This document shows, one piece after another, positions 1 to 64,000 of a stretch of 64,000 nucleotides of DNA. Source of the stretch: Mumia sp. Pv4-285. Lineage in GTDB: Bacteria > Actinomycetota > Actinomycetes > Propionibacteriales > Nocardioidaceae. The translations under genes and the position numbers were made by a program. Under the pieces are notes generated by a model. It ran no database searches. It saw only the letters and a program-made list of their open reading frames with translations, and had not been told where the DNA came from. Every line of letters begins with the position of its first letter. Within the stretch, counting starts at the first letter, position 1. Where the stretch lies: NCBI RefSeq assembly GCF_041320275.1, contig NZ_CP162023.1, positions 3,348,001-3,412,000 of the forward strand. Reading direction: 5' to 3'.

Positions 1-2
1 CG

Positions 3-1151
3 CCCGCGCTCGTCCGCATCAACCAACCCCTGGGACCGGTGGCGGTGTTCGGTGCGAGCAACTTCCCGTTCGGCTTCGGGGTGCTCGGCAACGACACCGC
101 CTCGGCGCTCGCGGCGGGTTGCCCGGTGGTGGCGAAGGCACACCCGGCGCACGTGCTGCTGTGTGCTCGGTTGGGTGACCTCGCCCGAGACGCTCTCGCC
201 ACTGCGGGCGCTCCGGCGGGCACCTTCGGTCAGGTCGTCGGGTTCGACGCGGGGGTCCAGCTGGTGACGGAGCCGGCGATCCGAGCCGTCGGCTTCACCG
301 GCTCTCAGGCCGGCGGGACGGCACTCTGGCGGCTCGCCAACGAGCGCGACGTCGTCATCCCGGTCTTCGCCGAGATGGGGACGGTGAACCCAGCGGTGAT
401 GACGCCTGCGTCGACTGCTCGCACGAGCGAGGTCGCGGCCGGTTTCGTCGCCTCCTTCACACTCGGCTCCGGGCAGTTCTGCACCAAGCCCGGGCTGCTG
501 CTCGCGCCCGCGGGTCACGGCGTGGCGGCGGAGGTCGGGCGCGCGCTCGCGGCGGCCGCCCCGTCCGCGACCATGCTGACGCGAGGGATCGCCGAGGCGG
601 CTTCGACCGGCGTCGACGCGCTCGTCGAGGGCGGAGCGGAGGTGGTCGCCCGCACCGGACGGAGCGACAAGGGCTGGTCGGCCGACACGGTGGTTCTGGC
701 CGCTCCGAGCACCGCGCTCCATGTCGGCAGCCGACTGCTGGAGGAGTGCTTCGGGCCGGTCGCCGTCGTCGTCGAGTACGCCTCCGTCGACGAGGCCGTC
801 CTCGCGCTCGGCCAGCTGCAGGGCAGCCTCACGGCGACCGTCGTCACCGACGGCACCGGCACCGATCCGCACGCCGCTCTCCTGATCTCGACCGTCGCAC
901 GCAACGCCGGTCGGGTGACGGTGGACGACTGGCCCACCGGAGTCGCGTGGACCTGGGCGCAGCAGCACGGCGGGCCGTGGCCTGCCACCTCTGCGCCGGG
1001 CAGCACCTCCGTCGGAGCCGCCGCGCTCGACCGGTTCGTCCGGCCGGTGAGCTACCAGTCGACCCCTGACCCGTGGCTTCCGGAACCCGCTCGCGCGGCC
1101 GACCCGTGGCGGTTGCCGCGACGGGTCGACGGCAGGCTCGAGCTCGCATGA
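3..1151 (+). CDS. Aldehyde dehydrogenase, alpha-ketoglutaric semialdehyde dehydrogenase-like (5' end outside window)
   Basis: NAD(P)-dependent oxidation of an aldehyde to an acid. The reading frame is open to the left edge and reads INQPLGPVAVFGASNFPFGFG across the first codons, so the GTG at 39 is internal and the gene is truncated by the window. The catalytic Glu is seen in FAEMGTVNP and the catalytic Cys in GQFCTKPG. The FCTKPG form and the GNDTASALAAGCPVVAKAHP segment are typical of the 2,5-dioxovalerate (alpha-ketoglutarate semialdehyde) dehydrogenase branch. The stop overlaps the next start (ATGA), so it belongs to the catabolic operon that runs to 6796. The substrate is inferred only from family resemblance. 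Confidence 0.85.
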   Translation, partial: PALVRINQPLGPVAVFGASNFPFGFGVLGNDTASALAAGCPVVAKAHPAHVLLCARLGDLARDALATAGAPAGTFGQVVGFDAGVQLVTEPAIRAVGFTGSQAGGTALWRLANERDVVIPVFAEMGTVNPAVMTPASTARTSEVAAGFVASFTLGSGQFCTKPGLLLAPAGHGVAAEVGRALAAAAPSATMLTRGIAEAASTGVDALVEGGAEVVARTGRSDKGWSADTVVLAAPSTALHVGSRLLEECFGPVAVVVEYASVDEAVLALGQLQGSLTATVVTDGTGTDPHAALLISTVARNAGRVTVDDWPTGVAWTWAQQHGGPWPATSAPGSTSVGAAALDRFVRPVSYQSTPDPWLPEPARAADPWRLPRRVDGRLELA

Positions 1152-2311
1152 CGCTGCCGCTCGACGGCGTCCTGGTCGCCGACTTCTCCCGCGTCCTCGC
1201 CGGACCCTTGGCGACGGCGACGTTGGCCGACCTCGGCGCCACCGTCGTGAAGGTGGAGCGGCCCGGCTCCGGCGACGACACCCGTTCCTGGGGACCGCCG
1301 TGGGTGGGTGAGGAGGGGGACACCGCCTCGTACTTCCATGCGGCCAACCGCTCCAAGCGCTCGGTGACGCTCGACCTCGCTGACCCCGGAGACCGGGATC
1401 TCGCTCAGCGGCTGGCGGTGCGGGCGGACGTGCTCGTCGAGAACTTCAAGTCCGGCGTTCTGGCCAAGCACGGCCTGGGGTACGAGCAGGTCGCCACCGC
1501 GAACCCGGGCATCGTGTACTGCTCCGTGACTGGGTTCGGCTCCACCGGCGGGGCTGAGCTCCCCGGCTACGACTTCCTCGTCCAGGCGGTCGGGGGCCTG
1601 ATGAGCATCACAGGTCAGGCCGACGCCGACCCGACGAAGGTCGGCGTCGCTGTGGTCGACGTGCTCACGTCGAAGGACGCCACGATCGGGATCCTTGCCG
1701 CGCTGCGGGCACGAGACCTCACCGGCCATGGCCAGCACGTCGAGGTGAACCTGCTCTCGAGCCTGCTCGGGTCGCTGGCAAACCAGGCGAGCTCGTACCT
1801 CCTCACGGGGACGGCGCCCGGCAGGATGGGCAACGCCCACCCGTCGATCGCGCCGTACGAGCTGCTGCGATGCCGCGACGCCGAGCTTGCGGTCGCCTGC
1901 GGCAACGACGGCCAGTTCCAGCGGCTGGCGGAGGCGATCGGTGCCCCCGACCTGAGCTGCGACGCCCGTTTCGCCACCAACGCGGCACGAGTCGAGAACA
2001 GGCCGCGGCTGAGGGTCGAGCTCGAGGCACGGCTGACGACCGCTCCCGTCGACCACTGGGTTCAGGCGTTGACCCTGGTCGGCGTCCCCGCGGGGAAGGT
2101 CGGCGACCTCGGAGACGCCATCGCGCTGGCTGAACGGCTGGGCCTCGCGCCCACCGTGGAAGTCGGCGCGAATGCCCCGGCCCAGGTCCGGCACCCCATC
2201 ACGTACTCACGCACTCCTGTCACCGGCTACCTCCCCCCACCACGCCTGGGGCAGCACGACGACGAGGTTCGCCGCTGGCTGACCGACCCCACGAAGGAGA
2301 ACCTGTCATGA
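1148..2311 (+). CDS. Class III (CaiB/BaiF) acyl-CoA transferase
   Basis: Moves CoA between carboxylic acids. The 387-residue protein opens with LDGVLVADFSRVLAGPLAT and has KVERPGSGDDTR, the usual CaiB/BaiF N-terminus. Asp171 in VAVVDVLT is in the position of the catalytic aspartate. The ATG at 1148 was chosen because it overlaps the previous stop (ATGA) and starts exactly at the family's N-terminus; an in-frame start further upstream would bury 25 residues in the preceding gene. It is followed by a glutaryl-CoA-dehydrogenase-like gene with a second ATGA overlap. The pair resembles human SUGCT/GCDH, which activates and oxidises glutarate, so a C5 dicarboxylate substrate is a reasonable guess. 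Confidence 0.9.
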   Translation: MTLPLDGVLVADFSRVLAGPLATATLADLGATVVKVERPGSGDDTRSWGPPWVGEEGDTASYFHAANRSKRSVTLDLADPGDRDLAQRLAVRADVLVENFKSGVLAKHGLGYEQVATANPGIVYCSVTGFGSTGGAELPGYDFLVQAVGGLMSITGQADADPTKVGVAVVDVLTSKDATIGILAALRARDLTGHGQHVEVNLLSSLLGSLANQASSYLLTGTAPGRMGNAHPSIAPYELLRCRDAELAVACGNDGQFQRLAEAIGAPDLSCDARFATNAARVENRPRLRVELEARLTTAPVDHWVQALTLVGVPAGKVGDLGDAIALAERLGLAPTVEVGANAPAQVRHPITYSRTPVTGYLPPPRLGQHDDEVRRWLTDPTKENLS

Positions 2312-3489
2312 CCACCGCCCCACGCCTCTCGCCGACGGACCTCGCGTCGCTGGACAGCTTGCTGACCGAGGATGAGAAGTCCGTCCGCTCCTCCGTGCGA
2401 CAGCTGTGCACCGATCGCATCGACCCGTTCGTCGCTGAGTGGTTCGAGGCCGGCACGATCCCCGGGATACGCGACCTCGCCAAGGAGCTCGGGTCGCTCG
2501 GTGTCCTCGGGATGCATCTCGAGGGCTACGGGTGTGCCGGAATGACGGCCACGGAGTACGGCGTCGCCTGCCTCGAGCTGGAGTCCACCGACTCGGGCAT
2601 CCGCTCGCTCGTCTCGGTCCAGGGCTCGCTCGCGATGTTCGCGATCTGGAAGTGGGGAAGCGAGGAGCACAAGCAGCAGTGGCTCCCGGCGATGGCCGAG
2701 GGATCCGCGATCGGGTGCTTCGGCCTCACGGAGCCCGACCACGGTTCCGACCCGGGCTCGATGCTCACCCGCGCCCGCCGACAGGGCGACGACTGGATCC
2801 TCGACGGTCGCAAGATGTGGATCACGAACTCCCCGGTCGCCGACGTCGCAGTCGTGTGGGCCCAGACCGACGACGGTGTTCGCGGGTTCGTGGTGCCGAC
2901 GAACACCCCCGGCTTCTCCGCACCCGAGATCAAGCACAAGCTCTCGCTGCGTGCCTCGATCACCGGAGAGATCGTGCTCGACTCCGTCCGGCTCCCCGAC
3001 TCGGCGGCGTTCCCCGAGGTGCGCGGTCTCAAGGGCCCGTTGGCGTGCCTCAACGAGGCTCGCTACGGAATCGTCTGGGGTGCGATGGGTGCAGCGCGCA
3101 GCTCTCTCGAAGCGGCGCTGTCCTACGCGACCGAGCGGACCCAGTTCGGCAGACCCATCGGTGGCTTCCAGCTGACGCAGCAGAAGCTGGCCGACATGTC
3201 GCTGGAGTACACCAAGGGCATGCTGCTGGCGATACATCTCGGCCGGATGAAGGACGCGGGGACGCTCCGCCCCGAGCAGGTCAGCCTCGGTAAGCTCAAC
3301 AACGTGCGCGAGGCGCTCGAGATCTGCCGAACGGCACGTACGATCCTCGCCGCGAACGGGATCTCCCTCGAGTACCCCGTGATCCGCCACATGAACAACC
3401 TGGAGTCGGTGCTCACCTACGAGGGCACGGTCGAGATGCACACGCTCGTCATCGGGCAGGCACTCACCGGGATCCCGGCCTTCCGGTGA
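2308..3489 (+). CDS. Acyl-CoA dehydrogenase, glutaryl-CoA dehydrogenase-like
   Basis: FAD enzyme that oxidises an acyl-CoA between C2 and C3; glutaryl-CoA dehydrogenases also decarboxylate to crotonyl-CoA. The 393-residue protein has the FAD/substrate motif CFGLTEPDHGSDPGSM, the WITNSPVADVAVVWA strand, and Glu372 in TYEGTVEMH, where the catalytic base of this subfamily lies. The overall pattern (GYGCAGMTATEYG, VQGSLAMFAIWKWGSEE) is close to glutaryl-CoA dehydrogenases rather than to straight-chain enzymes. The start overlaps the CoA-transferase stop and the stop overlaps the next GTG. Together with the CoA-transferase it would make a CoA-activation and oxidation step. Confidence 0.9.
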   Translation: MTTAPRLSPTDLASLDSLLTEDEKSVRSSVRQLCTDRIDPFVAEWFEAGTIPGIRDLAKELGSLGVLGMHLEGYGCAGMTATEYGVACLELESTDSGIRSLVSVQGSLAMFAIWKWGSEEHKQQWLPAMAEGSAIGCFGLTEPDHGSDPGSMLTRARRQGDDWILDGRKMWITNSPVADVAVVWAQTDDGVRGFVVPTNTPGFSAPEIKHKLSLRASITGEIVLDSVRLPDSAAFPEVRGLKGPLACLNEARYGIVWGAMGAARSSLEAALSYATERTQFGRPIGGFQLTQQKLADMSLEYTKGMLLAIHLGRMKDAGTLRPEQVSLGKLNNVREALEICRTARTILAANGISLEYPVIRHMNNLESVLTYEGTVEMHTLVIGQALTGIPAFR

Positions 3490-5102
3490 CGACCTACCAG
3501 GCGGAGCTCGCGCGTCGGCTGAGCGAGCACGAGGTCGATGTCGTCTACGGCCTGATCGGCGACGCCAATCTCTTCTTCGTCGACCACTGGGTGCGGGAGA
3601 TCGGCGGTCGCTACGTCGGCGCGGTGCACGAGGCGAACGCGGTCATGATGGCCGCCGGTCACGCGCGCGCGACGGGTGTGGTCGGCGTCGCGACGGTGAC
3701 ACACGGCCCAGGGCTGACCAATGTGGTCACTGCACTGGTCGAGTGCGCCAAGAGCTCGATCCCCGTGCTGGTGATCGCCGGTCGGACCTCGGACCTTCGC
3801 CGTCACGCTCCGCAGAAGATCGTCCAGCGTCCGCTCGTCGAGGCGACCGGCGCGGGGTTCGAGTCGGCCCGCGCCGCCGACACGCTCGAGGCCGACCTCT
3901 CTCACGCGCTCCGGCGAGCGGGGGCCGAACGACGCCCGATCGTGCTCGAGGTGCCGATCGACATGATGGGACAGGAGGTCTCGGCGTCGAGCGGCGCCGT
4001 CGCTCCCCCGCTGACTCTCCCGCCGAGCACGCCGGATCCGGACTCCATCGATGCCGCGCTCGGGATCGTGATGTCCGCCCGTCGGCCGATCGTCCTGGCC
4101 GGACAGGGGGCCCTCCACGCGCGAGAACCGCTCGTCCGGCTGGCCGCGAAGCTCGGGGCGCCGCTGGCCTGCACCGCCCAGGCGAAGGACCTCTTCGCTG
4201 GAGAGCCCGCCTACCTCGGGATCTTCGGCACGCTGGCCACGACGGCGGCTCAGGACGTCATCGCCGACAGTGACTGCGTCCTTGCGTTCGGCGCGTCCAT
4301 CACCCCGGAGACCTCCGACAAGGGCGGCCTGCTCGCCGGCAGGACGTTGGTCCAGTGCGACGAGGACGCGGCAGCGATCGGGCGGTTCGTCCGTCCTGAC
4401 GCCGCCATCGTCGCCGACGCCTCCGCGACCGCGAAGGAGCTCGTCCGGTGGTTGGACGAGGCGGAGGTCGAGCCGTCGGGCTTCGCCGCGCGTGCCGAGG
4501 CCCGGCTCGCCGAACCGCTGCGCCGCGTCGCCGCACCCGGTCGACCAGGGACGGTCGACCTCCAGGACGTGTTCCGACACCTCAACGACGTCCTGCCGAG
4601 CGAGCGGACGGTCGTCGTCGACGTCGGTCGGTTCGCGCTTCACGCGCTGCGCGTCCTGACAGCACCCGACGCCCGTTCCTGGATGTGGGCGGGCGCCGGA
4701 TTCGCGTCGATCGGGCTCGCCACCGGCATGGCGATCGGTGCCGCAGCGGCTCGGCCCGGCCGCCCCACTGTGCTCGTGGCCGGCGACGGCGGGTTCGCGC
4801 TCGGTGGCCTCAACGAGTTCACGACGGCAGTCCAGCATGAGCTGGACCTGATCTGCGTCGTGGCGAACGACGGGTCGTACGGAGCGGAGCACATCCAGTT
4901 CACCGGTCGCGGACTGGATCCCGCGCTGTCCCTGCTCACGTGGCCCGACTTCGCGGCGGTCGCCACCGCGATGGGCGGCGAGGGTGTCACGATCAGCACG
5001 TCGGAGGAGCTGAGCGCCGTCGGCGACACCATCGCACGTCGTACGCGCCCGCTCCTGATCGATGTGCGTCTCGACCCCGACCGCGTGACGTCGTTCGCGT
5101 AG
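3486..5102 (+). CDS. Thiamine diphosphate-dependent enzyme, acetolactate synthase (IlvB)-like
   Basis: ThDP enzyme of the acetolactate synthase/2-keto acid decarboxylase superfamily, 538 residues. The N-terminal Pyr domain carries the conserved activating Glu in GAVHEANAVMMAAGHARATG and GVATVTHGPGLTN. The C-terminal PP domain has the Mg-ThDP motif starting GDGGFALGG and continuing through CVVANDGSYG. The start is a GTG overlapping the upstream stop. Which 2-keto acid or acyl-CoA it acts on cannot be read from the sequence. Its position between an acyl-CoA dehydrogenase and an acyl-CoA ligase suggests a carbon-carbon lyase step in the same catabolic route rather than branched-chain amino-acid synthesis. 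Confidence 0.85.
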   Translation: MTTYQAELARRLSEHEVDVVYGLIGDANLFFVDHWVREIGGRYVGAVHEANAVMMAAGHARATGVVGVATVTHGPGLTNVVTALVECAKSSIPVLVIAGRTSDLRRHAPQKIVQRPLVEATGAGFESARAADTLEADLSHALRRAGAERRPIVLEVPIDMMGQEVSASSGAVAPPLTLPPSTPDPDSIDAALGIVMSARRPIVLAGQGALHAREPLVRLAAKLGAPLACTAQAKDLFAGEPAYLGIFGTLATTAAQDVIADSDCVLAFGASITPETSDKGGLLAGRTLVQCDEDAAAIGRFVRPDAAIVADASATAKELVRWLDEAEVEPSGFAARAEARLAEPLRRVAAPGRPGTVDLQDVFRHLNDVLPSERTVVVDVGRFALHALRVLTAPDARSWMWAGAGFASIGLATGMAIGAAAARPGRPTVLVAGDGGFALGGLNEFTTAVQHELDLICVVANDGSYGAEHIQFTGRGLDPALSLLTWPDFAAVATAMGGEGVTISTSEELSAVGDTIARRTRPLLIDVRLDPDRVTSFA

Positions 5103-5122
5103 CCGCTCAGGAAGGAACGTCG

Positions 5123-6796
5123 ATGAGCACCTCCCCGTACGCCGACCGACCGTGGCTCGCGCTCTACCGCGACGGTCAGCCCACCGACGTCGAGCCCGAG
5201 TTCGCCAACCTGCTCGACATGGTCGAGGACGCTGTCCGCCGCGTGCCGGACCAGGACGCCATCAGGTATTTCGACGGCAGGATCAGTCTCGCCGAGCTGG
5301 ACGCCGCCGCCAACGCGTTGGCAGCCGCCCTTCAGCACCGGGGCTTCGCCGTCGGAGACCGGTTGGCACTGTTCAGCCAGAACCATCCGTCGTACGTCAT
5401 CGGGATGCTCGCGGCATGGAAGGCCGGCGGCGTCGCCGTGTCGGTCAACCCCATGTACAAGCAGCGAGAGCTCGGCCACCTCCTGCGGGACTCCGGTGCT
5501 CGTGCGCTGCTGTGCCTCGACGAGGTCCACGCGGTGGCAGCCGAGGTGCTGGCCGACTCGGGTCACGGGGTGGACATCGTCATCACGTCGTCCGGGCGAG
5601 ACTTCCAGACCCGCAACGACCCGCGAGTTCTGCCCGACCGCGAGATGACTCCCCTCCCCCACGCGGTCGCCCTCCTCAGCCTGCTGACCGACCACGCCCA
5701 TCAGGAACCTGTCCACGTGCCCGCCGCCCGCCCTGACGACCCGGCCTTCCTCGTGTACACCTCCGGCACGACGGGAGACCCGAAGGGCGCGTGCCTCACC
5801 CATGCGAATCTCGTGCTGAACGCCCGCAACTACCGCGAGTGGATGGAGCTGTCGTCGCACGACGCGATCCTCGCGATCGCACCGCTCTTCCACATCACCG
5901 GACTCGTCGGTCACGGTGTGCTGTCGCTGCTCCTGCCAGCCCCGCTGGTGCTGGGACACCGCTTCCATCCCGAGGTGATGGTCGAGCTGGTCCGCGAGCA
6001 CCGGCCCACTTTCACCGTCGGAGCGATCACCGCCTTCACGGCGATGGTGGGGTTGCCCGGCGTCGGCCCGGACGACTTCGCCTCGCTGACCAAGGTCTAC
6101 TCCGGTGGCGCTCCTGTCGCGCCCACGGTGGCCGACGAGGTCGAGGCAGTACTCGGGAGCTACGTGCACAACGCGTACGGGCTCACCGAGACCGCGTCGA
6201 TCACCCATCTCGTGCCACCGCACAGACGCGCGCCGGTCGACCCCGACTCCGGAGCTCTGTCCATCGGTGTCCCGATCCCTTCGGTACGAGCAAGGATCGT
6301 CGACGCCTCCGACCAGGAGCTCCCTCCAGGCCAGGTTGGCGAGCTGCTCATCGCCGGTCCGCAGGTTGCCGGCGGCTACTGGGGTCGGCCGGACGCGACC
6401 GCGACCGCGTTCCCGCACGGGGAGCTACGCACGGGCGACGTGGGCTTCATGGACGCCGACGGCTGGTTCTACCTCGTGGACAGGTTGAAGGACATGATCA
6501 TCGCGTCCGGCTACAAGGTGTGGCCGCGCGAGGTCGAGGACGTCCTCTACGGCCATCCCGCGGTCCGCGAGGCGGCTGTCGTGGGCGTTCCGGACGACTA
6601 CCGGGGCGAGACGGTTCATGCCTTCGTGTCGCTGCGGCCCGGAGCGGTCGCGACCGAGACCGAGCTGGTCGCCTACTGCCGCGAGCGGATGGCGGCGTAC
6701 AAGTATCCGCGCGCGATCGGCTTCGTGGACGAGCTCCCGAAGACGGCGAGCGGCAAGATCTTGAGGCGTGCGCTACGGCGTGGCGGGGGCACGTGA
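5123..6796 (+). CDS. AMP-forming acyl-CoA synthetase
   Basis: Activates a carboxylic acid to its CoA thioester through an acyl-adenylate. The 557-residue protein has the P-loop VYTSGTTGDPKG, the GLTETA motif, the hinge region ELRTGDVGF...LVDRLKDMI and the C-terminal catalytic Lys in KTASGKILRR. The ATG at 5123 was chosen because a GGAAGGAA ribosome-binding site lies just upstream and the N-terminus then matches the family; the frame is open further upstream, inside the ThDP gene. It is last in the operon, 20 bp after the ThDP stop, and its tail overlaps the convergent TetR gene by 24 bp. The substrate is unknown. Confidence 0.9.
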   Translation: MSTSPYADRPWLALYRDGQPTDVEPEFANLLDMVEDAVRRVPDQDAIRYFDGRISLAELDAAANALAAALQHRGFAVGDRLALFSQNHPSYVIGMLAAWKAGGVAVSVNPMYKQRELGHLLRDSGARALLCLDEVHAVAAEVLADSGHGVDIVITSSGRDFQTRNDPRVLPDREMTPLPHAVALLSLLTDHAHQEPVHVPAARPDDPAFLVYTSGTTGDPKGACLTHANLVLNARNYREWMELSSHDAILAIAPLFHITGLVGHGVLSLLLPAPLVLGHRFHPEVMVELVREHRPTFTVGAITAFTAMVGLPGVGPDDFASLTKVYSGGAPVAPTVADEVEAVLGSYVHNAYGLTETASITHLVPPHRRAPVDPDSGALSIGVPIPSVRARIVDASDQELPPGQVGELLIAGPQVAGGYWGRPDATATAFPHGELRTGDVGFMDADGWFYLVDRLKDMIIASGYKVWPREVEDVLYGHPAVREAAVVGVPDDYRGETVHAFVSLRPGAVATETELVAYCRERMAAYKYPRAIGFVDELPKTASGKILRRALRRGGGT

Positions 6797-7447
6797 CGGC
6801 TCGGGGCGCCCCAGGGGCAGCAGCTGCACCTCCAGGCGCGGCCGGAGCCGCTCCCAGAGCGTGCTCGGGTCGAGACCACGCACAGGCGTGCGGTCGATCT
6901 CGTGCATGTAGGTGCCGTGGAGGTTCTGGGCGACCAGCGCCGCTTCGACGGACGGATCGATCACACCCGTCTGCTGGCCCTCCGCGAGGATCGAGGCGAC
7001 GAGCCGGATCGTGCGGTCACCCTGTGAGACGGGGCGCGCGCTCAGGTCTCGGTCGACCTCGAAGCCCTGCCTCAGGTACAGCGACGCGTTGTGCGGCGCG
7101 ACCTGGTAGAACTCGCACCGCCTTCGGTAGATGTGGAAGATCCTCTCGACCACGCTGTCGACGGTGGGAGGCGCGTTCCCCCGGCCGGCCACCAGACGCG
7201 CGTCTTCCTCCTCGACGGCGCTGAGCTGCGCATCGAGCTGGTCCCCGTAGACCATCGTGAGCAGCTCCTGCTTGCCCTTGATGTAGCGGAACAGCGTGGC
7301 TTCGGCCACACCAGCTCGACGCGCGATGTCGCGGGTGGTGATCGACTGGAAGTCCTTCTCCAGAAGCAGTTCGGTGGCGGCGGCCCGGATACGGTCCAGG
7401 CGTTCGCGCTTGGCGAGGTCCCGTGGACCGTGGACGGAGGCGGGCAC
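6773..7447 (-). CDS. TetR-family transcriptional regulator
   Basis: DNA-binding repressor of 224 residues. The N-terminal helix-turn-helix reads RIRAAATELLLEKDF, then ITTRDIARRAGVAEATLFRYIKGKQELL. The C-terminal half is the variable ligand-binding domain. The start is GTG; an in-frame stop lies two codons upstream, so it cannot begin earlier. It is convergent with the acyl-CoA ligase and divergent from the hydrolase/monooxygenase pair. The decamer AGAGCGTACT lies 6 bp upstream of its start (7453-7462) and recurs inverted at 7587-7596, inside a palindrome in front of the hydrolase. That makes the divergent pair its most likely target and suggests autoregulation. Confidence 0.9.
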   Translation of the reverse strand: MPASVHGPRDLAKRERLDRIRAAATELLLEKDFQSITTRDIARRAGVAEATLFRYIKGKQELLTMVYGDQLDAQLSAVEEEDARLVAGRGNAPPTVDSVVERIFHIYRRRCEFYQVAPHNASLYLRQGFEVDRDLSARPVSQGDRTIRLVASILAEGQQTGVIDPSVEAALVAQNLHGTYMHEIDRTPVRGLDPSTLWERLRPRLEVQLLPLGRPEPSRAPATP

Positions 7448-7500
7448 GCATCAGAGCGTACTGCACGCGAGCCGGGTTTCGTGCCGCGACCATGATTGAA

Positions 7501-7522
7501 AGCGCACTATCATCTGTGCGCT
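7501..7522. promoter_or_regulatory. Inverted repeat in the tetR/hydrolase divergent region
   Basis: The 7-bp arms AGCGCAC (7501-7507) and GTGCGCT (7516-7522) are perfectly complementary and separated by 8 bp. The element lies midway between the divergent TetR and hydrolase starts. It is probably a regulator site; no partner copy was found in the window. Confidence 0.5.
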
Positions 7523-7582
7523 CACGCCATCACCGTCCATCCAAAACCTCCTGGGATCAGGCGGTTGCAGACGCCGCAGAGT

Positions 7583-7598
7583 TGAGAGTACGCTCTCA
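7583..7598. promoter_or_regulatory. Candidate TetR operator before the hydrolase-monooxygenase operon
   Basis: TGAGAG-TACG-CTCTCA is a perfect 6-bp inverted repeat 32 bp upstream of the preferred hydrolase start. Its core, read on the other strand as AGAGCGTACT, also occurs at 7453-7462, next to the TetR start. Shared sites flanking both divergent genes are what a local autoregulated repressor would leave. Confidence 0.6.
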
Positions 7599-7629
7599 GA
7601 ATCATCTCGTCGATCTGCTGAGGGAACCC

Positions 7630-8481
7630 GTGAACTTTCTTCCCGGTGTGCGCGAGGGAGTCGTCCGTTCGCCCCGAGCGCCCGTGCCGTACTACGACTC
7701 GACCAGCCCCGACGACCCACGTACCCCGATCCTCCTGCTCCACGGCACCGGCGGCTCGGCCACCAGTCACTTCTGGGCACTCTTCCCGATGCTCGCCGAG
7801 CACCATCGCGTGATCGCCCTCGACTTCACCGACCCCGACGAGATCGGCGAGCAGCCGGACACGTCCTGGTACGTCGAGCAGGTGGAGTCGGTCGTCGCGG
7901 AGCTCAGCCCTCTGCGTCCTGTCGACGTCGTGGGCTACTCGTTCGGTTCTGTCATCGCCGCCGCGCTCAGCGCTCAGCGTCAGGATCTGGTCCAGAACCT
8001 CGTCCTGGTCGCCGGCTGGCTGAGGACCGACCCGCAGCAGCAGCTCCGCAACGAGATCTGGTCACGCCTCAACGCGGACGACTCACCAGTGCTCGCCGAG
8101 TTCACGGTCTTCACCGCGTACAGCCCCGCGTTCCTGCTGGCGAAGAAGGGCCCCGAGATCACTGAGCTCGTCGAGAAGGCGGCCAAGAGCCCGAACCGTG
8201 AGGCGAAGATGCAGTTCAACCGCGACGTCGACCTCACGCACGCGGTCGGCGACATCGCTGCGCAGACCCTTGTCGTCGCATGCACCGACGATCAGATGGT
8301 CCCCCCGCACCACGCAGGGCTGCTGTTCGGCGCGATCCCGAATGCGCGCTACGTCGAGGTCCGCTCTGGACACGCCGTCGTGCACGAGCGACCCGCAGAG
8401 CTCTACCACCTCATCGATCAGTTCATCGCCGATCCCGCGCGCACGTCGCCGGGCAGCGTCATCAGCCAGGAGCCCGTGTGA
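7630..8481 (+). CDS. Alpha/beta-fold hydrolase
   Basis: Esterase or lactonase-like serine hydrolase of about 283 residues. ILLLHGTGGSATSHF forms the oxyanion region, GYSFGS carries the nucleophilic Ser, and the C-terminal SGHAVVHE carries the catalytic His, with the acid in the ACTDDQMVPP region. The GTG at 7630 is preferred because AGGGA lies just before it and because the two palindromes then stay in the intergenic region. An ATG at 7492 in the same frame would place both palindromes inside the gene. The stop overlaps the monooxygenase start (GTGTGA). A monooxygenase that makes esters or lactones beside a hydrolase that opens them is a coherent pair. Confidence 0.8.
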   Translation: MNFLPGVREGVVRSPRAPVPYYDSTSPDDPRTPILLLHGTGGSATSHFWALFPMLAEHHRVIALDFTDPDEIGEQPDTSWYVEQVESVVAELSPLRPVDVVGYSFGSVIAAALSAQRQDLVQNLVLVAGWLRTDPQQQLRNEIWSRLNADDSPVLAEFTVFTAYSPAFLLAKKGPEITELVEKAAKSPNREAKMQFNRDVDLTHAVGDIAAQTLVVACTDDQMVPPHHAGLLFGAIPNARYVEVRSGHAVVHERPAELYHLIDQFIADPARTSPGSVISQEPV

Positions 8482-9959
8482 GCACCATCGTCAGCGACAC
8501 CGACGTCCTGATCGTGGGCACGGGATTCTCCGGGCTAGGACTGGGGTCGCTCCTGGCTCGCCAGGGCCAGCACTCCTTCGCCCTCGTCGAGCGTGCTTCC
8601 TCCGTCGGTGGCACCTGGCGCGACAACACCTATCCCGGCGCGGCCTGCGACATCCCGTCCCACCTGTACTCCTTCTCGTTCCGGCCGTCGGCGACCTGGT
8701 CCCACGTGTACGGTCGGCAGCCGGAGATCCGTGACTACCTCGAACGCACCGCCGTCGAGGAAGGGCTGCTCCCTCACACCTTCCTCGACGCCGAGATGCT
8801 CGCGGCCGACTGGGACGAGCAGGCACAACGCTGGAACGTCCGCACCACGCGAGGTCTGCACGTGGCACGCACCCTAGTCACGGCGTGCGGGCACCTGTCC
8901 GACCCGTCGATCCCGGACATCGAGGATCTCGACACCTTCACCGGCGAGATCTTCCACTCCGCGCGGTGGAACCACGACGTCGACCTGGTCGGGAAGCGCA
9001 TCGGCGTGCTGGGCACAGGCGCTTCCGCCATCCAGATCGTTCCCGAGCTCGCCGCGGTCGCCGGCTCGCTCACGGTCTTCCAGCGCTCGGCTCCGTACGT
9101 CGTGCCTCGCAAGGACCGCTCGTACTCCGACGCGGAGAAGGGCATGTTCAGCAGGGTTCCCGAAACGGCACGGATGCTGCGCGAGAAGCTCTTCTGGGAC
9201 AGCGAGGCGCGATTCCCACAGCGCCTTGGTGTCCCGGTGTTCCTGGAGCAGATGAAAAAGCTCGCCCGAGACCATCTCGAGGCTCAGGTCGCCGACCCCG
9301 ACCTCCGCGAGCGGTTGCGACCCCGGTACGAGCTCGGCTGCAAGCGGATCCTCCTCTCCAACGACTACTACCCGGCGCTCACCCGACCCCACGTCCAGCT
9401 CGAGACCGCCGGCATCGAGAAGATGACCGGACGAGGGATCGTGACCCGCGACGGGTCGTCGATCGACCTGGACGTCCTGGTCGTGGCGACCGGGTTCGAG
9501 GCCGTCGACCTGCCCTTCGCCCATCGGGTTCGCGGCCGCGACGCGCGCCTCTTGTCGGACCACTGGGCCGAGGGAGGACGCACGCTTGCGAGCACCTCCG
9601 TCACCGGGTTCCCCAACCTCTTCGTCATGCAAGGTCCGAGCACAGGCCTGGGCGCAGGCTCGATCGTCTACATCATCGAGAGCCAGGCCAAGTACATCAG
9701 CCAAGCGGTCGACTTCATCGCCGACCGGGGCGCCGTCATCGAGCCGACCGCGGCGGCTGAGGACGCCTACGTCGCCGACCTCGACGAGCGCAGTCAGGGG
9801 ACGGTGTGGTTGTCGGAGGGGTGTCGCAGCTGGTACAGGCATCCGACCAGCGGCCGACTGTCAGCGCTGTGGCCGGACTACATGCGGCGCTACCGGGAGG
9901 AGAACGGATCGTTCGATCCCGAGCCCTACGAAGTCCTTGGCCTGTCCGCGACGGGCTGA
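8478..9959 (+). CDS. Flavin-containing (Baeyer-Villiger-type) monooxygenase
   Basis: FAD/NADPH monooxygenase of 493 residues that inserts oxygen next to a carbonyl or oxygenates a heteroatom. It has an N-terminal FAD Rossmann motif GTGFSGLGLG, then GGTWRDNTYPGAACDIPSH, a second NADPH Rossmann motif VLGTGASAIQ, and FTGEIFHSARWN. The last matches the Baeyer-Villiger fingerprint FxGxxxHxxxW, with Asn where Pro or Asp is usual. The GTG start overlaps the hydrolase stop, so the two are translationally coupled. The 3' end overlaps the convergent GyrI-like gene by 34 bp. The substrate (ketone, cyclic ketone or steroid-like) is not evident. Confidence 0.88.
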   Translation: MSTIVSDTDVLIVGTGFSGLGLGSLLARQGQHSFALVERASSVGGTWRDNTYPGAACDIPSHLYSFSFRPSATWSHVYGRQPEIRDYLERTAVEEGLLPHTFLDAEMLAADWDEQAQRWNVRTTRGLHVARTLVTACGHLSDPSIPDIEDLDTFTGEIFHSARWNHDVDLVGKRIGVLGTGASAIQIVPELAAVAGSLTVFQRSAPYVVPRKDRSYSDAEKGMFSRVPETARMLREKLFWDSEARFPQRLGVPVFLEQMKKLARDHLEAQVADPDLRERLRPRYELGCKRILLSNDYYPALTRPHVQLETAGIEKMTGRGIVTRDGSSIDLDVLVVATGFEAVDLPFAHRVRGRDARLLSDHWAEGGRTLASTSVTGFPNLFVMQGPSTGLGAGSIVYIIESQAKYISQAVDFIADRGAVIEPTAAAEDAYVADLDERSQGTVWLSEGCRSWYRHPTSGRLSALWPDYMRRYREENGSFDPEPYEVLGLSATG

Positions 9960-10552
9960 CGCAGGATGGTCCGCAGCCTGACCGGCTCGGTCTTGCGCGC
10001 GTCGGACAAGTAGATCTCGTGGTGCGGTCCGCTCGGTGACAGTCCGTGAGCAGGGAGGAACTCGTCGTGGAGGCGGCGGAGCGTGGGGCCCTCGTCGTCG
10101 TACGAGCCGACGTGCAGGATCTGGACGCTGCGACCCTCCCGATAGCGTTCGAAGCGAACGAGGCCGAGCGCGGGGAGGCTCTTCTTGCGGGCCGCCGTCA
10201 ACGCCTCCGCGACGACCTCGTCGGTGATCCAGTCCGGCTGGGCGATCATCATCGTCCAGTCCCAGGCGTCCTTGTCGCGGGTACGGAACACCGTCAGGTC
10301 GTCGGCAGTCCACAGGCCTTCCAACGGCGCCACCGTGTGGACGCGGTTCAGCTGGTTCTTGGCGACGGCGCGCACGGCGTACGCGGTGGTGTAGAGCGCC
10401 TCCACCGCGTCACGGTAGGCCGCGGCGGTGTTCGGGTCACCGTGTCCGTCGGCCATGAGGAACCCCATCGCGGGGACGTCGACGAGCACGAAGTCGGCCG
10501 CCTTGGCGGCGTACAGGTCCTTGCGTTCCTTCTTGATGTCGTAGCTCAGCAC
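9926..10552 (-). CDS. GyrI-like small-molecule-binding domain protein
   Basis: The 208-residue cytosolic protein resembles the stand-alone GyrI-like (AraC effector-binding) family. It opens with MLSYDIKKERKDLYAAK and continues with FVLVDVPAMGFLMADGHGDPN. It also has WTMMIAQPDWIT and a C-terminal VGSYDDEGPTLRRLHDEF segment that is common in such proteins. These bind small amphipathic molecules; no catalytic role can be assigned. It is convergent with the monooxygenase and divergent from the repeat protein at 10600. Confidence 0.75.
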   Translation of the reverse strand: MLSYDIKKERKDLYAAKAADFVLVDVPAMGFLMADGHGDPNTAAAYRDAVEALYTTAYAVRAVAKNQLNRVHTVAPLEGLWTADDLTVFRTRDKDAWDWTMMIAQPDWITDEVVAEALTAARKKSLPALGLVRFERYREGRSVQILHVGSYDDEGPTLRRLHDEFLPAHGLSPSGPHHEIYLSDARKTEPVRLRTILRQPVADRPRTS

Positions 10553-10587
10553 TCGTCTGCTCCTCCATGGGCATGCTCAGGCGCGGC

Positions 10588-10593
10588 TAGACT
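10588..10593 (+). promoter_or_regulatory. Candidate -10 box of the Ser/Ile-repeat gene
   Basis: TAGACT is a good actinobacterial -10 hexamer. It ends 6 bp before the GTG at 10600, which places the transcription start on or next to the start codon, and no Shine-Dalgarno sequence is present. The gene is therefore probably leaderless. No convincing -35 is visible. Confidence 0.5.
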
Positions 10594-10599
10594 GCCGCC

Positions 10600-10896
10600 G
10601 TGCTCTCGTGGCGTTCTCAGAACTCGTTCCTGTCGATCTGTTCCGAAGGCTCGGTGCTGTCCATCGGGAGCATCGGGTCGATCGCGTCCATCGGATCGAT
10701 CGGGTCGATCCTGTCTGCTGGTTCGATCGGTTCCGTGATGTCGGTGCTTTCGATGCTGTCGCATCAGAGCAACTGCTCCATCCTGAGTCGGCGGAGCAAT
10801 TGCTCGATCCTCAGCGACGAGAGCAACACCTCGATCCTCAGCCGGCGCAGAGACCGGTCGGTGCTCGATCGCGGCCGGGCCCGAGCGACACGCTGA
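10600..10896 (+). CDS. Small Ser/Ile-repeat protein of unknown function
   Basis: 98 residues dominated by an SIGS/SIxS repeat. It runs FLSICSEGSVLSIGSIGS, then ASIGSIGSILSAGSIGS, then three near-copies of SNCSILSRR. It ends in an Arg-rich tail (RRRDRSVLDRGRARATR). The strict Ser-hydrophobic-x-Ser period of three to six residues, broken late by charged residues, suggests a stacked beta-solenoid or amyloid-like fold (inference). A good -10 box at the expected distance supports real expression. I recall similar short LSWRS...SIGS proteins in actinomycetes but cannot cite one. The underlying DNA is also repetitive (repeats of a TCGATCGG type), so chance low complexity is the alternative. Confidence 0.6.
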   Translation: MLSWRSQNSFLSICSEGSVLSIGSIGSIASIGSIGSILSAGSIGSVMSVLSMLSHQSNCSILSRRSNCSILSDESNTSILSRRRDRSVLDRGRARATR

Positions 10897-10905
10897 CCCC
10901 GGGAG

Positions 10906-11730
10906 TCAACGGCCTGTCACGATCCCGGTCTCGTCGTCGTGGTCTCCACGCACCCACGAGGCGTGGCGGGCAGCGGAGTAGGAGAGCACCGACTTCGCGT
11001 CGCCGTCGATGAGATTGCCGAAGTTGCCGACGATGCGGTCGAAGTCGAGCGTCGAGAGCCGGGCCGCGATCGCCTCGACGACAGCTGCCGACAGGGGGAT
11101 CTTGTTCGGATAGCTGCGCATGAATCCCAACGACCGGCGATCGGGGTTCGGGAACACGGTGTCACCACTGAGCAGCAGGCCGCGGCCGGTGTCGTCGACC
11201 CAGACGGCGACCGCGGCGCCGACGAAGTGGCCGCCGACACGGTGCAGGCTCAACCCCGGCGCGAGCTCGTGATCGTGCTTCCACAGCTGGACGCGCTCCG
11301 AGCGACGACCGATCCACTCCGCGTCCGACGCGCACACCAGCACGGGCGCGTCGAGCGCCTCGCCCCACGCGGTCTGGACACCGAACATGTGCGGGTGGCT
11401 GGCCGCGACAGCCAGCACAGGACCGCGCTCGAGGATCTGTCGGGCGGTCTCGTCGTCGTGGTAGCCGGGCGGGTCCCACAGCAACGATCCATGGTCCGTC
11501 GTCACCAGCTGCGCGGTCTGTCCGATCCCGACCTTGGGCTTGGTCGTGATCTCCGCACGACGCGGCTCACGGTCGGTCCAGACGAGCCGCTGGCCCGCGG
11601 CCCTGAGCTCCGCTGTCGTGGTCCAGCGTTGCCCGTCGGCCGGCACCCACTGGCGCTCGTCGGCACAGATCGGGCACACCTCGGGCAGCGGCTCATTGAA
11701 CTCGACGCCGCACGTGACACAGATCCGCAT
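10906..11730 (-). CDS. Metallo-beta-lactamase-fold protein with N-terminal zinc ribbon
   Basis: 274 residues. A short rubredoxin-like zinc ribbon is seen at the N-terminus (CVTCGVEF...CPICADERQW), followed by an MBL-fold hydrolase domain. The usual HxHxDH metal motif is changed: the aligned stretch reads AASHPHMFGV. Later elements survive (RVGGHFVG, LLLSGDTVF). The metal site is probably reduced or altered, so the activity may differ from normal MBL enzymes. The ATG has a GAGGAG site upstream. It is convergent with the repeat protein, and transcribed in the same direction as the MerR operon but separated from it by 72 bp. Confidence 0.8.
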   Translation of the reverse strand: MRICVTCGVEFNEPLPEVCPICADERQWVPADGQRWTTTAELRAAGQRLVWTDREPRRAEITTKPKVGIGQTAQLVTTDHGSLLWDPPGYHDDETARQILERGPVLAVAASHPHMFGVQTAWGEALDAPVLVCASDAEWIGRRSERVQLWKHDHELAPGLSLHRVGGHFVGAAVAVWVDDTGRGLLLSGDTVFPNPDRRSLGFMRSYPNKIPLSAAVVEAIAARLSTLDFDRIVGNFGNLIDGDAKSVLSYSAARHASWVRGDHDDETGIVTGR

Positions 11731-11802
11731 GGCTACTCCTCATGGGTGCTCTCCGTCGTCGACCCGCACACCGTACGACAGACCGGCGACAGTCGGCAGT
11801 CG

Positions 11803-12600
11803 TCAACCGTTCGCGCCGAGACGGCTCCGGGGCTCTGAGCGCTCGATCATCGTCCAGCCGGTCCAACCTCGCTCCTCGATCAGCCGGAGCAGCTGCGGAG
11901 CGCAGGGGAAGGATTCGAGGAACGCCGAGTCGAGCAGGTCGATGAGGTCGGCGTCCAGAGGGTAGTCCTCCTCCAGGCCCGCGCCCTCGGCCCTGGTGAC
12001 CTCAGCCTCGATGAAGGCGACGACGCGATCCGCGACCTCGGCGAGACGCGGGTCGTCGGGACGGCAGTCGACCACCTCGCCGAGGTCGACGTACAGCCTC
12101 TGCAGTGTGCCCTCCTCGAGCTGCTGTCGCTTCATCGCCATGAGAGCCGGCACCTGGTCGGGCACCTGAGCGGCGATCAAGATCCAGCTGTCCCGCTCGA
12201 CCTCGATCAACCGCTCGGAGAACCCGAGCTCACGCATGCGCCGGAAGTAGTCCACGGCCTCGGGCGGGAGCGCCAGGCTGTCGCCGGCCGCGAGCTTCGC
12301 GATGCGTTCGCGATGGCGCTGCAGCTCACGGATGTCAGCCCGCAGGCGGCGGTCGATCTCCTCGACCGCCGCGGCGAACTCAGCGGGGTCGGCCGCCAAG
12401 AGCTGACGCACCCTCGACAACGGCACGCCCGCGTCCGCGAGGGTGCGGATCCGGATCAGCTCGACGACGGCCTGCGCGTCGTACCGCCGGTAGCCGGAGC
12501 GGTCACGCTCCGGCTCCGGCAGCAGCTGCTTCGCGTGGTAGTGCCGGACTGCGCGAACCGTCACTCCGGCGTGCGACGCCAGCTGGCTGATGGTGAGCAT
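11803..12600 (-). CDS. MerR-family transcriptional regulator of the ABC-2 exporter operon
   Basis: 265 residues. The N-terminal winged helix is MerR-type: LTISQLASHAGVTVRAVRHYHAKQLLPEPERD, then YDAQAVVELIRIRTLADAGVPL, followed by a dimerisation helix. The C-terminal region is a TipAS/GyrI-like all-helical effector domain without an obvious cysteine metal site. It is the last gene of a four-gene operon: its ATG is 1 bp after the DUF1048 stop, so translation is coupled. A perfect MerR-type dyad sits just upstream of the first gene (14537-14557), so it most likely activates its own exporter operon in response to a small molecule. Confidence 0.88.
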   Translation of the reverse strand: MLTISQLASHAGVTVRAVRHYHAKQLLPEPERDRSGYRRYDAQAVVELIRIRTLADAGVPLSRVRQLLAADPAEFAAAVEEIDRRLRADIRELQRHRERIAKLAAGDSLALPPEAVDYFRRMRELGFSERLIEVERDSWILIAAQVPDQVPALMAMKRQQLEEGTLQRLYVDLGEVVDCRPDDPRLAEVADRVVAFIEAEVTRAEGAGLEEDYPLDADLIDLLDSAFLESFPCAPQLLRLIEERGWTGWTMIERSEPRSRLGANG

Positions 12601-12601
12601 C

Positions 12602-12958
12602 TCAGAGCTGCTTCTTCACGTCCTGGTTGAGCACGACCTGATTCAAGGACTCGCGCCACTTCGCCAGGTAGCCGTCGTACGGCTTGGCCCCTTGCAGAAG
12701 CTCGTCGCAGAACGCGGCCACGTCGTCACCGGTCACCTCGAGGACGCCCTTGCCCTCGGCCGCACCGGCTTCGAATGTCGCGAGCACGTCGTCGAGGATA
12801 GCGACGATGTCCATCCCGTCGCCCGACGTGAACCGCCACATGTAGTTCTTGATCTCGCCGTAGACGGTGCGGTAGTCGTTCGGCAGCGAGGCTGCGCGCG
12901 CCTCCATGCGCTTCCATTCCTTCTTGTCGCCGATGATCTTGGTGAGGAAGTTGGTCAT
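12602..12958 (-). CDS. DUF1048 family protein
   Basis: 118-residue cytosolic protein starting MTNFLTKIIGDKKEWKRMEAR, then LPNDYRTVYGEIKNYMWRF, the typical DUF1048 opening. The family is all-helical and often accompanies PadR or MerR regulators with ABC-2 drug exporters; its function is not known. A clear AAAGGAG site precedes the ATG. It lies between the permease (27 bp upstream) and the MerR gene (1 bp downstream), so it belongs to the exporter operon and may be an accessory or sensing component. Confidence 0.85.
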   Translation of the reverse strand: MTNFLTKIIGDKKEWKRMEARAASLPNDYRTVYGEIKNYMWRFTSGDGMDIVAILDDVLATFEAGAAEGKGVLEVTGDDVAAFCDELLQGAKPYDGYLAKWRESLNQVVLNQDVKKQL

Positions 12959-12985
12959 GGTGCTTCTCCTTTGTGTGGTGGGGAT

Positions 12986-13753
12986 TCAGGCGAACGTGCG
13001 GCGGTACGTGGCCATCGCCAGGGCGTACGCGGCGACGAGGAGACCGACGCACCAGGCGAGCGCGATCCACAGGTCGTTGCCGACCGGCGTCTCGTCGAGC
13101 AGCGCGCGGACCGTGTTGACGATGGAGGTGACCGGCTGGTTCTCGGCGAACCACTTCACGGGGCCCGGCATGTTGTCGGTGGGGACGAACGCCGAGCTGA
13201 TGAACGGCAGGAAGATCAGCGGGTACGAGAACGCACTCGCCCCGTCCAGCGTCTTCGCTGTCAGGCCGGGGATCACGGCGAGCCAGGTCAGACCCAGGGT
13301 GAACAGGATCAGGATGCCTGCGACCGCGAGCCATGCCAGTACGTCCGCCCCGGTGCGGAAGCCCATCAGGAACGCGACGCCGATGACGACCACCAACGAG
13401 ACGATGTTGGCGACCAGCGAGGTCAGCACGTGCGCCCACAGCACCGAGGAGCGGGCGATCGGCATCGACTGGAACCGTTCGAAGATGCCGCCCTGCAGAT
13501 CGGTGAAGAGCCGGTACGCGGTGTAGGCGACACCCGAGGCGATCGTGATGAGCAGGATGCCGGGGAGCAGGTAGTCGACGTAGGAGTCCGAGCCCGGGCC
13601 GGTGTCGATGGCACCGCCGAACACGTACACGAACAACAGCATCATGGCGACCGGTGTGATGACGGTGGTGATGATGGTGTCCGGGCTGCGGCGGATGTGG
13701 CTCAGCGACCGCCCGGTCAGGGTCGCGGTGTCGGTCACGAAGTAGTTAGGCAT
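12986..13753 (-). CDS. ABC-2 type exporter permease
   Basis: 255-residue integral membrane protein with six predicted hydrophobic segments, for example TIITTVITPVAMMLLFVYVF and LLPGILLITIASGVAYTAYR. DrrB-like features include the N-terminal LTGRSLSHIRRSPDT and FERFQSMPIARSSVLW. It would form the membrane pore of a daunorubicin-type multidrug exporter with the ATPase encoded just upstream. The ATG overlaps the ATPase stop by 8 bp and has an AGGAG site inside the upstream gene. Confidence 0.9.
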   Translation of the reverse strand: MPNYFVTDTATLTGRSLSHIRRSPDTIITTVITPVAMMLLFVYVFGGAIDTGPGSDSYVDYLLPGILLITIASGVAYTAYRLFTDLQGGIFERFQSMPIARSSVLWAHVLTSLVANIVSLVVVIGVAFLMGFRTGADVLAWLAVAGILILFTLGLTWLAVIPGLTAKTLDGASAFSYPLIFLPFISSAFVPTDNMPGPVKWFAENQPVTSIVNTVRALLDETPVGNDLWIALAWCVGLLVAAYALAMATYRRTFA

Positions 13754-14522
13754 CGTTTGCTCCTGAGGTGTCGGTGCCGGTGACGGCGAAGAAGATCTCT
13801 TCGAGGGAGGGCTGCTTCTCGACGTACTCGACCTTGGTCGGCGGCAGCAGCTGCTTCAGCTCGGTGAGCGTGCCGTTCACGATGATTCGCCCCTGGTGCA
13901 GGATCGCGATCCGGTCGGCGAGCTGCTCGGCCTCGTCGAGGTACTGGGTGGTGAGCAGCACGGTGGTTCCACCCTTGGCGAGCTCCCTGACGGCGTCCCA
14001 GACCTCGATGCGCGCCTGGGGGTCGAGGCCGGTCGTCGGCTCGTCGAGGAAGATGATCGGCGGGTCACCGATCAGGCTCATCGCGATGTCGAGACGGCGG
14101 CGCATGCCACCCGAGTACGTCGCGACCTTCTTGGCGCCGGCATCGGTCAGCGAGAACCGCTCGAGCAGGTCGTCAGCGACCGTGCCCGGGTCCTTGAGGT
14201 GTCGCAGCTTCGCGACCAGGACCAGGTTCTCCCGACCCGACAGGATCTCATCGACTGCCGCGAACTGCCCGGTCAGGCTGAACGACTCCCGCACCCGCGC
14301 AGGCTGCGTCGCGACGTCGAACCCGTTGACGGTCGCCGTCCCCCCATCGGCCTTCAACAGCGTCGCCAGGATCCTGATGACCGTCGTCTTGCCCGCTCCG
14401 TTCGACCCGAGCAGGGCGAAGATGCTGCCCGGCGCGACGTCGAAGTCGACGCCCTTGAGGACCGATTGGTCGCCGTACGACTTGGTGAGTCCGGCTATCT
14501 GGATGGCTTGCGTTGTTGTCAT
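13746..14522 (-). CDS. ABC exporter ATP-binding protein, daunorubicin-resistance (DrrA) type
   Basis: 258-residue nucleotide-binding subunit. Walker A is LGSNGAGKTT, the signature is YSGGMRRR, and Walker B is IFLDEPTTGLDP. The C-terminal stretch is the DrrA-type extension (QLLPPTKVEYVEKQPSLEEIF). The ATG at 14522 was chosen because the protein then begins at the family N-terminus; GGAGG lies only 1 bp before it, too close to act normally. The MerR dyad lies 15-35 bp upstream, so the transcript leader must be very short. First gene of the exporter-DUF1048-MerR operon. Confidence 0.9.
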   Translation of the reverse strand: MTTTQAIQIAGLTKSYGDQSVLKGVDFDVAPGSIFALLGSNGAGKTTVIRILATLLKADGGTATVNGFDVATQPARVRESFSLTGQFAAVDEILSGRENLVLVAKLRHLKDPGTVADDLLERFSLTDAGAKKVATYSGGMRRRLDIAMSLIGDPPIIFLDEPTTGLDPQARIEVWDAVRELAKGGTTVLLTTQYLDEAEQLADRIAILHQGRIIVNGTLTELKQLLPPTKVEYVEKQPSLEEIFFAVTGTDTSGANDA

Positions 14523-14536
14523 GCCTCCAGGGTGGA

Positions 14537-14557
14537 ACCTTGACGCTGGGTCAAGGT
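14537..14557 (-). promoter_or_regulatory. MerR-type operator/promoter of the exporter operon
   Basis: On the plus strand ACCTTGAC-GCTGG-GTCAAGGT is a perfect 8-bp inverted repeat with a 5-bp spacer, the classic MerR-family layout. Read on the minus strand it is preceded by CTTGACC, a possible -35 box. No good -10 hexamer is visible downstream. The MerR gene at the end of the same operon is the obvious binder. Confidence 0.75.
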
Positions 14558-14590
14558 CAAGCACGAAATCGTCGTGTCCTGGAACACGCG

Positions 14591-14640
14591 CGTCGGGCAG
14601 CCAGAACCGAGCGCTGGTGCGCCCCTCTGGCTGCCCGACG
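14591..14640 (-). terminator. Stem-loop terminator after the GH3 gene
   Basis: Perfect 15-bp arms CGTCGGGCAGCCAGA (14591-14605) and TCTGGCTGCCCGACG (14626-14640) with a 20-nt loop. It starts 18 bp beyond the stop of the minus-strand GH3 gene and before the next operon's promoter. There is no T-tract, as is usual in high-GC actinomycetes. Confidence 0.7.
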
Positions 14641-14657
14641 GCCGTTCGTGCGTGCGG

Positions 14658-16520
14658 TTAGTAGCCCAGACCGTGCCCGAACGGGAACAGCTCACCGGTG
14701 CCGTCTGCGCGCGGGATCGAGACCGGGAGGCGGCCGGACGGGTCCACCTCGCCGAACAGCACCCGCACCAGCGACTCGAGCTGGTGAGAGGTGTAGCCGT
14801 ACGTGTCCAGCACCGTCGGTGCCTCGGGGAACGACGCGACGTCGTACGGGTTGCGCATTGCCGCGACCACGACGGGCTTGCCGGTCGCCAGCAGCGCGCG
14901 TACGAGGTTGGTCTGCGCCACCGCAGCCGCGGTCGGCAGTCCTGTGGCTGCGCTCACGGCGTACGCGTTGTTGGTCGACACCACCACGAGATCGGAGCCC
15001 TGCGCGGCGGCCACCGCGTTGGCGATCGCCGTCGCCGACGGAGTCGTCCCCGACTCGAGAACCTGCGTCGTCGCACCTCGCGCGGCCAACGCGTTCGCGA
15101 TCCCCGCGGTGGTCCCGACGCCCCAACCGGCCACGAGGACGCGGCGCGGACCGGCCGTCAGCGGGAGCACCCCGGCGTCGTTCTTGACCAGGGTCGTCGT
15201 GCGGTCGCTGATCGCCTGCGCATCGGCCAGGTGCTGCGGTGCACCCACGATCTGGGTCGCCGCCGCCGGGTCGACGAACGGGTCGCGGAAGATGCCGCGC
15301 TTGTGCTTGTGCAGCAGGATCCGGTAGACCGACTCGTCGAGCCGCTTCTTGCTGATCTCACCGCTGCGGACCGCGGCGAGCACGGCGTTGTACGCCACGT
15401 CCATCTGCGGCGGGACGAGCAGCTGGTCGGCGCCGGCGAGGAAGGCCTGGACAGGGGCGACGTTCGGTGGGTACGTCGCTGCGGCACCTGCCATGTCGAG
15501 CGCGTCGGTGACGATGAGGCCGTCGAAGTCGAGCTCGTCGCGCAGCAGTCCGGTCAGGATCTTGTGCGACATCGTCGCCGGCACACCCGGGTCGATCGCC
15601 GGGAGTACGACGTGTGCGGTCATGATCGTGTCGACGCCGGCTGCGATCGCCGCACGGAACGGCGGCAGGTCGATCGCCTCCAGCTCGGCGCGGCTGTGGG
15701 TCACCTCGGGCAGGCCGAAGTGGCTGTCGACGCCGGTGTCGCCATGACCGGGGAAGTGCTTCGCCACGGCCGAGACTCCGCCCGCGTGGTAGCCGCGGAC
15801 CTGGGCGGCGACCAGCTCCGACACCAGGGCTGGGTCGGAGCCGATGGACCGGATCCCGATGACGGGATTGTTCGGATTGACGTTGACGTCGGCCACCGGC
15901 GCGTAGTCCTGTGTCAGACCGACCGCGGCGAGCTCGGTGCCGATGACCTCTCCGGAGCGTTCAGCGTCCGCCGCAGAGCGGCCGGCGCCGAGCGCCATGT
16001 TGCCGGGCATCTGCGTCGCGGGCGGACCGAAGCGAGCGACGAGCGCGCCGCCCTCCTGGTCGACCGAGATCTGCAGCGGGATACGGGCGGGCTGGGCGAG
16101 CGCGGCCGACTGGAGACCGTTCGAGAGCGTCGCGACCTGCGCCGGGCTGCCCATGTTGTCGTCGTTGTTCCGAGTCGTGTAGTAGATGACCCCGCCGGGC
16201 TGGTACTTCGCGACCGCCTGGGCGGGCGTGTCGACGCCGTACAGCCGTTGGTTGGTGGCCTTCGCCGTGTCGCTGACCGTGTTGGCGTCACGACCCGCAA
16301 CCTCGATGACGAAGAGCTGGCCGACCTTCTGCTCCAGCGTCATGTGCCGCAGCTGAGAGATCACCTTGCCGCGGTACGGCGCGTCGCCGGAGTGTCCGGG
16401 ATCGCTGGCGTTGGCTGAGGGTGGACCGAACGCTGCGGCCAGCACGAGGGACAGGCCGAGGACCAGAAGCCGGAGCGGCGTCCGGCTGCGGTGGGTGAGG
16501 GATGTTGACCGAGCGGGCAT
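14658..16520 (-). CDS. Secreted glycoside hydrolase family 3 (beta-N-acetylhexosaminidase, NagZ-like)
   Basis: 620 residues. A Sec signal peptide (Arg-rich start, LRLLVLGLSLVLAAAFGPPSA, then NAS) precedes a GH3 TIM barrel. The NagZ-type motif KHFPGHGDTGVDSH supplies the catalytic His/Asp loop, and VTDALDM carries the nucleophilic Asp. A C-terminal alpha/beta sandwich (VLVAGWGVGTT onward) follows, so it is the two-domain form. It probably removes N-acetylglucosamine from peptidoglycan or chitin fragments outside the membrane. A CRP-like site lies about 26 bp upstream of the start. Monocistronic. Confidence 0.9.
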   Translation of the reverse strand: MPARSTSLTHRSRTPLRLLVLGLSLVLAAAFGPPSANASDPGHSGDAPYRGKVISQLRHMTLEQKVGQLFVIEVAGRDANTVSDTAKATNQRLYGVDTPAQAVAKYQPGGVIYYTTRNNDDNMGSPAQVATLSNGLQSAALAQPARIPLQISVDQEGGALVARFGPPATQMPGNMALGAGRSAADAERSGEVIGTELAAVGLTQDYAPVADVNVNPNNPVIGIRSIGSDPALVSELVAAQVRGYHAGGVSAVAKHFPGHGDTGVDSHFGLPEVTHSRAELEAIDLPPFRAAIAAGVDTIMTAHVVLPAIDPGVPATMSHKILTGLLRDELDFDGLIVTDALDMAGAAATYPPNVAPVQAFLAGADQLLVPPQMDVAYNAVLAAVRSGEISKKRLDESVYRILLHKHKRGIFRDPFVDPAAATQIVGAPQHLADAQAISDRTTTLVKNDAGVLPLTAGPRRVLVAGWGVGTTAGIANALAARGATTQVLESGTTPSATAIANAVAAAQGSDLVVVSTNNAYAVSAATGLPTAAAVAQTNLVRALLATGKPVVVAAMRNPYDVASFPEAPTVLDTYGYTSHQLESLVRVLFGEVDPSGRLPVSIPRADGTGELFPFGHGLGY

Positions 16521-16545
16521 GCGCGCCTCCGGGCTGGGGTGCTCC

Positions 16546-16561
16546 TGTGACGTGGATCACG
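16546..16561. promoter_or_regulatory. CRP/GlxR-like site upstream of the GH3 gene
   Basis: TGTGA-CGTGGA-TCACG fits the TGTGA-N6-TCACA consensus of CRP-family regulators at 9 of 10 positions. It contains the palindrome ACGTG-GAT-CACGT. A minus-strand -10-like TAGTGT sits at 16570-16565, so the site would overlap the transcription start. Similar sites occur at 30056 and 39412. Confidence 0.45.
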
Positions 16562-16614
16562 TCGACACTAGCGCTTGGGATCCGCGAACGCACCCCCCTC
16601 GTACGACAGCCCGC

Positions 16615-17238
16615 TCAACGCGTGAACGTCACGTGCGTGACCCCGCTCGGCGCCGAGGTGGCCTCGACCCGGTAGTCCTGCTCGAGGCCCTCCAGCCCGT
16701 CCCAGAGCCGTACGCCTCGTCCCAGCAGGATCGGGACGACCACCGTGTGCAGGTGGTCGACGAGCCCGGCCGCCAGGAACTCGCGGACCACGGTGGGGCC
16801 ACCTCCGATCCGCACGTCCTTGCCGTCCGCTCCCTCGAGTGCCGCGTCGAGCGCTTCGGCCGGCGAGGCGTCGAGGAAGTGGAACGTCGTGCCGCCCTCC
16901 ATCTCGATCGACGGGCGCGGGTGGTGAGTGAGCACGAACACGGGAGTGTGGAACGGCGGGTTCGGACCCCATGCGCCCTTCCACTGCGGGTCCTCGTGCC
17001 AGCCGGGATGACCCCACTTGCCAGCGCCCATGATCTCGGCGCCGATCCCCGCATCGTGCTGTCGGGTGAAGACGTCGTCGACCCCGCCCGAACCGCCGGG
17101 TTCCCACCACCGGGTGGCGAACATCCATCGGTGGAGCCGGTCGCCGGCATGACCGAAGTGCGCGTCGGCACTCTGGCCCTCTCCCGTGCCGAAACCGTCG
17201 AGCGAGATGGCGAAGTTGTGGATGCGGACGAGTGGCAT
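16615..17238 (-). CDS. Dihydrofolate reductase-family (RibD C-terminal-like) protein
   Basis: 207-residue cytosolic oxidoreductase-like protein. It opens MPLVRIHNFAISLDGFGTG, typical of the RibD C-terminal/DHFR-like family, and has EIMGAGKWG, VFVLTHHPRPSIEMEGGTTFHF and the nucleotide-binding KDVRIGGGPTVVREFLAAGLVD. The ATG at 17238 has an AAGGGG site and places the start at the usual family position; an upstream in-frame start would add 30 unrelated residues. These proteins probably use NADPH, but the physiological substrate is unknown. Divergent from a LysR-type regulator. Confidence 0.85.
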   Translation of the reverse strand: MPLVRIHNFAISLDGFGTGEGQSADAHFGHAGDRLHRWMFATRWWEPGGSGGVDDVFTRQHDAGIGAEIMGAGKWGHPGWHEDPQWKGAWGPNPPFHTPVFVLTHHPRPSIEMEGGTTFHFLDASPAEALDAALEGADGKDVRIGGGPTVVREFLAAGLVDHLHTVVVPILLGRGVRLWDGLEGLEQDYRVEATSAPSGVTHVTFTR

Positions 17239-17360
17239 GGCTACCCCTTGGGTGTCTGGGTCAGATGCGTGACCGATGTCGCCATGCTCTCCAGCATGAC
17301 CGCGGGCTGACATGACGTCTAATGCCAATCTCCCCCAGATCTCATTAAGATGTTTGATCT

Positions 17361-18254
17361 ATGTTGAGCATCGTTCATCTCCGAGTTCTGGCCGCGGTGG
17401 CTCGGCACGGCTCGGTGACGGAGGCGGCACGAGAGCTGCACTACTCCCAGCCGTCGGTGAGCCACCACCTCTCTCGCCTCGAGTCGGCCACGGGTGCCAG
17501 GCTCGTTCAGCGAGTCGGGCGCGGCATCCGGCTCACCCCTGAGGGACGGCTGCTGGCCGAGCGAGCCGCCGAGATCCTCGGACGGGTCGACGCGGCGACC
17601 AACGAGCTGGCAGCGCACGTCGGCCTGCAAGCAGGGCTCGTACGGCTGGCCGCGAATGCCTCCACCCTGAGCACCGTCGTGCCGCGAGCCGCGGCTACCT
17701 TGGCCCAAGCCCACCCCGGGCTCGAGCTGAGCCTGTTCGACCGGCACCCCGTCGAGGCACTGCAGATGCTGCGGCACGGCGAGATCGACATCGCCCTCGG
17801 CTTCCGCCATGCGGGTGATCCGCCGCTCGAGGCGGACGCCCGCCTCCTCCATCTCACGGACGACCCGATCTTCCTCATCAGCCGGCACGCTGACGACAGC
17901 CTCGCGAACCACCGGGCGTCCTCCTGGATCGGCGGCTGCGAGCGGTGCCGGCACGAGCTGACCACGGCGTGCGGGCGGGAGGGCTTCGTTCCCCGCATCG
18001 GCTCGCACAGCGACGACATGGTGGTCGTCCAGGCGCTCGTCGCTGCCGGCGCCGGCGTCACCACCTTGCCTGGCCTCGCGCTCCAGGCCCACCGACGACG
18101 CGACATCGAGGCGAGCGAGATCGCCGGTTTCCACCGCCAGGTCTACGCCGCGACCTACGGCGACCCACCCGATCCGCCCGCCGTGACCGCCGTACTGGCT
18201 GCACTCACCGAAGCGGCCGCTTCGACGGGGTCGATCGGTTCCGGCACGGCCTGA
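17361..18254 (+). CDS. LysR-family transcriptional regulator
   Basis: 297 residues. The N-terminal winged helix reads LSIVHLRVLAAVARHGSVTEAARELHYSQPSVSHHLSRLE, followed by the usual linker and a periplasmic-binding-like effector domain. It is divergent from the DHFR-like gene across 122 bp that are less GC-rich than the surroundings. In that gap ATCT-CATTA-AGAT (17340-17352) is a small dyad of the kind LysR proteins use. The DHFR-like gene is the likely target (inference from divergence). Confidence 0.88.
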   Translation: MLSIVHLRVLAAVARHGSVTEAARELHYSQPSVSHHLSRLESATGARLVQRVGRGIRLTPEGRLLAERAAEILGRVDAATNELAAHVGLQAGLVRLAANASTLSTVVPRAAATLAQAHPGLELSLFDRHPVEALQMLRHGEIDIALGFRHAGDPPLEADARLLHLTDDPIFLISRHADDSLANHRASSWIGGCERCRHELTTACGREGFVPRIGSHSDDMVVVQALVAAGAGVTTLPGLALQAHRRRDIEASEIAGFHRQVYAATYGDPPDPPAVTAVLAALTEAAASTGSIGSGTA

Positions 18255-18263
18255 GCCCGGCGC

Positions 18264-18551
18264 CTAGTCACGGCCTACGCGCAACGCCGCGACGAGCACC
18301 TGCCCCGGCTCGATCTCCGCCGGTCTGCGCACGGCATCCTTCAGCGGAAGCAGGTAGCGGCCATCCTTCGGGAAGAGCGCGGTGGTGAACTCGACGTCGT
18401 CGATGCGCACCACGACCGGCACCTGGCCCCAGTACTCCACCCCCTTCGCGGCGAACTTGATGTCCTCGCTCACCTCCTCCGAGACCGCGAGGAAGTAGTA
18501 CGGCGCGGGGCCCCGCCACTCCACCACCGGGCCTTCGACCTCGAACTCCAT
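18264..18551 (-). CDS. DUF1905 domain protein
   Basis: 95-residue protein of the DUF1905 family: MEFEVEGPVVEWRGPAPYYFLAVSEEVSEDI...YWGQVPVVVRIDDVEFTTALFPKDGRYLLPLKDAVRR. This is a compact beta fold seen alone or fused to YdeI-like domains; its function is unknown. The ATG at 18551 matches the family N-terminus, whereas an in-frame start at 18635 would add 28 low-complexity residues. Convergent with the LysR gene (9 bp between stops). Confidence 0.82.
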   Translation of the reverse strand: MEFEVEGPVVEWRGPAPYYFLAVSEEVSEDIKFAAKGVEYWGQVPVVVRIDDVEFTTALFPKDGRYLLPLKDAVRRPAEIEPGQVLVAALRVGRD

Positions 18552-18679
18552 GCCACTGCTCACAGACCGAGTATCGCCGCCGGCCCGCCTCGGTTGAGAG
18601 ATCGACGCCTGGGTACCGAACGTCCGTCGAGTCACGGCGCGGAAGGGCTCCGTGGCAAGTCGGACAAAGGAGTACGGCG

Positions 18680-18976
18680 ATGCCCCCTAGGAAGAAGGCC
18701 GCGGCAAGCAGCGGCAACGGAGTCCGGGTGACGGACGACAGCCTGCGAGTACGCCAGCTCACGCACTACCAGTTCAGCTGGACCGCCGCCGAGGGCGGCG
18801 CGGACGGCATCTGGACGCTCCAGCTCGTGCTGGACGAAGGTGCCTGGGAGGAGATCCTCACGGTGAGCGCCGAGGACGCCGACAACCTCCAGGACGTCCT
18901 CACGAACACGAGCAGCGTCTTCTACGACATCGATCGTCGCGTGTTGATGTTCGGTGTGACGAAGACGGGCAGCTGA
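18680..18976 (+). CDS. Conserved hypothetical small protein
   Basis: 98 residues; not recognised. A basic Ala/Ser/Lys-rich N-terminus (MPPRKKAAASSGNG) precedes a compact beta/alpha segment, LRVRQLTHYQFSWTAAEGG and WTLQLVLDEGAWEEILTVSAEDADNLQDVL, that looks like a genuine small fold. A weak AAGG-AG element precedes the ATG. It is isolated: divergent from DUF1905 and convergent with the sucrase/ferredoxin-like gene (26 bp). Confidence 0.65.
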   Translation: MPPRKKAAASSGNGVRVTDDSLRVRQLTHYQFSWTAAEGGADGIWTLQLVLDEGAWEEILTVSAEDADNLQDVLTNTSSVFYDIDRRVLMFGVTKTGS

Positions 18977-19002
18977 CGCGCTGCGGGTCGCCTCCTCGGA
19001 AG

Positions 19003-19935
19003 CTACGCCTCCACAATCCGCACCGCGGTGTGGACCTTCGCCGACGTCTCCGTGTGCGCCGCACAGGTGAGCATCGCCGGCGCCTGCTCGCTCGCGTCCA
19101 CGTCGACCACGAGTCGCGTCGGGTGATCGTCGCGGAGGATCGTGACCTCCGCGACCCACGACCCTTCGCCCGACCGACGCCCGTCGACGAACCGCACCGC
19201 GTCGGCGGGCAGAGGCCCGTACCGCTCGTGCGCGGCGATGACCGCAGCCTGCCCGTACGGAGGCGCAGACGCAACCCCGCGCATGTAGGCCGGGACGACT
19301 GCACCGGCGAGATGGGAGGAGACGACGTCGACGGCGGTGTCGGCGTCGAGGTTCCCGTACGTCGTACCGTCCGGCAGCACGACGACGTTCGCGGCGAAGC
19401 GGTCTCCGCCGATGTGCGAGCACTCCCAGGTCTCCTCGGCCCAGCGCTCGGCCAGGGCCGCAGCGACGGGACGCCCGCGCAGTGCGCAGCAGACGTCGTG
19501 CCGACCGTGCGTGCAGACGAGGAGAGTCGGCGGCGGCGGTGTGGTCGCCGGCGGCAGTGGCTCGCGTACGATCGCCGCCGCCTCCCGCAGATCGGCGCTG
19601 TGCCGCCACATTCCCCACACCTGCTCGACGCCTGGCTCGGCGTCGATGACGGCCCAGCGCCGTTCGGCGTTGTCGGCTCGTCGCCCCGGTCGGCGGATCA
19701 TGAGCAACCGCGACCGGGCGCCGCGGATCGCCGTGGCCAGCTCCGCGAGGACGTCGGAGTCGATCGCGTCGGAGGCGAACGCGTTGAACGGCCACGGGCC
19801 GGGGTGCTCGACCAGCAACCATCGACGCGCTGGTGTCGCCGTGGCCGCGAGCGGGTCGACACGCTCGCGTGCCGCCGTCGCGCACCGGAAGGGGTCGGCT
19901 GACGGCGTTTCGGCAGCCACCGGATCAGCCGTCAC
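19003..19935 (-). CDS. Sucrase/ferredoxin-like protein (thioredoxin-like [2Fe-2S] family)
   Basis: About 310 residues. WLLVEHPGPWPFNAF and the Cys-bearing CTHGRHDVCCALRGRPVAAAL are typical of the sucraseferredoxin-like family, which has a thioredoxin-like ferredoxin fold that can hold a [2Fe-2S] cluster. ECSHIGGDRFAANVVVLPDGTTYG follows, as in family members. The GTG at 19935 overlaps the oxygenase stop by 11 bp, so the two are coupled; an upstream ATG at 19983 is possible. It is the last gene of the repeat peptide-oxygenase unit, where it could deliver electrons to the iron enzyme (inference). Confidence 0.8.
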   Translation of the reverse strand: MTADPVAAETPSADPFRCATAARERVDPLAATATPARRWLLVEHPGPWPFNAFASDAIDSDVLAELATAIRGARSRLLMIRRPGRRADNAERRWAVIDAEPGVEQVWGMWRHSADLREAAAIVREPLPPATTPPPPTLLVCTHGRHDVCCALRGRPVAAALAERWAEETWECSHIGGDRFAANVVVLPDGTTYGNLDADTAVDVVSSHLAGAVVPAYMRGVASAPPYGQAAVIAAHERYGPLPADAVRFVDGRRSGEGSWVAEVTILRDDHPTRLVVDVDASEQAPAMLTCAAHTETSAKVHTAVRIVEA

Positions 19936-21193
19936 GGACCACGACGGCCCGCGCGAGCAGGCGGCGCGCGAGCTCGTCCCCAAGCACCGCGACGGAGCTC
20001 GTGCCGGTGGACAGCAGCTCGTCGACCACAGGAACGTCAGCGGCTTCGAGCCGTTCGTCTCCGGCGCGACTCACCAGCTCAGCGCCGCCGTCGCCGCGAG
20101 GGCGGATGCTCGCGTGCAGGTGCTCCCGCAGCGCCAGGCGATCCTCCGGTCGGAGGTTCTGAACCGCGCGCAGCTGGGACACCGGCCCGACGGGTGCCGG
20201 TCGGCCTGCTCGGCGAGACGCCGCGGCGAGCCTCTGAGCGGCCGCCTGCTCGTCGATGGTCGCCAGCGCGGCCGCGAGTCCTGCCCGTACGACCTCGAGG
20301 TCGTCGCTCAGATGGTCGGCGTCTCCCACCCCGGCGCCGACGGCGAGCGACGCGCGGATCTCAGGATCGTCGGCCAGAGACTGCAGCACGACCTGCACCA
20401 CCTCGCCGGCGAGGGCGTGCCGGGTCCAGGCGTGGACGCCCAGCGTGAGGTGCGTGCTCACGTCGCCGAGTGCGGTCGCGGCATGCAGGTAGCCGCGCGG
20501 GAGGTAGAGGCAGTCCCCCGGCCCGAGCACCGTGCGCATCAGCGGAGGCTCTTCCGCCGCTCGGGAGACAGCAGCTCGCCGGTCGGTCCAGGGCTGGTCT
20601 CGCAGCGGCGCCTCGAGGACCGGCCGGTGGATGCGCCACTCCTTCTCGCCGCTGACCTGGAGCACGAAGACGTCGTGCACGTCGTAGTGGTCGTCGAAGC
20701 CCTGAGACTGCGGAGGCGTGACGTACGCGTTCGCCTGCACAGGATGCCCGAGCTCGTCGGCCAGGGCGGCGACGAACCGCACGAGGGGTGGCCACGTGCG
20801 ATGAAGTCCCTGCAGGACCAGGGTCGCCCCGTCGGCGAACAGTGCGCTCAAGCGGGAGTCGTCGACCTGGTCGGCGATGCCCGCCCCCACACCCGCACCG
20901 GAGGTGAAGTCGCGGTTCGGCAGCGTCGTCCCGTCGCGGGCGACCCGCAGGAACGGCGTGCGCAGGCCGTGGTCGGAGAGCAGCGAGTCCACCGCGTCCT
21001 CGTCGAAGAGATCCTCGAACCCCCCGTCGCGTTCGGCGGCCGTCACGAGGAGCGGCTCACGCCCCCAGGACGTCGTCGCGAACTCCTCCAGCGGTCGACC
21101 CAGCAGCCTCTCGACCGGTCCGGTCGGAAGCATCCCGCTGAGAAGATCGGGGCGCCCCTCCGAGAGGGGCGCCCCGACCTGGTGAGCCGTCAT
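19925..21193 (-). CDS. JmjC/cupin-fold 2-oxoglutarate oxygenase (ribosomal oxygenase-like)
   Basis: Up to 422 residues. The cupin core has the iron-binding HxD in DDHYDVHDVFVLQVSGEKEW and a distal His in LYLPRGYLHAATA, as in RoxA/MINA53/NO66-type protein hydroxylases. The N-terminal part, PVERLLGRPLEEFATTSWGREPLL, is the usual family start. The ATG at 21193 overlaps the stop of the repeat peptide gene (ATGA). An ATG at 21133 would also give a normal N-terminus and would leave the hairpin at 21147-21177 untranslated. The C-terminal half is a winged-helix-like region. It probably hydroxylates a protein or peptide side chain. Confidence 0.85.
   Translation of the reverse strand: MTAHQVGAPLSEGRPDLLSGMLPTGPVERLLGRPLEEFATTSWGREPLLVTAAERDGGFEDLFDEDAVDSLLSDHGLRTPFLRVARDGTTLPNRDFTSGAGVGAGIADQVDDSRLSALFADGATLVLQGLHRTWPPLVRFVAALADELGHPVQANAYVTPPQSQGFDDHYDVHDVFVLQVSGEKEWRIHRPVLEAPLRDQPWTDRRAAVSRAAEEPPLMRTVLGPGDCLYLPRGYLHAATALGDVSTHLTLGVHAWTRHALAGEVVQVVLQSLADDPEIRASLAVGAGVGDADHLSDDLEVVRAGLAAALATIDEQAAAQRLAAASRRAGRPAPVGPVSQLRAVQNLRPEDRLALREHLHASIRPRGDGGAELVSRAGDERLEAADVPVVDELLSTGTSSVAVLGDELARRLLARAVVVRDG
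21147..21177 (-). terminator. Perfect hairpin between the repeat peptide and oxygenase genes (possible attenuator)
   Basis: TCGGGGCGCCCCTC (21147-21160) and GAGGGGCGCCCCGA (21164-21177) pair over 14 bp around a 3-nt loop. On the transcribed strand it is followed by a short pyrimidine run (GATCTTCTC). It lies 13 bp after the repeat peptide stop, at the very start of the oxygenase frame. This geometry fits a leaky terminator that leaves more peptide transcript than enzyme transcript. Confidence 0.6.
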
Positions 21194-21450
21194 GCGCTGC
21201 CGTCGGCCCCACCGTCGTGGCGACCGGGGACGCCTTCTGCGCCGCCGTCGGCGGGGCCTTCGGCGCCGCTGTCGGCACCACCGTCCGCTCCGCCGTCGTG
21301 CACGCCGGGCGTGCCTTCCGCACCACCGTCGGCCGTGCCTTCTGCGCCGCTGTCGGCACCACCGTCTGCTCCACCGTCGTGCACGCCAGGCGTGCCTTCC
21401 GCACCACCGTCCGCCGTGCCTTCCGTGGACTCGGGATCGAGCTCGCTCAT
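21190..21450 (-). CDS. Acidic Gly/Asp/Ala tandem-repeat peptide (candidate modified peptide)
   Basis: 86 residues. A 10-residue head (MSELDPESTE) is followed by two full 27-residue repeats and one 22-residue partial repeat. Each unit reads GTADGGAEGTPGVHD, then GGADGGADSGAE. Every unit carries exactly one His, in VHD, VHD and RHD. There is no hydrophobic core, signal peptide or Lys/Cys, so the chain should be disordered and strongly acidic. A strong AGAAGGAG site 6 bp before the ATG supports the start. The stop overlaps the oxygenase ATG. It is a plausible substrate of that oxygenase. Confidence 0.7.
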   Translation of the reverse strand: MSELDPESTEGTADGGAEGTPGVHDGGADGGADSGAEGTADGGAEGTPGVHDGGADGGADSGAEGPADGGAEGVPGRHDGGADGSA

Positions 21451-21571
21451 CGTGATCTCCTTCTGCTCGCCGGCCCGGCACGGGCGATGGGTGACGTTTC
21501 CTCGGTGTACGCGGTGCCGCCGGGCTCCGCATCCGGACAGTGCCCAGCACTCGGGGTACGAAACCCGCTGG

Positions 21572-22183
21572 TCACCTCCGACGCACAGAGCCCCGGGGTC
21601 TCGGACGCTCTCGCAGTGCGGCCTCCGCGATGACCAGGAGCATGACGAGGCCGGTCAGGACGGCGACACCCGCCGCCGCCGTCGCAGTCCAGGCGATTCC
21701 GAGCACGAGACCGACCACTCCGAGCACGGTCATGACGAGCCCGAGCCGCGTGAACATCGGCGTGTCGAAGGCCCGGGCGAACGGTAGGAAGTGCAGCCCC
21801 ACGGCGAGCACGATGAGGGCCGGAGCTGCCTCCACCTCGCCGACCGAGTCGAGGAGCAGTCGCCCGACCTGGATCAGGGCGAGCATGCCCGCCACGCTCA
21901 ACAGGTAGACCCACCCCGCGCTGCGAGCCAGCGGCTTGAGCGCTGGGAATCGGCGTTCCGCGACGAGCACAGCCCAGACGAACACCGCCAGCGCACCCGC
22001 CCACAGCACGGCTGCGACGACGGAGACGGCGTACGGCAGGTCACCGCGGTTCGCGTGGACGAACACGCTCCCACCGACGGCGCCGACGACCGCGCCCCAG
22101 ACCCGCGGATCGTACGGGCGCCGTAGTCCTCGGTCCACCGCCTCCGAAGGACTGGTCGCCGCCGACTCTTCATCTGTCATCAC
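21572..22183 (-). CDS. Integral membrane protein of unknown function
   Basis: 203 residues with about six hydrophobic helices, including VWGAVVGAVGGSVFV, SVVAAVLWAGALAVFVWAVL, LIVLAVGLHFLPF and TRLGLVMTVLGVVGLVLGI. A short charged N-terminus (MMTDEESAATSPSEAVDRG) and an Arg-rich tail lie in the cytosol. No family was recognised with certainty. It is transcribed toward the repeat-peptide unit but separated from it by 121 bp, so linkage is uncertain. Confidence 0.75.
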   Translation of the reverse strand: MMTDEESAATSPSEAVDRGLRRPYDPRVWGAVVGAVGGSVFVHANRGDLPYAVSVVAAVLWAGALAVFVWAVLVAERRFPALKPLARSAGWVYLLSVAGMLALIQVGRLLLDSVGEVEAAPALIVLAVGLHFLPFARAFDTPMFTRLGLVMTVLGVVGLVLGIAWTATAAAGVAVLTGLVMLLVIAEAALRERPRPRGSVRRR

Positions 22184-22257
22184 CGTTCCGATGTTAGATG
22201 CCGGTCGGGCCCGTCTCGACGGCCCGGTGGCGACCTCCGGGGCACTAGCCTGATCTC

Positions 22258-22974
22258 ATGACGAGCCTGGCGGCGGACGGCCGTTTCGAGACCTTCGGCT
22301 CGCAGCACCTGGCTGCGCTGATCGTGTTTGCGGTCGGTCTCGTCGCCGTGGTCTGGATCGGGTGGCGGGTGCGTGGCACGCTCGCCGAGGCGCGGGTGAG
22401 CAGGGTGCTCGCGGTGGGGATCTGCGCGGTGACCATCCCGCTCCAGGTCATGCAGTTCCTCCCCGGCGAGTGGAACCCGCGGACCTCGCTCCCCTTCCAG
22501 CTCTGCGACCTCGCCTGGGTGTTCGCCGTCCACGCGCTGTGGACACGCTCGCGCCTGAGCGCCACCGTGACCTACCTGTGGGGCATCACCCTCACGACCC
22601 AGGGGATGCTGACCCCTGACCTGGCCTCGACCTGGCCGGAGCCGCGCTTCGTCATGTTCTGGGCGATGCACATCCTCATCGTCTGGGCTGCGGTCTACCT
22701 CGTCGTGGGCCTCGGCATCTGGCCGACCTGGGCCACGTATCGGCGCACGGTCGTGATCACGCTCGCATGGGCGGTCCTTGCGTTCACCTACAACGCGATC
22801 GCCGGCGTGAACTACGGCTACCTCAACGGCAAGCCGAGCCGCTCCTCGCTGCTCGACTACCTCGGGCCGTGGCCGACGTACGTGGTCGTCGAGATCGCGG
22901 TCGTCGCCGCGGTCTGGGCGCTGCTCACCTGGCCGTGGACCCGCCGAGAGGTCAGGACGACGATCGACGCCTAA
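22258..22974 (+). CDS. TIGR02206/YwaF-family membrane protein
   Basis: 238-residue polytopic membrane protein resembling YwaF (TIGR02206). FGSQHLAALIVFAVGLVAVVW and TSLPFQLCDLAWVFAVHAL are followed by LTTQGMLTPD and a C-terminal NYGYLNGKPSRSSLLDYLGPWP, all characteristic. About seven transmembrane segments. Function unknown. TAGCCT at 22246-22251 ends 6 bp before the ATG and there is no Shine-Dalgarno sequence, so the mRNA is probably leaderless. Confidence 0.85.
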   Translation: MTSLAADGRFETFGSQHLAALIVFAVGLVAVVWIGWRVRGTLAEARVSRVLAVGICAVTIPLQVMQFLPGEWNPRTSLPFQLCDLAWVFAVHALWTRSRLSATVTYLWGITLTTQGMLTPDLASTWPEPRFVMFWAMHILIVWAAVYLVVGLGIWPTWATYRRTVVITLAWAVLAFTYNAIAGVNYGYLNGKPSRSSLLDYLGPWPTYVVVEIAVVAAVWALLTWPWTRREVRTTIDA

Positions 22975-23045
22975 CGCAGCACACTTGCCGTACCTACCGT
23001 TTTTCGATAGATTCCTCTCGTTCTACAGTGAGAAGGGATCGTTTC

Positions 23046-23552
23046 ATGGGTGGTTGGGCCGTACGAGCACTGCAAGTGATCATCGCCGTCGCGCTTGCGG
23101 GCTCGTTGTTCGTGCAGTGTGTGCTGGTGCCGCTGATCTGGATCGACATGGACGACGCGAGGCCGGTGATCCGGATCCCGTTCGTCGTGATCGTGGTCGC
23201 CGGGATCGCCACGCTGCAGGTCACCGCCGTCTGCATCTGGAAGCTGCTGACGATGGTCAGACGAGGCACGGTGTTCTCGCACGCGGCGTTCCGCTACGTC
23301 GACATCATCATCGGGGCGATCGCGACCGCGTCGGTGCTGACGTTCGCGGTCGGGGTGCTCGCGGCGTACAGCAACCGGACGAGTCCGGGCGACCAGGTGG
23401 CTCCGGGACTCGTGGGGCTGGTGTGCGGGATCGCGCTCGTCGTGGCGGGTGTGGCGGTGCTGGTGCTCGTGATGCGTACGCTCCTCGCTCAGGCGGTCGC
23501 TCGCGACACCGAGGCCAGGCACCTGCGGTCCGAGCTGGACGAGGTGATCTGA
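23046..23552 (+). CDS. DUF2975 membrane protein
   Basis: 168 residues with four hydrophobic segments (LQVIIAVALAGSLFVQCVLVPLIW, PFVVIVVAGIATLQVTAVCIW, IIIGAIATASVLTFAVGVLAA, LVCGIALVVAGVAVLVLVM). The TMVRRGTVFSHAAFRYVDIII stretch is typical of DUF2975. The ATG is preceded by AGAAGGGA. The frame is open upstream but that part is out of phase with any sensible protein. The stop overlaps the ATG of a YozG-type HTH gene (TGATG), a pairing seen often for this family. Confidence 0.85.
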   Translation: MGGWAVRALQVIIAVALAGSLFVQCVLVPLIWIDMDDARPVIRIPFVVIVVAGIATLQVTAVCIWKLLTMVRRGTVFSHAAFRYVDIIIGAIATASVLTFAVGVLAAYSNRTSPGDQVAPGLVGLVCGIALVVAGVAVLVLVMRTLLAQAVARDTEARHLRSELDEVI

Positions 23553-23806
23553 TGCCGATCGTCGTCGACATCGACGTCATGCTCGCCCGACGCAAGATGG
23601 CTGTCGGGACGCTCGCCGAGCGCGTCGGCATCACGCCGGCCAACCTTGCGGTCCTGAAGAACGGACGGGCCAAGGCCGTCAGGTTCACCACGCTCGAGGC
23701 GCTGTGCGACGTGCTCGAGTGCCAGCCCGGTGACCTGCTCCGCTGGGAGCCGTCCGACGCCGACAGCTTTCCGGCGGCCGAGGCGGACGAGGTGGGCCGG
23801 CCGTGA
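23552..23806 (+). CDS. YozG-type helix-turn-helix regulator (XRE family)
   Basis: 84-residue Cro/CI-type DNA-binding protein: PIVVDIDVMLARRKMAVGTLAERVGITPANLAVLKNGRAK...FTTLEALCDVLECQPGDLLRW. This is the small stand-alone HTH that accompanies DUF2975 proteins. It overlaps the DUF2975 stop and the start of the following ABC ATPase (GTGA), so it lies in one operon with a membrane protein and an exporter and probably controls them. Confidence 0.88.
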   Translation: MPIVVDIDVMLARRKMAVGTLAERVGITPANLAVLKNGRAKAVRFTTLEALCDVLECQPGDLLRWEPSDADSFPAAEADEVGRP

Positions 23807-24735
23807 TCCGCATCCAGCAGCTGACCAAGCAGTACGGGGCGACGCGTGCGGTGGACGGCCTGACCTTCGACGTCGAGCCGGGAAAAGTCACCGGGTTCCT
23901 CGGCCCCAACGGCGCGGGCAAGTCGACGACCATGCGGATCGTCATGGGGCTCGACCACCCCACCTCGGGGACGGCGACGATCAACGGCAAGCCGTACGCC
24001 GATCTCCACTCGCCGCTGAGGGAGGTGGGCGCACTCCTCGATCCGGGAGCCATGCATCCCGGACGCACCGGGCGCGCGCACCTCCGCATCGCGGCCCGGT
24101 CCAACGGACTGCCGATCTCACGCGTCGACGAGGTGATCGAGCACGTCGGGCTCGGCCCGGCCGCTCGGCGGCGCATCAAGGGCTACTCCCTCGGGATGCG
24201 GCAGCGCCTCGGGATCGCGGCTGCGCTCCTCGGGGATCCGCAGGTGCTCCTGTTCGACGAGCCCGTCAACGGCCTCGACGTCGAAGGCGTCCGATGGATC
24301 CGCGACGTGCTCCGCGGCTTCGCCGACGAGGGCCGTACGGTGCTGGTCTCCAGCCATCTGATGAGTGAGATGCAGCTGATCGCCGACCGGGTCGTCGTCA
24401 TCGGTCGCGGCACCCTGATCGCTGATGCCGACGTCGGCGACATCCTTCGCGGACCCGACCAGCGCCGCATCCGCGTCCGCAGCCCCGAGGCCGACGCCCT
24501 CGCCGCCGCCCTCCATGAAGGCGGCCAGGTCGAGCACACGAGGCCCGGCGAGCTGGTGGTCACCGGCATGACCGCGACCGAGGTCGGCGACATCGCCCAC
24601 GCTCTCCGCTTCCCGCTCTACCACCTGGCCGAGATCGAGCAGTCGCTCGAGCACGCCTACCTCGCGCTCACCGCCGACAGCGTCGAGTACGCCGTCGGCG
24701 GGCCGAGCACCTCAGCGGAGGGCGAGACCCGATGA
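23803..24735 (+). CDS. ABC transporter ATP-binding protein
   Basis: 310 residues. Walker A is LGPNGAGKSTT, the signature is YSLGMRQRLG and Walker B is VLLFDEPVNGLDVEG. The RHLLMSEM-like switch reads LVSSHLMSEMQLIADRVVVIGRG. The AmyH/CcmA-like architecture with a C-terminal extension is typical of ABC-2 exporters of antibiotics or lantibiotics. The GTG start overlaps the HTH stop and the stop overlaps the permease ATG, so the complex is made from one coupled mRNA. Confidence 0.9.
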   Translation: MIRIQQLTKQYGATRAVDGLTFDVEPGKVTGFLGPNGAGKSTTMRIVMGLDHPTSGTATINGKPYADLHSPLREVGALLDPGAMHPGRTGRAHLRIAARSNGLPISRVDEVIEHVGLGPAARRRIKGYSLGMRQRLGIAAALLGDPQVLLFDEPVNGLDVEGVRWIRDVLRGFADEGRTVLVSSHLMSEMQLIADRVVVIGRGTLIADADVGDILRGPDQRRIRVRSPEADALAAALHEGGQVEHTRPGELVVTGMTATEVGDIAHALRFPLYHLAEIEQSLEHAYLALTADSVEYAVGGPSTSAEGETR

Positions 24736-25490
24736 GCACCACCACCGTCGTGGCACGCACCTGCCGGGCGGAGGTCGGTCGCGTCTGGACCCTGCGGTCG
24801 AGCTTCGTCCTGGCGGCTGTCACCGCGGCCGCCGTCGTCGCGTTCGGAGGGCTCGTCGGCTCCACGAGCGACCCCGACCAGGTGTCCCCGGGTTCGACCG
24901 CGTGGGACGGCGGCCAGATGAGCGGCATGTTCGCTCTCTTCGGGATCCTCGCCCTCTCGGTCGTGACCGCCACCGCGGACTACGGGACCGGCGGCATCAT
25001 CCCCACCTTGCAGTGGACCCCGAGGCGTGGCGTCCTGCTGTGCGCCCGCACCGGCGTCATCGTTGCCACCGGCACGGCGCTCGGGCTGCTCTCCGGGGCG
25101 GCCGCCAGCCTCGTGGTGTGGCTGTTCCTCCCCGGGCTCGGACTCCCCGCCGGCGACGGTGCCGCGGTGATGGGCGGGCTCGCGTACGTCCACGCCACGG
25201 GTGCGCTCCTCGCCGTCGGCCTGGGGCTCCTGCTCCGCAGCACCGCAGGAGGGCTGGTGAGCGTGATCGCGCTCGTTCTCGTGCTCCCCATGCTGCTCGC
25301 CCAGCTCGGCTACACCTGGTCGACGACCGTCGCGGCCCACATGCCAGGCACCGGGGCCCTGTTCCTGATCTTCGGGGAGGGGCCCAGCGACGACATGACG
25401 GCAGCGTCAGCCAGGCTCACGCTCGCGATCTGGGCCACCGTCGCCATCAGTGCCGGGGGCTGGCGACTGCTGCGTACGGACGCCACCTGA
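24732..25490 (+). CDS. ABC transporter permease
   Basis: 252-residue membrane protein with about six hydrophobic segments, including FVLAAVTAAAVVAFGGLVGS, LFGILALSVVTATADYGTGGI, LGLLLRSTAGGLVSVIALV and LAIWATVAISAGGWRLL. The N-terminal RTCRAEVGRVWTLRSSF matches ABC-2 permeases. It pairs with the ATPase encoded immediately upstream (ATGA overlap). The transported molecule is unknown. The gene ends just before a nested stem-loop. Confidence 0.85.
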   Translation: MSTTTVVARTCRAEVGRVWTLRSSFVLAAVTAAAVVAFGGLVGSTSDPDQVSPGSTAWDGGQMSGMFALFGILALSVVTATADYGTGGIIPTLQWTPRRGVLLCARTGVIVATGTALGLLSGAAASLVVWLFLPGLGLPAGDGAAVMGGLAYVHATGALLAVGLGLLLRSTAGGLVSVIALVLVLPMLLAQLGYTWSTTVAAHMPGTGALFLIFGEGPSDDMTAASARLTLAIWATVAISAGGWRLLRTDAT

Positions 25491-25494
25491 GCTG

Positions 25495-25557
25495 CTGACC
25501 GGGCGAGGGGCCGACGGGAGGGTGAACGGAGTGATGCCCTCCCGCCGACCCGGTCAG
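25495..25557. terminator. Nested stem-loop, bidirectional terminator
   Basis: Outer arms CTGACCGGG (25495-25503) and CCCGGTCAG (25549-25557) enclose inner arms CGGGAGGG (25515-25522) and CCCTCCCG (25537-25544). It fills the 72 bp between two convergent genes, so it can end both transcripts. Confidence 0.75.
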
Positions 25558-25562
25558 GGGGG

Positions 25563-26120
25563 TCAGAACCGCCCGAAGGGTCGCGGAGTCGCGTACCCGA
25601 AGGTGTCACCGGCACTGAACGCCTCGACACCGAAGGTCGAGTTGAGTGCGCCAGCCGCCGTGGCGGTCAAGCGCAGCTGCACGAGTCCGAGACCCGGACG
25701 GTCGGATCGCCGGATCGTGAACAGGTTGACCCGTCCGACGTTCCCGATCGAGCCCTTCACCTTGCCCGTGACCTTGAGCCTGCGGAGGTCGATGGTGAGC
25801 TTGCGGAGGGTGATCTTGGCAGACCCGGCCTCGAGGCTGATGCCGCCGGTGTGCCTGATCTTCAACTTCCTGAGCGAGATCCCGGTGATCGGGAACCGCG
25901 CCGCGAGCGTGCCCTTGTAGGCGAAGGCCTTGGCGCCGCCCACAGCCTTCGGCGTGATGCCGGCGCCGGCTACGAGGTCGTACACGGCAGGGGCGACGAC
26001 AACCTGCGTGTAACCCGTCCGTTGCCGGGACTCGGCCTGTGCGGGGGCCGTGGACACGGCGACGAGCCCCAGCGAGGTGATGAGGGCGATCAACCCTCCG
26101 ACGATCCTTCTGCTTCTCAT
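25563..26120 (-). CDS. Secreted protein of unknown function
   Basis: 185 residues. A clear Sec signal peptide (MRSRRIVGGLIALITSLGL, then VAVSTAPAQAE) precedes a mature beta-rich region with repeated basic strands: ISLRKLKIRHTGGISLEAGSA, ITLRKLTIDLRRLKVTGKV. It ends in ATAAGALNSTFGVEAFSAGDTFG, a pattern I associate with small secreted actinobacterial proteins of undefined role. No Cys residues and no catalytic motif. It is separated from the divergent SDR gene by 115 bp. Confidence 0.8.
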   Translation of the reverse strand: MRSRRIVGGLIALITSLGLVAVSTAPAQAESRQRTGYTQVVVAPAVYDLVAGAGITPKAVGGAKAFAYKGTLAARFPITGISLRKLKIRHTGGISLEAGSAKITLRKLTIDLRRLKVTGKVKGSIGNVGRVNLFTIRRSDRPGLGLVQLRLTATAAGALNSTFGVEAFSAGDTFGYATPRPFGRF

Positions 26121-26235
26121 CCTTCTGCCTCCCTCTCGAGTGCGCCGGACTGACCGGCCTCACAGGTACTTCGTCGCGAGAGGCCCGATCAGATGCATGC
26201 GTGTCGCCGACACCCGCCGTGGGTACATCGCGGTC

Positions 26236-27033
26236 ATGAGCATCGAGAGCGACTCCGTCCGCCCCCTCGGCCTGGTGACCGGCGCTTCGACCGGCATCGG
26301 CCTCGCACTCCTGAGCGAGTTCGTCGAGGCGGGTCTCGACGTTCTCGCCGTCGCCGACGAGGAGATCCCTGACACGGCTGGTTCGTCGCCAACCGCCCGG
26401 GCCGTACGGCCGGTCACGGCCGACCTGGCGACGGCGACCGGCAACGAGGACGTCATCGCGGCGCTCGAGTCCGACCCGCGCCCCGTCGTCGCCGCAGCGC
26501 TCAACGCCGGTGTCGGGGTCAACGGACGCTTCGACCAGACCGACATCGCCGACCAGCTGCGACTGCTCGCGGTGAACGTCGAGTCCCCCGTCAGGCTCGC
26601 GCACTACCTGACCGGTGTGATGACGGCGCAGCGGTACGGGCGGATCCTGATCACCTCGTCGGTCGTCTCACAAGGCCCTGGTCCGAACCAGTCGACGTAC
26701 GCGGCGTCGAAGGCGTTCCTGCACTCGTTCGCCGAGGCGATCCGCTACGAGCTGCGCGACACCGGCGTGACCGTGACGTCGTTGCAGCCCGGCCCCACCG
26801 ACACGGCGTTCTTCGCTCGCGCCGGCATGCAGCGGACGTGGGTCGCCCGCGGGCCGAAGGCGGACCCCTCCCAGGTGGCCCGGGAGGGGTTCGCCGCCAT
26901 GATGGCCGGGAAGGACCGCGTGGTCCCCGGCTCGTGGCTCCTCAAGGCGCAGAGCAAGGCGAGCAAGCTGGTGCCGGAGGCGCTCACCGCCCGGTTCCAT
27001 GCATCGCTCGCGAAGCCACGAGACCCGTCGTGA
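26236..27033 (+). CDS. Short-chain dehydrogenase/reductase
   Basis: 265-residue NAD(P)-dependent oxidoreductase. GLVTGASTGIGLALL is the cofactor motif, LNAGVG replaces the usual NNAG, and the catalytic tetrad is seen as S in ILITSSVV and Y/K in STYAASKAF. The ATG at 26236 starts the protein at the usual SDR position; the frame is open upstream without a sensible N-terminus. Substrate unknown. Not part of an obvious operon: it is convergent with the DUF4383 gene (18 bp). Confidence 0.85.
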   Translation: MSIESDSVRPLGLVTGASTGIGLALLSEFVEAGLDVLAVADEEIPDTAGSSPTARAVRPVTADLATATGNEDVIAALESDPRPVVAAALNAGVGVNGRFDQTDIADQLRLLAVNVESPVRLAHYLTGVMTAQRYGRILITSSVVSQGPGPNQSTYAASKAFLHSFAEAIRYELRDTGVTVTSLQPGPTDTAFFARAGMQRTWVARGPKADPSQVAREGFAAMMAGKDRVVPGSWLLKAQSKASKLVPEALTARFHASLAKPRDPS

Positions 27034-27051
27034 CGACGGCGCTCGTCGACC

Positions 27052-27555
27052 TCACCGGCGATTTCGCGTGCGGTCCGCAGTGCCCGTCCTTCCCGGCGCG
27101 ATCATCCTCGCCCCCACAGCACCGATCAGGACCATCGCCACCCCCAGCACCAGGTGCAGCCAGTTGTCCGCGTCGTTGACCGGGATGAAGTTCGCCGAGT
27201 CGTCGTAGTCGATGACCAACCCGTAGATCCACAGGAGCAGGTAGATCACCCCGCCGCCGATCAGGTACGGCACCGCGGTCCGTGCCGCACGTGCCGCCCA
27301 CAGTCCGACGACGCCGAACAGCAGGTGCACGATGTTGTGCAGGACCGACACCTCGAAGACCCCGAGGAGCTTGGCGTTGCCCTCGTGGCCGGCGAAGGTC
27401 ATCGTGTCGTAGTTCGTCGTGATCCCGGGGATGAAACCGAGGATCCCGACGAGGAGGAAGACCGCTCCTACAGCGGCCGTGAGCGCGCGAAGGGTCTTCT
27501 CCTTCGCCGCCAGATCAGAGTCGCGGCCGCGGCCGCTCGTGCGCATGTCGTCCAT
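27052..27555 (-). CDS. DUF4383 membrane protein
   Basis: 167 residues with four transmembrane segments. The family pattern is clear: LLVGILGFIPGITTNYDTMTFAG, LLGVFEVSVLHNIVHLLFGVVGLWAA, YLIGGGVIYLLLWIYG, and the C-terminal DNWLHLVLGVAMVLIG. DUF4383 proteins are common in actinomycetes and have no known function. A short charged N-terminus (MDDMRTSGRGRDSD) is cytosolic. Confidence 0.9.
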   Translation of the reverse strand: MDDMRTSGRGRDSDLAAKEKTLRALTAAVGAVFLLVGILGFIPGITTNYDTMTFAGHEGNAKLLGVFEVSVLHNIVHLLFGVVGLWAARAARTAVPYLIGGGVIYLLLWIYGLVIDYDDSANFIPVNDADNWLHLVLGVAMVLIGAVGARMIAPGRTGTADRTRNRR

Positions 27556-27663
27556 CGGACACTCCCTTCTCCGCCAGGCATTTCACTCCCTAGGCCGGTA
27601 CCCACCTCGACACCCCGTCACGCCTTGGAACGGCGCTCTTGCAACAGCGGTAACATCACCGGT

Positions 27664-28092
27664 GTGATTCGTCCGTCACGCGGGATCCTCGTCCTGGCGG
27701 TCATGTCGATGGCCGCTTCCCTGACCGCCTGCGCGGGCTCGCAGGACGCGCCGGTCGAGGAGGTCGCACGCGACTTCTACCAGGCGTTCGCCGACGCCGA
27801 CGGCGAGCAGGCCTGCGCCCTCCTGTCGGAGAGGACACGCACGGAGGTGGAGAAGAACGCCGAGACAGCGTGCGACGAGGCTCTGCTCGAGGAGGATCTC
27901 CCCGCGGTGCGCGAGCCGGGCTCCGTCGAGGTCTTCGGCGTGATGGCGCTCGTCCGGTTCGACGACGGTCCGGGCGAGCCCCAGGAGACGACGTTCTTCA
28001 GCCGGTACGACGACGGCTGGCGCGTCACTGCCGCCGGCTGCAGGCCGACCGGCGAGGGCACCCCGTACGACTGCCAGGTGAGCGGAGGCTGA
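27664..28092 (+). CDS. Putative lipoprotein
   Basis: 142 residues. The signal sequence IRPSRGILVLAVMSMAAS ends in a lipobox LTAC, so the mature protein is anchored outside the membrane through its Cys. The mature part, VEEVARDFYQAFADADGEQACALLSERTR...GWRVTAAGCRPTGEGTPYDCQ, resembles the small NTF2-like (SnoaL/DUF4878) lipoproteins. The GTG at 27664 follows TAACAT (27651-27656) by 7 bp and lacks a ribosome-binding site, so it may be leaderless. It is followed at once by a 27-residue membrane peptide and DUF6766. Confidence 0.8.
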   Translation: MIRPSRGILVLAVMSMAASLTACAGSQDAPVEEVARDFYQAFADADGEQACALLSERTRTEVEKNAETACDEALLEEDLPAVREPGSVEVFGVMALVRFDDGPGEPQETTFFSRYDDGWRVTAAGCRPTGEGTPYDCQVSGG

Positions 28093-28093
28093 C

Positions 28094-28177
28094 ATGCGTG
28101 CAGTGTTCCTGACCTATCTGGTCATCATCGTGGCCGGCCTGTCCTACTTCCTCGTCGTCGGGGTGAGGCACGTATGA
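28094..28177 (+). CDS. 27-residue single-pass membrane peptide
   Basis: A short gene, MRAVFLTYLVIIVAG then LSYFLVVGVRHV. It is one hydrophobic helix with a positively charged tail. GGAGG at 28084-28088 lies 5 bp before the ATG, and the stop overlaps the ATG of the DUF6766 gene (ATGA). Both features argue for genuine, coupled translation. It may be a small partner of the DUF6766 membrane protein or of the upstream lipoprotein (inference). Confidence 0.65.
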   Translation: MRAVFLTYLVIIVAGLSYFLVVGVRHV

Positions 28178-28875
28178 CGGGGCGGTCGAAGCCCTCGCAG
28201 CCGGGCGGCTTCCTCCGGCACAACTCCCTGAGCCTGTTCTTCCTCGTCATCTTCCTGCTGGCGCTCGGCGGTCAGGCGTTCGCCGGATGGCACGAGTTCA
28301 ACAACCAGCAGCTCGCCGAGGGCTTCGGACAGGTGTCCTTCGGTCGGTACCTCAGCTCGGTCGACTTCGCGGTGGACGTCTCGGAGAACTGGCAGAGCGA
28401 GTACCTGCAGTTCCTCCTCTTCATCCTCGCCACCGTCTGGCTGCTGCAGCGCGGCTCACCCGAGTCGAAGGAGCTGCACAAGGCGGGCCTCGAGTCGGCC
28501 GAGGATCAAAAGATCGGTCGTCACGCGGACGACAGCTCCCCCACCTGGGCGAGGGTCGGCGGCTGGCGTACGGCCGCCTTCTCCAACTCGCTGCTGCTCG
28601 TGATGCTGTCGATCTTCCTGGGGTCCTGGCTGGTCCAGTCGATCGCCGGGTGGGCCGCCTACAACGAGGTCCTGCTCGAGCAGATGCGTGACCCGATGAG
28701 CTGGACGTCGTACGTCCTGGGTGCCGACTTCTGGTCACGGACGCTGCAGAACTGGCAGTCCGAGTTCCTCGCCGTCGGATCGATGGCGGTGCTGTCGATC
28801 TACTTGCGCCAGCGTGGCTCACCGGAGAGCAAGCCGGTCGGCCAGTCCCACGCGAGCACGGGAGTCGAGGGCTGA
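28174..28875 (+). CDS. DUF6766 membrane protein
   Basis: 233 residues. Two internally similar halves each hold transmembrane helices and the family signatures: NSLSLFFLVIFLLALGGQAFAGW, then NWQSEYLQFLLFILATVWLLQRGSPESK in the first half and NWQSEFLAVGSMAVLSIYLRQRGSPESK in the second. About four helices. This matches DUF6766, a membrane family of unknown function. It is coupled to the 27-residue peptide upstream; the last 76 bp overlap a convergent zinc-ribbon gene. Confidence 0.88.
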   Translation: MTGRSKPSQPGGFLRHNSLSLFFLVIFLLALGGQAFAGWHEFNNQQLAEGFGQVSFGRYLSSVDFAVDVSENWQSEYLQFLLFILATVWLLQRGSPESKELHKAGLESAEDQKIGRHADDSSPTWARVGGWRTAAFSNSLLLVMLSIFLGSWLVQSIAGWAAYNEVLLEQMRDPMSWTSYVLGADFWSRTLQNWQSEFLAVGSMAVLSIYLRQRGSPESKPVGQSHASTGVEG

Positions 28876-29057
28876 CGCTGGGCGTCCGCCGGTCGGCCAG
28901 GACCCCCCGTCAGCAGCGACGCGGCCGGCCCCATGAACCAGTGCCGCTGGACGCAGCTGAGCCTGACGTGCTCGACCGGCCCGTCGGTGCTCTCCTCGCA
29001 GTACCGCCACGTCACCGCGGCAGTCGCGCCGCACTCCGGGCACGTCGTGAGCTCCAT
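28800..29057 (-). CDS. Small zinc-ribbon hypothetical protein
   Basis: 85 residues. MELTTCPECGATAAVTWRYCEES contains a CxxC knuckle, and a second Cys/His region (RLSCVQRHWFMG) follows, suggesting one bound zinc. GGGGGAGG lies 5 bp before this ATG; the ATG one codon upstream is too close to it. The C-terminal third is antisense to the end of DUF6766, and its sequence is therefore constrained. Function unknown; the gene might also end up being shorter or unexpressed. Confidence 0.55.
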   Translation of the reverse strand: MELTTCPECGATAAVTWRYCEESTDGPVEHVRLSCVQRHWFMGPAASLLTGGPGRPADAQRQPSTPVLAWDWPTGLLSGEPRWRK

Positions 29058-29245
29058 CATTGCCTCCCCCTCGCTCGAGCCGGTCCCGTCAACGAGCCGA
29101 CGGCCGAGCAAGCAACCTCGCGACCATCCTTCATCCACTTGGGGTCAAAGACGGGGGCCGTGGCAACGCTTGAACCGCTTCGCGTCGGCAACCGGTCTGG
29201 TGACCGCTCGGCCACCTGGCCGTCCACGATCCGACAGGAGCTCCC

Positions 29246-30040
29246 ATGACCAGCCACTTCCCGCGACTCGCCATCGTCACCGGCAGCGACTCCGGCATCG
29301 GACAGGCCACGGCACAGCTCCTCGCGCGGGAGGGCTTCGACGTCGGCCTCACCTGCCACCACGACAGCGATGGGGCCCAGGAGACCGCAAAGGAGGTCGA
29401 AGCGCGAGGCCAGAAGGCGTACATCGAGGTCTTCGACGCCTCGCAGCCCGATGCCGGGGCGCTCGTGGACCGGCTCGTCGGGCAGCTCGGAGGTCTCGGT
29501 GTGCTGGTCAACGTCGCCGGCACCGGCCACTCCGACAAGGTGGTCGACCTGCCGTTCGACACCTGGCGGCGCGTGCTCGCGACCGATCTCGACGGCCCGT
29601 TCCTCACTGCCCAGCGCGCGGCGCAGGTGATGATCGCGGCCGACCAGGGCGGCCGGATCATCAACGTGACGAGCGTCCACGAGCACCTGCCCCGGGTCGG
29701 GTCAGCGGCCTACTGCGCGGCCAAGGCGGGGCTCGGCATGCTCACCAAGGTGATGGCGCTCGAGCTCGGCGAGCACGCCATCACCGTCAACTCCGTCGCC
29801 CCGGGTGAGATCGCCACCGAGATGACCGGCATGGACGAGTCCGACGCGTACGACGAAGAGCGGTCGGGGAATCCGCTGGGTCGGCCCGGGCACGTCGCCG
29901 AGGTGGCATCGCTGATCGGCTTCCTCGCCTCGCCGCGCTCGGCCTACGTCACCGGCGCATCGCTCACGGTCGACGGTGGGCTGAGCCTGATGGCTGCGCA
30001 CGGCCACGACCAGGCCGGCTCCGGGTGGCGCGACGTCTGA
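29246..30040 (+). CDS. Short-chain dehydrogenase/reductase
   Basis: 264-residue classical SDR. Cofactor motif IVTGSDSGIGQAT, then LVNVAGTGHS, a catalytic S in INVTSVHEH and Y/K in SAAYCAAKAG, and a FabG-like C-terminus LASPRSAYVTGASLTVDGG. It resembles the 3-oxoacyl-ACP reductase/glucose 1-dehydrogenase branch. A GGAG site precedes the ATG. It stands alone, with 188 bp before it in which I see nothing, and a CRP-like site of the next gene after it. Confidence 0.87.
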   Translation: MTSHFPRLAIVTGSDSGIGQATAQLLAREGFDVGLTCHHDSDGAQETAKEVEARGQKAYIEVFDASQPDAGALVDRLVGQLGGLGVLVNVAGTGHSDKVVDLPFDTWRRVLATDLDGPFLTAQRAAQVMIAADQGGRIINVTSVHEHLPRVGSAAYCAAKAGLGMLTKVMALELGEHAITVNSVAPGEIATEMTGMDESDAYDEERSGNPLGRPGHVAEVASLIGFLASPRSAYVTGASLTVDGGLSLMAAHGHDQAGSGWRDV

Positions 30041-30055
30041 CGCAGAGGCGCGGTT

Positions 30056-30071
30056 TGTGACGTACGTCACG
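30056..30071. promoter_or_regulatory. CRP/GlxR-like site upstream of the GH15 gene
   Basis: TGTGA-CGTACG-TCACG contains the perfect 14-bp palindrome GTGACGTACGTCAC. It lies 35 bp before the glucoamylase-like gene. CRP-family control of polysaccharide hydrolases is well established in actinomycetes. Confidence 0.55.
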
Positions 30072-30105
30072 GGGAACCGCTCGGACATCGCTCCCGGAGG
30101 TCCTC

Positions 30106-32313
30106 ATGCCCGTACGTCGCCCGTCCCGCCCGCTCACCGCCGCCCTCGCCGCCGTGGCTGCGCTGCTGCTCGGCGCCACCCTCCTCGTGGCCGTCCCCAC
30201 GGCCGCAGCACCGGCTGACCCCGCGCCCGGCACCCCCGGCCGCAAGAGCACCTGGACCGAGGCCGACAAGACCGGCTTCGGCACCGCTCGCGCCCGCCGC
30301 AGCAACGTGTGGTTCACCCTGCAACGAGGCAGGGTGAGCGAGGTCTTCTACCCGGACCTCTCGACGCCGAGCGTGCGCAGCCTCGAGCTCGTCGTGACCG
30401 ACGGCACCAGCTTCACCGACCGCGAGACGGTCGACATGCGCCCGGCCACGTCCCGCCCCGACGCGCGGAGCCTCCGGTTCGCGCAGATCGGCGGTCGTGA
30501 CGGGCGCTACCGGCTCACCAAGCACGTCGCGACGGACCCGCGACGCGACGCCCTGGTGGTCCGCGTACGGCTGACGTCGCTGGACGGAGGTCGCTACCGT
30601 CTCTACGTCCAGCACGACCCGGCACTCGCCAACAACGGCATGGACGACCGCGCCCGAACCGTCGGCAGGACGCTCGTGGCGAGCGACGGGAAGGTCGCGA
30701 CAGCCCTGCGTGCGCGACCACGGCTCGGCGCGCGCACCAACGGGTACGCCGGCAGCCGGAGCGACGGTTGGCGGGACCTGCGCCGTGACCACGATCTCGA
30801 CCGTCGGCACCGCTCGGCTGGTCCGGGGAACGTCGTGCAGACCGCTCGCGTGAGCCGTGTCAACGGACTGCCGGGCAGGCAACGGGCGACGATCACCCTC
30901 GGGTTCGGCCGCCGACCCGCCGCTGCACGGGCCACCGCCGCGGCCAGCGCGCGTACCGGCTGGGCGAGCGTCCAGCGCCGGTACGACCGTGGATGGCACC
31001 GCTACGTGAGGTCGCTGAAGCGGGTGCCCGCCACCGCAGCCTCGATCGAGCGCGAGTACCTCGCCTCGGCGCTCGTGCTCGCAGCCGCCGAGGACAAGCT
31101 CAACCCCGGCGCGGTCGTCGCGTCGCCGTCCGCCCCATGGGTGTGGGGCGACGAGGTGCCGGACCTCTCCTCGCCATCCGGCGCGTACCACCTCGTGTGG
31201 TCGCGCGACTCGTACGAGTTCGGCAGCGCCATGTGGGCCATGGGCGACCGCTCGGCGGCCCGACGCATCGTCGACTGGCTGTTCCGGGTGCAGCAGAAGC
31301 CCGACGGATCCTTCCCGCAGAACTCCGACGTGCAGGGACAACCGGTGTGGTCCGAGCTCCAGCTCGACGAGGTGGCGCTGCCGATCGTCCTCGCGCGCCT
31401 GACCGGGAAGACCGGCCGCGCGACGTACCGAGGGGTCAAACGAGCGGCGGACTTCCTCGCGCGGTTCCGCGACGAGGAGACCGGTCGCCGGGCGCCGTAC
31501 TCACCCCAGGAGCGGTGGGAGAACCAGTCCGGCTACTCGCCGAACTCGATCGCCGCGCAGATCGCCGGGCTCGTCTGCGCCGCCGACATCGCGCGCCGCA
31601 ACGGCGACCGGGCGTCGGCACGCCGCTGGCTGCGCCTCGCCGACCGGTGGGCGGCCCGGGTGAAGGGATGGACGGTCACCACCACCGGTCCCCTATCGTC
31701 CCGGCCGTACTTCCTGCGCCTCACCAAGAACGGCCGGCCCGACACGGCATCGCCCTACGAGATGGGCGACGGCGGGCCGGTGCAGATCGACCAGCGGCGG
31801 GTCGTCGACCCCAGCTTCCTCGCCCTGACACGCTGGGGGATCTTGCCGGGCACCGACCCGGTCGTCGCGTCGTCTCTCGCGGTGGTCGACCAGGAGCTGC
31901 GGGTCCAGACCCCGAACGGCCCCTTCTGGCGGCGGTTCAGCTTCGACGGGTACGGCGAGACGCGTGACGGCGGGCAGTGGGAGATCACGGAGCCGGGCAC
32001 CTTCACCACGCTCGGCCGAGGCTGGCCGATCCTGACCGGCGAGCGCGGGGAGCACGAGGTCAGCGCCGGACGGGACGCGTCCTCGTACCTCGCCGCGGTC
32101 GCGGCCGCCGCCAACGACGGCGACATGATCTCCGAGCAGGTGTGGGACGGTCGGCCCCCGACGGGGAGGCCCTGCTGCCAGGCCGGCGAAGGGACCCGGG
32201 CGGCGACCCCGCTCGTCTGGTCCCACGGAGCGCTGGTGCGCCTCGCGTGGACGATGCAGCTCGGCCGGCCGGCCGACCAGCAGGCTGTCGTCGCGCGGCG
32301 CTACCTGCGGTGA
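30106..32313 (+). CDS. Secreted glycoside hydrolase family 15 (glucoamylase/glucodextranase-like)
   Basis: 735 residues. A signal peptide (RPSRPLTAALAAVAALLLG, then ATLLVAVPTAAAPA) is followed by a beta-sandwich domain (about residues 45-290: SNVWFTLQRGRVSEVFYPDLS) and an (alpha/alpha)6 barrel (about 310-730). In the barrel, YHLVWSRDSYEFGSAMWAMGD and KPDGSFPQNSDVQGQPVWSE, then LQLDEVALPI, are typical GH15, with the catalytic Glu in the LDE region. It releases glucose from alpha-glucans outside the cell. GGAGG lies 5 bp before the ATG, and a CRP-like palindrome upstream suggests carbon control. Confidence 0.88.
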   Translation: MPVRRPSRPLTAALAAVAALLLGATLLVAVPTAAAPADPAPGTPGRKSTWTEADKTGFGTARARRSNVWFTLQRGRVSEVFYPDLSTPSVRSLELVVTDGTSFTDRETVDMRPATSRPDARSLRFAQIGGRDGRYRLTKHVATDPRRDALVVRVRLTSLDGGRYRLYVQHDPALANNGMDDRARTVGRTLVASDGKVATALRARPRLGARTNGYAGSRSDGWRDLRRDHDLDRRHRSAGPGNVVQTARVSRVNGLPGRQRATITLGFGRRPAAARATAAASARTGWASVQRRYDRGWHRYVRSLKRVPATAASIEREYLASALVLAAAEDKLNPGAVVASPSAPWVWGDEVPDLSSPSGAYHLVWSRDSYEFGSAMWAMGDRSAARRIVDWLFRVQQKPDGSFPQNSDVQGQPVWSELQLDEVALPIVLARLTGKTGRATYRGVKRAADFLARFRDEETGRRAPYSPQERWENQSGYSPNSIAAQIAGLVCAADIARRNGDRASARRWLRLADRWAARVKGWTVTTTGPLSSRPYFLRLTKNGRPDTASPYEMGDGGPVQIDQRRVVDPSFLALTRWGILPGTDPVVASSLAVVDQELRVQTPNGPFWRRFSFDGYGETRDGGQWEITEPGTFTTLGRGWPILTGERGEHEVSAGRDASSYLAAVAAAANDGDMISEQVWDGRPPTGRPCCQAGEGTRAATPLVWSHGALVRLAWTMQLGRPADQQAVVARRYLR

Positions 32314-32352
32314 CTCGCGTCGTCGCGCCTCATCCGAACTACGCTGACGGTC

Positions 32353-33267
32353 GTGAGCGGAGCCCAGCGCGCGCAGGCGTCGATCGAGCGCACGGCACTG
32401 CGCCGCTCGATCGTCGCCGCAGCAGCGCTGGGAGCCCTCGCGATGGCCTGGGGCATCGTGGGCGAGCTGCGCATCCTGCTCCTCGACGGCGCGTACGCCC
32501 TGATCGGGATCGCGTTGTCGTGGTTCGCGCTCCAGGCAGCGCGCGCCGTCGAGGAAGGACCGACGAAGAGGTTCCCGTTCGGGCGTGACGCCTTCACTCC
32601 GCTCGCTGTCCTGCTGCAGGGAGTGGCTCTCGCCGGCACGCTGCTCTACGCCTTCGTGGACGCGATCGTGCTGGTCAGGGAGGGAGGCAACCCGGTCGAG
32701 ACGCAGAGCCTCGCGCTGTACGGGCTGATCTCAGCAGTCGGTGCCGCCGCCGTCTTCCTCTCGTTGCGACGGATGCGGTCCACGTCCGACCTCGTCGGCG
32801 CGGAGATCGCCACCTGGCGGGCGAGCGCGGTCCTCAGCATCGGCATGGTGGTCGGCGCCGTGACAGCGATGGTCCTCGACCGCTCCACGTCCGTCGACGT
32901 GGTCGCCTATGTCGATCCCGTTCTCGTGATCGCCGCATGCGTGGTGCTCGCACCCACACCCGTGGGGCTCCTGCGATCCGGAGTGCGAGAGCTGCTGCAG
33001 GGCGCTCCCTCCACGGAGGTGCAGCAGTCCGTCCACCTGGCCGTCGACGACGTGCGGCGACACTTCGGGCTCGACGAACCCATCGTCCGCATGCGCAAGG
33101 TCGGTCGCAAGCTGTTCCTCGAGGTCGACTTCGTCGTCGAACCAGGCCACTGGGACGTCTCCGACGAGGACGAGGTCCGACGGTCGCTCCTGGCGCGCCT
33201 GGAGCCTCTCGGTTTCGACCTCTGGGCCTACATCGAGCTGACGACCGACAGAGCCCTCGTCGAGTAG
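32353..33267 (+). CDS. Cation diffusion facilitator-family membrane protein with degenerate metal site
   Basis: 304 residues with about six transmembrane helices and the C-terminal cytosolic domain of CDF transporters (REEL-like VRELLQGAPSTEVQQSV, then VRMRKVGRKLFLEVDFVVEPG). The transmembrane metal site is altered: helix 2 reads LLLDGAYALIGIALSW where HxxxD/DxxxD is expected, and helix 5 (WRASAVLSIGMVVGAV) lacks the second pair. It may move another cation or have lost transport. TACGCT at 32340-32345 is 7 bp before the GTG, consistent with a leaderless mRNA. Confidence 0.8.
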   Translation: MSGAQRAQASIERTALRRSIVAAAALGALAMAWGIVGELRILLLDGAYALIGIALSWFALQAARAVEEGPTKRFPFGRDAFTPLAVLLQGVALAGTLLYAFVDAIVLVREGGNPVETQSLALYGLISAVGAAAVFLSLRRMRSTSDLVGAEIATWRASAVLSIGMVVGAVTAMVLDRSTSVDVVAYVDPVLVIAACVVLAPTPVGLLRSGVRELLQGAPSTEVQQSVHLAVDDVRRHFGLDEPIVRMRKVGRKLFLEVDFVVEPGHWDVSDEDEVRRSLLARLEPLGFDLWAYIELTTDRALVE

Positions 33268-33288
33268 CCGCTGTGAGAACGTGGTCCC

Positions 33289-33909
33289 ATGAGCGCCGGG
33301 AGTTCGCAGGGCAGCGCCCGACGAGGTAGGCCCGGCTACGACCAGGAGCTGCTCGTGAGGCGCGCCGTCGAGGTGTTCATCAGGCGCGGCTACGACGCCA
33401 CCAGCGTCGGTGACCTGGCCGCCGAGCTCGGCCTCAGCAAGTCCGCGATCTATCACCACGTCCCGAGCAAGGAGCACCTCCTGTCGCTCGCGCTCGACGA
33501 CGCGCTCGAAGGGCTCGAGGCCGTGATCGCCGATGCGACCCGCGAACCGCGGGACGTGTCGGCGTACGCACGTCTCCGTGGCGCGGTCCGCCAGAGCGTG
33601 CTGGTGCTCGTCGACAAGCTGCCGTCGGTCACCCTGCTGCTCCGGGTGCGTGGCAACGGCGAGGTGGAGATCTCGGCACTCGCCCGTCGCCGCCGGATCG
33701 ACGAGCAGCTCGCCGGGCTCGTCCGCGACGCGGTCTCCGAGGGCACGCTGCGCAACGACATCGCGCCCGACCTCATCAGCAGGTTGCTGTTCGGCACCGT
33801 CAACTCGCTCACCGAGTGGTACAGGCCGGACGGCGAGGTCGACGCGGCCACCCTCGCCGACGCGGTTGTGGAGCTGGCGTTCGACGGTCTCACCGTGCCG
33901 CGAGGCTGA
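33289..33909 (+). CDS. TetR-family regulator (candidate PaaR)
   Basis: 206 residues. The N-terminal HTH reads RRAVEVFIRRGYDATSVGDLAAELGLSKSAIYHHVPSKEHLL, followed by a TetR ligand domain. It ends 4 bp from the convergent paaI stop, next to the phenylacetate operon. TetR-type PaaR proteins repress paa genes in other actinomycetes and recognise an ACTnACC/GGTnAGT operator, which is present before paaA here. I infer that this protein is the PaaR; no copy of the operator was found at its own promoter. Confidence 0.85.
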   Translation: MSAGSSQGSARRGRPGYDQELLVRRAVEVFIRRGYDATSVGDLAAELGLSKSAIYHHVPSKEHLLSLALDDALEGLEAVIADATREPRDVSAYARLRGAVRQSVLVLVDKLPSVTLLLRVRGNGEVEISALARRRRIDEQLAGLVRDAVSEGTLRNDIAPDLISRLLFGTVNSLTEWYRPDGEVDAATLADAVVELAFDGLTVPRG

Positions 33910-33912
33910 CGC

Positions 33913-34350
33913 TCAGCCGAGCGTACGACCGAGACTTCGGCTCCTCCCCCGGAACTCCGCGATCGTGGTGCGGTCGGTCGCGCGGCGGACGGTCACGTCG
34001 TACACACCGGACCGGCCACGTTGCGCGCGCTCGTGCGCCTCGGCGACGAGCTGGTCGCCGAGGCGGGCCGACTCGAGGAACGTGATGTCGAAGCCCGCCG
34101 CGACGGTGACGACGCCGTCGGTGTTGCACGCGACCGCGAACGCGGAATCCGCGAGCGCCGCGATCAGCCCGCCGTGACAGAGGTCGTGGCCGTTGACCAT
34201 GTCGTCGCGGACGAGCATGGAGACCCGTGACTCGCCCGGGGCGACGTCCTCGAGGCACATGCCGAGCGCCTTGCTCGCGGCGTCCGTGTCCCACATCGCG
34301 GCCGCACTCCGCTCCGCACGGCGCTGGTCGTCGCCGGCCTCTCCGCTCAT
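33913..34350 (-). CDS. paaI: Hotdog-fold hydroxyphenylacetyl-CoA thioesterase PaaI
   Basis: 145-residue hotdog thioesterase. GHDLCHGGLIAALADSAFAVACN is the PaaI motif with the catalytic Asp region, followed by GFDITFLESARLGDQL. It clears dead-end CoA thioesters in phenylacetate breakdown, sparing CoA. The ATG at 34350 overlaps the paaE stop (ATGA). Last gene of the paaABCDE-I operon. Confidence 0.9.
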   Translation of the reverse strand: MSGEAGDDQRRAERSAAAMWDTDAASKALGMCLEDVAPGESRVSMLVRDDMVNGHDLCHGGLIAALADSAFAVACNTDGVVTVAAGFDITFLESARLGDQLVAEAHERAQRGRSGVYDVTVRRATDRTTIAEFRGRSRSLGRTLG

Positions 34351-35435
34351 GCGTCGAAGTCCACGGTGAGGGTGTCGCTGACCGGGTACGACTGGCACGT
34401 GAGAACGAACCCGCTCTCGACCTCGTCCGGCGTCAGTGCGTAGTTGCGTCGCATGTCGACCTCGCCGTCGCCCACCTTCGCCCGGCAGGTGCCGCAGACG
34501 CCTCCCTTGCACGCGAACGGGAGATCCGTACGGGTCCGCTGGGCGGCATCGAGGACCGGCTCGCCGCGCGGCATCGCCGACGTCGTGCTGCGCCCGTCGA
34601 GGACCACCGTCACCTCGCTCGTCGCCCCGTCGACGACGGGGTCCGCACGTCGGAGCTCCGGCAGCGGCTCATCGACGTAGAAGAGCTCGACGTGCACGCG
34701 ACACTCCTCGACGCCGAGCTCGGACAGCACCGCGCGCGCGTCCGCGAGCATCCCGAACGGGCCGCACAGCCACACGTGGTCGAGATCGCCGACCGGGACG
34801 AGAAGGGTGAGGAGGTCGCGCAACCGCTCGGTCTCGAGGCGCCCCGAGAACAGCTCGACGTCACGCGGCTCGCGCGACAGCACGTGGATCAGGTCGAAAC
34901 GAGGGCCATACCGGTTCTTCAGGTCGGCCAGCTCCTCGGCGAACATCACGGTCGACGTGGTGCGGTTGCCGTACAGCATCGTCACGGAGGCGCCCGGGTC
35001 CGCCAGCACGGTGCCCACGATCGACAGGATCGGCGTGATGCCCGACCCGGCAGCGATGCACAGGTGGCGGGCCCCCTCCCCCGGGTCGGCGCGGAACCCT
35101 CCCGTCGGCGTCTGCACGTCGATCGGCGTCCCGGGCGTCACCTCGTGCGACAGCCATCGTGAGAACAATCCGTCGGGGATCTCGCGGACACCGATCCTCA
35201 GCCTGCCGCCGACCGGTGCGCAGATCGAGTACGAGCGTCGCAGCTCGACTCCGTCGACGAAGCGGCGGAGCGTGAGCGACTGGCCGGCCGCGAAGGCGTA
35301 CGCCGTGGTGAGGGCTGGAGGGACGTCGAAGGTGACCGCGACCGCGTCGTCGGTGAGCCGCTCGACCTCCGCAACGGTGAGGGTGTGGAACAGCGCCGTA
35401 CGAGCGGTGGCGCGTGAGGGCACGGACACCGTCAT
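34347..35435 (-). CDS. paaE: Phenylacetyl-CoA epoxidase reductase subunit PaaE
   Basis: 362-residue iron-sulfur flavoprotein that passes electrons from NADPH to the PaaA di-iron centre. It has an N-terminal ferredoxin-reductase module (FAD motif RRSYSIC, nucleotide motif LCIAAGSGITPILSI, LCGPFGML) and a C-terminal plant-type [2Fe-2S] domain with Cys in FACKGGVCGTCRAKV and LTCQSYP. It begins 1 bp after the paaD stop and overlaps paaI. Confidence 0.93.
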   Translation of the reverse strand: MTVSVPSRATARTALFHTLTVAEVERLTDDAVAVTFDVPPALTTAYAFAAGQSLTLRRFVDGVELRRSYSICAPVGGRLRIGVREIPDGLFSRWLSHEVTPGTPIDVQTPTGGFRADPGEGARHLCIAAGSGITPILSIVGTVLADPGASVTMLYGNRTTSTVMFAEELADLKNRYGPRFDLIHVLSREPRDVELFSGRLETERLRDLLTLLVPVGDLDHVWLCGPFGMLADARAVLSELGVEECRVHVELFYVDEPLPELRRADPVVDGATSEVTVVLDGRSTTSAMPRGEPVLDAAQRTRTDLPFACKGGVCGTCRAKVGDGEVDMRRNYALTPDEVESGFVLTCQSYPVSDTLTVDFDA

Positions 35436-35436
35436 G

Positions 35437-35997
35437 TCAGATCTCCTTCACGTGCTCGAACGGCTCGAGGCAGCTCGTGCACCGGTAGAGCGCCTTGCAC
35501 GCCGTCGGCCCGAACTCCGACGTCAGCGCGACGTCGGCCGCACCGCAGCGCGGGCAGCGCAGGGCCCGGATCGGGGGACTGAGGGTGAGCGCGACCGGTC
35601 CGTCGTGGCGCGGCGCTGGGCCTGGCGCCGACAGGCCGTGCTCGGCGAGTGCGCGACGTCCGTGCTCGGTGATCCAGTCGCTCGTCCAGGCGGGCTCCAG
35701 CGCGATCTCGACACGAACCTCGTCGAATCCCGCGTCCTGGAGCGAACGGACGAGGTCGTCGCGCATCGTCGCCATCGCGGGGCAGCCGGAGTACGTCGGG
35801 GTGATCGTGGCGACCACGTGACCGTCGGCGTCGACGTCGACGCCGCGCAGGACTCCGAGGTCCTCCAGGGTGAGCATCGGCATCTCGGGGTCGGTGACGG
35901 CGCGCGCGACGTCGTAGGCACGGGTCTCGGTGTCGGTCTCGATCGACTGCGTCGCCTCGACCAGCGGGGGGTGGGTCGCCTCGGGCACGTCTACCAC
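35437..35997 (-). CDS. paaD: Phenylacetyl-CoA epoxidase-associated protein PaaD
   Basis: 186 residues. A MIP18/DUF59-type domain (YDVARAVTDPEMPMLTLEDLG, VATITPTYSGCPAMATM) is followed by a C-terminal zinc-binding region (LRCPRCGAADVAL, then LYRCTSCLEPFEHVKEI). PaaD helps assemble or mature the metal centres of the epoxidase. The GTG at 35997 overlaps the paaC stop by 7 bp; an alternative GTG lies 9 bp downstream. The frame is open further upstream, but that part is antisense-like Arg-rich noise inside paaC. Confidence 0.9.
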   Translation of the reverse strand: MVDVPEATHPPLVEATQSIETDTETRAYDVARAVTDPEMPMLTLEDLGVLRGVDVDADGHVVATITPTYSGCPAMATMRDDLVRSLQDAGFDEVRVEIALEPAWTSDWITEHGRRALAEHGLSAPGPAPRHDGPVALTLSPPIRALRCPRCGAADVALTSEFGPTACKALYRCTSCLEPFEHVKEI

Positions 35998-36935
35998 CGA
36001 CCCGTCGGATGGGCGCGTGCCACGACCTGCATCTCGGCGAGCATCCGGCTCATCGCCTCGGTGTGCAGCCCGTCGCGGCCCTTGCGCCCACGCACTCCGG
36101 CCAGCGGTGCCGCGTCCGGCCGGACGACACCGCTCGTCGAGAACACCTGGTCGAGGACGGCGTCGACCTCGACCGACAGCGTGGACGGATCGACACCGAC
36201 ACCGGCCTCGGCCATGCGTGCCTCGACGTCGTGGACGTCGGTGAGCTCGCCGCGCAGCGGCCAAGCGCGCGCCAGTGCCGCGACGAGTCGCGCCCGCGAC
36301 TCGTCAGTCCCGCGTGCCAGGGTGAGGAACCAGCGCCCGACGTAGTCGCGGTGGTACGCCACTTCCTTCACGCCCTTCGTCGCCACGGCCGCGAGGACGG
36401 GGTCGCGGCTGTCGCGGAGCCGTTGGAGCAGCGCGAGCCGCCACGTCGCGAACAGAAGCAGCCGAACGACCGCGTCGGCGAAGTCGCCGTCCTCGACCTC
36501 GGCGAGCCGTACGTTCCGGAAGTCGCCTGCTTCGCGGAAGAACGCCAGCGCGTCCTCTGGTGGGACGGGCGATCCCTCCGGGAGCGGCGGCACGATCGAG
36601 CGATCCGCAGCCGCGGCCCGGGCGAGCAGCAGCCGCGCCTGGCCGAGAAGGTCCAGGGCGATGTTGGCGAGCGCGATGTCCTCCTCCAGGTCCGGGGCGT
36701 TGCTGCACCACTGCGAGAGGCGGTGCGACAGCACGAGGGCGTCGTCGGCGAGCATCACCGCGTACGTCGCCAGGTCGGCGCCGACGACGCCGTCCGGGAC
36801 CGACGTGTCGATCCCGGCGAGCGGATCCTCGCTCTGCCGGTCGTACGTGGCGGTGCCGAACGCCCAGTGCGACGGGTCTCCGCCGAGCAGCCCCTCGTAC
36901 GGGTTGTCGTGCACCTCGTGGGTCGAGCCGGCCAT
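35991..36935 (-). CDS. paaC: Phenylacetyl-CoA epoxidase structural subunit PaaC
   Basis: 314 residues, a ferritin-like structural partner of PaaA. VMLADDALVLSHRLSQWCSNAPDLEEDIALANIALDLLGQAR and VKEVAYHRDYVGRWFLTLARGTDES are characteristic. The ATG at 36935 is chosen because AGGAAGG precedes it 11 bp after the paaB stop; a GTG five codons upstream would swallow that site. Confidence 0.92.
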   Translation of the reverse strand: MAGSTHEVHDNPYEGLLGGDPSHWAFGTATYDRQSEDPLAGIDTSVPDGVVGADLATYAVMLADDALVLSHRLSQWCSNAPDLEEDIALANIALDLLGQARLLLARAAAADRSIVPPLPEGSPVPPEDALAFFREAGDFRNVRLAEVEDGDFADAVVRLLLFATWRLALLQRLRDSRDPVLAAVATKGVKEVAYHRDYVGRWFLTLARGTDESRARLVAALARAWPLRGELTDVHDVEARMAEAGVGVDPSTLSVEVDAVLDQVFSTSGVVRPDAAPLAGVRGRKGRDGLHTEAMSRMLAEMQVVARAHPTGRW

Positions 36936-36946
36936 CGGTTCCTTCC

Positions 36947-37237
36947 TCACATGTGCGGGACGTCGTCGGGGATCTCGTAGAACGTCGGATGCCGGTAGAC
37001 CTTGTCTCCGCTCGGCGCGAACATCGGGTCCTTCTCGTCCGGGCTCGACGCCGTGATCGCGTCCGAGCGCACGACCCAGATGCTCACGCCCTCGCTACGG
37101 CGGGTGTAGACGTCGCGGGCGTGATGCACCGCCATCGCGTCGTCGGGTGCGTGCAGCGACCCGACGTGGACGTGGTTGAGGCCGCGCTTGCCTCGTACGA
37201 AGACCTCGTACAGGGGCCACTCCGCCTTGACGCTCAT
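36947..37237 (-). CDS. paaB: Phenylacetyl-CoA epoxidase subunit PaaB
   Basis: 96-residue small subunit: [46 protein letters not shown] and [20 protein letters not shown] are classic PaaB. It bridges PaaAC units. The ATG overlaps the paaA stop (ATGA). The frame stays open far upstream, antisense-free but inside paaA, so the short form is the real gene. Confidence 0.95.
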
Positions 37238-38199
37238 GCGTGCTCCTCCTCGCGCTCCGCGAAGGCGGTGGCCGCCTCGCGTACCCAGGCGCCGTCGTCG
37301 TGCGCGCGGCGGCGGTGTGCGATGCGCTGGACGTTGCACGGCCCGTTGCCGCCGATCACGTCGGCGAACTCGTCCCAGTCGGGCTGGGAGAAGTCGTAGT
37401 GACCCCGCTCCTCGTTCCACTGCAGTGCAGGGTCGGGCAGGGTGACTCCCAGCGCCTCGGCCTGCGGGACCGTCATGTCGACCATCTTCTGGCGCAGGTC
37501 GTCGTTGGTGTCGCGCTTGATCCCCCACGCCATCGACTGCGCTGTGTTGGGCGACTGGTCGTCGGGCGGCCCGAACATCATGAGCGCCGGCCACCAGAAG
37601 CGGTCGACCGACTCCTGGACCATCGCGCGCTGCTCGTCCGTCCCGCGCATCATCGTCATCAGCAGCTCGTAGCCCTGCCGCTGATGGAACGACTCCTCCT
37701 TGCAGATCCGGATCATCGCCCGGCCGTACGGCCCGTACGAGGTGCGGCACAGCGGCACCTGGTTGCAGATCGCCGCACCGTCGACGAGCCAGCCGATCGT
37801 GCCGACGTCGGCGTAGGTCAGCGTGGGGTAGTTGAAGATCGAGGAGTACTTCTGCCTGCCGGTGAGGAGGAGGTCGGTCAGCTCGGCCCGGGAGACGCCG
37901 AGGGTCTCGCACGCCGAGTAGAGGTACAGGCCGTGACCTGCTTCGTCCTGCACCTTCGCGAGCAGGATCGCCTTGCGGCGCAGCGACGGCGCCCGGGTGA
38001 TCCAGCTGCCCTCCGGCTGCATCCCGATGATCTCGGAGTGGGCGTGCTGAGCGACCTGGCGGACGAGCGTCCTGCGATAGCGCTCGGGCATCCAGTCGCG
38101 CGGCTCGATGCGGTCGTTGTGCGCGATCGTCTGTTCGAACTGCGCGAGCAGCTCGTCATCCGCCGGGTGTCCGGCGTCGATGTGCGGTGCGGCGGTCAT
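37234..38199 (-). CDS. paaA: Phenylacetyl-CoA epoxidase catalytic subunit PaaA
   Basis: 321-residue di-iron oxygenase that makes the 1,2-epoxide of phenylacetyl-CoA using O2. Iron ligands are visible in [15 protein letters not shown] and [16 protein letters not shown], with further ligands near [20 protein letters not shown] lies 5 bp before the ATG at 38199, which is preferred to an ATG 33 bp upstream. First gene of the operon; a PaaR-like operator lies 41 bp upstream. Confidence 0.95.
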
Positions 38200-38239
38200 C
38201 GCGCCTCCTGGAAGCTGGTTCTTCCCCGTCACGCGGCAA

Positions 38240-38261
38240 TTACTAACCTATCGGTCAGTAA
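38240..38261. promoter_or_regulatory. PaaR-like operator before paaA
   Basis: TTACTAACC-TATC-GGTCAGTAA is a 9-bp inverted repeat with one mismatch. It matches the ACTnACC...GGTnAGT form known for actinobacterial PaaR (TetR family). The site is an AT-rich island 41-62 bp upstream of the paaA start. Confidence 0.75.
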
Positions 38262-38297
38262 ATCAATCCTGAGCCGATCTGCCTAGTCCGACCCACC

Positions 38298-39374
38298 TCA
38301 GCTGGCGACGCTCTGCGTCGAGCGGGCGAGGACGTCGTCGGCCAGCCGGCGGGCGGCCAGGTCCGTGCTCGTGCGCTCGGTGCGCGCACGCTCGAAGACC
38401 TCGGCGAGGGTCCGTCCGATGCGCTCGACGTGGAGGGAGACCTCGTCAGCCGTCCAGCCGAGCACCTCGCGCCCCACCAGATGGATGCCGCCTCCGCTGT
38501 TGATGACGAAGTCGGGAGCCAGGACGATCCCGCGCGAGGCGAGGACGTCGGCGGCGGCGTCGTCGGCCAGGACGTTGTTCGCCGACCCGGCGACGACACG
38601 GGTCTCGAGGGTGCTCGCGACGCGACGGTCGATCACCCCTCCGGTCGCGCACGGGACGAACACGTCGCAGGCGGTGGAGACGACGTCGTCGACGGCGACG
38701 ATCTCGGCGTCGAGCTCGGTCCTCGCGACCTCGCAGCGCAGCGGGTCGATGTCCGACGCGATCAGCCTCGCGCCGTCCGCCGCGACCCGCCGGGCGACGT
38801 CCATGCCGACAGCACCCAGACCCTGCACCAGGACACGTCGGCCCGCCAGGTCGCTGATGCCCACCTCGCGCGCTGACTCGCGGATCCCGACATAGACGCC
38901 GTGGGCCGTCTCGGGAGCGCTGGAGCCCGGACCTCCCGCAGCCTCCGAGCGTCCGAAGGCGTAGCCGCCGCTCAACCCGTGCAGCACGTCCATGTCAGCA
39001 GACGACGTCCCGACGTCAGGGCCCGTCCAGTAGCTCCCGTTGAGCGTCGCGAGAGTCTCGGCGTGGAGCACGAGGATGCGGTGCCAATCGGCTTCCCCGA
39101 TCTCTCGCCGGTCCCGCGGCAGCGCGATCACCGACTTGCCGCCCCCCATCGGAAGGCCGGCGACAGCCATCTTGTGGGTCATCGAGCTCGCGAGCCGTGT
39201 CGCGTCCCCGACGGCGAGCTCCCGAGACGGGTACGCCATCGCACGCGTCCCTCCCGTCGCGGGGCCCAGCTGACGCGAGTGGATCGCAACGGTGAGGAAA
39301 GCCCCTGTCTCTGCGTCGTAGCGGGAGCAGCACACGCGGCCGTCCCAGTGCTCGATCACCGTCTCCATACCCAT
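38298..39374 (-). CDS. Leu/Val/Phe dehydrogenase (Glu/Leu/Phe/Val family)
   Basis: 358-residue NAD-dependent amino-acid dehydrogenase that reversibly deaminates branched-chain or aromatic amino acids. The catalytic Lys lies in LPMGGGKSVIALP, the Asp in GPDVGTSSADM, and the NAD Rossmann motif is VLVQGLGAVGMDVARR. The ATG at 39374 follows GAGAGGAG; an in-frame ATG 24 bp upstream would include that site. Divergent from an Lrp/AsnC regulator, its likely controller. A CRP-like palindrome lies 38 bp upstream of the start. Confidence 0.9.
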   Translation of the reverse strand: MGMETVIEHWDGRVCCSRYDAETGAFLTVAIHSRQLGPATGGTRAMAYPSRELAVGDATRLASSMTHKMAVAGLPMGGGKSVIALPRDRREIGEADWHRILVLHAETLATLNGSYWTGPDVGTSSADMDVLHGLSGGYAFGRSEAAGGPGSSAPETAHGVYVGIRESAREVGISDLAGRRVLVQGLGAVGMDVARRVAADGARLIASDIDPLRCEVARTELDAEIVAVDDVVSTACDVFVPCATGGVIDRRVASTLETRVVAGSANNVLADDAAADVLASRGIVLAPDFVINSGGGIHLVGREVLGWTADEVSLHVERIGRTLAEVFERARTERTSTDLAARRLADDVLARSTQSVAS

Positions 39375-39411
39375 GGCGCGACTCCTCTCGAACTTCACGT
39401 CTCCTCAAATC

Positions 39412-39425
39412 GTGACGTGTGTCAC
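39412..39425. promoter_or_regulatory. Palindrome upstream of the dehydrogenase gene, CRP-like
   Basis: GTGAC-GTGT-GTCAC is a perfect inverted repeat and also fits GTGA-N6-TCAC, like the sites at 16546 and 30056. It lies 38 bp from the dehydrogenase start in the 159-bp divergent region. Confidence 0.45.
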
Positions 39426-39484
39426 TATCTGTCCGCTACAGTCAGGCGAACTTCGAGAAGGCATCCAGCAAATCGCCCAGATTT

Positions 39485-39505
39485 CTTGCCGTTCATCCAG
39501 GCAAG
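39485..39505. promoter_or_regulatory. Inverted repeat before the Lrp gene
   Basis: CTTGCC-N9-GGCAAG has perfect 6-bp arms and lies 29 bp before the Lrp start. Its symmetry and position fit an autoregulatory Lrp/AsnC site or a leader hairpin. Confidence 0.4.
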
Positions 39506-39533
39506 GCGGTGCCGACGCGATGAAGGGAGACAC

Positions 39534-40010
39534 ATGGCCGGGACAGCGCTGGACGAGGTCGACCAGCGGATCCTGCACGAGCTCGAGCGCGACGGACGCA
39601 TGTCGATGCGCCAGCTCGCCGAGACGGTCCACATCTCACGGGCCAATGCGTACTCACGGGTCGAACGCCTCCGCGAGCGAGGGGTGATCACGGGCTTCTC
39701 CGCCCGCATCGATCCCAACGCGCGCGGGCTCGGGACCTCGGCGTACGTGACCCTCAACCTGCGTCAGTCCGAGTGGCTCGCGATCCGCCCGCGGCTCGCA
39801 GCGCTGCCCGGCGTCGAGCACATCGCGCTGCTCGGCGGCGAGTTCGACGCACTCCTGCTCGTCCGCGCGGAGGACAACGCAGGACTGCGACGCCTCGTGA
39901 TGGAGCAGATCCAGGGCATCCCCGACGTCCTCGGCACGCGGACCTTCCTCGTGTTCGAGGAGGCGTGGCCGGAGCACGACCGCGCGGTGGCCGCTCCCCC
40001 GGCGGAGTGA
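39534..40010 (+). CDS. Lrp/AsnC-family regulator
   Basis: 158 residues. The N-terminal HTH reads LDEVDQRILHELERDGRMSMRQLAETVHISRANAYSRVERL, followed by the RAM/AsnC ligand domain (GVEHIALLGGEFDALLLVRAEDNAGLRRLV). The ATG at 39534 has an AAGGGAGA site. Divergent from the branched-chain amino-acid dehydrogenase, the usual arrangement for a BkdR-like or LdhR-like controller. Confidence 0.9.
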   Translation: MAGTALDEVDQRILHELERDGRMSMRQLAETVHISRANAYSRVERLRERGVITGFSARIDPNARGLGTSAYVTLNLRQSEWLAIRPRLAALPGVEHIALLGGEFDALLLVRAEDNAGLRRLVMEQIQGIPDVLGTRTFLVFEEAWPEHDRAVAAPPAE

Positions 40011-40069
40011 TCGATTCCCCTGGCCGGATCAGTCATCTCTGCCACCATGTCGGACGTGAGGAGCGATCC

Positions 40070-41260
40070 GTGACACCGGCGCCGGCACCCGCCACGTCCG
40101 AGCCCGAACGGACCTCCGCCCGCCGCGCCGAGCGCGGGATCGCGCTGGTCGCCTCGGCGATGCGGGGCGTCGTCCTGCTCCAGATCGTCGTCAGCGCCGC
40201 CTCCGGCGTCCGTCTGTCCCACCACCCCGGCGCGTACGCCGCCCTGACCGGGGCGGTGGTCGTCGTGTCGGTCGCGCTCATCGGCCAGAGCCTCCTCACG
40301 GGGTCGGTACGCGCGGGAGCGTGGCACGTTCCGGACATCGCACTGGCCTGGGTGGCCATCCCCGCGATGAACCTGCTGCTGCCGGCATCCCACGTCGTCG
40401 GCACGTGGGAGTCGTGGGCGCCCGGCTATGCGATCAACGTGGCGGCGTTGGCCGCGACCTGGCTGCGCCCCGCGGTGGCGGTCGTGCACGCCACCGCACT
40501 CGGTGCGTGGCTGATCGCCTGGACGTCCGCGGCCGACGTCGCGTCCTGGGAGACGAGCCTCAACAACGCGCTGACCATCCCCGGGTACGCCATCGTCGTC
40601 GCGCTGCTCGTCTACTACCTCCGGGCGCTCTCTGCCGCTGCCGACCAGTCACGCGACGACGCGATCTCCGCCACCCGCGCTCTCGAGCTCCAGCGCTACC
40701 AGCTCACGGTCCACGACGCGTCGAGCATCCTGCGCCTGCTCTCCGACGAGGAGACGCCCGCCGAGGTGCTACCGGGCCTACGGCTGCAGGCCGTCCGGGA
40801 AGCACGACGCCTGCGGACCTACCTCGGCAGTCAAGCCCAGCGGTCGCCGGACGGCTCGCAGCGCACGATCGGCGCGATGCTGTCCGCAGCCCTGGAGGGG
40901 TTCGACGACCTCCCGCTCGAGCTGGCCGTGGAGCTGGGTTCCCACGTCGAGCTCAGCGAGGAGGTGTGGGAGGCGACCTGCGGTGCCGTCACGACGGTCC
41001 TGCACAACGTACGGCTCCATGCCGCCGCGCACCAGGTCGTCGTCCATGCCGACACCGACGGCACGACCTGGGAGGTTGTCGTGTCCGACGACGGGATCGG
41101 CTTCGACCAGGGCAGCCAGCCCCTCGGGTTCGGACTCGACACCCAGGTGCGTGAGGCGTTGGCGGGACACGGGATCTCGGCCGAGATCCGCTCCTCGCCC
41201 GGGCGCGGCACGTCCGTCACCATCGTCGGACCGGTGACCACCCGAGAGGACTCGCTGTGA
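40070..41260 (+). CDS. Sensor histidine kinase (LuxR-type two-component system)
   Basis: 396-residue membrane kinase. About five N-terminal hydrophobic segments (GVVLLQIVVSAASG, ALTGAVVVVSVALIGQSLL, IALAWVAIPAMNLLLP, YAIVVALLVYYLRAL) form a sensor unit. A phosphoacceptor-like HD sits in YQLTVHDASSILRLL, and a C-terminal HATPase ends in VVVSDDGIGFD...LGFGLDTQVREAL, then GTSVTIVGP. The GTG at 40070 has GAGGAG upstream; the frame is open further into the Lrp gene. The stop overlaps the response regulator start. Signal unknown. Confidence 0.85.
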   Translation: MTPAPAPATSEPERTSARRAERGIALVASAMRGVVLLQIVVSAASGVRLSHHPGAYAALTGAVVVVSVALIGQSLLTGSVRAGAWHVPDIALAWVAIPAMNLLLPASHVVGTWESWAPGYAINVAALAATWLRPAVAVVHATALGAWLIAWTSAADVASWETSLNNALTIPGYAIVVALLVYYLRALSAAADQSRDDAISATRALELQRYQLTVHDASSILRLLSDEETPAEVLPGLRLQAVREARRLRTYLGSQAQRSPDGSQRTIGAMLSAALEGFDDLPLELAVELGSHVELSEEVWEATCGAVTTVLHNVRLHAAAHQVVVHADTDGTTWEVVVSDDGIGFDQGSQPLGFGLDTQVREALAGHGISAEIRSSPGRGTSVTIVGPVTTREDSL

Positions 41261-41931
41261 CCGACCCGTCCGGAGAGGAGGCTCGCCCGAGGGTCGTCGT
41301 CATCGACGACAGCACCGTGATCCGCGGCGGCTTCGCCACCGTCCACCCCGGCCTCGAGGTCATGGCGACGTACGCGAGCGTCGAGGAGTTCGAGGCCTCG
41401 CCGGTGGCCTGCGACGTCGTCGTCCTCGACCTGCTGCTGCGCGGACCCCAGGGCGTGTCGTCGTCGACCAAGCAGGGACGCGCCGCGATCCGTGCACTGC
41501 GCGACCTCGGGCATCCCGTCTGCCTCTACACCGACGAGCGGCGGGCGATCGTGCTCGCGCTGTGCCTGCGGGCGGGCGCGAACGGTGTCGTCCACAAGTC
41601 GGATCCGCCGGAGGTCGCGGTGCGAGCCGTCGACGGAATCCGCCTGGGGCAGGTGGCGATCACGCAGTCCCTCGTCGGGCTCACCGAGCTGCTCGACCGG
41701 CGGGGGGCCTCGCTCGACCTCAGCCCGCGGCAGCGGCAGGTCATCTCGGCCCGAGCCCGTGGGCGGCACTGGGGTGACATCGCGGCCACGCTGTTCATCA
41801 GCGAGGACACCGCGCGGGAGCACTACCGGGCAGCGTGCCTCAAGCTGCGGGACTACCTGCAGCACGCCAGCCCTGGGGACATCGAGCGAGCGGTGGGGAC
41901 CGCACCGGGAGACGTGCTCGACGAGGAGTGA
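41257..41931 (+). CDS. LuxR-family response regulator
   Basis: 224 residues. The receiver domain has the acidic pair in VVVIDDSTVI, the phosphoacceptor Asp58 in VVVLDLLLRG and Lys in GVVHKSD. A C-terminal LuxR HTH follows (LDLSPRQRQVISARARGRHWGDIAATLFISEDTAREHYRAACLKL). The GTG start overlaps the kinase stop, so the pair is coupled. Targets are not evident; the cutinase 100 bp downstream is one candidate. Confidence 0.88.
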   Translation: MTDPSGEEARPRVVVIDDSTVIRGGFATVHPGLEVMATYASVEEFEASPVACDVVVLDLLLRGPQGVSSSTKQGRAAIRALRDLGHPVCLYTDERRAIVLALCLRAGANGVVHKSDPPEVAVRAVDGIRLGQVAITQSLVGLTELLDRRGASLDLSPRQRQVISARARGRHWGDIAATLFISEDTAREHYRAACLKLRDYLQHASPGDIERAVGTAPGDVLDEE

Positions 41932-42031
41932 GCCGACCCCCCGTTTCCGGGGGTTACCTCCGTACGCGATCGCCGCGAAGGTGATCACGACCGGCCCACA
42001 CGGATGTGGGCCTTCGGGGAAGGAAGTCGAC

Positions 42032-42751
42032 ATGTTCGGATCGAGCATCATCCGCCGGGCCCTCATCGGCGCTGCGACGGCGACGGTGGCGGCGAGCGGC
42101 ATCGTGGTCGCCACCGCACCGGCAGCGAACGCGGTCACGTGCCGCGCGTACACCTTCATCGGCGTACGCGGGACCGCCGACGGGGTCAAGGCCTCGATGG
42201 GTGACCGCCTGCCCACTGCGCTGAGCGCCTTCCGGGCGAAGAAGGGCACGGCGAACGTCACGAGCGACTACGTCTCGTACCCGGCATCGTTCGACTACCT
42301 CTACTCGATGGGTCAGGGCCGCACGGCGCTGAAGGCCAAGATCAACAGCTACGTCTCCGGGTGCCCGTCGACGAAGATCGCTCTCTTCGGCTACTCGCAG
42401 GGCGCGCACGTCGTCGGAGACGTGGTCGTGGGCCTGTCGAGCACCCAGCGCGCACGCCTTCAGGGAATCGGCCTGATCGGTGACCCGATGTTCAACCCGG
42501 CCTTGCGCGGGAAGGTCTCCAAGAACGGCTCGACCCGCGGCGGCGTGTGGGGGAAGCGCGCATCGTGGCCGACCGGCGTCTTCGTCTACAACGTCTGCAA
42601 CACCGGAGACCTGATCTGCGCCAACGACGGCACCAACGCCGTGACGAGTGCCAGCGTCGCGCCGCACCAGAAGTACACGACCACGACGTACTCGCCGGTC
42701 AGCACGTCGGGTGCGTACGCGATCGGATCGCACGTGGCCACGCGCTCCTGA
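42032..42751 (+). CDS. Secreted cutinase-family serine esterase
   Basis: 239 residues. The signal peptide (FGSSIIRRALIGAATATVA, ASGIVVATAPAANA) is followed by a cutinase fold. The nucleophile is Ser122 in LFGYSQGAHVVGD, the Asp lies in NTGDLICANDG and the His in APHQKY, with paired Cys. It hydrolyses esters (cutin, triacylglycerol or similar) outside the cell. GGAAGGAAG lies upstream of the ATG, and a perfect stem-loop follows the stop. Confidence 0.9.
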   Translation: MFGSSIIRRALIGAATATVAASGIVVATAPAANAVTCRAYTFIGVRGTADGVKASMGDRLPTALSAFRAKKGTANVTSDYVSYPASFDYLYSMGQGRTALKAKINSYVSGCPSTKIALFGYSQGAHVVGDVVVGLSSTQRARLQGIGLIGDPMFNPALRGKVSKNGSTRGGVWGKRASWPTGVFVYNVCNTGDLICANDGTNAVTSASVAPHQKYTTTTYSPVSTSGAYAIGSHVATRS

Positions 42752-42775
42752 CTCACACGAAACCCCCGACGAGGG

Positions 42776-42798
42776 CCAGGCATCATGGTGATGCCTGG
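42776..42798 (+). terminator. Stem-loop terminator after the cutinase gene
   Basis: CCAGGCATCA-TGG-TGATGCCTGG is a perfect 10-bp stem with a 3-nt loop, 24 bp beyond the cutinase stop and upstream of the next promoter. Confidence 0.75.
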
Positions 42799-42837
42799 CA
42801 CCTACGTCGTTCGGGCTAGACTGAGCCGACACTGATG

Positions 42838-42869
42838 CGCATCACGAAACGAGTTGCATCATGCGCAAC
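42838..42869 (+). promoter_or_regulatory. Composite operator at the MetF-like gene (candidate IclR2 site)
   Basis: CGCATCACGAA, 4 bp, then GTTGC-ATCATGC-GCAAC (42853-42869). The same two-part element with identical spacing occurs at 59657-59688. A -10-like TAGACT lies upstream at 42817-42822, so the element covers the mRNA start and the ATG at 42861. This position fits repression by roadblock. Confidence 0.65.
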
Positions 42870-43706
42870 CCGGCCGTTCGCCGTACGTTGGTCCGCCTGC
42901 TCGAGCACGCGCGCTTCGAGGTGCTGCCCACCCCGTCGACCGAGGCGAAGGTCGTCGAGCACGTGCCGCTCGAGATCCCCGTCACGGTGACTGCTTCGCC
43001 GACCAAGGGGCTGCAGGCGACCCTGGAGCTGGCCGAGCGCCTGGCTGTGCGCGGCTACACGACCGTCCCCCACCTCGCGGCGCGGATGGTGAGCGGTCGC
43101 GCGGAGCTCGTCGAGATCTGCGAGCGCCTGAGGTCGGCCGGGATCACCCGGGTCTTCGTCCCCGGCGGCGACGCCGATCCGACCGGCGACTACCCGGACG
43201 CGCTCGCGCTGCTCGAGGACCTCGCGGGCCTGGGCCACCCGTTCGAGCAGGTCGGCATCACCGGCTATCCCGAGTCCCACCCGACGATCCACGACGACCT
43301 CACCGTGCAGGCCATGTGGGACAAGCGCCGGTACGCGACGCACGTGGTGAGCAACCTCAGCTTCGACCCCGCAGTGATCCGGGTCTGGATCCAGCGGATG
43401 CGCAGCCGCGGCGTCACGATGCCCCTGCTGCTGGGGATGCCCGGTCCGGTCGACCGCACCAAGCTGCTCTCCATGGCGACCAAGATCGGCGTCGGCGAGT
43501 CCACGCGTTTCCTGGCCAAGAACAAGGGCACGTTCGCCCGGCTTGCCGCGCCGGGCGGGTTCACCGGTGAGCGTTTCCTCCTCAAGTGCGCTCCCACGCT
43601 GAGCGAGCCGACGTCCCTGGTCGAGGGCCTGCACGTCTTCACGTTCAACCAGATCGCGGAGACCGAGGCGTGGCGGCGCGACCTGCTCGATCGCCTCCAC
43701 CAGTGA
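42861..43706 (+). CDS. Methylenetetrahydrofolate reductase-like protein (MetF family)
   Basis: 281 residues of the MetF TIM-barrel family. VTVTASPTKGLQATLELAERL and TTVPHLAARMVSGRAELVEICERL align with the substrate-binding start, and VFVPGGDADPTGDYPDAL and VGITGYPESHPTIHDDLTVQAMWDKRRYATHVVSNLSFDP with the FAD and folate regions. In this district it most likely runs in the oxidative direction, converting methyl-THF from betaine demethylation to methylene-THF (inference). There is no clear Shine-Dalgarno sequence, and the start overlaps a palindromic operator. Confidence 0.85.
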   Translation: MRNPAVRRTLVRLLEHARFEVLPTPSTEAKVVEHVPLEIPVTVTASPTKGLQATLELAERLAVRGYTTVPHLAARMVSGRAELVEICERLRSAGITRVFVPGGDADPTGDYPDALALLEDLAGLGHPFEQVGITGYPESHPTIHDDLTVQAMWDKRRYATHVVSNLSFDPAVIRVWIQRMRSRGVTMPLLLGMPGPVDRTKLLSMATKIGVGESTRFLAKNKGTFARLAAPGGFTGERFLLKCAPTLSEPTSLVEGLHVFTFNQIAETEAWRRDLLDRLHQ

Positions 43707-43726
43707 CGCCGCCCGCCGGCGGGTGG

Positions 43727-44386
43727 TCAGCGCAGCAGGTCGGCCAGCGAGGCCTCGAGCCGCGCGTCGCCCGTCTCGACGATGCGGAGCGGCAGGCCGA
43801 TCTTGTCCGCGGCGCGCGCGGCGAGGGCACGCAGCTCGTCGTCGGGTTCCTGGGCCAGCCAGATCACGCGCGAGTACTGACCGAAGTAGGCGTCGCGCAG
43901 CTCCGGCCACCGGTCGAGCCCGAGCTCGCGCTCCACCGTGCGCGCGAACGAGCGTACGAGGAAGTCGGTGAGCAGGTAGGTGCCCGGCTGCTCCTCGAAG
44001 AACCGCTCGAGCCGGTCGGGGCCCGCGTACACGTCGTAGCAGTGCAGTCCCGGCAACCGCGCCAGCCCGAGCTCGTCGCACACGGCGTCGAGGGCGCCGT
44101 ACGTCCCGCAGTCGGCGTAGCCCACGGCCACCCGCGGGTACGTGTCGCGCAGCCGCTCGGCGAGAGCACGGACCTCGGCCGCGATCAGCTGGGGCTGGTT
44201 GTGCAGCAGCGGCGGCAGCGGATGCACGTCGACCGGCCAACCGCGGCGAGCGACGATCGCGGCACACGGCTGCGCGATCGCGCCGCAGGCGATGAGCGCC
44301 GTCCTCGGTCCGGGCTCCGCCGTCCTAGAAGGAGAGCTGGTCGACGAACTTGTCGTTGAAGTCGGCGCGGTCGGAGAGCTCGACAT
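43727..44386 (-). CDS. DUF1638 protein of the corrinoid methyltransferase cluster
   Basis: 219 residues. The DUF1638 core is clear: TALIACGAIAQPCAAIVARRGWPVDVHPLPPLLHNQPQLIAAEV, VGYADCGTYGALDAVCDELG, LPGLHCYDVYAGPDRLERFFEEQPGTYLLTDFLV. Conserved Cys residues suggest metal or cofactor contact. DUF1638 genes are often found beside MttB/RamA-type methyltransferase genes; the role is unknown. No start codon exists after the upstream stop, so the ATG at 44386 and a 62-bp overlap with the RamA-like gene seem unavoidable. The first 25 Ser/Thr-rich residues are read in another frame of that gene. Confidence 0.82.
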   Translation of the reverse strand: MSSSPTAPTSTTSSSTSSPSRTAEPGPRTALIACGAIAQPCAAIVARRGWPVDVHPLPPLLHNQPQLIAAEVRALAERLRDTYPRVAVGYADCGTYGALDAVCDELGLARLPGLHCYDVYAGPDRLERFFEEQPGTYLLTDFLVRSFARTVERELGLDRWPELRDAYFGQYSRVIWLAQEPDDELRALAARAADKIGLPLRIVETGDARLEASLADLLR

Positions 44387-46232
44387 ACGTCACCTCCTTG
44401 AGCAGCGTCCGCGCGCCCTCCCGTTCACGTGTCGAGAGGAGCGCCATCTTGGCTCCCTCGCCGGCGACGTTGCCGGCGGCGACGATCCTCAGCACCGGGA
44501 GCTTCGGGACGAGACCGATCCGAACCGCGGAGGCGGCCGAGAGGTAGCTGCCGAACGAGCCGGCGAGCAGCACCTGCTGGACGTCGCGGTGCTCGATCCC
44601 CAGCTCTTCGAGCAGGAGCGACCAGCCCGTCGAGATCGCCGCCTTGGCGAACTGCAGCTCGCGGACGTCGCGCTGCGAGAGCACCACGCTCTCCTCCGGA
44701 GGGGCGCCGGGCGTCGGCCGGTGCAGGACGAACACCCGCTCCTGCCCGACCTGGGTGAGCCGGTCGGCGAGCGCCGGCGCGACCTCCTTGGCGACCTCGG
44801 CGGCGACGAACCGTCCGCTCGCGTCGAGGAGCCCCACCCTGACCAGCTCGGCGACCACGTCGACGAGCCCGGACCCGCACAGTCCCCGCGGCTCGACGTC
44901 TCCGATGACCCCGAGCTCGACGGTCTCCCCCAGCTTGACGACCTCGATCGCCCCGTCGGCGGCACGCATGCCGCAGCGGATCGCCCCACCCTCGAACGCG
45001 GGGCCGGCCGGCGCTGCCGTCGCGAGGATGCGGTCACCGTCGCTCACCACGATCTCGCAGTTGGTCCCGACGTCGATGAACAGGCGCGTGCGCTTGTCAC
45101 GGTCCATGCCGGTGGCCAGCATCCCCGCGACGATGTCGCCTCCGACGTAGGCGCCGAGCGCGGGGAAGACGGTCACGCGGGCCCGGGGGTGCAACGACAG
45201 ACCGAGCTCGGAGGCCGGCAGGTCGGGGGGCTGCGCGGTGGACATCACGAACGGCGCCATGCCCAGCGGCTCGGGATCGACGCCCAGGGCGAGTGCGGTC
45301 ATCGTCGCGTTGCCGGCCAGGGCGACCTCGTAGACGGTCGCCGGATCGACGCCGCCCTCCGCGCACACCTGCGTCGCGAGCGTCGACAACGTCTCGCACG
45401 CGGCCGTACGCAGACGCCCGAGAGCGTCGGGATCCATCATCGTCGCGCTGATCCGAGTGATGACGTCGCCACCGAAGGGCTGCTGCCGGTTGAGCATCGA
45501 AGCGACCGCGACCGGTGTGCCCGTGGTGACGTCGAGCAGCGTCGCCACCACGGTCGTCGTACCGAGATCGATGGCCAGCGCGTGCTGCGTCTTGGTGGTG
45601 TCACCCGGCTCCACGTCGACCAGCGCTTCGTCGACCACCACGGCCGTGACCTTGAAGTCGGCCGAGCGCAGAACCGTCGGAAGCCGCCGCAGCACGTGCA
45701 GGTCGGGCACCGGCTCGAGGTCGTCGATCGCGTCGAGGAGCCTCGCCAGATCGGTGCGCTGGTCGGCGAGCGTCGGCTCGTCGAGCTCGACGTACCGCTT
45801 CTGGACGGCCGGCCGCAGGATCACCTGCCGTCCGACACCGACGGTCGCCGCCTTCGGTCGCGTGGTGAGCGGCGGGACGTCGACCGCCACGTCGCGGGTC
45901 GTGTTCACCAGGCAGGCGAGGCGCCATCCGTCGTCGAGCTGCTCGCGCGTGAACGTCCGAACGTCGTGCCGGGTCACGGGACTCGGGCCGTCGATGCGGA
46001 CCTTGCACTTGTGGCACGTGCCGTGCCCTCCGCAGGTGGAGTCGATCGCGATGCCGTTCCACGACGCCGCGTCGAAGACGGTCACGCCCGGCGGGACGCG
46101 CACCTGGCGCGCCGTCGTACGGTCGGGGTCCGCGTCGCGCACCGTGAACGACAGCTCGACCCGGCCCGTGCCGTCATGGGCGGGCCCCTCGTCCCCGGCC
46201 CCGTCCAGCACGGTCTGCGGCGACTCGGTCAC
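44325..46232 (-). CDS. RamA-like ATPase, reductive activator of corrinoid proteins
   Basis: 635 residues. An N-terminal [2Fe-2S] domain has Cys67, Cys73 and Cys76 in STCGGHGTCHKCKV and Cys107 in RLACLVN. A middle segment and a C-terminal ASKHA ATPase domain follow (HALAIDLGTTTVVATLLD, LFIDVGTNCEIVVSDGD, GLCGSGLVDVVAEL, VLLAGSFGSYLSAASA). It would reduce inactive Co(II) corrinoid back to Co(I) using ATP. The GTG at 46232 overlaps the pterin methyltransferase stop (GTGA); the frame is open far upstream but only as noise. Lacks the 4Fe-4S motif of archaeal RamA. Confidence 0.9.
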   Translation of the reverse strand: MTESPQTVLDGAGDEGPAHDGTGRVELSFTVRDADPDRTTARQVRVPPGVTVFDAASWNGIAIDSTCGGHGTCHKCKVRIDGPSPVTRHDVRTFTREQLDDGWRLACLVNTTRDVAVDVPPLTTRPKAATVGVGRQVILRPAVQKRYVELDEPTLADQRTDLARLLDAIDDLEPVPDLHVLRRLPTVLRSADFKVTAVVVDEALVDVEPGDTTKTQHALAIDLGTTTVVATLLDVTTGTPVAVASMLNRQQPFGGDVITRISATMMDPDALGRLRTAACETLSTLATQVCAEGGVDPATVYEVALAGNATMTALALGVDPEPLGMAPFVMSTAQPPDLPASELGLSLHPRARVTVFPALGAYVGGDIVAGMLATGMDRDKRTRLFIDVGTNCEIVVSDGDRILATAAPAGPAFEGGAIRCGMRAADGAIEVVKLGETVELGVIGDVEPRGLCGSGLVDVVAELVRVGLLDASGRFVAAEVAKEVAPALADRLTQVGQERVFVLHRPTPGAPPEESVVLSQRDVRELQFAKAAISTGWSLLLEELGIEHRDVQQVLLAGSFGSYLSAASAVRIGLVPKLPVLRIVAAGNVAGEGAKMALLSTREREGARTLLKEVTYVELSDRADFNDKFVDQLSF

Positions 46233-47094
46233 GAGACGGCAGCCGCCTTCGCCCGGTGTGCGGCGATCCAGGCCATGCCCCACTCGTCGTGGTCCAGGAA
46301 GACGTCGGCCGCCTTGACCGCCTCGACGATCTGCGGGGTCCGCGTGTCCATGATCGCGCTGGTCAGCCCCGCCGTCATCGCCATCGGCAGCCAGGCGGCA
46401 CCCAAGGTGTGCCGGTCGGGCATGCCGAAGGACGTGTTGGACGCACCGCAGGTCATGTTGACCCCGTGCTCCGCGCGGATCCGACGCATCGTCTCCATCG
46501 TCACGAGCGAGGTGGTCGTGTCGGCACCGATCGGCATGGCCAGCGGGTCGATGACGATGTCGGCCTTGTCGATGCCGTACTCCTCGGTGGCCACCCGGAT
46601 GATCTTCGCGGTGAGGTCGAGCCGCTTGTCGGCCTCCATCGGGATCTCGTCCGCGTCGTTGGGCAACGCGATGATCGCGGCGTCGTAACGCTTCACGAGC
46701 GGCAGGATCGCGGCGAGCCGGTCGTCCTCGGCCGTGACCGAGTTGACCAGGGCACGGCCCTCGTAGGCGGACAGACCCGCCTCCAGCGCCTCGACCACCG
46801 AGGAGTCGATGCAGATCGGGAGGTCGGTGATCGACTGGATCAGACGGATCGCAGAGGCCAGCAGCGCGGGCTCGTCGGTGAGCGGGACGCCCATGTTGAC
46901 GTCGAGGACGTCGGCGCCGCCCTCGACCTGTGCCTTCACGTCCTTCTCGATCGCCGAGAGGTCGCCTGCGCGCAGCTGCTCCTGGAAGATGCGGCGACCT
47001 GTCGGGTTGATCCGCTCGCCGATCAGGCAGAAGCGCTGGTCGTGCCCGATCACGACCTCCTTGGTCGCCGACCGCAGGACCGTGTGGAGGCTGC

Positions 47095-47098
<4 letters not shown>
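46229..47098 (-). CDS. Pterin-binding methyltransferase (methylcorrinoid:tetrahydrofolate, MtgA-like)
   Basis: 289 residues of the DHPS/MeTr TIM-barrel family. LIGERINPTGRRIFQEQL and KAQVEGGADVLDVNMGVPLTDEP are the pterin-binding signatures; LPICIDSSVVEALEAGL and NMTCGASNTSFGMPDRH follow. It would move the methyl group from the corrinoid protein to tetrahydrofolate. The ATG overlaps the corrinoid protein stop and the stop overlaps the RamA-like start. The same fold serves the reverse direction in acetogens, so the direction here is inferred from context. Confidence 0.9.
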
Positions 47099-47760
<662 letters not shown>

Positions 47761-47778
47761 GCCGCGCCCTCTCTCTCC

Positions 47779-48570
47779 CTAGTGGGTCAGCCTTGGTGAG
47801 TCAGCCATCTGTGACTTGGTCGGACCACGCAGCAGCGTGGACAGCTGGGCCGCGTGGTACGCCAGGTGCTTGCCGAGCTCGTCGAGCCGGTCCTCGAGCC
47901 GCGCGGTCGGCCCCGAAAGGCCGAGTGCCGCCACGACGTCGCCGCGCACTCCCTCGACCGGGACGGCGACGCCGGTCAGCCCGATCTCGAGCTCGCCGTC
48001 GGTGAGGGCCCACCCGCGCTTGCGGGTCAGCACGCCGTCGCGGCGCAGGCCCTCGTACGAGGTGATGGTCGCGTCGGTCGACGCCTCGAGCGGGCCGGTC
48101 GGCATGGCCAGGGCACCCCACGCGTACAGCACCTTGCCGAGGGCCGAGCAGTGCGGCGGGACCTCGACCTCCGTCCAGTCACGCGTGCCGAGGAGATAGC
48201 GGCTGTCCACCTGGGCGACCTGCACGACCTTCTCGCCGCGGGCCACCGAGAGGTGCACGGTCTCTCCGGTCTCGTCCCCGATCTGCTCCATGGCAGGGCG
48301 GGCCAGACGGACGAGCTCCTCCCACGGATCGTGACGCGCCGCGTACAGCCAGAAGAGGCTCCCCGCGACGAAAGAGCCGTCGGCGTCGCGCTCGACCAGC
48401 CCCGTGCGCTCGAGGGCGGCGAGCATCCGCGACGTCGTCGACTTGGCCAGCCCGCTGGCGTCCTGGAGCTCGGCGAAGGTGAGCGGCTCGTCGGCGTGCA
48501 CGACCGTCGACACGAGCTGAGCAGCACGGTCAACCGCCTGCGTCCCGCTGCCGGTGCTTGCGCCGCTCAC
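47779..48570 (-). CDS. IclR-family regulator (IclR1) of the B12 demethylation module
   Basis: 263 residues. The HTH domain, AVDRAAQLVSTVVHADEPLTFAELQDASGLAKSTTSRMLAALERTGLVERD, is followed by the IclR effector domain (AALGKVLYAWG-like SALGKVLYAWGALAMP, GVAVPVEGVRGDVVAALGLSGPTARL). The GTG at 48570 follows GAAGGAGA; a start 39 bp upstream would include that site. It leads the minus-strand operon iclR1-mtgC-mtgA-ramA-DUF1638 and is divergent from mttB across a perfect palindrome. Confidence 0.9.
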   Translation of the reverse strand: MSGASTGSGTQAVDRAAQLVSTVVHADEPLTFAELQDASGLAKSTTSRMLAALERTGLVERDADGSFVAGSLFWLYAARHDPWEELVRLARPAMEQIGDETGETVHLSVARGEKVVQVAQVDSRYLLGTRDWTEVEVPPHCSALGKVLYAWGALAMPTGPLEASTDATITSYEGLRRDGVLTRKRGWALTDGELEIGLTGVAVPVEGVRGDVVAALGLSGPTARLEDRLDELGKHLAYHAAQLSTLLRGPTKSQMADSPRLTH

Positions 48571-48605
48571 TCGCTTCTCCTTCGTCCGCCCCTTCTGCAA
48601 GGGTC

Positions 48606-48637
48606 CCATGATGTGGAACTATGGTCCCACATCATGG
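48606..48637. promoter_or_regulatory. Perfect 11-bp palindrome between iclR1 and mttB
   Basis: CCATGATGTGG (48606-48616) and CCACATCATGG (48627-48637) are exactly complementary with a 10-bp spacer. TATGGT in the spacer region (48620-48625) could be the mttB -10 box. The site is 36 bp from the iclR1 start and 20 bp from the mttB start, ideal for joint control. Confidence 0.8.
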
Positions 48638-48656
48638 AGGCTACCCAGGAGGGGCG

Positions 48657-50096
48657 ATGTTCCGCAACAAGATGCCGCGCTACGAGGTGCTCTCCGAGGA
48701 AGCGATGGCGACGCTGGACGGCGGGTGGCGCCGGCTCGTCAGCGAGATCGGCGTCGAGTTCATGGATGCGCGGGCACGCGACCTCTTCGCCGCGGCGGGC
48801 CAGCGGGTCGAGGACGACACCGTCTTCCTCGACCCGGACTTCGTCCTGGAGCAGGTGGCCAAGGCTCCGCGCGAGTTCGACATCCAGGCACGCAACCCCG
48901 ACAACACCGTGCACATCGGCGGTGACGCCATGGCGTTCAGCGCGGTCTACGGACCCCCGTTCGTCCGCCAGGGTGACGTGCGCCGTGACGGGACGATGGA
49001 CGACTTCCGCAACTTCGCGCGACTCGCGCAGGGCTTCGGCGTGCTGGACTCCGCGGGCGGTGTCGTCACCGAGCCCAACGACGCCCCGCTCGACAGCCGG
49101 CACCTCGACATGACGTACGCGCTCCAGACGCTGACCGACAAGATCTACATGGGCAACGTCGTGTCCGGGGTCAACGCCCGCGACACGCTCGCGATGACCG
49201 ACATCCTCTTCGGCTCGCGGGAGGCGATCGAGCAGACGCCGGCCCTGATCTCGCTGATCAACTGCAACTCGCCGCTGCGGTGGGACGATCGGATGCTCGA
49301 AGCCCAGTTCGAGTACTCGTCGGCCAACCAGCCGGTCGTGCTCACCCCGTTCATCCTGATGGGCGCGATGTCGCCGGTGACGGTCCCTGCCGCGCTGGTG
49401 CAGCAGATCGCCGAGGCGCTGTCGGGCATCGCGCTCTCGCAGCTGATCCGCCCGGGCTGCCCGGTGGTGTTCGGCTCGTTCCTCTCCAACATCGACATGC
49501 AGTCCGGGTCTCCGACGTTCGGCACCCCGGAGTCGGGCATCGGGCTTCTCTGCACGGGCCAGATCGCCCGGCACTTCGGGCTTCCCTTCCGCACCGGCGG
49601 CGGGCTCACCTCCTCTCAGGTCCCCGACGCACAGGCCGGGTACGAGGCGATGATGACGCTGCTGCCGACGTTCCTCGCCGGCGCGAACTGGGTCATGCAC
49701 TCCGCGGGCTGGCTCGAGGGCGGCCTCGTGTCCGGCTACGAGAAGTTCATCATCGACTGCGAGCTGATCCAGATGCTCCAGCACGAGTTCACCCCGCTGG
49801 AGATCGACGAGGCCTCGCTCGCGTTCGACGCTCACACCGAGGTCGGCCACGGCGGCCACTTCCTCGGTGCGATGCACACCATGGAGCGCTTCCGCACCTG
49901 CTTCTACCGCCCGTTCCTCTCCTCCTCGGAGAACTACGAGCGCTGGATGCGTGGCGGCGCGAAAGACACCGCGGCCCGAGCGACGGACATCTATCAGAAG
50001 CGGCTGGAGGAGTACGAGCAGCCGCCGCTCGACGACGCGATCCGCGAGGAGCTCGAGGCGTACGTCGTACGCCGGCGCGCGGAGCTCGGCGACTGA
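48657..50096 (+). CDS. MttB-family corrinoid methyltransferase, probable glycine betaine methyltransferase (MtgB-like, no pyrrolysine)
   Basis: 479 residues. MttB-superfamily landmarks include YEVLSEEAMATLDGGWRRLVSEIGVEF, GVLDSAGGVVTEPNDAPLDSRHLDMTYALQTLTDKIYMGNVVSG, FGLPFRTGGGLTSSQVPDAQAGYEAMMTLLPTFLAGANWVMHSAGWLEGGL. There is no in-frame amber codon, so it is of the non-pyrrolysine type, whose studied members demethylate quaternary amines (glycine betaine, proline betaine, carnitine). The ATG at 48657 follows AGGAGGGG. Divergent from the corrinoid-protein operon and upstream of choline-oxidation genes, so glycine betaine is the best guess. Confidence 0.88.
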   Translation: MFRNKMPRYEVLSEEAMATLDGGWRRLVSEIGVEFMDARARDLFAAAGQRVEDDTVFLDPDFVLEQVAKAPREFDIQARNPDNTVHIGGDAMAFSAVYGPPFVRQGDVRRDGTMDDFRNFARLAQGFGVLDSAGGVVTEPNDAPLDSRHLDMTYALQTLTDKIYMGNVVSGVNARDTLAMTDILFGSREAIEQTPALISLINCNSPLRWDDRMLEAQFEYSSANQPVVLTPFILMGAMSPVTVPAALVQQIAEALSGIALSQLIRPGCPVVFGSFLSNIDMQSGSPTFGTPESGIGLLCTGQIARHFGLPFRTGGGLTSSQVPDAQAGYEAMMTLLPTFLAGANWVMHSAGWLEGGLVSGYEKFIIDCELIQMLQHEFTPLEIDEASLAFDAHTEVGHGGHFLGAMHTMERFRTCFYRPFLSSSENYERWMRGGAKDTAARATDIYQKRLEEYEQPPLDDAIREELEAYVVRRRAELGD

Positions 50097-50127
50097 CGCT
50101 GTCGAGCCGTCGGTCGCCCTCGGCGGC

Positions 50128-50396
50128 ACCCCCGCTGGTCGAGGCCGAGCCCTTCCCCCCCGCTGGTCGAGGCCGAGCCCTTCCCCCCGCTGGTCGAGGC
50201 CGAGCCCTTCCCCGCTGGTCGAGGCCGAGCCGAAGGCGAGGATCGAGACCACAGCACCGGGTCTCGATCCTCCGCTTCGCTCCGGCCTCGACCAACGGAG
50301 AGGTGCTTCGCTCCGGCCTCGACCAACGAGAAGCGCCTCGCTCCGGCCTCGACCAACGGAGAGGTGCTTCGTTCCGGCCTCGACTGGCGAGAGGAG
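50128..50396. repeat. REP-like palindrome cluster between mttB and purU
   Basis: The 306 bp between two convergent genes contain no gene. The left part has four copies of GCTGGTCGAGGCCGAGCC at 50134, 50162, 50189 and 50214, spaced by C/T runs. The centre is a long imperfect hairpin (GAGGATCGAGACC / GGTCTCGATCCTC around 50238-50268). The right part has four inverted copies of the form GCTCCGGCCTCGACCA near 50279, 50309, 50339 and 50370. It resembles the dispersed GGTCGAG...CTCGACC intergenic palindromes of Nocardioidaceae and could end transcription in both directions. Confidence 0.85.
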
Positions 50397-50402
50397 CGGG
50401 CG

Positions 50403-51281
50403 TCAGCGGAAGACGACGGTCCGGGCGCCGTTGGGCAGCACCCGCGACTGCGAGTGCCACCGCACCGCGCGGGAGAGGACCTGCGCCTCGACGTCACGAC
50501 CAGCAGCGACCAGTGCGTCCTGGTCGTAGCTGTGGTCGACCCGTACGACGTCCTGCTCGATGATCGGGCCCTCGTCGAGGTCGGCGGTCACGTAGTGCGC
50601 GGTCGCACCGACGAGCTTCACGCCGCGGTCGAAGGCCTGGTGGTACGGCTTCGCGCCCTTGAAGCTCGGCAGGAACGAGTGATGGATGTTGATGGCCCGG
50701 CCAGACAGCGCACCGCAGGTCGCGTCGGAGAGCACCTGCATGTAGCGGGCGAGCACGACGAGGTGCACGTCCAGCTCGTCGACCAGCTCCAGCAGCCGCG
50801 CCTCGGACTCGGCCTTCGTCTGCGGCGTCACCGGAAGGTGCACGAACGGCACGCCGTACGACTTCGCCATCGCCGCCGCGTCGGGATGGTTGGAGACGAC
50901 AGCGGGCACCTCGATCTGCAGCGACCCGGTGCTCGCACGGAAGAGGAGGTCGTTGAGGCAGTGCAGGTGCTTGGAGACCATGATCAGCGTGCGGTACGGC
51001 GCGCCCGCGTCCCAGATCTCGTAGTGCATCGCGAAGCGGGCCGCGACCGGGGCGAACTCGTTCCGGAGGTCGGCGGCGGTGGTCGTGCCGGCGACTTCGA
51101 CGTCGATGCGCATGAAGAACCTGCCGCTGAGCCGGTCGCCGAACTGCTGACTCTCGAGGATGTTGCCACCGTGCGAGGCCAGGAAGCCGGACACCGCATG
51201 CACGATGCCTGGCCGGTCAGGGCAGGAGAGGATGAGGACGAAGTCGCCGGCCGGGACCGTGGGGAGCGCGCGAGAGGGCAC
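50403..51281 (-). CDS. purU: Formyltetrahydrofolate deformylase
   Basis: 292 residues. An N-terminal ACT domain (FVLILSCPDRPGIVHAVSGFLASHGGNILESQQFGD) precedes the formyltransferase-like domain with MVSKHLHCLNDLLFR, VVSNHPD, INIHHSFLPSFKGAKPYHQAFDRGVKLVGATAHYV and ADLDEGPIIEQDV. It releases formate from 10-formyl-THF and so drains one-carbon units. GGAGG lies 6 bp before the GTG. It is divergent from iclR2, and the intergenic region carries the betaine-regulon half-sites, which ties it to this district. Confidence 0.93.
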   Translation of the reverse strand: MPSRALPTVPAGDFVLILSCPDRPGIVHAVSGFLASHGGNILESQQFGDRLSGRFFMRIDVEVAGTTTAADLRNEFAPVAARFAMHYEIWDAGAPYRTLIMVSKHLHCLNDLLFRASTGSLQIEVPAVVSNHPDAAAMAKSYGVPFVHLPVTPQTKAESEARLLELVDELDVHLVVLARYMQVLSDATCGALSGRAINIHHSFLPSFKGAKPYHQAFDRGVKLVGATAHYVTADLDEGPIIEQDVVRVDHSYDQDALVAAGRDVEAQVLSRAVRWHSQSRVLPNGARTVVFR

Positions 51282-51320
51282 TGTTCCACCTCCGCAGGTC
51301 AGTGCTGCGCGGGTCGCAGT

Positions 51321-51372
51321 GTTGCGCTCTCAACAACGCAACGTGCGATACGCAACACGCTTGGTCTAGTCT
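51321..51372. promoter_or_regulatory. iclR2/purU divergent promoter with repeated GCAAC half-sites
   Basis: GTTGC (51321-51325) pairs with GCAAC (51338-51342). A further GATACGCAAC at 51347-51356 equals the right half of the betB site. TAGTCT at 51367-51372 is a -10 box 7 bp before the iclR2 GTG at 51380, so that mRNA is probably leaderless and the half-sites cover its -35 region. Confidence 0.6.
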
Positions 51373-51379
51373 CGCTATC

Positions 51380-52144
51380 GTGAACGAACCGAGCGGCGGC
51401 GTCCAGTCGGTTGACCGCGCACTCATCATCCTCGAGGTGCTCGCGCGGGTCGGCGAGGCGGGTGTCACCGAGATAGCCGGTGAGCTGGGCGTGCACAAGA
51501 GCACCGCCTTCCGTCTCGTCAGCACGTTGGAGTCGCACCGGCTCGTGGAGCAGACGACCGAGCGCGGTCGGTACCGGCTGGGTGTCGGCATCCTGCGCCT
51601 CGCCGGCGCGACGACCGCGCGGCTGGACCTGGTGCAGGAAGCCCGGCCGGTGTGCGTCCAGCTCGCTGCCGACACCGGCGAGACCGTCAACATCGCGGTG
51701 CTCTCGGAGAGCTCGGCGCTGTACCTCGACCAGATCGCGGGCTCGTCGGCCCTGCAGCCGCACAACTGGGTGGGCCAGCACATCCCGCTGCACGCGACGA
51801 GCAACGGCAAGGTGCTGCTCAGTGGCCTGGACGACCAGCGTCTGAAGGAGGTCCTCGGCACGCTCGCACGCTTCACGCCCCAGACCATCACCACGCGACC
51901 CACGTTGCGCGAGGAGCTCGCCCGGGTCCGCGAGCGCGGCTACGCGGTCGCCGTCGACGAGCTCGAAGACGGGCTGACCGCGGTGGCTGCACCCGTCCGC
52001 AACGCGCACGGCGACGTCGTCGCTTCGATCAGCGTCTCGGGGCCCTCGTTCCGACTCACCTCCGAGCGCGTGGAGCAGGCGCTCCCGCAGCTGGTCGCTG
52101 CGGCCGCCGAGGTCTCGCACCGTCTCGGCTGGGGCCACCGATAG
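51380..52144 (+). CDS. IclR-family regulator (IclR2), candidate controller of choline/betaine catabolism
   Basis: 254 residues. The HTH domain, GVQSVDRALIILEVLARVGEAGVTEIAGELGVHKSTAFRLVSTLESHRLVEQ, is followed by an IclR effector domain (SSALYLDQIAGSSALQPHNWVGQHIPLHATSNGKVLLSGL, GLTAVAAPVRNAHGDVVASISVSGPSFRL). The GTG at 51380 was chosen because of the -10 box just before it and the normal family N-terminus; the frame is open upstream. Divergent from purU and followed by betB and betA. The GTTGC-N7-GCAAC motif recurs at their promoters. Confidence 0.9.
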   Translation: MNEPSGGVQSVDRALIILEVLARVGEAGVTEIAGELGVHKSTAFRLVSTLESHRLVEQTTERGRYRLGVGILRLAGATTARLDLVQEARPVCVQLAADTGETVNIAVLSESSALYLDQIAGSSALQPHNWVGQHIPLHATSNGKVLLSGLDDQRLKEVLGTLARFTPQTITTRPTLREELARVRERGYAVAVDELEDGLTAVAAPVRNAHGDVVASISVSGPSFRLTSERVEQALPQLVAAAAEVSHRLGWGHR

Positions 52145-52220
52145 CGCATCAATATTGCGTAACAAGATGCATCTCCTCTTGACGCGTCGCCCTCCTCGCA
52201 CCAGTCTCGGCTCAGGAATA

Positions 52221-52256
52221 GTTGCGCGAGATGCACCGTGTTGCGGGATACGCAAC
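52221..52256 (+). promoter_or_regulatory. Two GTTGC-N7-GCAAC sites before the betaine aldehyde dehydrogenase gene
   Basis: GTTGC-GCGAGAT-GCACC (52221-52237, one mismatch) and GTTGC-GGGATAC-GCAAC (52240-52256, perfect) lie in tandem, the second 31 bp before the start. The second also extends to 6-bp arms. The 7-bp spacer is the same as at 42853 and 59672. Confidence 0.7.
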
Positions 52257-52287
52257 GCGGCGAACTCCGCGGGGAGTGAGGAGCCGG

Positions 52288-53757
52288 GTGCCCGAGCTCT
52301 ACCTCGACGGTTCGTGGACGAGCGCGCGCGGTGGCGCACGCCGCGAGATCCGCTGCCCCGCTGACGGGTCCGCGGTCGGCGATGTCGACGAGGCGACGCC
52401 CGAGGACACCGCAGCAGCGATCGCCGCCGCACGCCACGCCTTCCACGACGGTCCGTGGCCGCGCACGCCCAGTCGGGAGCGCGGCAACCTGCTCCTGAGG
52501 GTGGCCGACCTCCTCGAGCGCGACGCCGACGAGATCGCCCGGTGGGAGTCGCTCGACACTGGCAAACGGTTCATCGAGAGCCAGTACGACGTCGCCGACG
52601 TCGTCTCCGTCTTCCGCCACTACGGCAGGGTGGCCGCCGAGGATGCCGGCCGCGTCGTCGACACCGGCAACCCGGACGTCGTCAGCCGGGTGGTGCACGA
52701 GCCCGTCGGCGTCTGCGCGCTGATCACGCCGTGGAACTATCCGCTGCTGCAGGTCTCCTGGAAGGTCGCCCCGTGTCTCGCGGCCGGCAACACCTTCGTC
52801 CTCAAGCCCAGCGAGCTCACCCCGCACACCGCGATCCACCTGATGCGCCTCCTCGAGGAGGCCGGGCTGCCGCCCGGTGTCGGCAACCTCGTGCTGGGGG
52901 CGGGCGCCGAGGCCGGCGCTCCGCTGGCCACCGACGAGCGAGTCGACCTGGTCTCCTTCACGGGCGGCCTGCAGACGGGACGCCGACTGATGGCGGCAGC
53001 CTCGGCGACGGTGAAGCGCGTGGCGCTCGAGCTGGGCGGCAAGAACCCCAACATCGTGTTCGCCGATGCCGACCTCGACGTCGCTCTCGACTTCGCGCTC
53101 ACCGCTGTGTTCCTGCACTCCGGTCAGGTCTGCTCCGCCGGGGCGCGGCTCCTGGTCGAGGAGAGCGTCCACGACGAGCTCGTCGACCGCCTCGTCGACC
53201 GCGCGACGCGGATCCGTCTCGGCGGCCCGTTCGACGACAAGGCCGAGACAGGACCTCTGACGAGTGCCGAGCATCGCGACAAGGTCGAGGCGTACGTCGC
53301 TCGCGGGCTCGCCGAGGGCGCCGTCCTGCGCTGCGGCGGTCGGCGTCCCGACGATCCCGACCTCGCCGACGGCTACTACTACCTGCCGACCGTCCTCGAC
53401 GGTTGCGACACGTCGATGTCGGTCACCCAGGACGAGTCGTTCGGGCCGATCCTCACGGTCGAGACCTTCACCGACGAGGACGAGGCGGTCCGGATCGCCA
53501 ACGACTCGATCTACGGCCTGGCCGGAGCCGTGTGGACCCAGGACGCCGGCAAGGGACAGCGCGTCGCGGCCGGGCTGCGAATGGGCACGGTCTGGATCAA
53601 CGACTACCACCCGTACGTCCCCCAGGCCGAGTGGGGCGGCTACAAGCAGTCGGGGATCGGCCGCGAGCTCGGGACCGCCGGGCTCGACGAGTACCGCGAG
53701 ACCAAGCACGTGTGGCACAACATCCGACCGGCCGAGCAGCGCTGGTTTCGGGGATAA
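52288..53757 (+). CDS. betB: Betaine-aldehyde dehydrogenase
   Basis: 489 residues, the normal length of BetB. It oxidises betaine aldehyde to glycine betaine with NAD(P). The catalytic Glu249 lies in VALELGGKNPN and the catalytic Cys282 in HSGQVCSAGARLLV; the proton-relay Asn is in ITPWNYPLLQVSWK. The GTG at 52288 follows AGGAG; longer in-frame starts would run through the operators. Located between iclR2 and the choline dehydrogenase gene, which makes its substrate assignment firm. Confidence 0.9.
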   Translation: MPELYLDGSWTSARGGARREIRCPADGSAVGDVDEATPEDTAAAIAAARHAFHDGPWPRTPSRERGNLLLRVADLLERDADEIARWESLDTGKRFIESQYDVADVVSVFRHYGRVAAEDAGRVVDTGNPDVVSRVVHEPVGVCALITPWNYPLLQVSWKVAPCLAAGNTFVLKPSELTPHTAIHLMRLLEEAGLPPGVGNLVLGAGAEAGAPLATDERVDLVSFTGGLQTGRRLMAAASATVKRVALELGGKNPNIVFADADLDVALDFALTAVFLHSGQVCSAGARLLVEESVHDELVDRLVDRATRIRLGGPFDDKAETGPLTSAEHRDKVEAYVARGLAEGAVLRCGGRRPDDPDLADGYYYLPTVLDGCDTSMSVTQDESFGPILTVETFTDEDEAVRIANDSIYGLAGAVWTQDAGKGQRVAAGLRMGTVWINDYHPYVPQAEWGGYKQSGIGRELGTAGLDEYRETKHVWHNIRPAEQRWFRG

Positions 53758-53793
53758 CAGAGTCCGGGGATAGACGGGTAGGCAGCGACGGGC

Positions 53794-55497
53794 ATGGGCG
53801 CAGACCGGTTCGACTTCGTCATCGTGGGAGGCGGCTCGGCCGGGTGCGCGCTCGCGAACCGGCTCTCCGCCGATCCCGGCACTTCGGTGCTGGTGCTGGA
53901 GGCCGGCCGCTCCGACTTCCGCGCCGACCCGTTCATCCACATGCCGGCGGCTCTGCCCTTCCCCATCGGCAACCGGTTCTACGACTGGCGGTACGAGACG
54001 GATCCCGAGCCGAACCTCGACGACAGGCGCGTCTTCCACGCGCGCGGGAAGGTGCTCGGCGGATCCTCCTCGATCAACGGGATGATCTTCCAGCGTGGCA
54101 ACCCGATGGACTACGAGCGCTGGGCGGCCGACCCGGGGATGGAGCAGTGGGACTACCTCCACTGCCTGCCCTACTTCAAGCGGATGGAGACCTGTCTCGC
54201 CGGCGCCGACGAATGGCGTGGTGCCGACGGCCCGCTCGTCCTCGAGCGCGGCCCGGCCGACAACCCCCTCTTCACCGCGTTCTTCGACGCAGCGCAGCAG
54301 GCTGGCTACCCGCTGACCGACGACGTCAACGGCTACCGCCAGGAAGGGTTCGCCCGCTTCGACCGCAACGTCCACCGCGGACGCCGGCTCTCCGCCGCCC
54401 GCGCCTACCTGCACCCCGTACGCCACCGCAAGAACCTCGAGGTGAGGACGCTGGCGTTCGTCACCGGCATCCGGTTCGACGGTACGCGTGCGGTCGGCGT
54501 CGACTACCTGCGCGGCGGGCGGGTGCGTCGTACCGTCCATGCCGGCGAGGTGGTCCTCTGCGGCGGAGCGATCAACACGCCACAGCTGCTGCAGCTCTCG
54601 GGCGTCGGCGACGAGTCTCTCCTGCGCGAGCACGGGATCCCTGTGGTCCAGCACCTCCCCGGCGTGGGTGAGAACGCGCAGGACCACCTCGAGGTCTACA
54701 TCCAGTACGCGTCGAAGCGCCCGGTGTCCATCGCGCCCGGGTTGAAGTGGTGGCGTCGACCGGGCATCGCCTACCAGTGGCTGGTCCACCGGCGCGGGCT
54801 GGGCGCCACCAACCACTTCGAGGGTGGCGGCTTCTGCCGCAGCAACGCCGACGTCGACTACCCGAACCTGATGTTCCACTTCCTCCCGATCGCGATCCGG
54901 TACGACGGGTCCGCACCGACGCAGGGTCATGGCTACCAGGTGCACATCGGCCCGATGTACGCCGACACCCGGGGCTCCGTACGCATCCGATCGCGCGACC
55001 CGAAGGTGCACCCGTCGCTGCGCTTCAACTACCTCTCGACGGCCAACGACCGCCGCGAGTGGGTCGAGGCGGTCCGGGTCGCGCGCGACATCTTGAACCA
55101 GCCGGCGTTCGCCCCGTACAACGCCGGCGAGCTCTCCCCCGGCGTCCAGGTGGAGACCGACGAGCAGATCCTCGACTGGGTGCGAGCGGATGCCGAGACG
55201 GCGCTGCACCCGTCGTGCACGGCGAAGATGGGAACCGACGAGGCGGCAGTCGTGGACCCGGCATCGATGAAGGTCCACGGCCTCGACGGGCTGCGGGTGG
55301 TCGATGCCTCCGTGTTCCCCTACGTCACGAACGGCAACATCTACGCGCCCGTGATGATGGTCGCCGAGAAGGCCGCGGACCTCATCGGCGGTCGTACGCC
55401 CCTCCCTCCGGCCGACGTGCCGTACTACCGCTTTCGCGACGGCACCCCCCTCTATCCGCCCGGCGACAGCCGCAACAGCCAGGAGGAGCACGCATGA
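53794..55497 (+). CDS. betA: Choline dehydrogenase-like GMC oxidoreductase
   Basis: 567-residue FAD enzyme of the glucose-methanol-choline family. The N-terminal FAD motif is [18 protein letters not shown], then [27 protein letters not shown]; the catalytic His lies in [17 protein letters not shown] and the second active-site residue in [20 protein letters not shown]. It oxidises choline to betaine aldehyde. It follows betB by 36 bp, and its stop overlaps the ABC ATPase start, so the importer is co-expressed. Confidence 0.9.
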
Positions 55498-56528
55498 CCG
55501 ACGCCGCTCTGACAGTCCGAAACCTGTGGAAGATCTTCGGCCGGGGTTCCGACCGGATCGTCGGTACGCCCGACGCCGACCTGTCCCGCGCCGACCTGAA
55601 GACGAAGACGGGATGCGTGGTCGGCGTCCGCGACGTCTCGTTCGACGTGGCACCCGGCGAGGTGTTCGTGGTGATGGGGCTCTCCGGCTCGGGCAAGTCC
55701 ACGCTCGTGCGCTGCCTCACCCGGCTCATCGAGCCCACCTCCGGCCAGGTCGAGATCGACGGGCACGACATCGTCAAGGCGAGTGAGTCCGAGCTCCGAG
55801 AGCTGCGCCGTACCCACGCGTCGATGGTGTTCCAGCACTTTGGGCTCCTGCCGCACCGGCAGGTGATCGACAACGTCGCGTACGGGCTCGAGGTCCGCGG
55901 CATCAGCAAGAAGGAGCGTCGTGCGGCGGCATCCGAGGTGGTCGAGCTGGTGGGCCTGTCCGGATACGAGCGGTCGTACCCCGACCAGCTGTCGGGCGGC
56001 ATGCAGCAACGCGTCGGCCTCGCCCGGGCGTTGGCCAACGACCCCGCGCTGCTGCTGTTCGACGAGCCCTTCTCGGCGCTGGACCCGTTGATCCGCCGGG
56101 ACATGCAGAACGAGGTGATCCGACTGCACCGTGAGCTCGGCAAGACGATGGTCTTCATCACCCACGACCTGCAAGAGGCGCTCAAGCTGGGCGACCGGAT
56201 CCTGATCATGCGCGACGGCGGGATCGTCCAGATCGGCACACCCGACGAGGTGGTCGCGGAGCCCGCGGACGACTACGTCAGGGACTTCACGTCCGAGGTC
56301 CCGCGGTCCCACGTCCTGACGCTGCGCTGGGTCATGCGGGACCCCCGGCCCGACGACTCGAGCGAGGGTCCGGTGATGACGTCGAGCACCGTCGTACGAC
56401 AGGCGGCCCGGGCGGCGCTCGCGTCCGAGCACCCGGTGCGGGTCGTCGACGCCGGCGAGCTGGTCGGCATCGTCGACAGCGACGCGATCATGCGGGTGGT
56501 CGTCGCCGAGGAGGAGGCGCACTCGTGA
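55494..56528 (+). CDS. proV: Glycine betaine/proline ABC transporter ATP-binding protein (ProV/OpuAA)
   Basis: 344 residues. Walker A is GLSGSGKST, the signature is [10 protein letters not shown] and Walker B is [16 protein letters not shown]. The ProV-type opening [27 protein letters not shown], then [21 protein letters not shown], is clear. The C-terminal 70 residues ([16 protein letters not shown]...[19 protein letters not shown]) form only about one CBS repeat, so osmotic gating as in OpuA may be weak. The ATG overlaps the betA stop. Confidence 0.92.
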
Positions 56529-58528
56529 GCGTGACGACGGCGCGGCCCCGCCTCGACCCGGACACGTCCGCGCCTCCGCAGCCGCCGCGCAGGACGCTCC
56601 CCCGCTGGGCGTGGGCGTTGATCGTCATCGGTGTGTGGATCCTGATCTGGGTGTTCACCAAGGGGCAGGACACGCTCCAGATGCCGCAGCGCGCCCACAC
56701 CGACGTGCAGCAGGCACTCACCGAGTTCCGCGACGCCGTGCTCGCCAGCCGTGACACCAACCCGCTCGTCGAGCTCACCTATCAGATCGGCGCCTGGTTC
56801 GTCGACGTCGTCGACTGGCTCCAGCGCCTCGTGTCGATCCCTGACTTCCCGAGGCCGGTGCCGCAGATCGGGTGGCTCGGTGTCGTCGCGCTCGCGACCT
56901 GGGCCGGTCTGGCGGCGGCCGGCTGGCGGATCGCGATCCTGGTCGGCGCGTCGTTCCTCTCCTTCGGCCTGTTCGGCTACTGGTCGGACTCGATGGACCT
57001 GCTGATCATCACGGGTGTCGCGGTCACGATCGCGATCCTGATCGGACTTCCCCTCGCGGTGTACTACGGCACGGCCGGACGCACCGGGGTGAAGGTCGTC
57101 ACCACCCTCCTGGACCTGATGCAGACGATGCCGACCTTCGTCTATCTCAGCCCGGTCGTGCTCTTCTTCGGCATCGGCGCCTCGGCTGCCGTCGTGTGCA
57201 CCGTCATCTACGCCGTACCCCCGATCATCCGGATCGCCGGCCACGGCATCCGCAACGTCTCGAGGACGACCATCGAGGCGACCGACTCGTCCGGCCAGAC
57301 GCGGTGGCAGCGGCTGACGAAGGTGCAGCTACCGATGGCGCGCTCCACCATCGTCGTGGGCATCAACCAGACGACGATGGCGGCGCTCTCGATGGCGACG
57401 ATCGCCGCCTTCGTCGACGGCCCGGGCCTCGGCCAGCCGGTGCTGTCGGCGCTGGTGCGCAACGACGTCGGCAACGCGTTCGTCCCCGGTGCCCTGATCG
57501 TGGTGATCGCGGTGATGCTCGACCGGACGACCACCGCTGCCAGCGAGGCGTCCGAGAAGGCAGCCCGCGGCCAGATCGACCTCCGCATGCGCCGAATGGT
57601 CCTGGCAGCCACAGGGGTGGCCGCGCTCGTTGCGGTGTGGGTCTCGCGGCAGTACGTCTGGGCGGCGGAGTTCCCCGAGACCTCGTGGGGTGTGACGGTC
57701 GCCGACGGCGTGGACTCGTTCTTCGCCTGGATCACCGAGACGTTCGACGGGCTGACCCAGGCGGTCGCGGACGCGGTGACGTACGGGTTGCTGAACCCGC
57801 TCCAGGAGCTGATCGCGGAGTCGCCGTGGTGGTTGACGGCGCTGGCGATCCTCGCCCTGGCGCTGGTTTTCGGGGGCGTCCGAGCGCTGCTGCCCACCGT
57901 CGTCTGCCTGACGGGCCTGCGCGTCTTCGGCCTCTGGCACGACGCGATGGTCACCCTGACGATGGTGCTGGTCGCCACGGTGCTCGTGATGGCGCTGGCC
58001 GTGGTGCTCGGTGTGTGGATGGCGCGACGCCGGGCGGTCGACCTCGTCGTCCGGCCGTTCCTCGACGCCGGCCAGACCATCCCCCCGTTCGTCTACCTGA
58101 TCCCGGTGCTCGCTCTCTTCGGCCCGTCGCGTTTCACCGCGATCATCGCCGGTGTCGTCTACGCGGCGCCGGTCGCGATCAAGCTCGTGGCCGACGGCGT
58201 CAGAGGCGTCTCCACCACCACGCTGGAGGCTGCCCGCTCCACAGGTTCGACCACCTGGCAGGAGATCACGAAGGTCCAGCTCCCGATGGCACGGGACTCG
58301 CTCGTGCTGGCCGCCAACCAAGGCCTCCTGTACGTCCTCTCCATGGTGGTGATCGGTGGCATGGTCGGTGCCGGCGCGCTCGGCTACGACATCGTGCTGG
58401 GCGCCTCCCGCTCCGAGGAGTGGGGCAAGGGAGCCGCCGCTGGGATCAGCATCGTCCTCCTCGGGATCATGCTCGACCGGATCATGCGCGCCTCAGCCCA
58501 GGAGGACGCGGACTCACACCGGGCGTGA
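56525..58528 (+). CDS. proW: Double-domain glycine betaine ABC transporter permease (two fused ProW units)
   Basis: 667 residues, about twice a normal ProW. The two halves are homologous BPD permease domains. The first has [39 protein letters not shown] (about residues 255-295) and the second [39 protein letters not shown] (about 570-610), each being the EAA-type coupling loop. They are joined by a linker around residues 350-430. One polypeptide could thus make the whole membrane channel. The start overlaps the proV stop (ATGA/GTGA style). Confidence 0.9.
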
Positions 58529-58583
58529 TCGAGCCCGGACGAAAGCCACCACATCGCACCCGCGAACGACGAAGGAGCACACG

Positions 58584-59594
58584 ATGCCGAACGGATGGAA
58601 ACGAGCCGGACGCAAGCACGGCGGCTGGAAGCAGGGAGGGCGACTGGCGGCCGCAGCGTGCGCGATGGCCCTGATCGCGGGCTGCGGCGGCGGCGGCTCG
58701 ATCGACGACCAGACGCAGGAGAACGAGTCGAAGGCCTCCGGCGACTGCGGTGAGGTCAACATGGCGATCAACCCGTGGGTCGGGTACGAGGCCAGCGCCT
58801 ACGTCGTCGGCACGGTGGCGCAGGAGGAGCTGGGCTGCACGATCAACTACAAGGAGCTCAAGGAGGACGTCTCCTGGCAGGGCTTCGGCACGGGTGAGGT
58901 GGACATCGTCATCGAGGACTGGGGGCACCCCGACCTCGAGAAGAAGTTCTTCGCCGAGAGCGGCGACGGGAGCGCGGAGGACTTCGGCCCGAACGGCAAC
59001 GTCGGGATCATCGGCTGGTTCGTCCCGCCGTGGCTGGCCGAGGAGCACCCGGACATCCTCGACTACAAGAACCTCAACAAGTACGCCAAGGAGTTCTCGA
59101 CGAGCGAGTCCGGCGGCAAGGGCCAGTTCCTGGGCGCGGACCCGTCGTACGTGCAGTTCGACGAGGCCATCGTCAACAACCTCGATCTCGACTTCAAGGT
59201 GGTCTTCTCCGGCAGCGAGGCAGCGACCATCACGGCGTTCCAGCGGGCCGAGAAGAACAAGGAGTTCCTGATCGGCTACTTCTACGAGCCGCAGTGGCTC
59301 TTCGCCGACATCGACCTGCAGCGGGTGAAGCTGCCGGAGTACACCGACGGCTGCCAGGACGATCCGGCGAAGGTGGACTGCGACTACCCCGAGACCGAGC
59401 TGAAGAAGATCGTGTCGACCTCGTGGGTCGACGACGGCGGGCCTGCGGTCGACCTGGTCAAGAACTTCACGTGGACCAACGACGACCAGAACCTCGTGGC
59501 GAAGTACATCTCCGAGGACGGGATGGCGCCTGAGGAGGCAGCGAAGAAGTGGATCGACGAGAACCAGGACAAGGTCGACGCCTGGATCGGTTGA
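58584..59594 (+). CDS. proX: Glycine betaine-binding lipoprotein (ProX/OpuAC family)
   Basis: 336 residues. A basic N-terminus and hydrophobic stretch (LAAAACAMALIAGC) end in a lipobox with Cys, so the protein is anchored outside the membrane. The mature part, EVNMAINPWVGYEASAYVVGTVAQEELGC and VDIVIEDWGHP, then GIIGWFVPPWLAEEHPDILDYKNLNKY, matches the type II betaine-binding fold; Trp/Tyr residues of this type form the cation-binding box. AAGGAG precedes the ATG. Last gene of the betB-betA-proVWX operon, closed by a strong stem-loop. Confidence 0.92.
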   Translation: MPNGWKRAGRKHGGWKQGGRLAAAACAMALIAGCGGGGSIDDQTQENESKASGDCGEVNMAINPWVGYEASAYVVGTVAQEELGCTINYKELKEDVSWQGFGTGEVDIVIEDWGHPDLEKKFFAESGDGSAEDFGPNGNVGIIGWFVPPWLAEEHPDILDYKNLNKYAKEFSTSESGGKGQFLGADPSYVQFDEAIVNNLDLDFKVVFSGSEAATITAFQRAEKNKEFLIGYFYEPQWLFADIDLQRVKLPEYTDGCQDDPAKVDCDYPETELKKIVSTSWVDDGGPAVDLVKNFTWTNDDQNLVAKYISEDGMAPEEAAKKWIDENQDKVDAWIG

Positions 59595-59600
59595 CGGACG

Positions 59601-59635
59601 CGCCACGGGCAGGGGTTGACCCCCTGCCCGTGGCG
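59601..59635 (+). terminator. Strong stem-loop terminator after proX
   Basis: CGCCACGGGCAGGGG (59601-59615) and CCCCTGCCCGTGGCG (59621-59635) form a perfect 15-bp stem with a 5-nt loop, 7 bp after the proX stop. It separates the import operon from the dimethylglycine dehydrogenase operon. Confidence 0.85.
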
Positions 59636-59656
59636 GGTGATCCTGGGATCACGTTT

Positions 59657-59688
59657 CGCATCACGAACTACGTTGCATCATACGCAAC
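59657..59688 (+). promoter_or_regulatory. Composite operator before the dimethylglycine dehydrogenase operon (candidate IclR2 site)
   Basis: CGCATCACGAA, 4 bp, then GTTGC-ATCATAC-GCAAC (59672-59688). The arms, spacer length and upstream block match 42838-42869 almost base for base. It lies 19 bp before the ATG. Confidence 0.7.
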
Positions 59689-59706
59689 AGATACCCGGGA
59701 GTGTCC

Positions 59707-62232
59707 ATGGCCAACGTCCCTACCCAGGCCAAGGTCGTCGTCATCGGCGCCGGCATCGTCGGCAACAGCCTCGTGCACCACCTGGCGCGGCTCGGCTGGC
59801 GCGACATCGTGCAGCTCGACAAGGGCCCGCTCCCGAACCCCGGGGGGTCCACAGGGCACGCCTCGAACTTCATCTTCCCCGTGGACCACTCCCGCGAGAT
59901 CACCGATCTGACGCTGGACTCGGTCCGTCAGTACAAGGAGATGGGTGTCTTCACGGAGTCCGGCGGCTTCGAGCTGGCACGCACCGAGGAGCGCATGGAG
60001 GAGCTTCGCCGCCGGATGTCCAGCGCGAAGGCCTGGGGCATCGACGCCGAGCTTGTCGACCCGGCGTTCGTGAAGGAGAAGGTGCCCTTCATCGAGACCG
60101 ACCAGTTCATCGGCGCGTTCTGGACGCCCAGCGTCGGCGTGGTCGACTCGCTGCGGGCCGGCACCATCATGCGCGAGTCGGCGCTCGAGGCCGGGGCGCT
60201 GACCGTGGTCGCAGGCGTCGAGGTGACCGGGCTCGACGTCGAGGACGGCCGCATCCGCCGGGTGCGCACCACCGACGGCGACATCGAGGCCGAGCACGTC
60301 GTGATCGCCTGCGGCGTGTGGAGCCCCAGGATCGGCGCGATGGCCGGGGTCTCGATCCCGCTCACCCCCGCCGTGCACCAGATGATCAGCGTGGGGCCGT
60401 GCCCCCAGCTGGCGGGATCCGAAGGCGAGATCAGCTTTCCGATCGTCCGCGACATGGACACCTTCTGCTACGAGCGTCAGCACGGTGCCGACATGGAGGT
60501 CGGCTCGTACGCCCACCGCGCGATCCTCTACGAGCCCGACGAGATCCCCTCGATCGAGCAGGCCAAGCTGTCACCCACCGAGATGCCCTTCACGTCGGAC
60601 GACTTCGACCCGCAGCTCGAGCAGGCGTACGAGCTCATGCCCGAGCTGCTCGGCGCCGAGGGTGCGGAGATGCGCTACGCCATCAACGGCCTGCTGTCGC
60701 TCACCTGCGACGGCAGCCCGATCCTCGGCGAGAGCCACGTCAAGGGGCTGTGGACCGCAGCAGCCGTCTGGATCAAGGAGGGCCCGGGCGTGGGCCGCGC
60801 CGTCGCCGAGTGGATGGTGAACGGCCACTCCGAGATCGACGTCAGCCACAGCGACATCGCCCGCTTCCACCCGCACCAGCTGCGACGCGAGCACACCAAA
60901 CTCCGCACGAGCGAGGCGTTCATCAAGACGTACGGCATCGTGCACCCCTCCGAGCAGTACGAGTCGGACCGCCCGCAGCGGCTCGCTCCGATGCACGACT
61001 CACAGCAGAAGCTCGGGGCGGTCTTCTTCGAGACCGGCGGCTGGGAGCGCCCGCACTGGTACGACACCAACGCCGCTCTCCTCGACGACTACGGCGACGC
61101 CGTGATGCCCCGCGACCACGAGTGGGACGCGCGCTGGTGGAGCCCCATCATCAACGCCGAGCACCTGCGGATGCGCGAGGCCGCGGGCGTGATCGACCTG
61201 ACGGCGTTCGAGGTCTTCGACATCGAGGGCCCCGGCGCGCTCGCCGCCGTCCAGGTGACCTGCGTCGCCCAGTGCGACGTGGCGGTCGGCAAGGTCGTCT
61301 ACACGCCCGTGCTCGACGCGGCCGGGGGTTTCAAGTCCGACCTCACCGTGATGCGGCTCGGCGACGAGCGCTTCCGTGTCGTCACCGGCGCTGCGCACGG
61401 GCCGGCCGACCGGCAGTGGTTCGCCGACCACGTCCCGGACGACGGCGCCACCACGCTCACGTCCCGGTCCGACGACACCTCCACGATCGGCCTGTGGGGC
61501 CCGCGGGCTCGCGACATCCTCTCCTCGCTGACCTCCGACGACGTCCGTGACAGCGGATTCGGGTTCCTCACGTGCCGTGAGGTCCAGGTGGCCGGGACGA
61601 CCGTGCTCGCCTCGCGGATCTCGTACGTGGGCGAGCTCGGCTGGGAGCTGTACGTCGCCGCGGACGAGGCCGCGGCCGTCTGGGACGCGCTGCTCGAGGC
61701 CGGGGGCCCGCACGGCGCCGTCCCGGTCGGCATCGGCGTGTACGGCACGACCGGCCGGATCGAGAAGGGCTACCGCGCGTTCGGGTTCGAGCTGGACGCC
61801 GAACGCAGCATCGTCGAGGCAGGGATGCAGCGCCCGAAGGTGAAGTCCGCCGAGTTCGTCGGGCGGGACGCGTACGTCGCACAGCGGGCTCGGCTGGAGT
61901 CCGGCGACGGTCCGGACACGGTGCTGTGCACGATGGTCGTCGACGACCACACGTCGTCGTCGGGGGTGAAGCGCTACATGCTCGGCGGCGAGCCGATCCT
62001 CACCCGTGACGGCGGCACGCTGACCGACGGCCACGGCCACCACCCGTACGTCACCACCGCGGGTTCCGCACCGTCGTTGGGCAAGCACCTGCTGCTCGCC
62101 TACCTTCCGCCGGAGCACGCGCGGATCGGCAACGAGCTCGCCGTCTCCTACATGGAGGAGCTGTATCCGGTGACGGTCCGGTCGGTGGACGCGACCGGAC
62201 TGTGGGACCCGGCGAACGAGAGGATCCGCTGA
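59707..62232 (+). CDS. FAD-dependent dimethylglycine (or sarcosine) dehydrogenase with GcvT domain
   Basis: 841 residues. The N-terminal FAD oxidoreductase domain (about 1-390) has KVVVIGAGIVGNSLVHHLARLG and a His in GGSTGHASNFIFP, at the position of covalent flavin attachment in dimethylglycine dehydrogenase. A linker (FAO_M-like) is followed by a C-terminal GcvT/aminomethyltransferase domain (about 430-840: LRMREAAGVIDLTAFEVFDIEGPGA, ISYVGELGWELYV, GVYGTTGRIEKGYRAFG). It would oxidise dimethylglycine and hand the methyl carbon to THF. The ATG at 59707 follows GGGAG; a GTG two codons upstream is possible. Confidence 0.88.
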   Translation: MANVPTQAKVVVIGAGIVGNSLVHHLARLGWRDIVQLDKGPLPNPGGSTGHASNFIFPVDHSREITDLTLDSVRQYKEMGVFTESGGFELARTEERMEELRRRMSSAKAWGIDAELVDPAFVKEKVPFIETDQFIGAFWTPSVGVVDSLRAGTIMRESALEAGALTVVAGVEVTGLDVEDGRIRRVRTTDGDIEAEHVVIACGVWSPRIGAMAGVSIPLTPAVHQMISVGPCPQLAGSEGEISFPIVRDMDTFCYERQHGADMEVGSYAHRAILYEPDEIPSIEQAKLSPTEMPFTSDDFDPQLEQAYELMPELLGAEGAEMRYAINGLLSLTCDGSPILGESHVKGLWTAAAVWIKEGPGVGRAVAEWMVNGHSEIDVSHSDIARFHPHQLRREHTKLRTSEAFIKTYGIVHPSEQYESDRPQRLAPMHDSQQKLGAVFFETGGWERPHWYDTNAALLDDYGDAVMPRDHEWDARWWSPIINAEHLRMREAAGVIDLTAFEVFDIEGPGALAAVQVTCVAQCDVAVGKVVYTPVLDAAGGFKSDLTVMRLGDERFRVVTGAAHGPADRQWFADHVPDDGATTLTSRSDDTSTIGLWGPRARDILSSLTSDDVRDSGFGFLTCREVQVAGTTVLASRISYVGELGWELYVAADEAAAVWDALLEAGGPHGAVPVGIGVYGTTGRIEKGYRAFGFELDAERSIVEAGMQRPKVKSAEFVGRDAYVAQRARLESGDGPDTVLCTMVVDDHTSSSGVKRYMLGGEPILTRDGGTLTDGHGHHPYVTTAGSAPSLGKHLLLAYLPPEHARIGNELAVSYMEELYPVTVRSVDATGLWDPANERIR

Positions 62233-62987
62233 TGGTCGACGTGCTCGTGTGCGTGAAGCGCGTCGTGGACTCCTCCAGCGAGGTGGTCCTGACCGAGGAC
62301 GCGCAGTCGGTCGACGGACGCTTCGCGGGGTTCACGATGAGTGCGCACGAGGAGTGTGCGGTCGAGCTCACCGTCCAGCTGACTGCGGACGCCGGGACTG
62401 CTCGCGTCATGACGCTCGGTGATGCCGACGCGGTCGAGCAGCTGCGCCACGCACTCGCCGTCGGCTGCTCCGACGCGACGCACGTGGTCGCGGACGCGAA
62501 CGCGTTCGGGCCGGCCGACGTCGCACGGGAGATCGCCGCCGTGGTGCACGACCACGACACGCAGCTGGTCCTGCTCGGCAACGACGCCGCAGACAGCGGT
62601 GACTTCCAGGTCGGCATCCGACTCGCCTACGAGCTCGGATGGCCCGTGGTCAACGGCGCCAGCACGGTCTCGGTCGCCGACGGGACGGTGACCGCGTCCG
62701 GCACGGGGCCCGACGGGCACGAGACGTACCGTGTCCCGCTCCCGGCGGTCGTCACGGTGCTCGAGGGTGGCATCGAGCCGCGGTACCCGACCGTGCCCGG
62801 CCGGATGAAGGCGAAGCGGGTCCCGATCGAGGAACGGCAGCCCACCACCGAGCCGACCGGTCCTTCCCGGGTCCGGCTGCTGCGTCCGCCGCCTGCGCCG
62901 TCGGTCGTCCAGGTCCTCGGTGAAGGTGCCGATGCGGCGCCGGCCGTGGTCGACGTGCTCGAGCAGCTGGGGGTGCTTTCCCGATGA
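62232..62987 (+). CDS. Electron transfer flavoprotein beta subunit
   Basis: 251 residues. EtfB features: VDVLVCVKRVVDSSSEVVL, HEECAVELTVQL, VMTLGDADAVEQLRHALAVGCSDATHVV and the AMP-binding region VLLGNDAADSGDFQVGIRLAYELGWPVV. The recognition loop is followed by RMKAKRVPIEERQP. The ATG overlaps the dehydrogenase stop (TGATG) and the stop overlaps etfA, so it is a dedicated electron acceptor for the dimethylglycine dehydrogenase. Confidence 0.9.
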   Translation: MVDVLVCVKRVVDSSSEVVLTEDAQSVDGRFAGFTMSAHEECAVELTVQLTADAGTARVMTLGDADAVEQLRHALAVGCSDATHVVADANAFGPADVAREIAAVVHDHDTQLVLLGNDAADSGDFQVGIRLAYELGWPVVNGASTVSVADGTVTASGTGPDGHETYRVPLPAVVTVLEGGIEPRYPTVPGRMKAKRVPIEERQPTTEPTGPSRVRLLRPPPAPSVVQVLGEGADAAPAVVDVLEQLGVLSR

Positions 62988-63964
62988 TCCTGGTGCTGGT
63001 GGAGACCTCGCTCGAGGGCGAGGCGACCGAGGTGTCCCTGGAGGCACTGACGCTCGCGCGCTCGCTCTCGACGGCGGGGAGCGACCGCCCGGTCGATGCC
63101 GTCGTCGTCGGTCAACCGCCTGACGAGCTGCTCGCGACGCTGGGATCGTACGGCGTCCGGCGGGTGCACGCGCTGACCGGAGAGGCATTCACGTCGTACG
63201 CCGCCGCCGCGTGGGCGTCGGGTCTGCTGTCCGTACGGCACGGGGCCGGCTCGGACACCGTGATGGCGGCAGGGACGCCGCGCGGAAACGAGGTGATGGC
63301 CCATGTGGCGGCGCGGGCAGGAGTGGCGATGGCTGCGAACGTGCTTCGGGTCGAAGGGCTGACGCCGTTCGTCGTCACCCGGCAGGTCGTCGGTGGCGCG
63401 GCGCTCGAGGAGATGCGGCTGGCGGACCGGCTCGCGGTGCTCACGGTCGCCGGGCACGCCGTCGAGCCGACTCCCGCCGCGGACCCTGGATCGGCCGAGC
63501 TGGTCGTCGAGACACCGGAGATCGCGGACGCCGACCTCGTGGCTCGCGTCGTGTCGACCGAGGCACCCGAGCCGGACCTGTCGGGCGACCTCACGTCGGC
63601 CCGGGTCGTCGTCGGAGCCGGCAGAGGCGCGGGGTCGGCCGACGGGTTTGCCGACCTGCTCGAGCTCACCGACCTGCTCGGTGCCTCGCTCGGCGTCTCA
63701 CGGGTCGTCACGTCGCTGGGCTGGCGCCCGCATCACGAGCAGGTCGGCCAGACGGGCTCACGCATCTCCCCCGACCTCTACGTCCCCTGCGGGATCAGCG
63801 GCGCCATCCAGCACTGGGCGGGGTGCTCGTCGGCCAAGGCGATCCTGGCGATCAACACCGACGCGGAGGCGCCGATGGTCACCCGGGCGACCTATGCCGT
63901 GATCGGCGACCTCCACGAGGTCGTACCCGCGATCAACGCCGAGATCCGCAGACGGCGCGGCTGA
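62984..63964 (+). CDS. Electron transfer flavoprotein alpha subunit
   Basis: 326 residues. The C-terminal FAD domain is unmistakable: VVVGAGRGAGSADGFADLLELTDLLGASLGVSR, then HHEQVGQTGSRISPDLYVPCGISGAIQHWAGCSSAKAILAINTD. The N-terminal domain (ILVLVETSLEGEATEVSLEALTLARSL) is shorter and more divergent than in housekeeping EtfA. It carries electrons on to ETF:quinone oxidoreductase. ATGA overlap with etfB. The last 36 bp of the window hold nothing recognisable. Confidence 0.9.
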   Translation: MILVLVETSLEGEATEVSLEALTLARSLSTAGSDRPVDAVVVGQPPDELLATLGSYGVRRVHALTGEAFTSYAAAAWASGLLSVRHGAGSDTVMAAGTPRGNEVMAHVAARAGVAMAANVLRVEGLTPFVVTRQVVGGAALEEMRLADRLAVLTVAGHAVEPTPAADPGSAELVVETPEIADADLVARVVSTEAPEPDLSGDLTSARVVVGAGRGAGSADGFADLLELTDLLGASLGVSRVVTSLGWRPHHEQVGQTGSRISPDLYVPCGISGAIQHWAGCSSAKAILAINTDAEAPMVTRATYAVIGDLHEVVPAINAEIRRRRG

Positions 63965-64000
63965 CCACGCCGTGCCGCCTGCGGCCAGTTGACCTCAGCG

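What the first reader, a model, noticed from the sequence alone, without database searches (positions are those of the whole stretch)
42861..64000. Complete B12-dependent betaine demethylation route in an apparent aerobe
One 21-kb district encodes choline and betaine uptake, choline to betaine oxidation, an MttB-family methyltransferase, corrinoid protein, pterin methyltransferase, RamA-like activator, DUF1638, a MetF-like reductase, PurU and a dimethylglycine dehydrogenase with its own Etf. Studied MtgB-type systems come from anaerobes, while aerobes mostly use a Rieske betaine monooxygenase, which is absent from this window. The neighbouring O2-dependent PaaABCDE and monooxygenase genes argue for an aerobic host. 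A corrinoid Co(I) cycle running in air, with a dedicated activator, would be unusual.
Basis: partly seen in the sequence, partly recalled or inferred. Interest (0 to 1): 0.85.

Follow-up and report, generated by a model that had tools for sequence, protein, structure and literature searches.

The report
Aerobic B12-dependent betaine demethylation gene island
A Gram-positive bacterium of the Nocardioides family carries, in one 21-kb island, a vitamin-B12-based system that probably strips a methyl group from the osmolyte glycine betaine in air; the same kind of system was reported in marine bacteria in 2025, so this is an actinobacterial version rather than a new kind of chemistry.

Summary
The gene set is there, intact and conserved. 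The host is probably a Mumia species. Beside a non-pyrrolysine MttB lie corrinoid protein, pterin methyltransferase, RACo activator, DUF1638 and a MetF-like enzyme. All six core neighbours recur in 52 of 55 full-flank relatives, and BetAB or DMGDH in 50 of 55. The genome has no PF00848 oxygenase but has MetH and cobalamin-synthesis genes including CobN, so the module looks catabolic. Its MetF is nearest to the SYK-6 MTHFR, a type said to oxidise methyl-THF (PMC13001107). I found a conserved palindrome between iclR and mttB and moved the mttB start to 48657.

'Unusual' does not hold: PMC12478193 (PNAS 2025) showed aerobic MtgBCD with RamA and DUF1638 in Ruegeria pomeroyi. The substrate here is inferred: the MttB lies in an actinobacterial clade with no assayed member in my tree, and the four predicted betaine-site residues it keeps are kept by 47 of 61 rows. 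Verdict: new variant of a known kind.

The parts
42861..43706 (+). MetF-like methylenetetrahydrofolate reductase, nearest to the SYK-6 (oxidation) type
   Evidence: PF02219 25.6 bits; profile of 36 sequences hits 7xg9 E 3.8e-40; AlphaFold2 pLDDT 86.3; Foldseek ranks 1-3 are SYK-6 MTHFR, TM 0.80-0.81
43727..44386 (-). DUF1638 protein, inferred partner in corrinoid re-activation
   Evidence: PF07796 74.7 bits; in 55 of 55 full-flank loci; invariant C34, C93, C103, C116, H62, H115 in 42 sequences
44325..46232 (-). RACo/RamA-like ATP-dependent reductive activator with N-terminal 2Fe-2S domain; start GTG 46232 inferred
   Evidence: Fer2, RACo_linker, Raco_middle, RACo_C_ter in one frame; cysteine motif CGGHGTCHKC; starts
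46229..47098 (-). pterin-binding methyltransferase (MtgA/MtgD role: methyl-Co to THF)
   Evidence: PF00809 103 bits; NF005719 methyl-THF:corrinoid/iron-sulfur protein methyltransferase 305.8 bits, cut-off 259
47095..47760 (-). corrinoid protein (MtgC role), motif DVHDIG
   Evidence: PF02310 106.1 and PF02607 57 bits; best NCBIfam model NF047996 MtgC 194.6 bits, below its cut-off 370; DxHxxG at residue 102
47779..48609 (-). IclR-family regulator, divergent from mttB
   Evidence: IclR_C 97.6 bits, HTH_IclR 52.8 bits; 54 of 55 loci
48611..48632 (.). palindrome ATGTGGAAC-N4-GTCCCACAT, probable IclR operator
   Evidence: only exact match in the window; with one mismatch 1.37 matches are expected in the window by chance, so the case rests on conservation: a matching site within 160 nt upstream of mttB in 48 of 80 loci and one site elsewhere, 2 matches in shuffled loci
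48657..50096 (+). MttB-superfamily (non-pyrrolysine) methyltransferase, MtgB role; 479 aa with corrected start
   Evidence: PF06253 623 bits (longer frame from 48621); start evidence; residues aligned to DhMtgB Y94, N199, R309, H345 conserved
50403..51281 (-). PurU formyl-THF deformylase
   Evidence: TIGR00655 342.6 bits, cut-off 285.95; 41 of 55 loci
51302..52144 (+). second IclR-family regulator
   Evidence: IclR_C 160.9 bits; 48 of 55 loci
52222..53757 (+). betaine-aldehyde dehydrogenase-like (BetB)
   Evidence: TIGR01804 best NCBIfam hit, 603.9 bits, below cut-off 668.6
53794..55497 (+). choline dehydrogenase (BetA)
   Evidence: TIGR01810 835.5 bits, cut-off 732.1
55494..56528 (+). ABC ATPase of an OpuA-type importer
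   Evidence: PF00005 120.1 bits; ATG 55494 with AGGAGG upstream
56525..58528 (+). ABC permease, two BPD_transp_1 stretches in one chain
   Evidence: PF00528, 2 stretches; ChoW-like 338 and ProW-like 323.9 bits, both below cut-off
58584..59594 (+). OpuAC substrate-binding protein
   Evidence: PF04069 121.7 bits; ATG 58584
59701..62232 (+). dimethylglycine dehydrogenase-like (DAO + FAO_M + GCV_T)
   Evidence: PF01266, PF16350, PF01571, PF08669
62202..62987 (+). EtfB, electron acceptor of the DMGDH-like enzyme (inferred); exact start uncertain
   Evidence: PF01012 76.8 bits; alternative starts
62984..63964 (+). EtfA
   Evidence: PF00766 98.5 and PF01012 89.1 bits

Best explanation
A dedicated catabolic glycine-betaine demethylation pathway working in an aerobe. 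Choline or betaine is imported; BetA and BetB oxidise choline to betaine. The MttB-family enzyme moves one methyl from betaine to Co(I) of the corrinoid protein, leaving dimethylglycine. The pterin methyltransferase passes the methyl to tetrahydrofolate. The SYK-6-type MetF oxidises methyl-THF to methylene-THF, which FolD-type steps and PurU carry on to formate. Dimethylglycine goes to the DMGDH-like flavoenzyme, with EtfBA taking electrons to respiration. When Co(I) is oxidised to Co(II), as must happen often in air, the RACo-type activator (2Fe-2S and ATP), with DUF1638 as partner, reduces it back. An IclR protein at a palindrome controls the divergent mtg genes. Shown here: genes, domains, conservation, residues, palindrome, absence of a PF00848 oxygenase. 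Inferred: substrate, direction of flow, regulation, and every catalytic step.
For: Gene content. Of 55 loci with about 10 kb on both sides, 52 keep all six core partners; 41 have BetA+BetB, 20 DMGDH, 50 one or the other; 9 have DMGDH without BetA, tying mttB to dimethylglycine independently of choline genes. The four residues predicted by docking to hold betaine in DhMtgB (PMC6855144, passages) are conserved and all differ in the Pyl TMA enzyme. No PF00848 protein; of seven Rieske proteins the two that look like oxygenases are VanA_C and KshA_C types. MetH with activation domain elsewhere and canonical MetF elsewhere. CobN, CobF, CobA-, CobI-, CobJ-, CobM-, CbiE-, CobO- and CobT-type genes in the genome. 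MetF nearest to SYK-6 MTHFR. Homologous modules in Paracoccus and S. meliloti pSymB; Azoarcus mttB near betAB and a choline-binding protein. Genetic proof of the aerobic principle in R. pomeroyi (PMC12478193).
Against: I know of no assayed enzyme in the window's MttB clade; DhMtgB lies outside it at 39.7% identity. The four betaine-site residues are kept by 47 of 61 rows, including paralogues whose neighbours do not point to betaine, so they are weak evidence for this one substrate. The fifth predicted contact, F353, is G here, as in 57 of 61 rows. The corrinoid protein scores below both NCBIfam MtgC cut-offs. Five of 55 full-flank loci have neither BetAB nor DMGDH within 10 kb. PF00848 oxygenases occur in 12 of 24 MttB-positive relatives, so there is no broad mutual exclusion. 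The sarcosine step is unassigned, and no formate dehydrogenase passed its cut-off.
Confidence: 0.77

Rival explanations
1. Same machinery, but the physiological methyl donor is another quaternary amine (carnitine, gamma-butyrobetaine, proline betaine or choline itself), and the betaine genes are neighbours for osmoprotection.
For: No assayed member in the clade, which lies apart from DhMtgB. The four betaine-site residues are shared by 47 of 61 rows and F353 is G. E. limosum MttB homologues use several donors through one corrinoid protein (PMC12478193 discussion). 5 of 55 loci lack BetAB and DMGDH.
Against: DMGDH, whose substrate would be the product of betaine demethylation, is near mttB in 20 of 55 loci, in 9 of them without BetA; 20 is a lower limit because in the window it begins 9.6 kb beyond mttB, at the edge of the stretch held for the relatives.
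Confidence: 0.16
2. The corrinoid module mainly serves methionine synthesis, as in Phaeobacter, with betaine as an optional methyl source.
For: In R. pomeroyi MtgC and MtgD serve both methionine synthesis and betaine demethylation (PMC12478193). S. meliloti has a homocysteine methyltransferase 5.6 kb beyond mttB.
Against: The genome has full-length MetH with its own activation domain and a canonical MetF. No homocysteine methyltransferase domain was found among the island's genes. The cluster's MetF resembles the type that oxidises methyl-THF (PMC13001107 passage).
Confidence: 0.04
3. A silent or relic cluster, or one used only when oxygen is scarce.
For: Patchy in the genus: 2 of 6 genomes have it. 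Co(I) is oxygen-sensitive (recalled).
Against: Frames without internal stops, strong conservation across several actinobacterial families, a conserved palindrome. Aerobic function is shown in R. pomeroyi (PMC12478193).
Confidence: 0.03

Closest known systems
MtgBCD of aerobic marine bacteria (Ruegeria pomeroyi; PMC12478193, abstract, results, discussion read)
   Same: MttB-family enzyme, separate corrinoid and pterin-binding proteins, RamA, DUF1638, MetF paralogue for methyl-THF oxidation, no GbcAB, aerobic host. In other genomes the authors also find these genes co-located with later demethylation steps
   Different: There MtgC and MtgD also make methionine, and 108 of 156 MtgBCD genomes lack MetH. 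Here MetH is present, the MttB clade and MetF type are others than those I could compare, an IclR palindrome is added, and the host is an actinomycete
Sinorhizobium meliloti pSymB / Paracoccus mtg clusters (structure 4yyc)
   Same: MttB, B12-binding protein, DUF1638, MetF, pterin methyltransferase and ASKHA activator together; 4yyc MttB 45.4% identical, all four predicted betaine-site residues the same
   Different: Their MetF has no significant BLASTP match to the window's (best E 0.032) and comes with a separate 'methylenetetrahydrofolate reductase C-terminal domain' protein; no BetAB, DMGDH or IclR annotated in the stretches read, though that annotation is incomplete; MttB in a different clade
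MtgABC of Desulfitobacterium hafniense (2qne, 9yce)
   Same: Non-pyrrolysine MttB with Y94, N199, R309, H345 equivalents; corrinoid and pterin-binding proteins
   Different: 39.7% identity, F353 replaced by G, anaerobic host; the window enzyme does not form a clade with it
GbcAB Rieske betaine monooxygenase
   Same: Same net step, betaine to dimethylglycine; a GbcA-like protein (NF058607 203.6 bits, below cut-off 670) lies 2 kb from a DMGDH-like frame in an MttB-negative genome of the same genus
   Different: Oxygenase, no corrinoid; no PF00848 member in the window's genome
Sphingobium SYK-6 MTHFR (7xg9, 7xlf)
   Same: Best sequence-profile and fold match of the cluster MetF; that subfamily is described as preferring methyl-THF oxidation (PMC13001107 passage)
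   Different: Works with a THF-dependent aromatic demethylase rather than a corrinoid system; 26-27% identity

Membership tests
MttB superfamily (PF06253) | full-length domain match | tested here: met
   623 bits, cut-off 25
Pyrrolysine trimethylamine methyltransferase (MttB proper) | in-frame amber/Pyl and TIGR02369 cut-off | tested here: not met
   no internal stop; 274.9 of 525 bits
MtgB glycine betaine:corrinoid methyltransferase | predicted betaine-site residues Y94, N199, R309, H345 | tested here: met
   Y110, N214, R324, H360 in 491-aa numbering; but 47 of 61 rows meet it, and the residues are docking predictions in PMC6855144
MtgB glycine betaine:corrinoid methyltransferase | aromatic residue at 353 | tested here: not met
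   G368; also G in 4yyc and in 57 of 61 rows
MtgB glycine betaine:corrinoid methyltransferase | groups with DhMtgB in a tree | tested here: inconclusive
   DhMtgB lies outside a 58-row group that holds the window enzyme and 4yyc, and joins another long branch; MtpB, MtcB, MtyB not available
MtgB glycine betaine:corrinoid methyltransferase | betaine-dependent methylation of cob(I)alamin | not testable with these tools
   bench assay
MtgC corrinoid protein | B12-binding domains and DxHxxG | tested here: met
   PF02310, PF02607; DVHDIG
MtgC corrinoid protein | NCBIfam NF047996 / NF047995 cut-offs | tested here: not met
   194.6 of 370 and 156.6 of 310 bits; NF047996 is still the best hit
RACo/RamA corrinoid activator | 2Fe-2S domain plus RACo linker, middle and ASKHA domains | tested here: met
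   four Pfam domains in one frame
Aerobic MtgBCD system (R. pomeroyi type) | MttB, MtgC, pterin MT, RamA, DUF1638, MetF paralogue in a genome without GbcA | tested here: met
   aerobic growth itself not tested
Aerobic MtgBCD system (R. pomeroyi type) | coupling to methionine synthesis (no MetH, MtgE present) | tested here: not met
   MetH present; no homocysteine methyltransferase among the island's genes; the paper's own set includes a minority with both
GbcA Rieske betaine monooxygenase | Rieske + Ring_hydroxyl_A protein in the genome | tested here: not met
   0 PF00848 matches in G000
SYK-6-type oxidative MTHFR | closest sequence and fold match among solved MTHFRs | tested here: met
   E 3.8e-40 against 4.5e-09 for the next; Foldseek ranks 1-3
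SYK-6-type oxidative MTHFR | prefers methyl-THF oxidation in assay | not testable with these tools
   bench assay

The most novel reading that the evidence does not exclude
A methionine-uncoupled, purely catabolic aerobic corrinoid demethylation route, widespread in actinomycetes, built from its own MttB clade and an oxidation-type MetF. It stands in for the Rieske GbcA route: one species of the genus carries one, a sister species the other. DUF1638, with its invariant cysteines, is the component that keeps the Co(I) cycle alive in air.
Probability: 0.25. Interest if true: 0.65.

Novelty: new variant of a known kind. Interest (0 to 1): 0.45.

Why it matters
If true, it extends aerobic B12-dependent betaine demethylation from the proteobacteria where it was shown to a common actinomycete group, and makes betaine turnover depend on cobalamin there. 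A single-island version with MetH elsewhere should let the methyltransferase be studied without the methionine auxotrophy that complicates Ruegeria mutants. The contrast inside one genus (MttB here, a GbcA-like oxygenase in a sister genome) gives a natural comparison of the oxygenase and corrinoid routes. DUF1638, tied to RamA since 2018 without a known role, sits in a compact genetic setting here.

Tried and rejected
Mutual exclusion of MttB and PF00848 oxygenases across relatives: not seen. PF00848 is in 12 of 24 MttB-positive and 29 of 74 MttB-negative genomes (my tally of the rows). PF00848 covers many oxygenases, so it is a poor proxy for GbcA.

Betaine-site residues as proof of substrate: weakened on recount. 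The set Y, N, R, H is in 47 of 61 rows of the tree set. I lowered the leading explanation from 0.80 to 0.77 and raised the other-donor rival from 0.13 to 0.16 for this.

DUF1638 function from fold: AlphaFold2 gave a good model (pLDDT 86.6), but Foldseek found no PDB match at E 0.001 (best 1.9e-03, TM 0.24, carbamoyltransferases) and the profile search gave nothing credible. Left open.

MetF of the Paracoccus and S. meliloti clusters as orthologue of the window MetF: BLASTP gives no significant match (best E 0.032).

Shared operator for the whole island: the palindrome occurs only between iclR and mttB in the window, so the BetAB-ABC-DMGDH genes are not shown to share it. The search pattern was written after looking at the sites, so the 48 of 80 is descriptive.

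Sarcosine oxidase alpha: PF01571 hits are a GcvT-type protein, the DMGDH-like enzyme and a weak third; 11 DAO matches at E 1e-12 exist, none assigned to sarcosine.

Formate dehydrogenase: no TIGR01591 match over the cut-off (best 510 of 666.25); not settled.

Literature: no paper in the library held 'trimethylamine methyltransferase' with 'Nocardioides'. In the listings (titles and starts of abstracts) I saw no report of a betaine:corrinoid methyltransferase in Actinomycetota, except that PMC12478193 assigns 5% of ocean mtgC reads to that phylum. The library lacks many subscription papers.

Full report
Where it is. The window is bases 3348001-3412000 of a single-contig 4.65-Mb genome, 69.8% G+C. 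A genome listed as the same genus holds an mttB match at contig 6, base 419051; this is the place of locus L003, Mumia xiangluensis, so the host is very probably a Mumia species (family Nocardioidaceae). Its source is not known to me. That Mumia and Nocardioides are aerobes is recalled, not tested. What I saw agrees: PaaA/PaaC-type (two), PaaD-type and PaaE-like genes in the window, QcrA and cytochrome b genes of a bc1-type complex, VanA_C and KshA_C Rieske oxygenases, and cobalamin genes that include CobN and CobF, which I recall as marks of the aerobic route.

What is there. On the minus strand run IclR (47779-48609), corrinoid protein (47095-47760), pterin methyltransferase (46229-47098), RACo-type activator (44325-46232) and DUF1638 (43727-44386), overlapping or closely spaced like an operon. 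The MetF-like gene (42861-43706, +) converges on it, and mttB (+) diverges from it. Beyond mttB lie purU (-), a second iclR, betB, betA, an OpuA-type ABC importer, a DMGDH-like gene and etfBA (+). The mttB start is most likely ATG 48657: it follows AGGAGG, the earlier ATG 48621 lies inside a palindrome, and two relatives have stops upstream of this methionine.

Conservation. The genome-contig scan kept the best 80 loci of 344 confirmed relatives; by their titles all 80 are actinobacterial. Of the 55 with about 10 kb on both sides, and with identity thresholds that I set per gene (40-70%), DUF1638, RACo, pterin methyltransferase and MtgC are in 55, IclR in 54, MetF in 53, and all six together in 52. 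BetA+BetB are in 41, DMGDH in 20, either in 50, and DMGDH without BetA in 9, five of them Phycicoccus. These nine tie mttB to dimethylglycine without help from choline genes. The DMGDH count is a lower limit: in the window that gene begins 9.6 kb beyond mttB, at the edge of the stretches held. Five loci have neither (L026, L066, L069, L077, L080). Among 98 relatives, 24 have mttB, and 2 of 6 in the genus. In 396 genomes spread over the phylum 62 have any MttB-family match at E 1e-20, but besides the window's genome only one, G305 (58-71%), exceeds 50% identity.

Residues and tree. PMC6855144 (passages read) predicts by docking that Y94, N199, R309 and H345 of D. hafniense MtgB hold betaine, with F353 as a further aromatic contact. 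The first four align with Y, N, R and H in the window enzyme, in 14 of 14 close orthologues in the tree set, in S. meliloti 4yyc and in the Paracoccus and Azoarcus enzymes; the pyrrolysine TMA enzyme has G, C, Y and Y. But 47 of all 61 rows keep the four, among them enzymes whose neighbours do not speak of betaine, so the set says 'not TMA' more than 'betaine'. F353 is G here and in 57 of 61 rows. Identity is 45.4% to 4yyc, 39.7% to DhMtgB and 26.1% to MbMttB. In the tree the window enzyme sits in an actinobacterial clade; 4yyc, at zero distance from the S. meliloti pSymB protein, sits in a second large clade; DhMtgB is outside both, though its exact place is a long-branch join. I know of no assayed enzyme in the window's clade, so betaine as substrate rests mainly on the neighbours.

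The rest of the genome. PF00848 gives no match. Seven Rieske hits exist. Two look like oxygenases and carry VanA_C and KshA_C domains; they resemble a GbcA-like protein only over 51-56 residues. Of the others, one is QcrA, one is a DAO-Rieske fusion, and three are short (and frame lengths). MetH is full length with its activation domain. PF02219 gives the canonical MetF (291.5 bits) plus two weak members, one of them the cluster gene. Seven of nine TP_methylase hits lie in 4.139-4.188 Mb; CobN, CobF, CobI, CbiE (two), CobO, CobT and CobA types pass an NCBIfam cut-off there, while the scanned domain stretches of CobJ (240.3 of 246.35) and CobM (232.6 of 259.65) fall just short. The pathway was not checked gene by gene.

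A sister genome. In an MttB-negative genome of the same genus (G004), a GbcA-like Rieske protein (NF058607 203.6 bits, below the cut-off of 670; nearest solved relatives 3vca, 4qup and carnitine monooxygenase) lies 2 kb from a DMGDH-like frame. Three other genomes of the genus have neither MttB nor PF00848. With six genomes this is an anecdote; across all 98 relatives the two families are not exclusive (12 of 24 against 29 of 74).

Direction of flow. The cluster MetF is barely detectable by Pfam, yet a profile of 36 sequences hits 7xg9 at E 3.8e-40, with the next best at 4.5e-09. The AlphaFold2 model (pLDDT 86.3) has SYK-6 MTHFR as Foldseek ranks 1-3, TM 0.80-0.81. PMC13001107 (passages read) describes the SYK-6 enzyme as the exemplar of a subfamily preferring to oxidise methyl-THF. 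This supports catabolic flow: methyl-THF to methylene-THF and, through PurU, to formate. A formate dehydrogenase was not confirmed.

Regulation. The 22-base palindrome ATGTGGAAC-N4-GTCCCACAT at 48611-48632 is the only exact site in the window; alone it would mean little, since 1.37 one-mismatch matches are expected by chance. A matching site lies within 160 nt upstream of mttB in 48 of 80 loci, with one site elsewhere in all 80; single-base shuffles of the same loci gave 2 matches. The pattern was written after seeing the sites. It is probably the operator of the adjacent IclR protein; binding is not shown.

What is known. PMC12478193 (abstract, results and discussion read) shows by mutants and proteomics that R. 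pomeroyi demethylates betaine in air, with MtgC and MtgD essential, two MttB-family proteins, RamA, DUF1638 and MetF2 more abundant, and that MtgC and MtgD also serve methionine synthesis; it also finds the genes co-located with later demethylation steps in other marine bacteria. PMC5764234 (passages read) found RamA-like and DUF1638 proteins needed for B12-dependent methionine synthesis in Phaeobacter and left DUF1638 without a proposed role. Plasmid records show the same module in Paracoccus and S. meliloti, mttB near betAB and a choline-binding protein in Azoarcus, and mttB near a FAD oxidoreductase with Etf genes in a haloarchaeon. The finding is therefore a variant of a known kind. What differs: an MttB clade without a known assayed member, a SYK-6-type MetF, retained MetH, a palindrome of its own, and an actinomycete host.

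Noticed in passing
L199 (Halomicrococcus gelatinilyticus plasmid), 402-16368: A haloarchaeal plasmid has mttB with a FAD oxidoreductase, EtfBA, formate-THF ligase, a folP gene that reads like a FolC-FolP fusion, and a BCCT transporter: a possible archaeal version.
   Followed up: partly
L196 (Rhodobacter sp. CZR27 plasmid), 351-9461: A GbcA-like oxygenase (NF058607 485.7 bits, below cut-off 670), a reductase gene, a betaine ABC importer and an mttB lie side by side: both routes, or two substrates, in one locus.
   Followed up: partly
L187, L188 (G305); L070 at 19022; L190: MttB paralogues of 56-62% identity in actinobacteria. In three of them (L070, L190, L188) the betaine-site Y and H are replaced (N/Q or S/Q): candidate enzymes for other methylated amines.
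   Followed up: partly
window 43727-44386: DUF1638 has invariant C34, C93, C103, C116, H62 and H115 in 42 sequences, and a confident model with no significant PDB match.
   Followed up: partly
G000 (own genome): Only three GCV_T hits, none a SoxA-type sarcosine oxidase, so the sarcosine-to-glycine step is unassigned.
   Followed up: partly
L122, 1492-3141 (own genome): A DAO flavoprotein with a C-terminal Rieske domain in one chain.
   Followed up: no
L101, 1722-3740 (own genome): An MM_CoA_mutase + B12-binding protein in one chain; another B12 user in this genome.
   Followed up: no
window 41492-42751: Cutinase-family protein just before the island.
   Followed up: no
window 30106-32313: Glucodextranase-N plus glycosyl hydrolase family 15 protein.
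   Followed up: no
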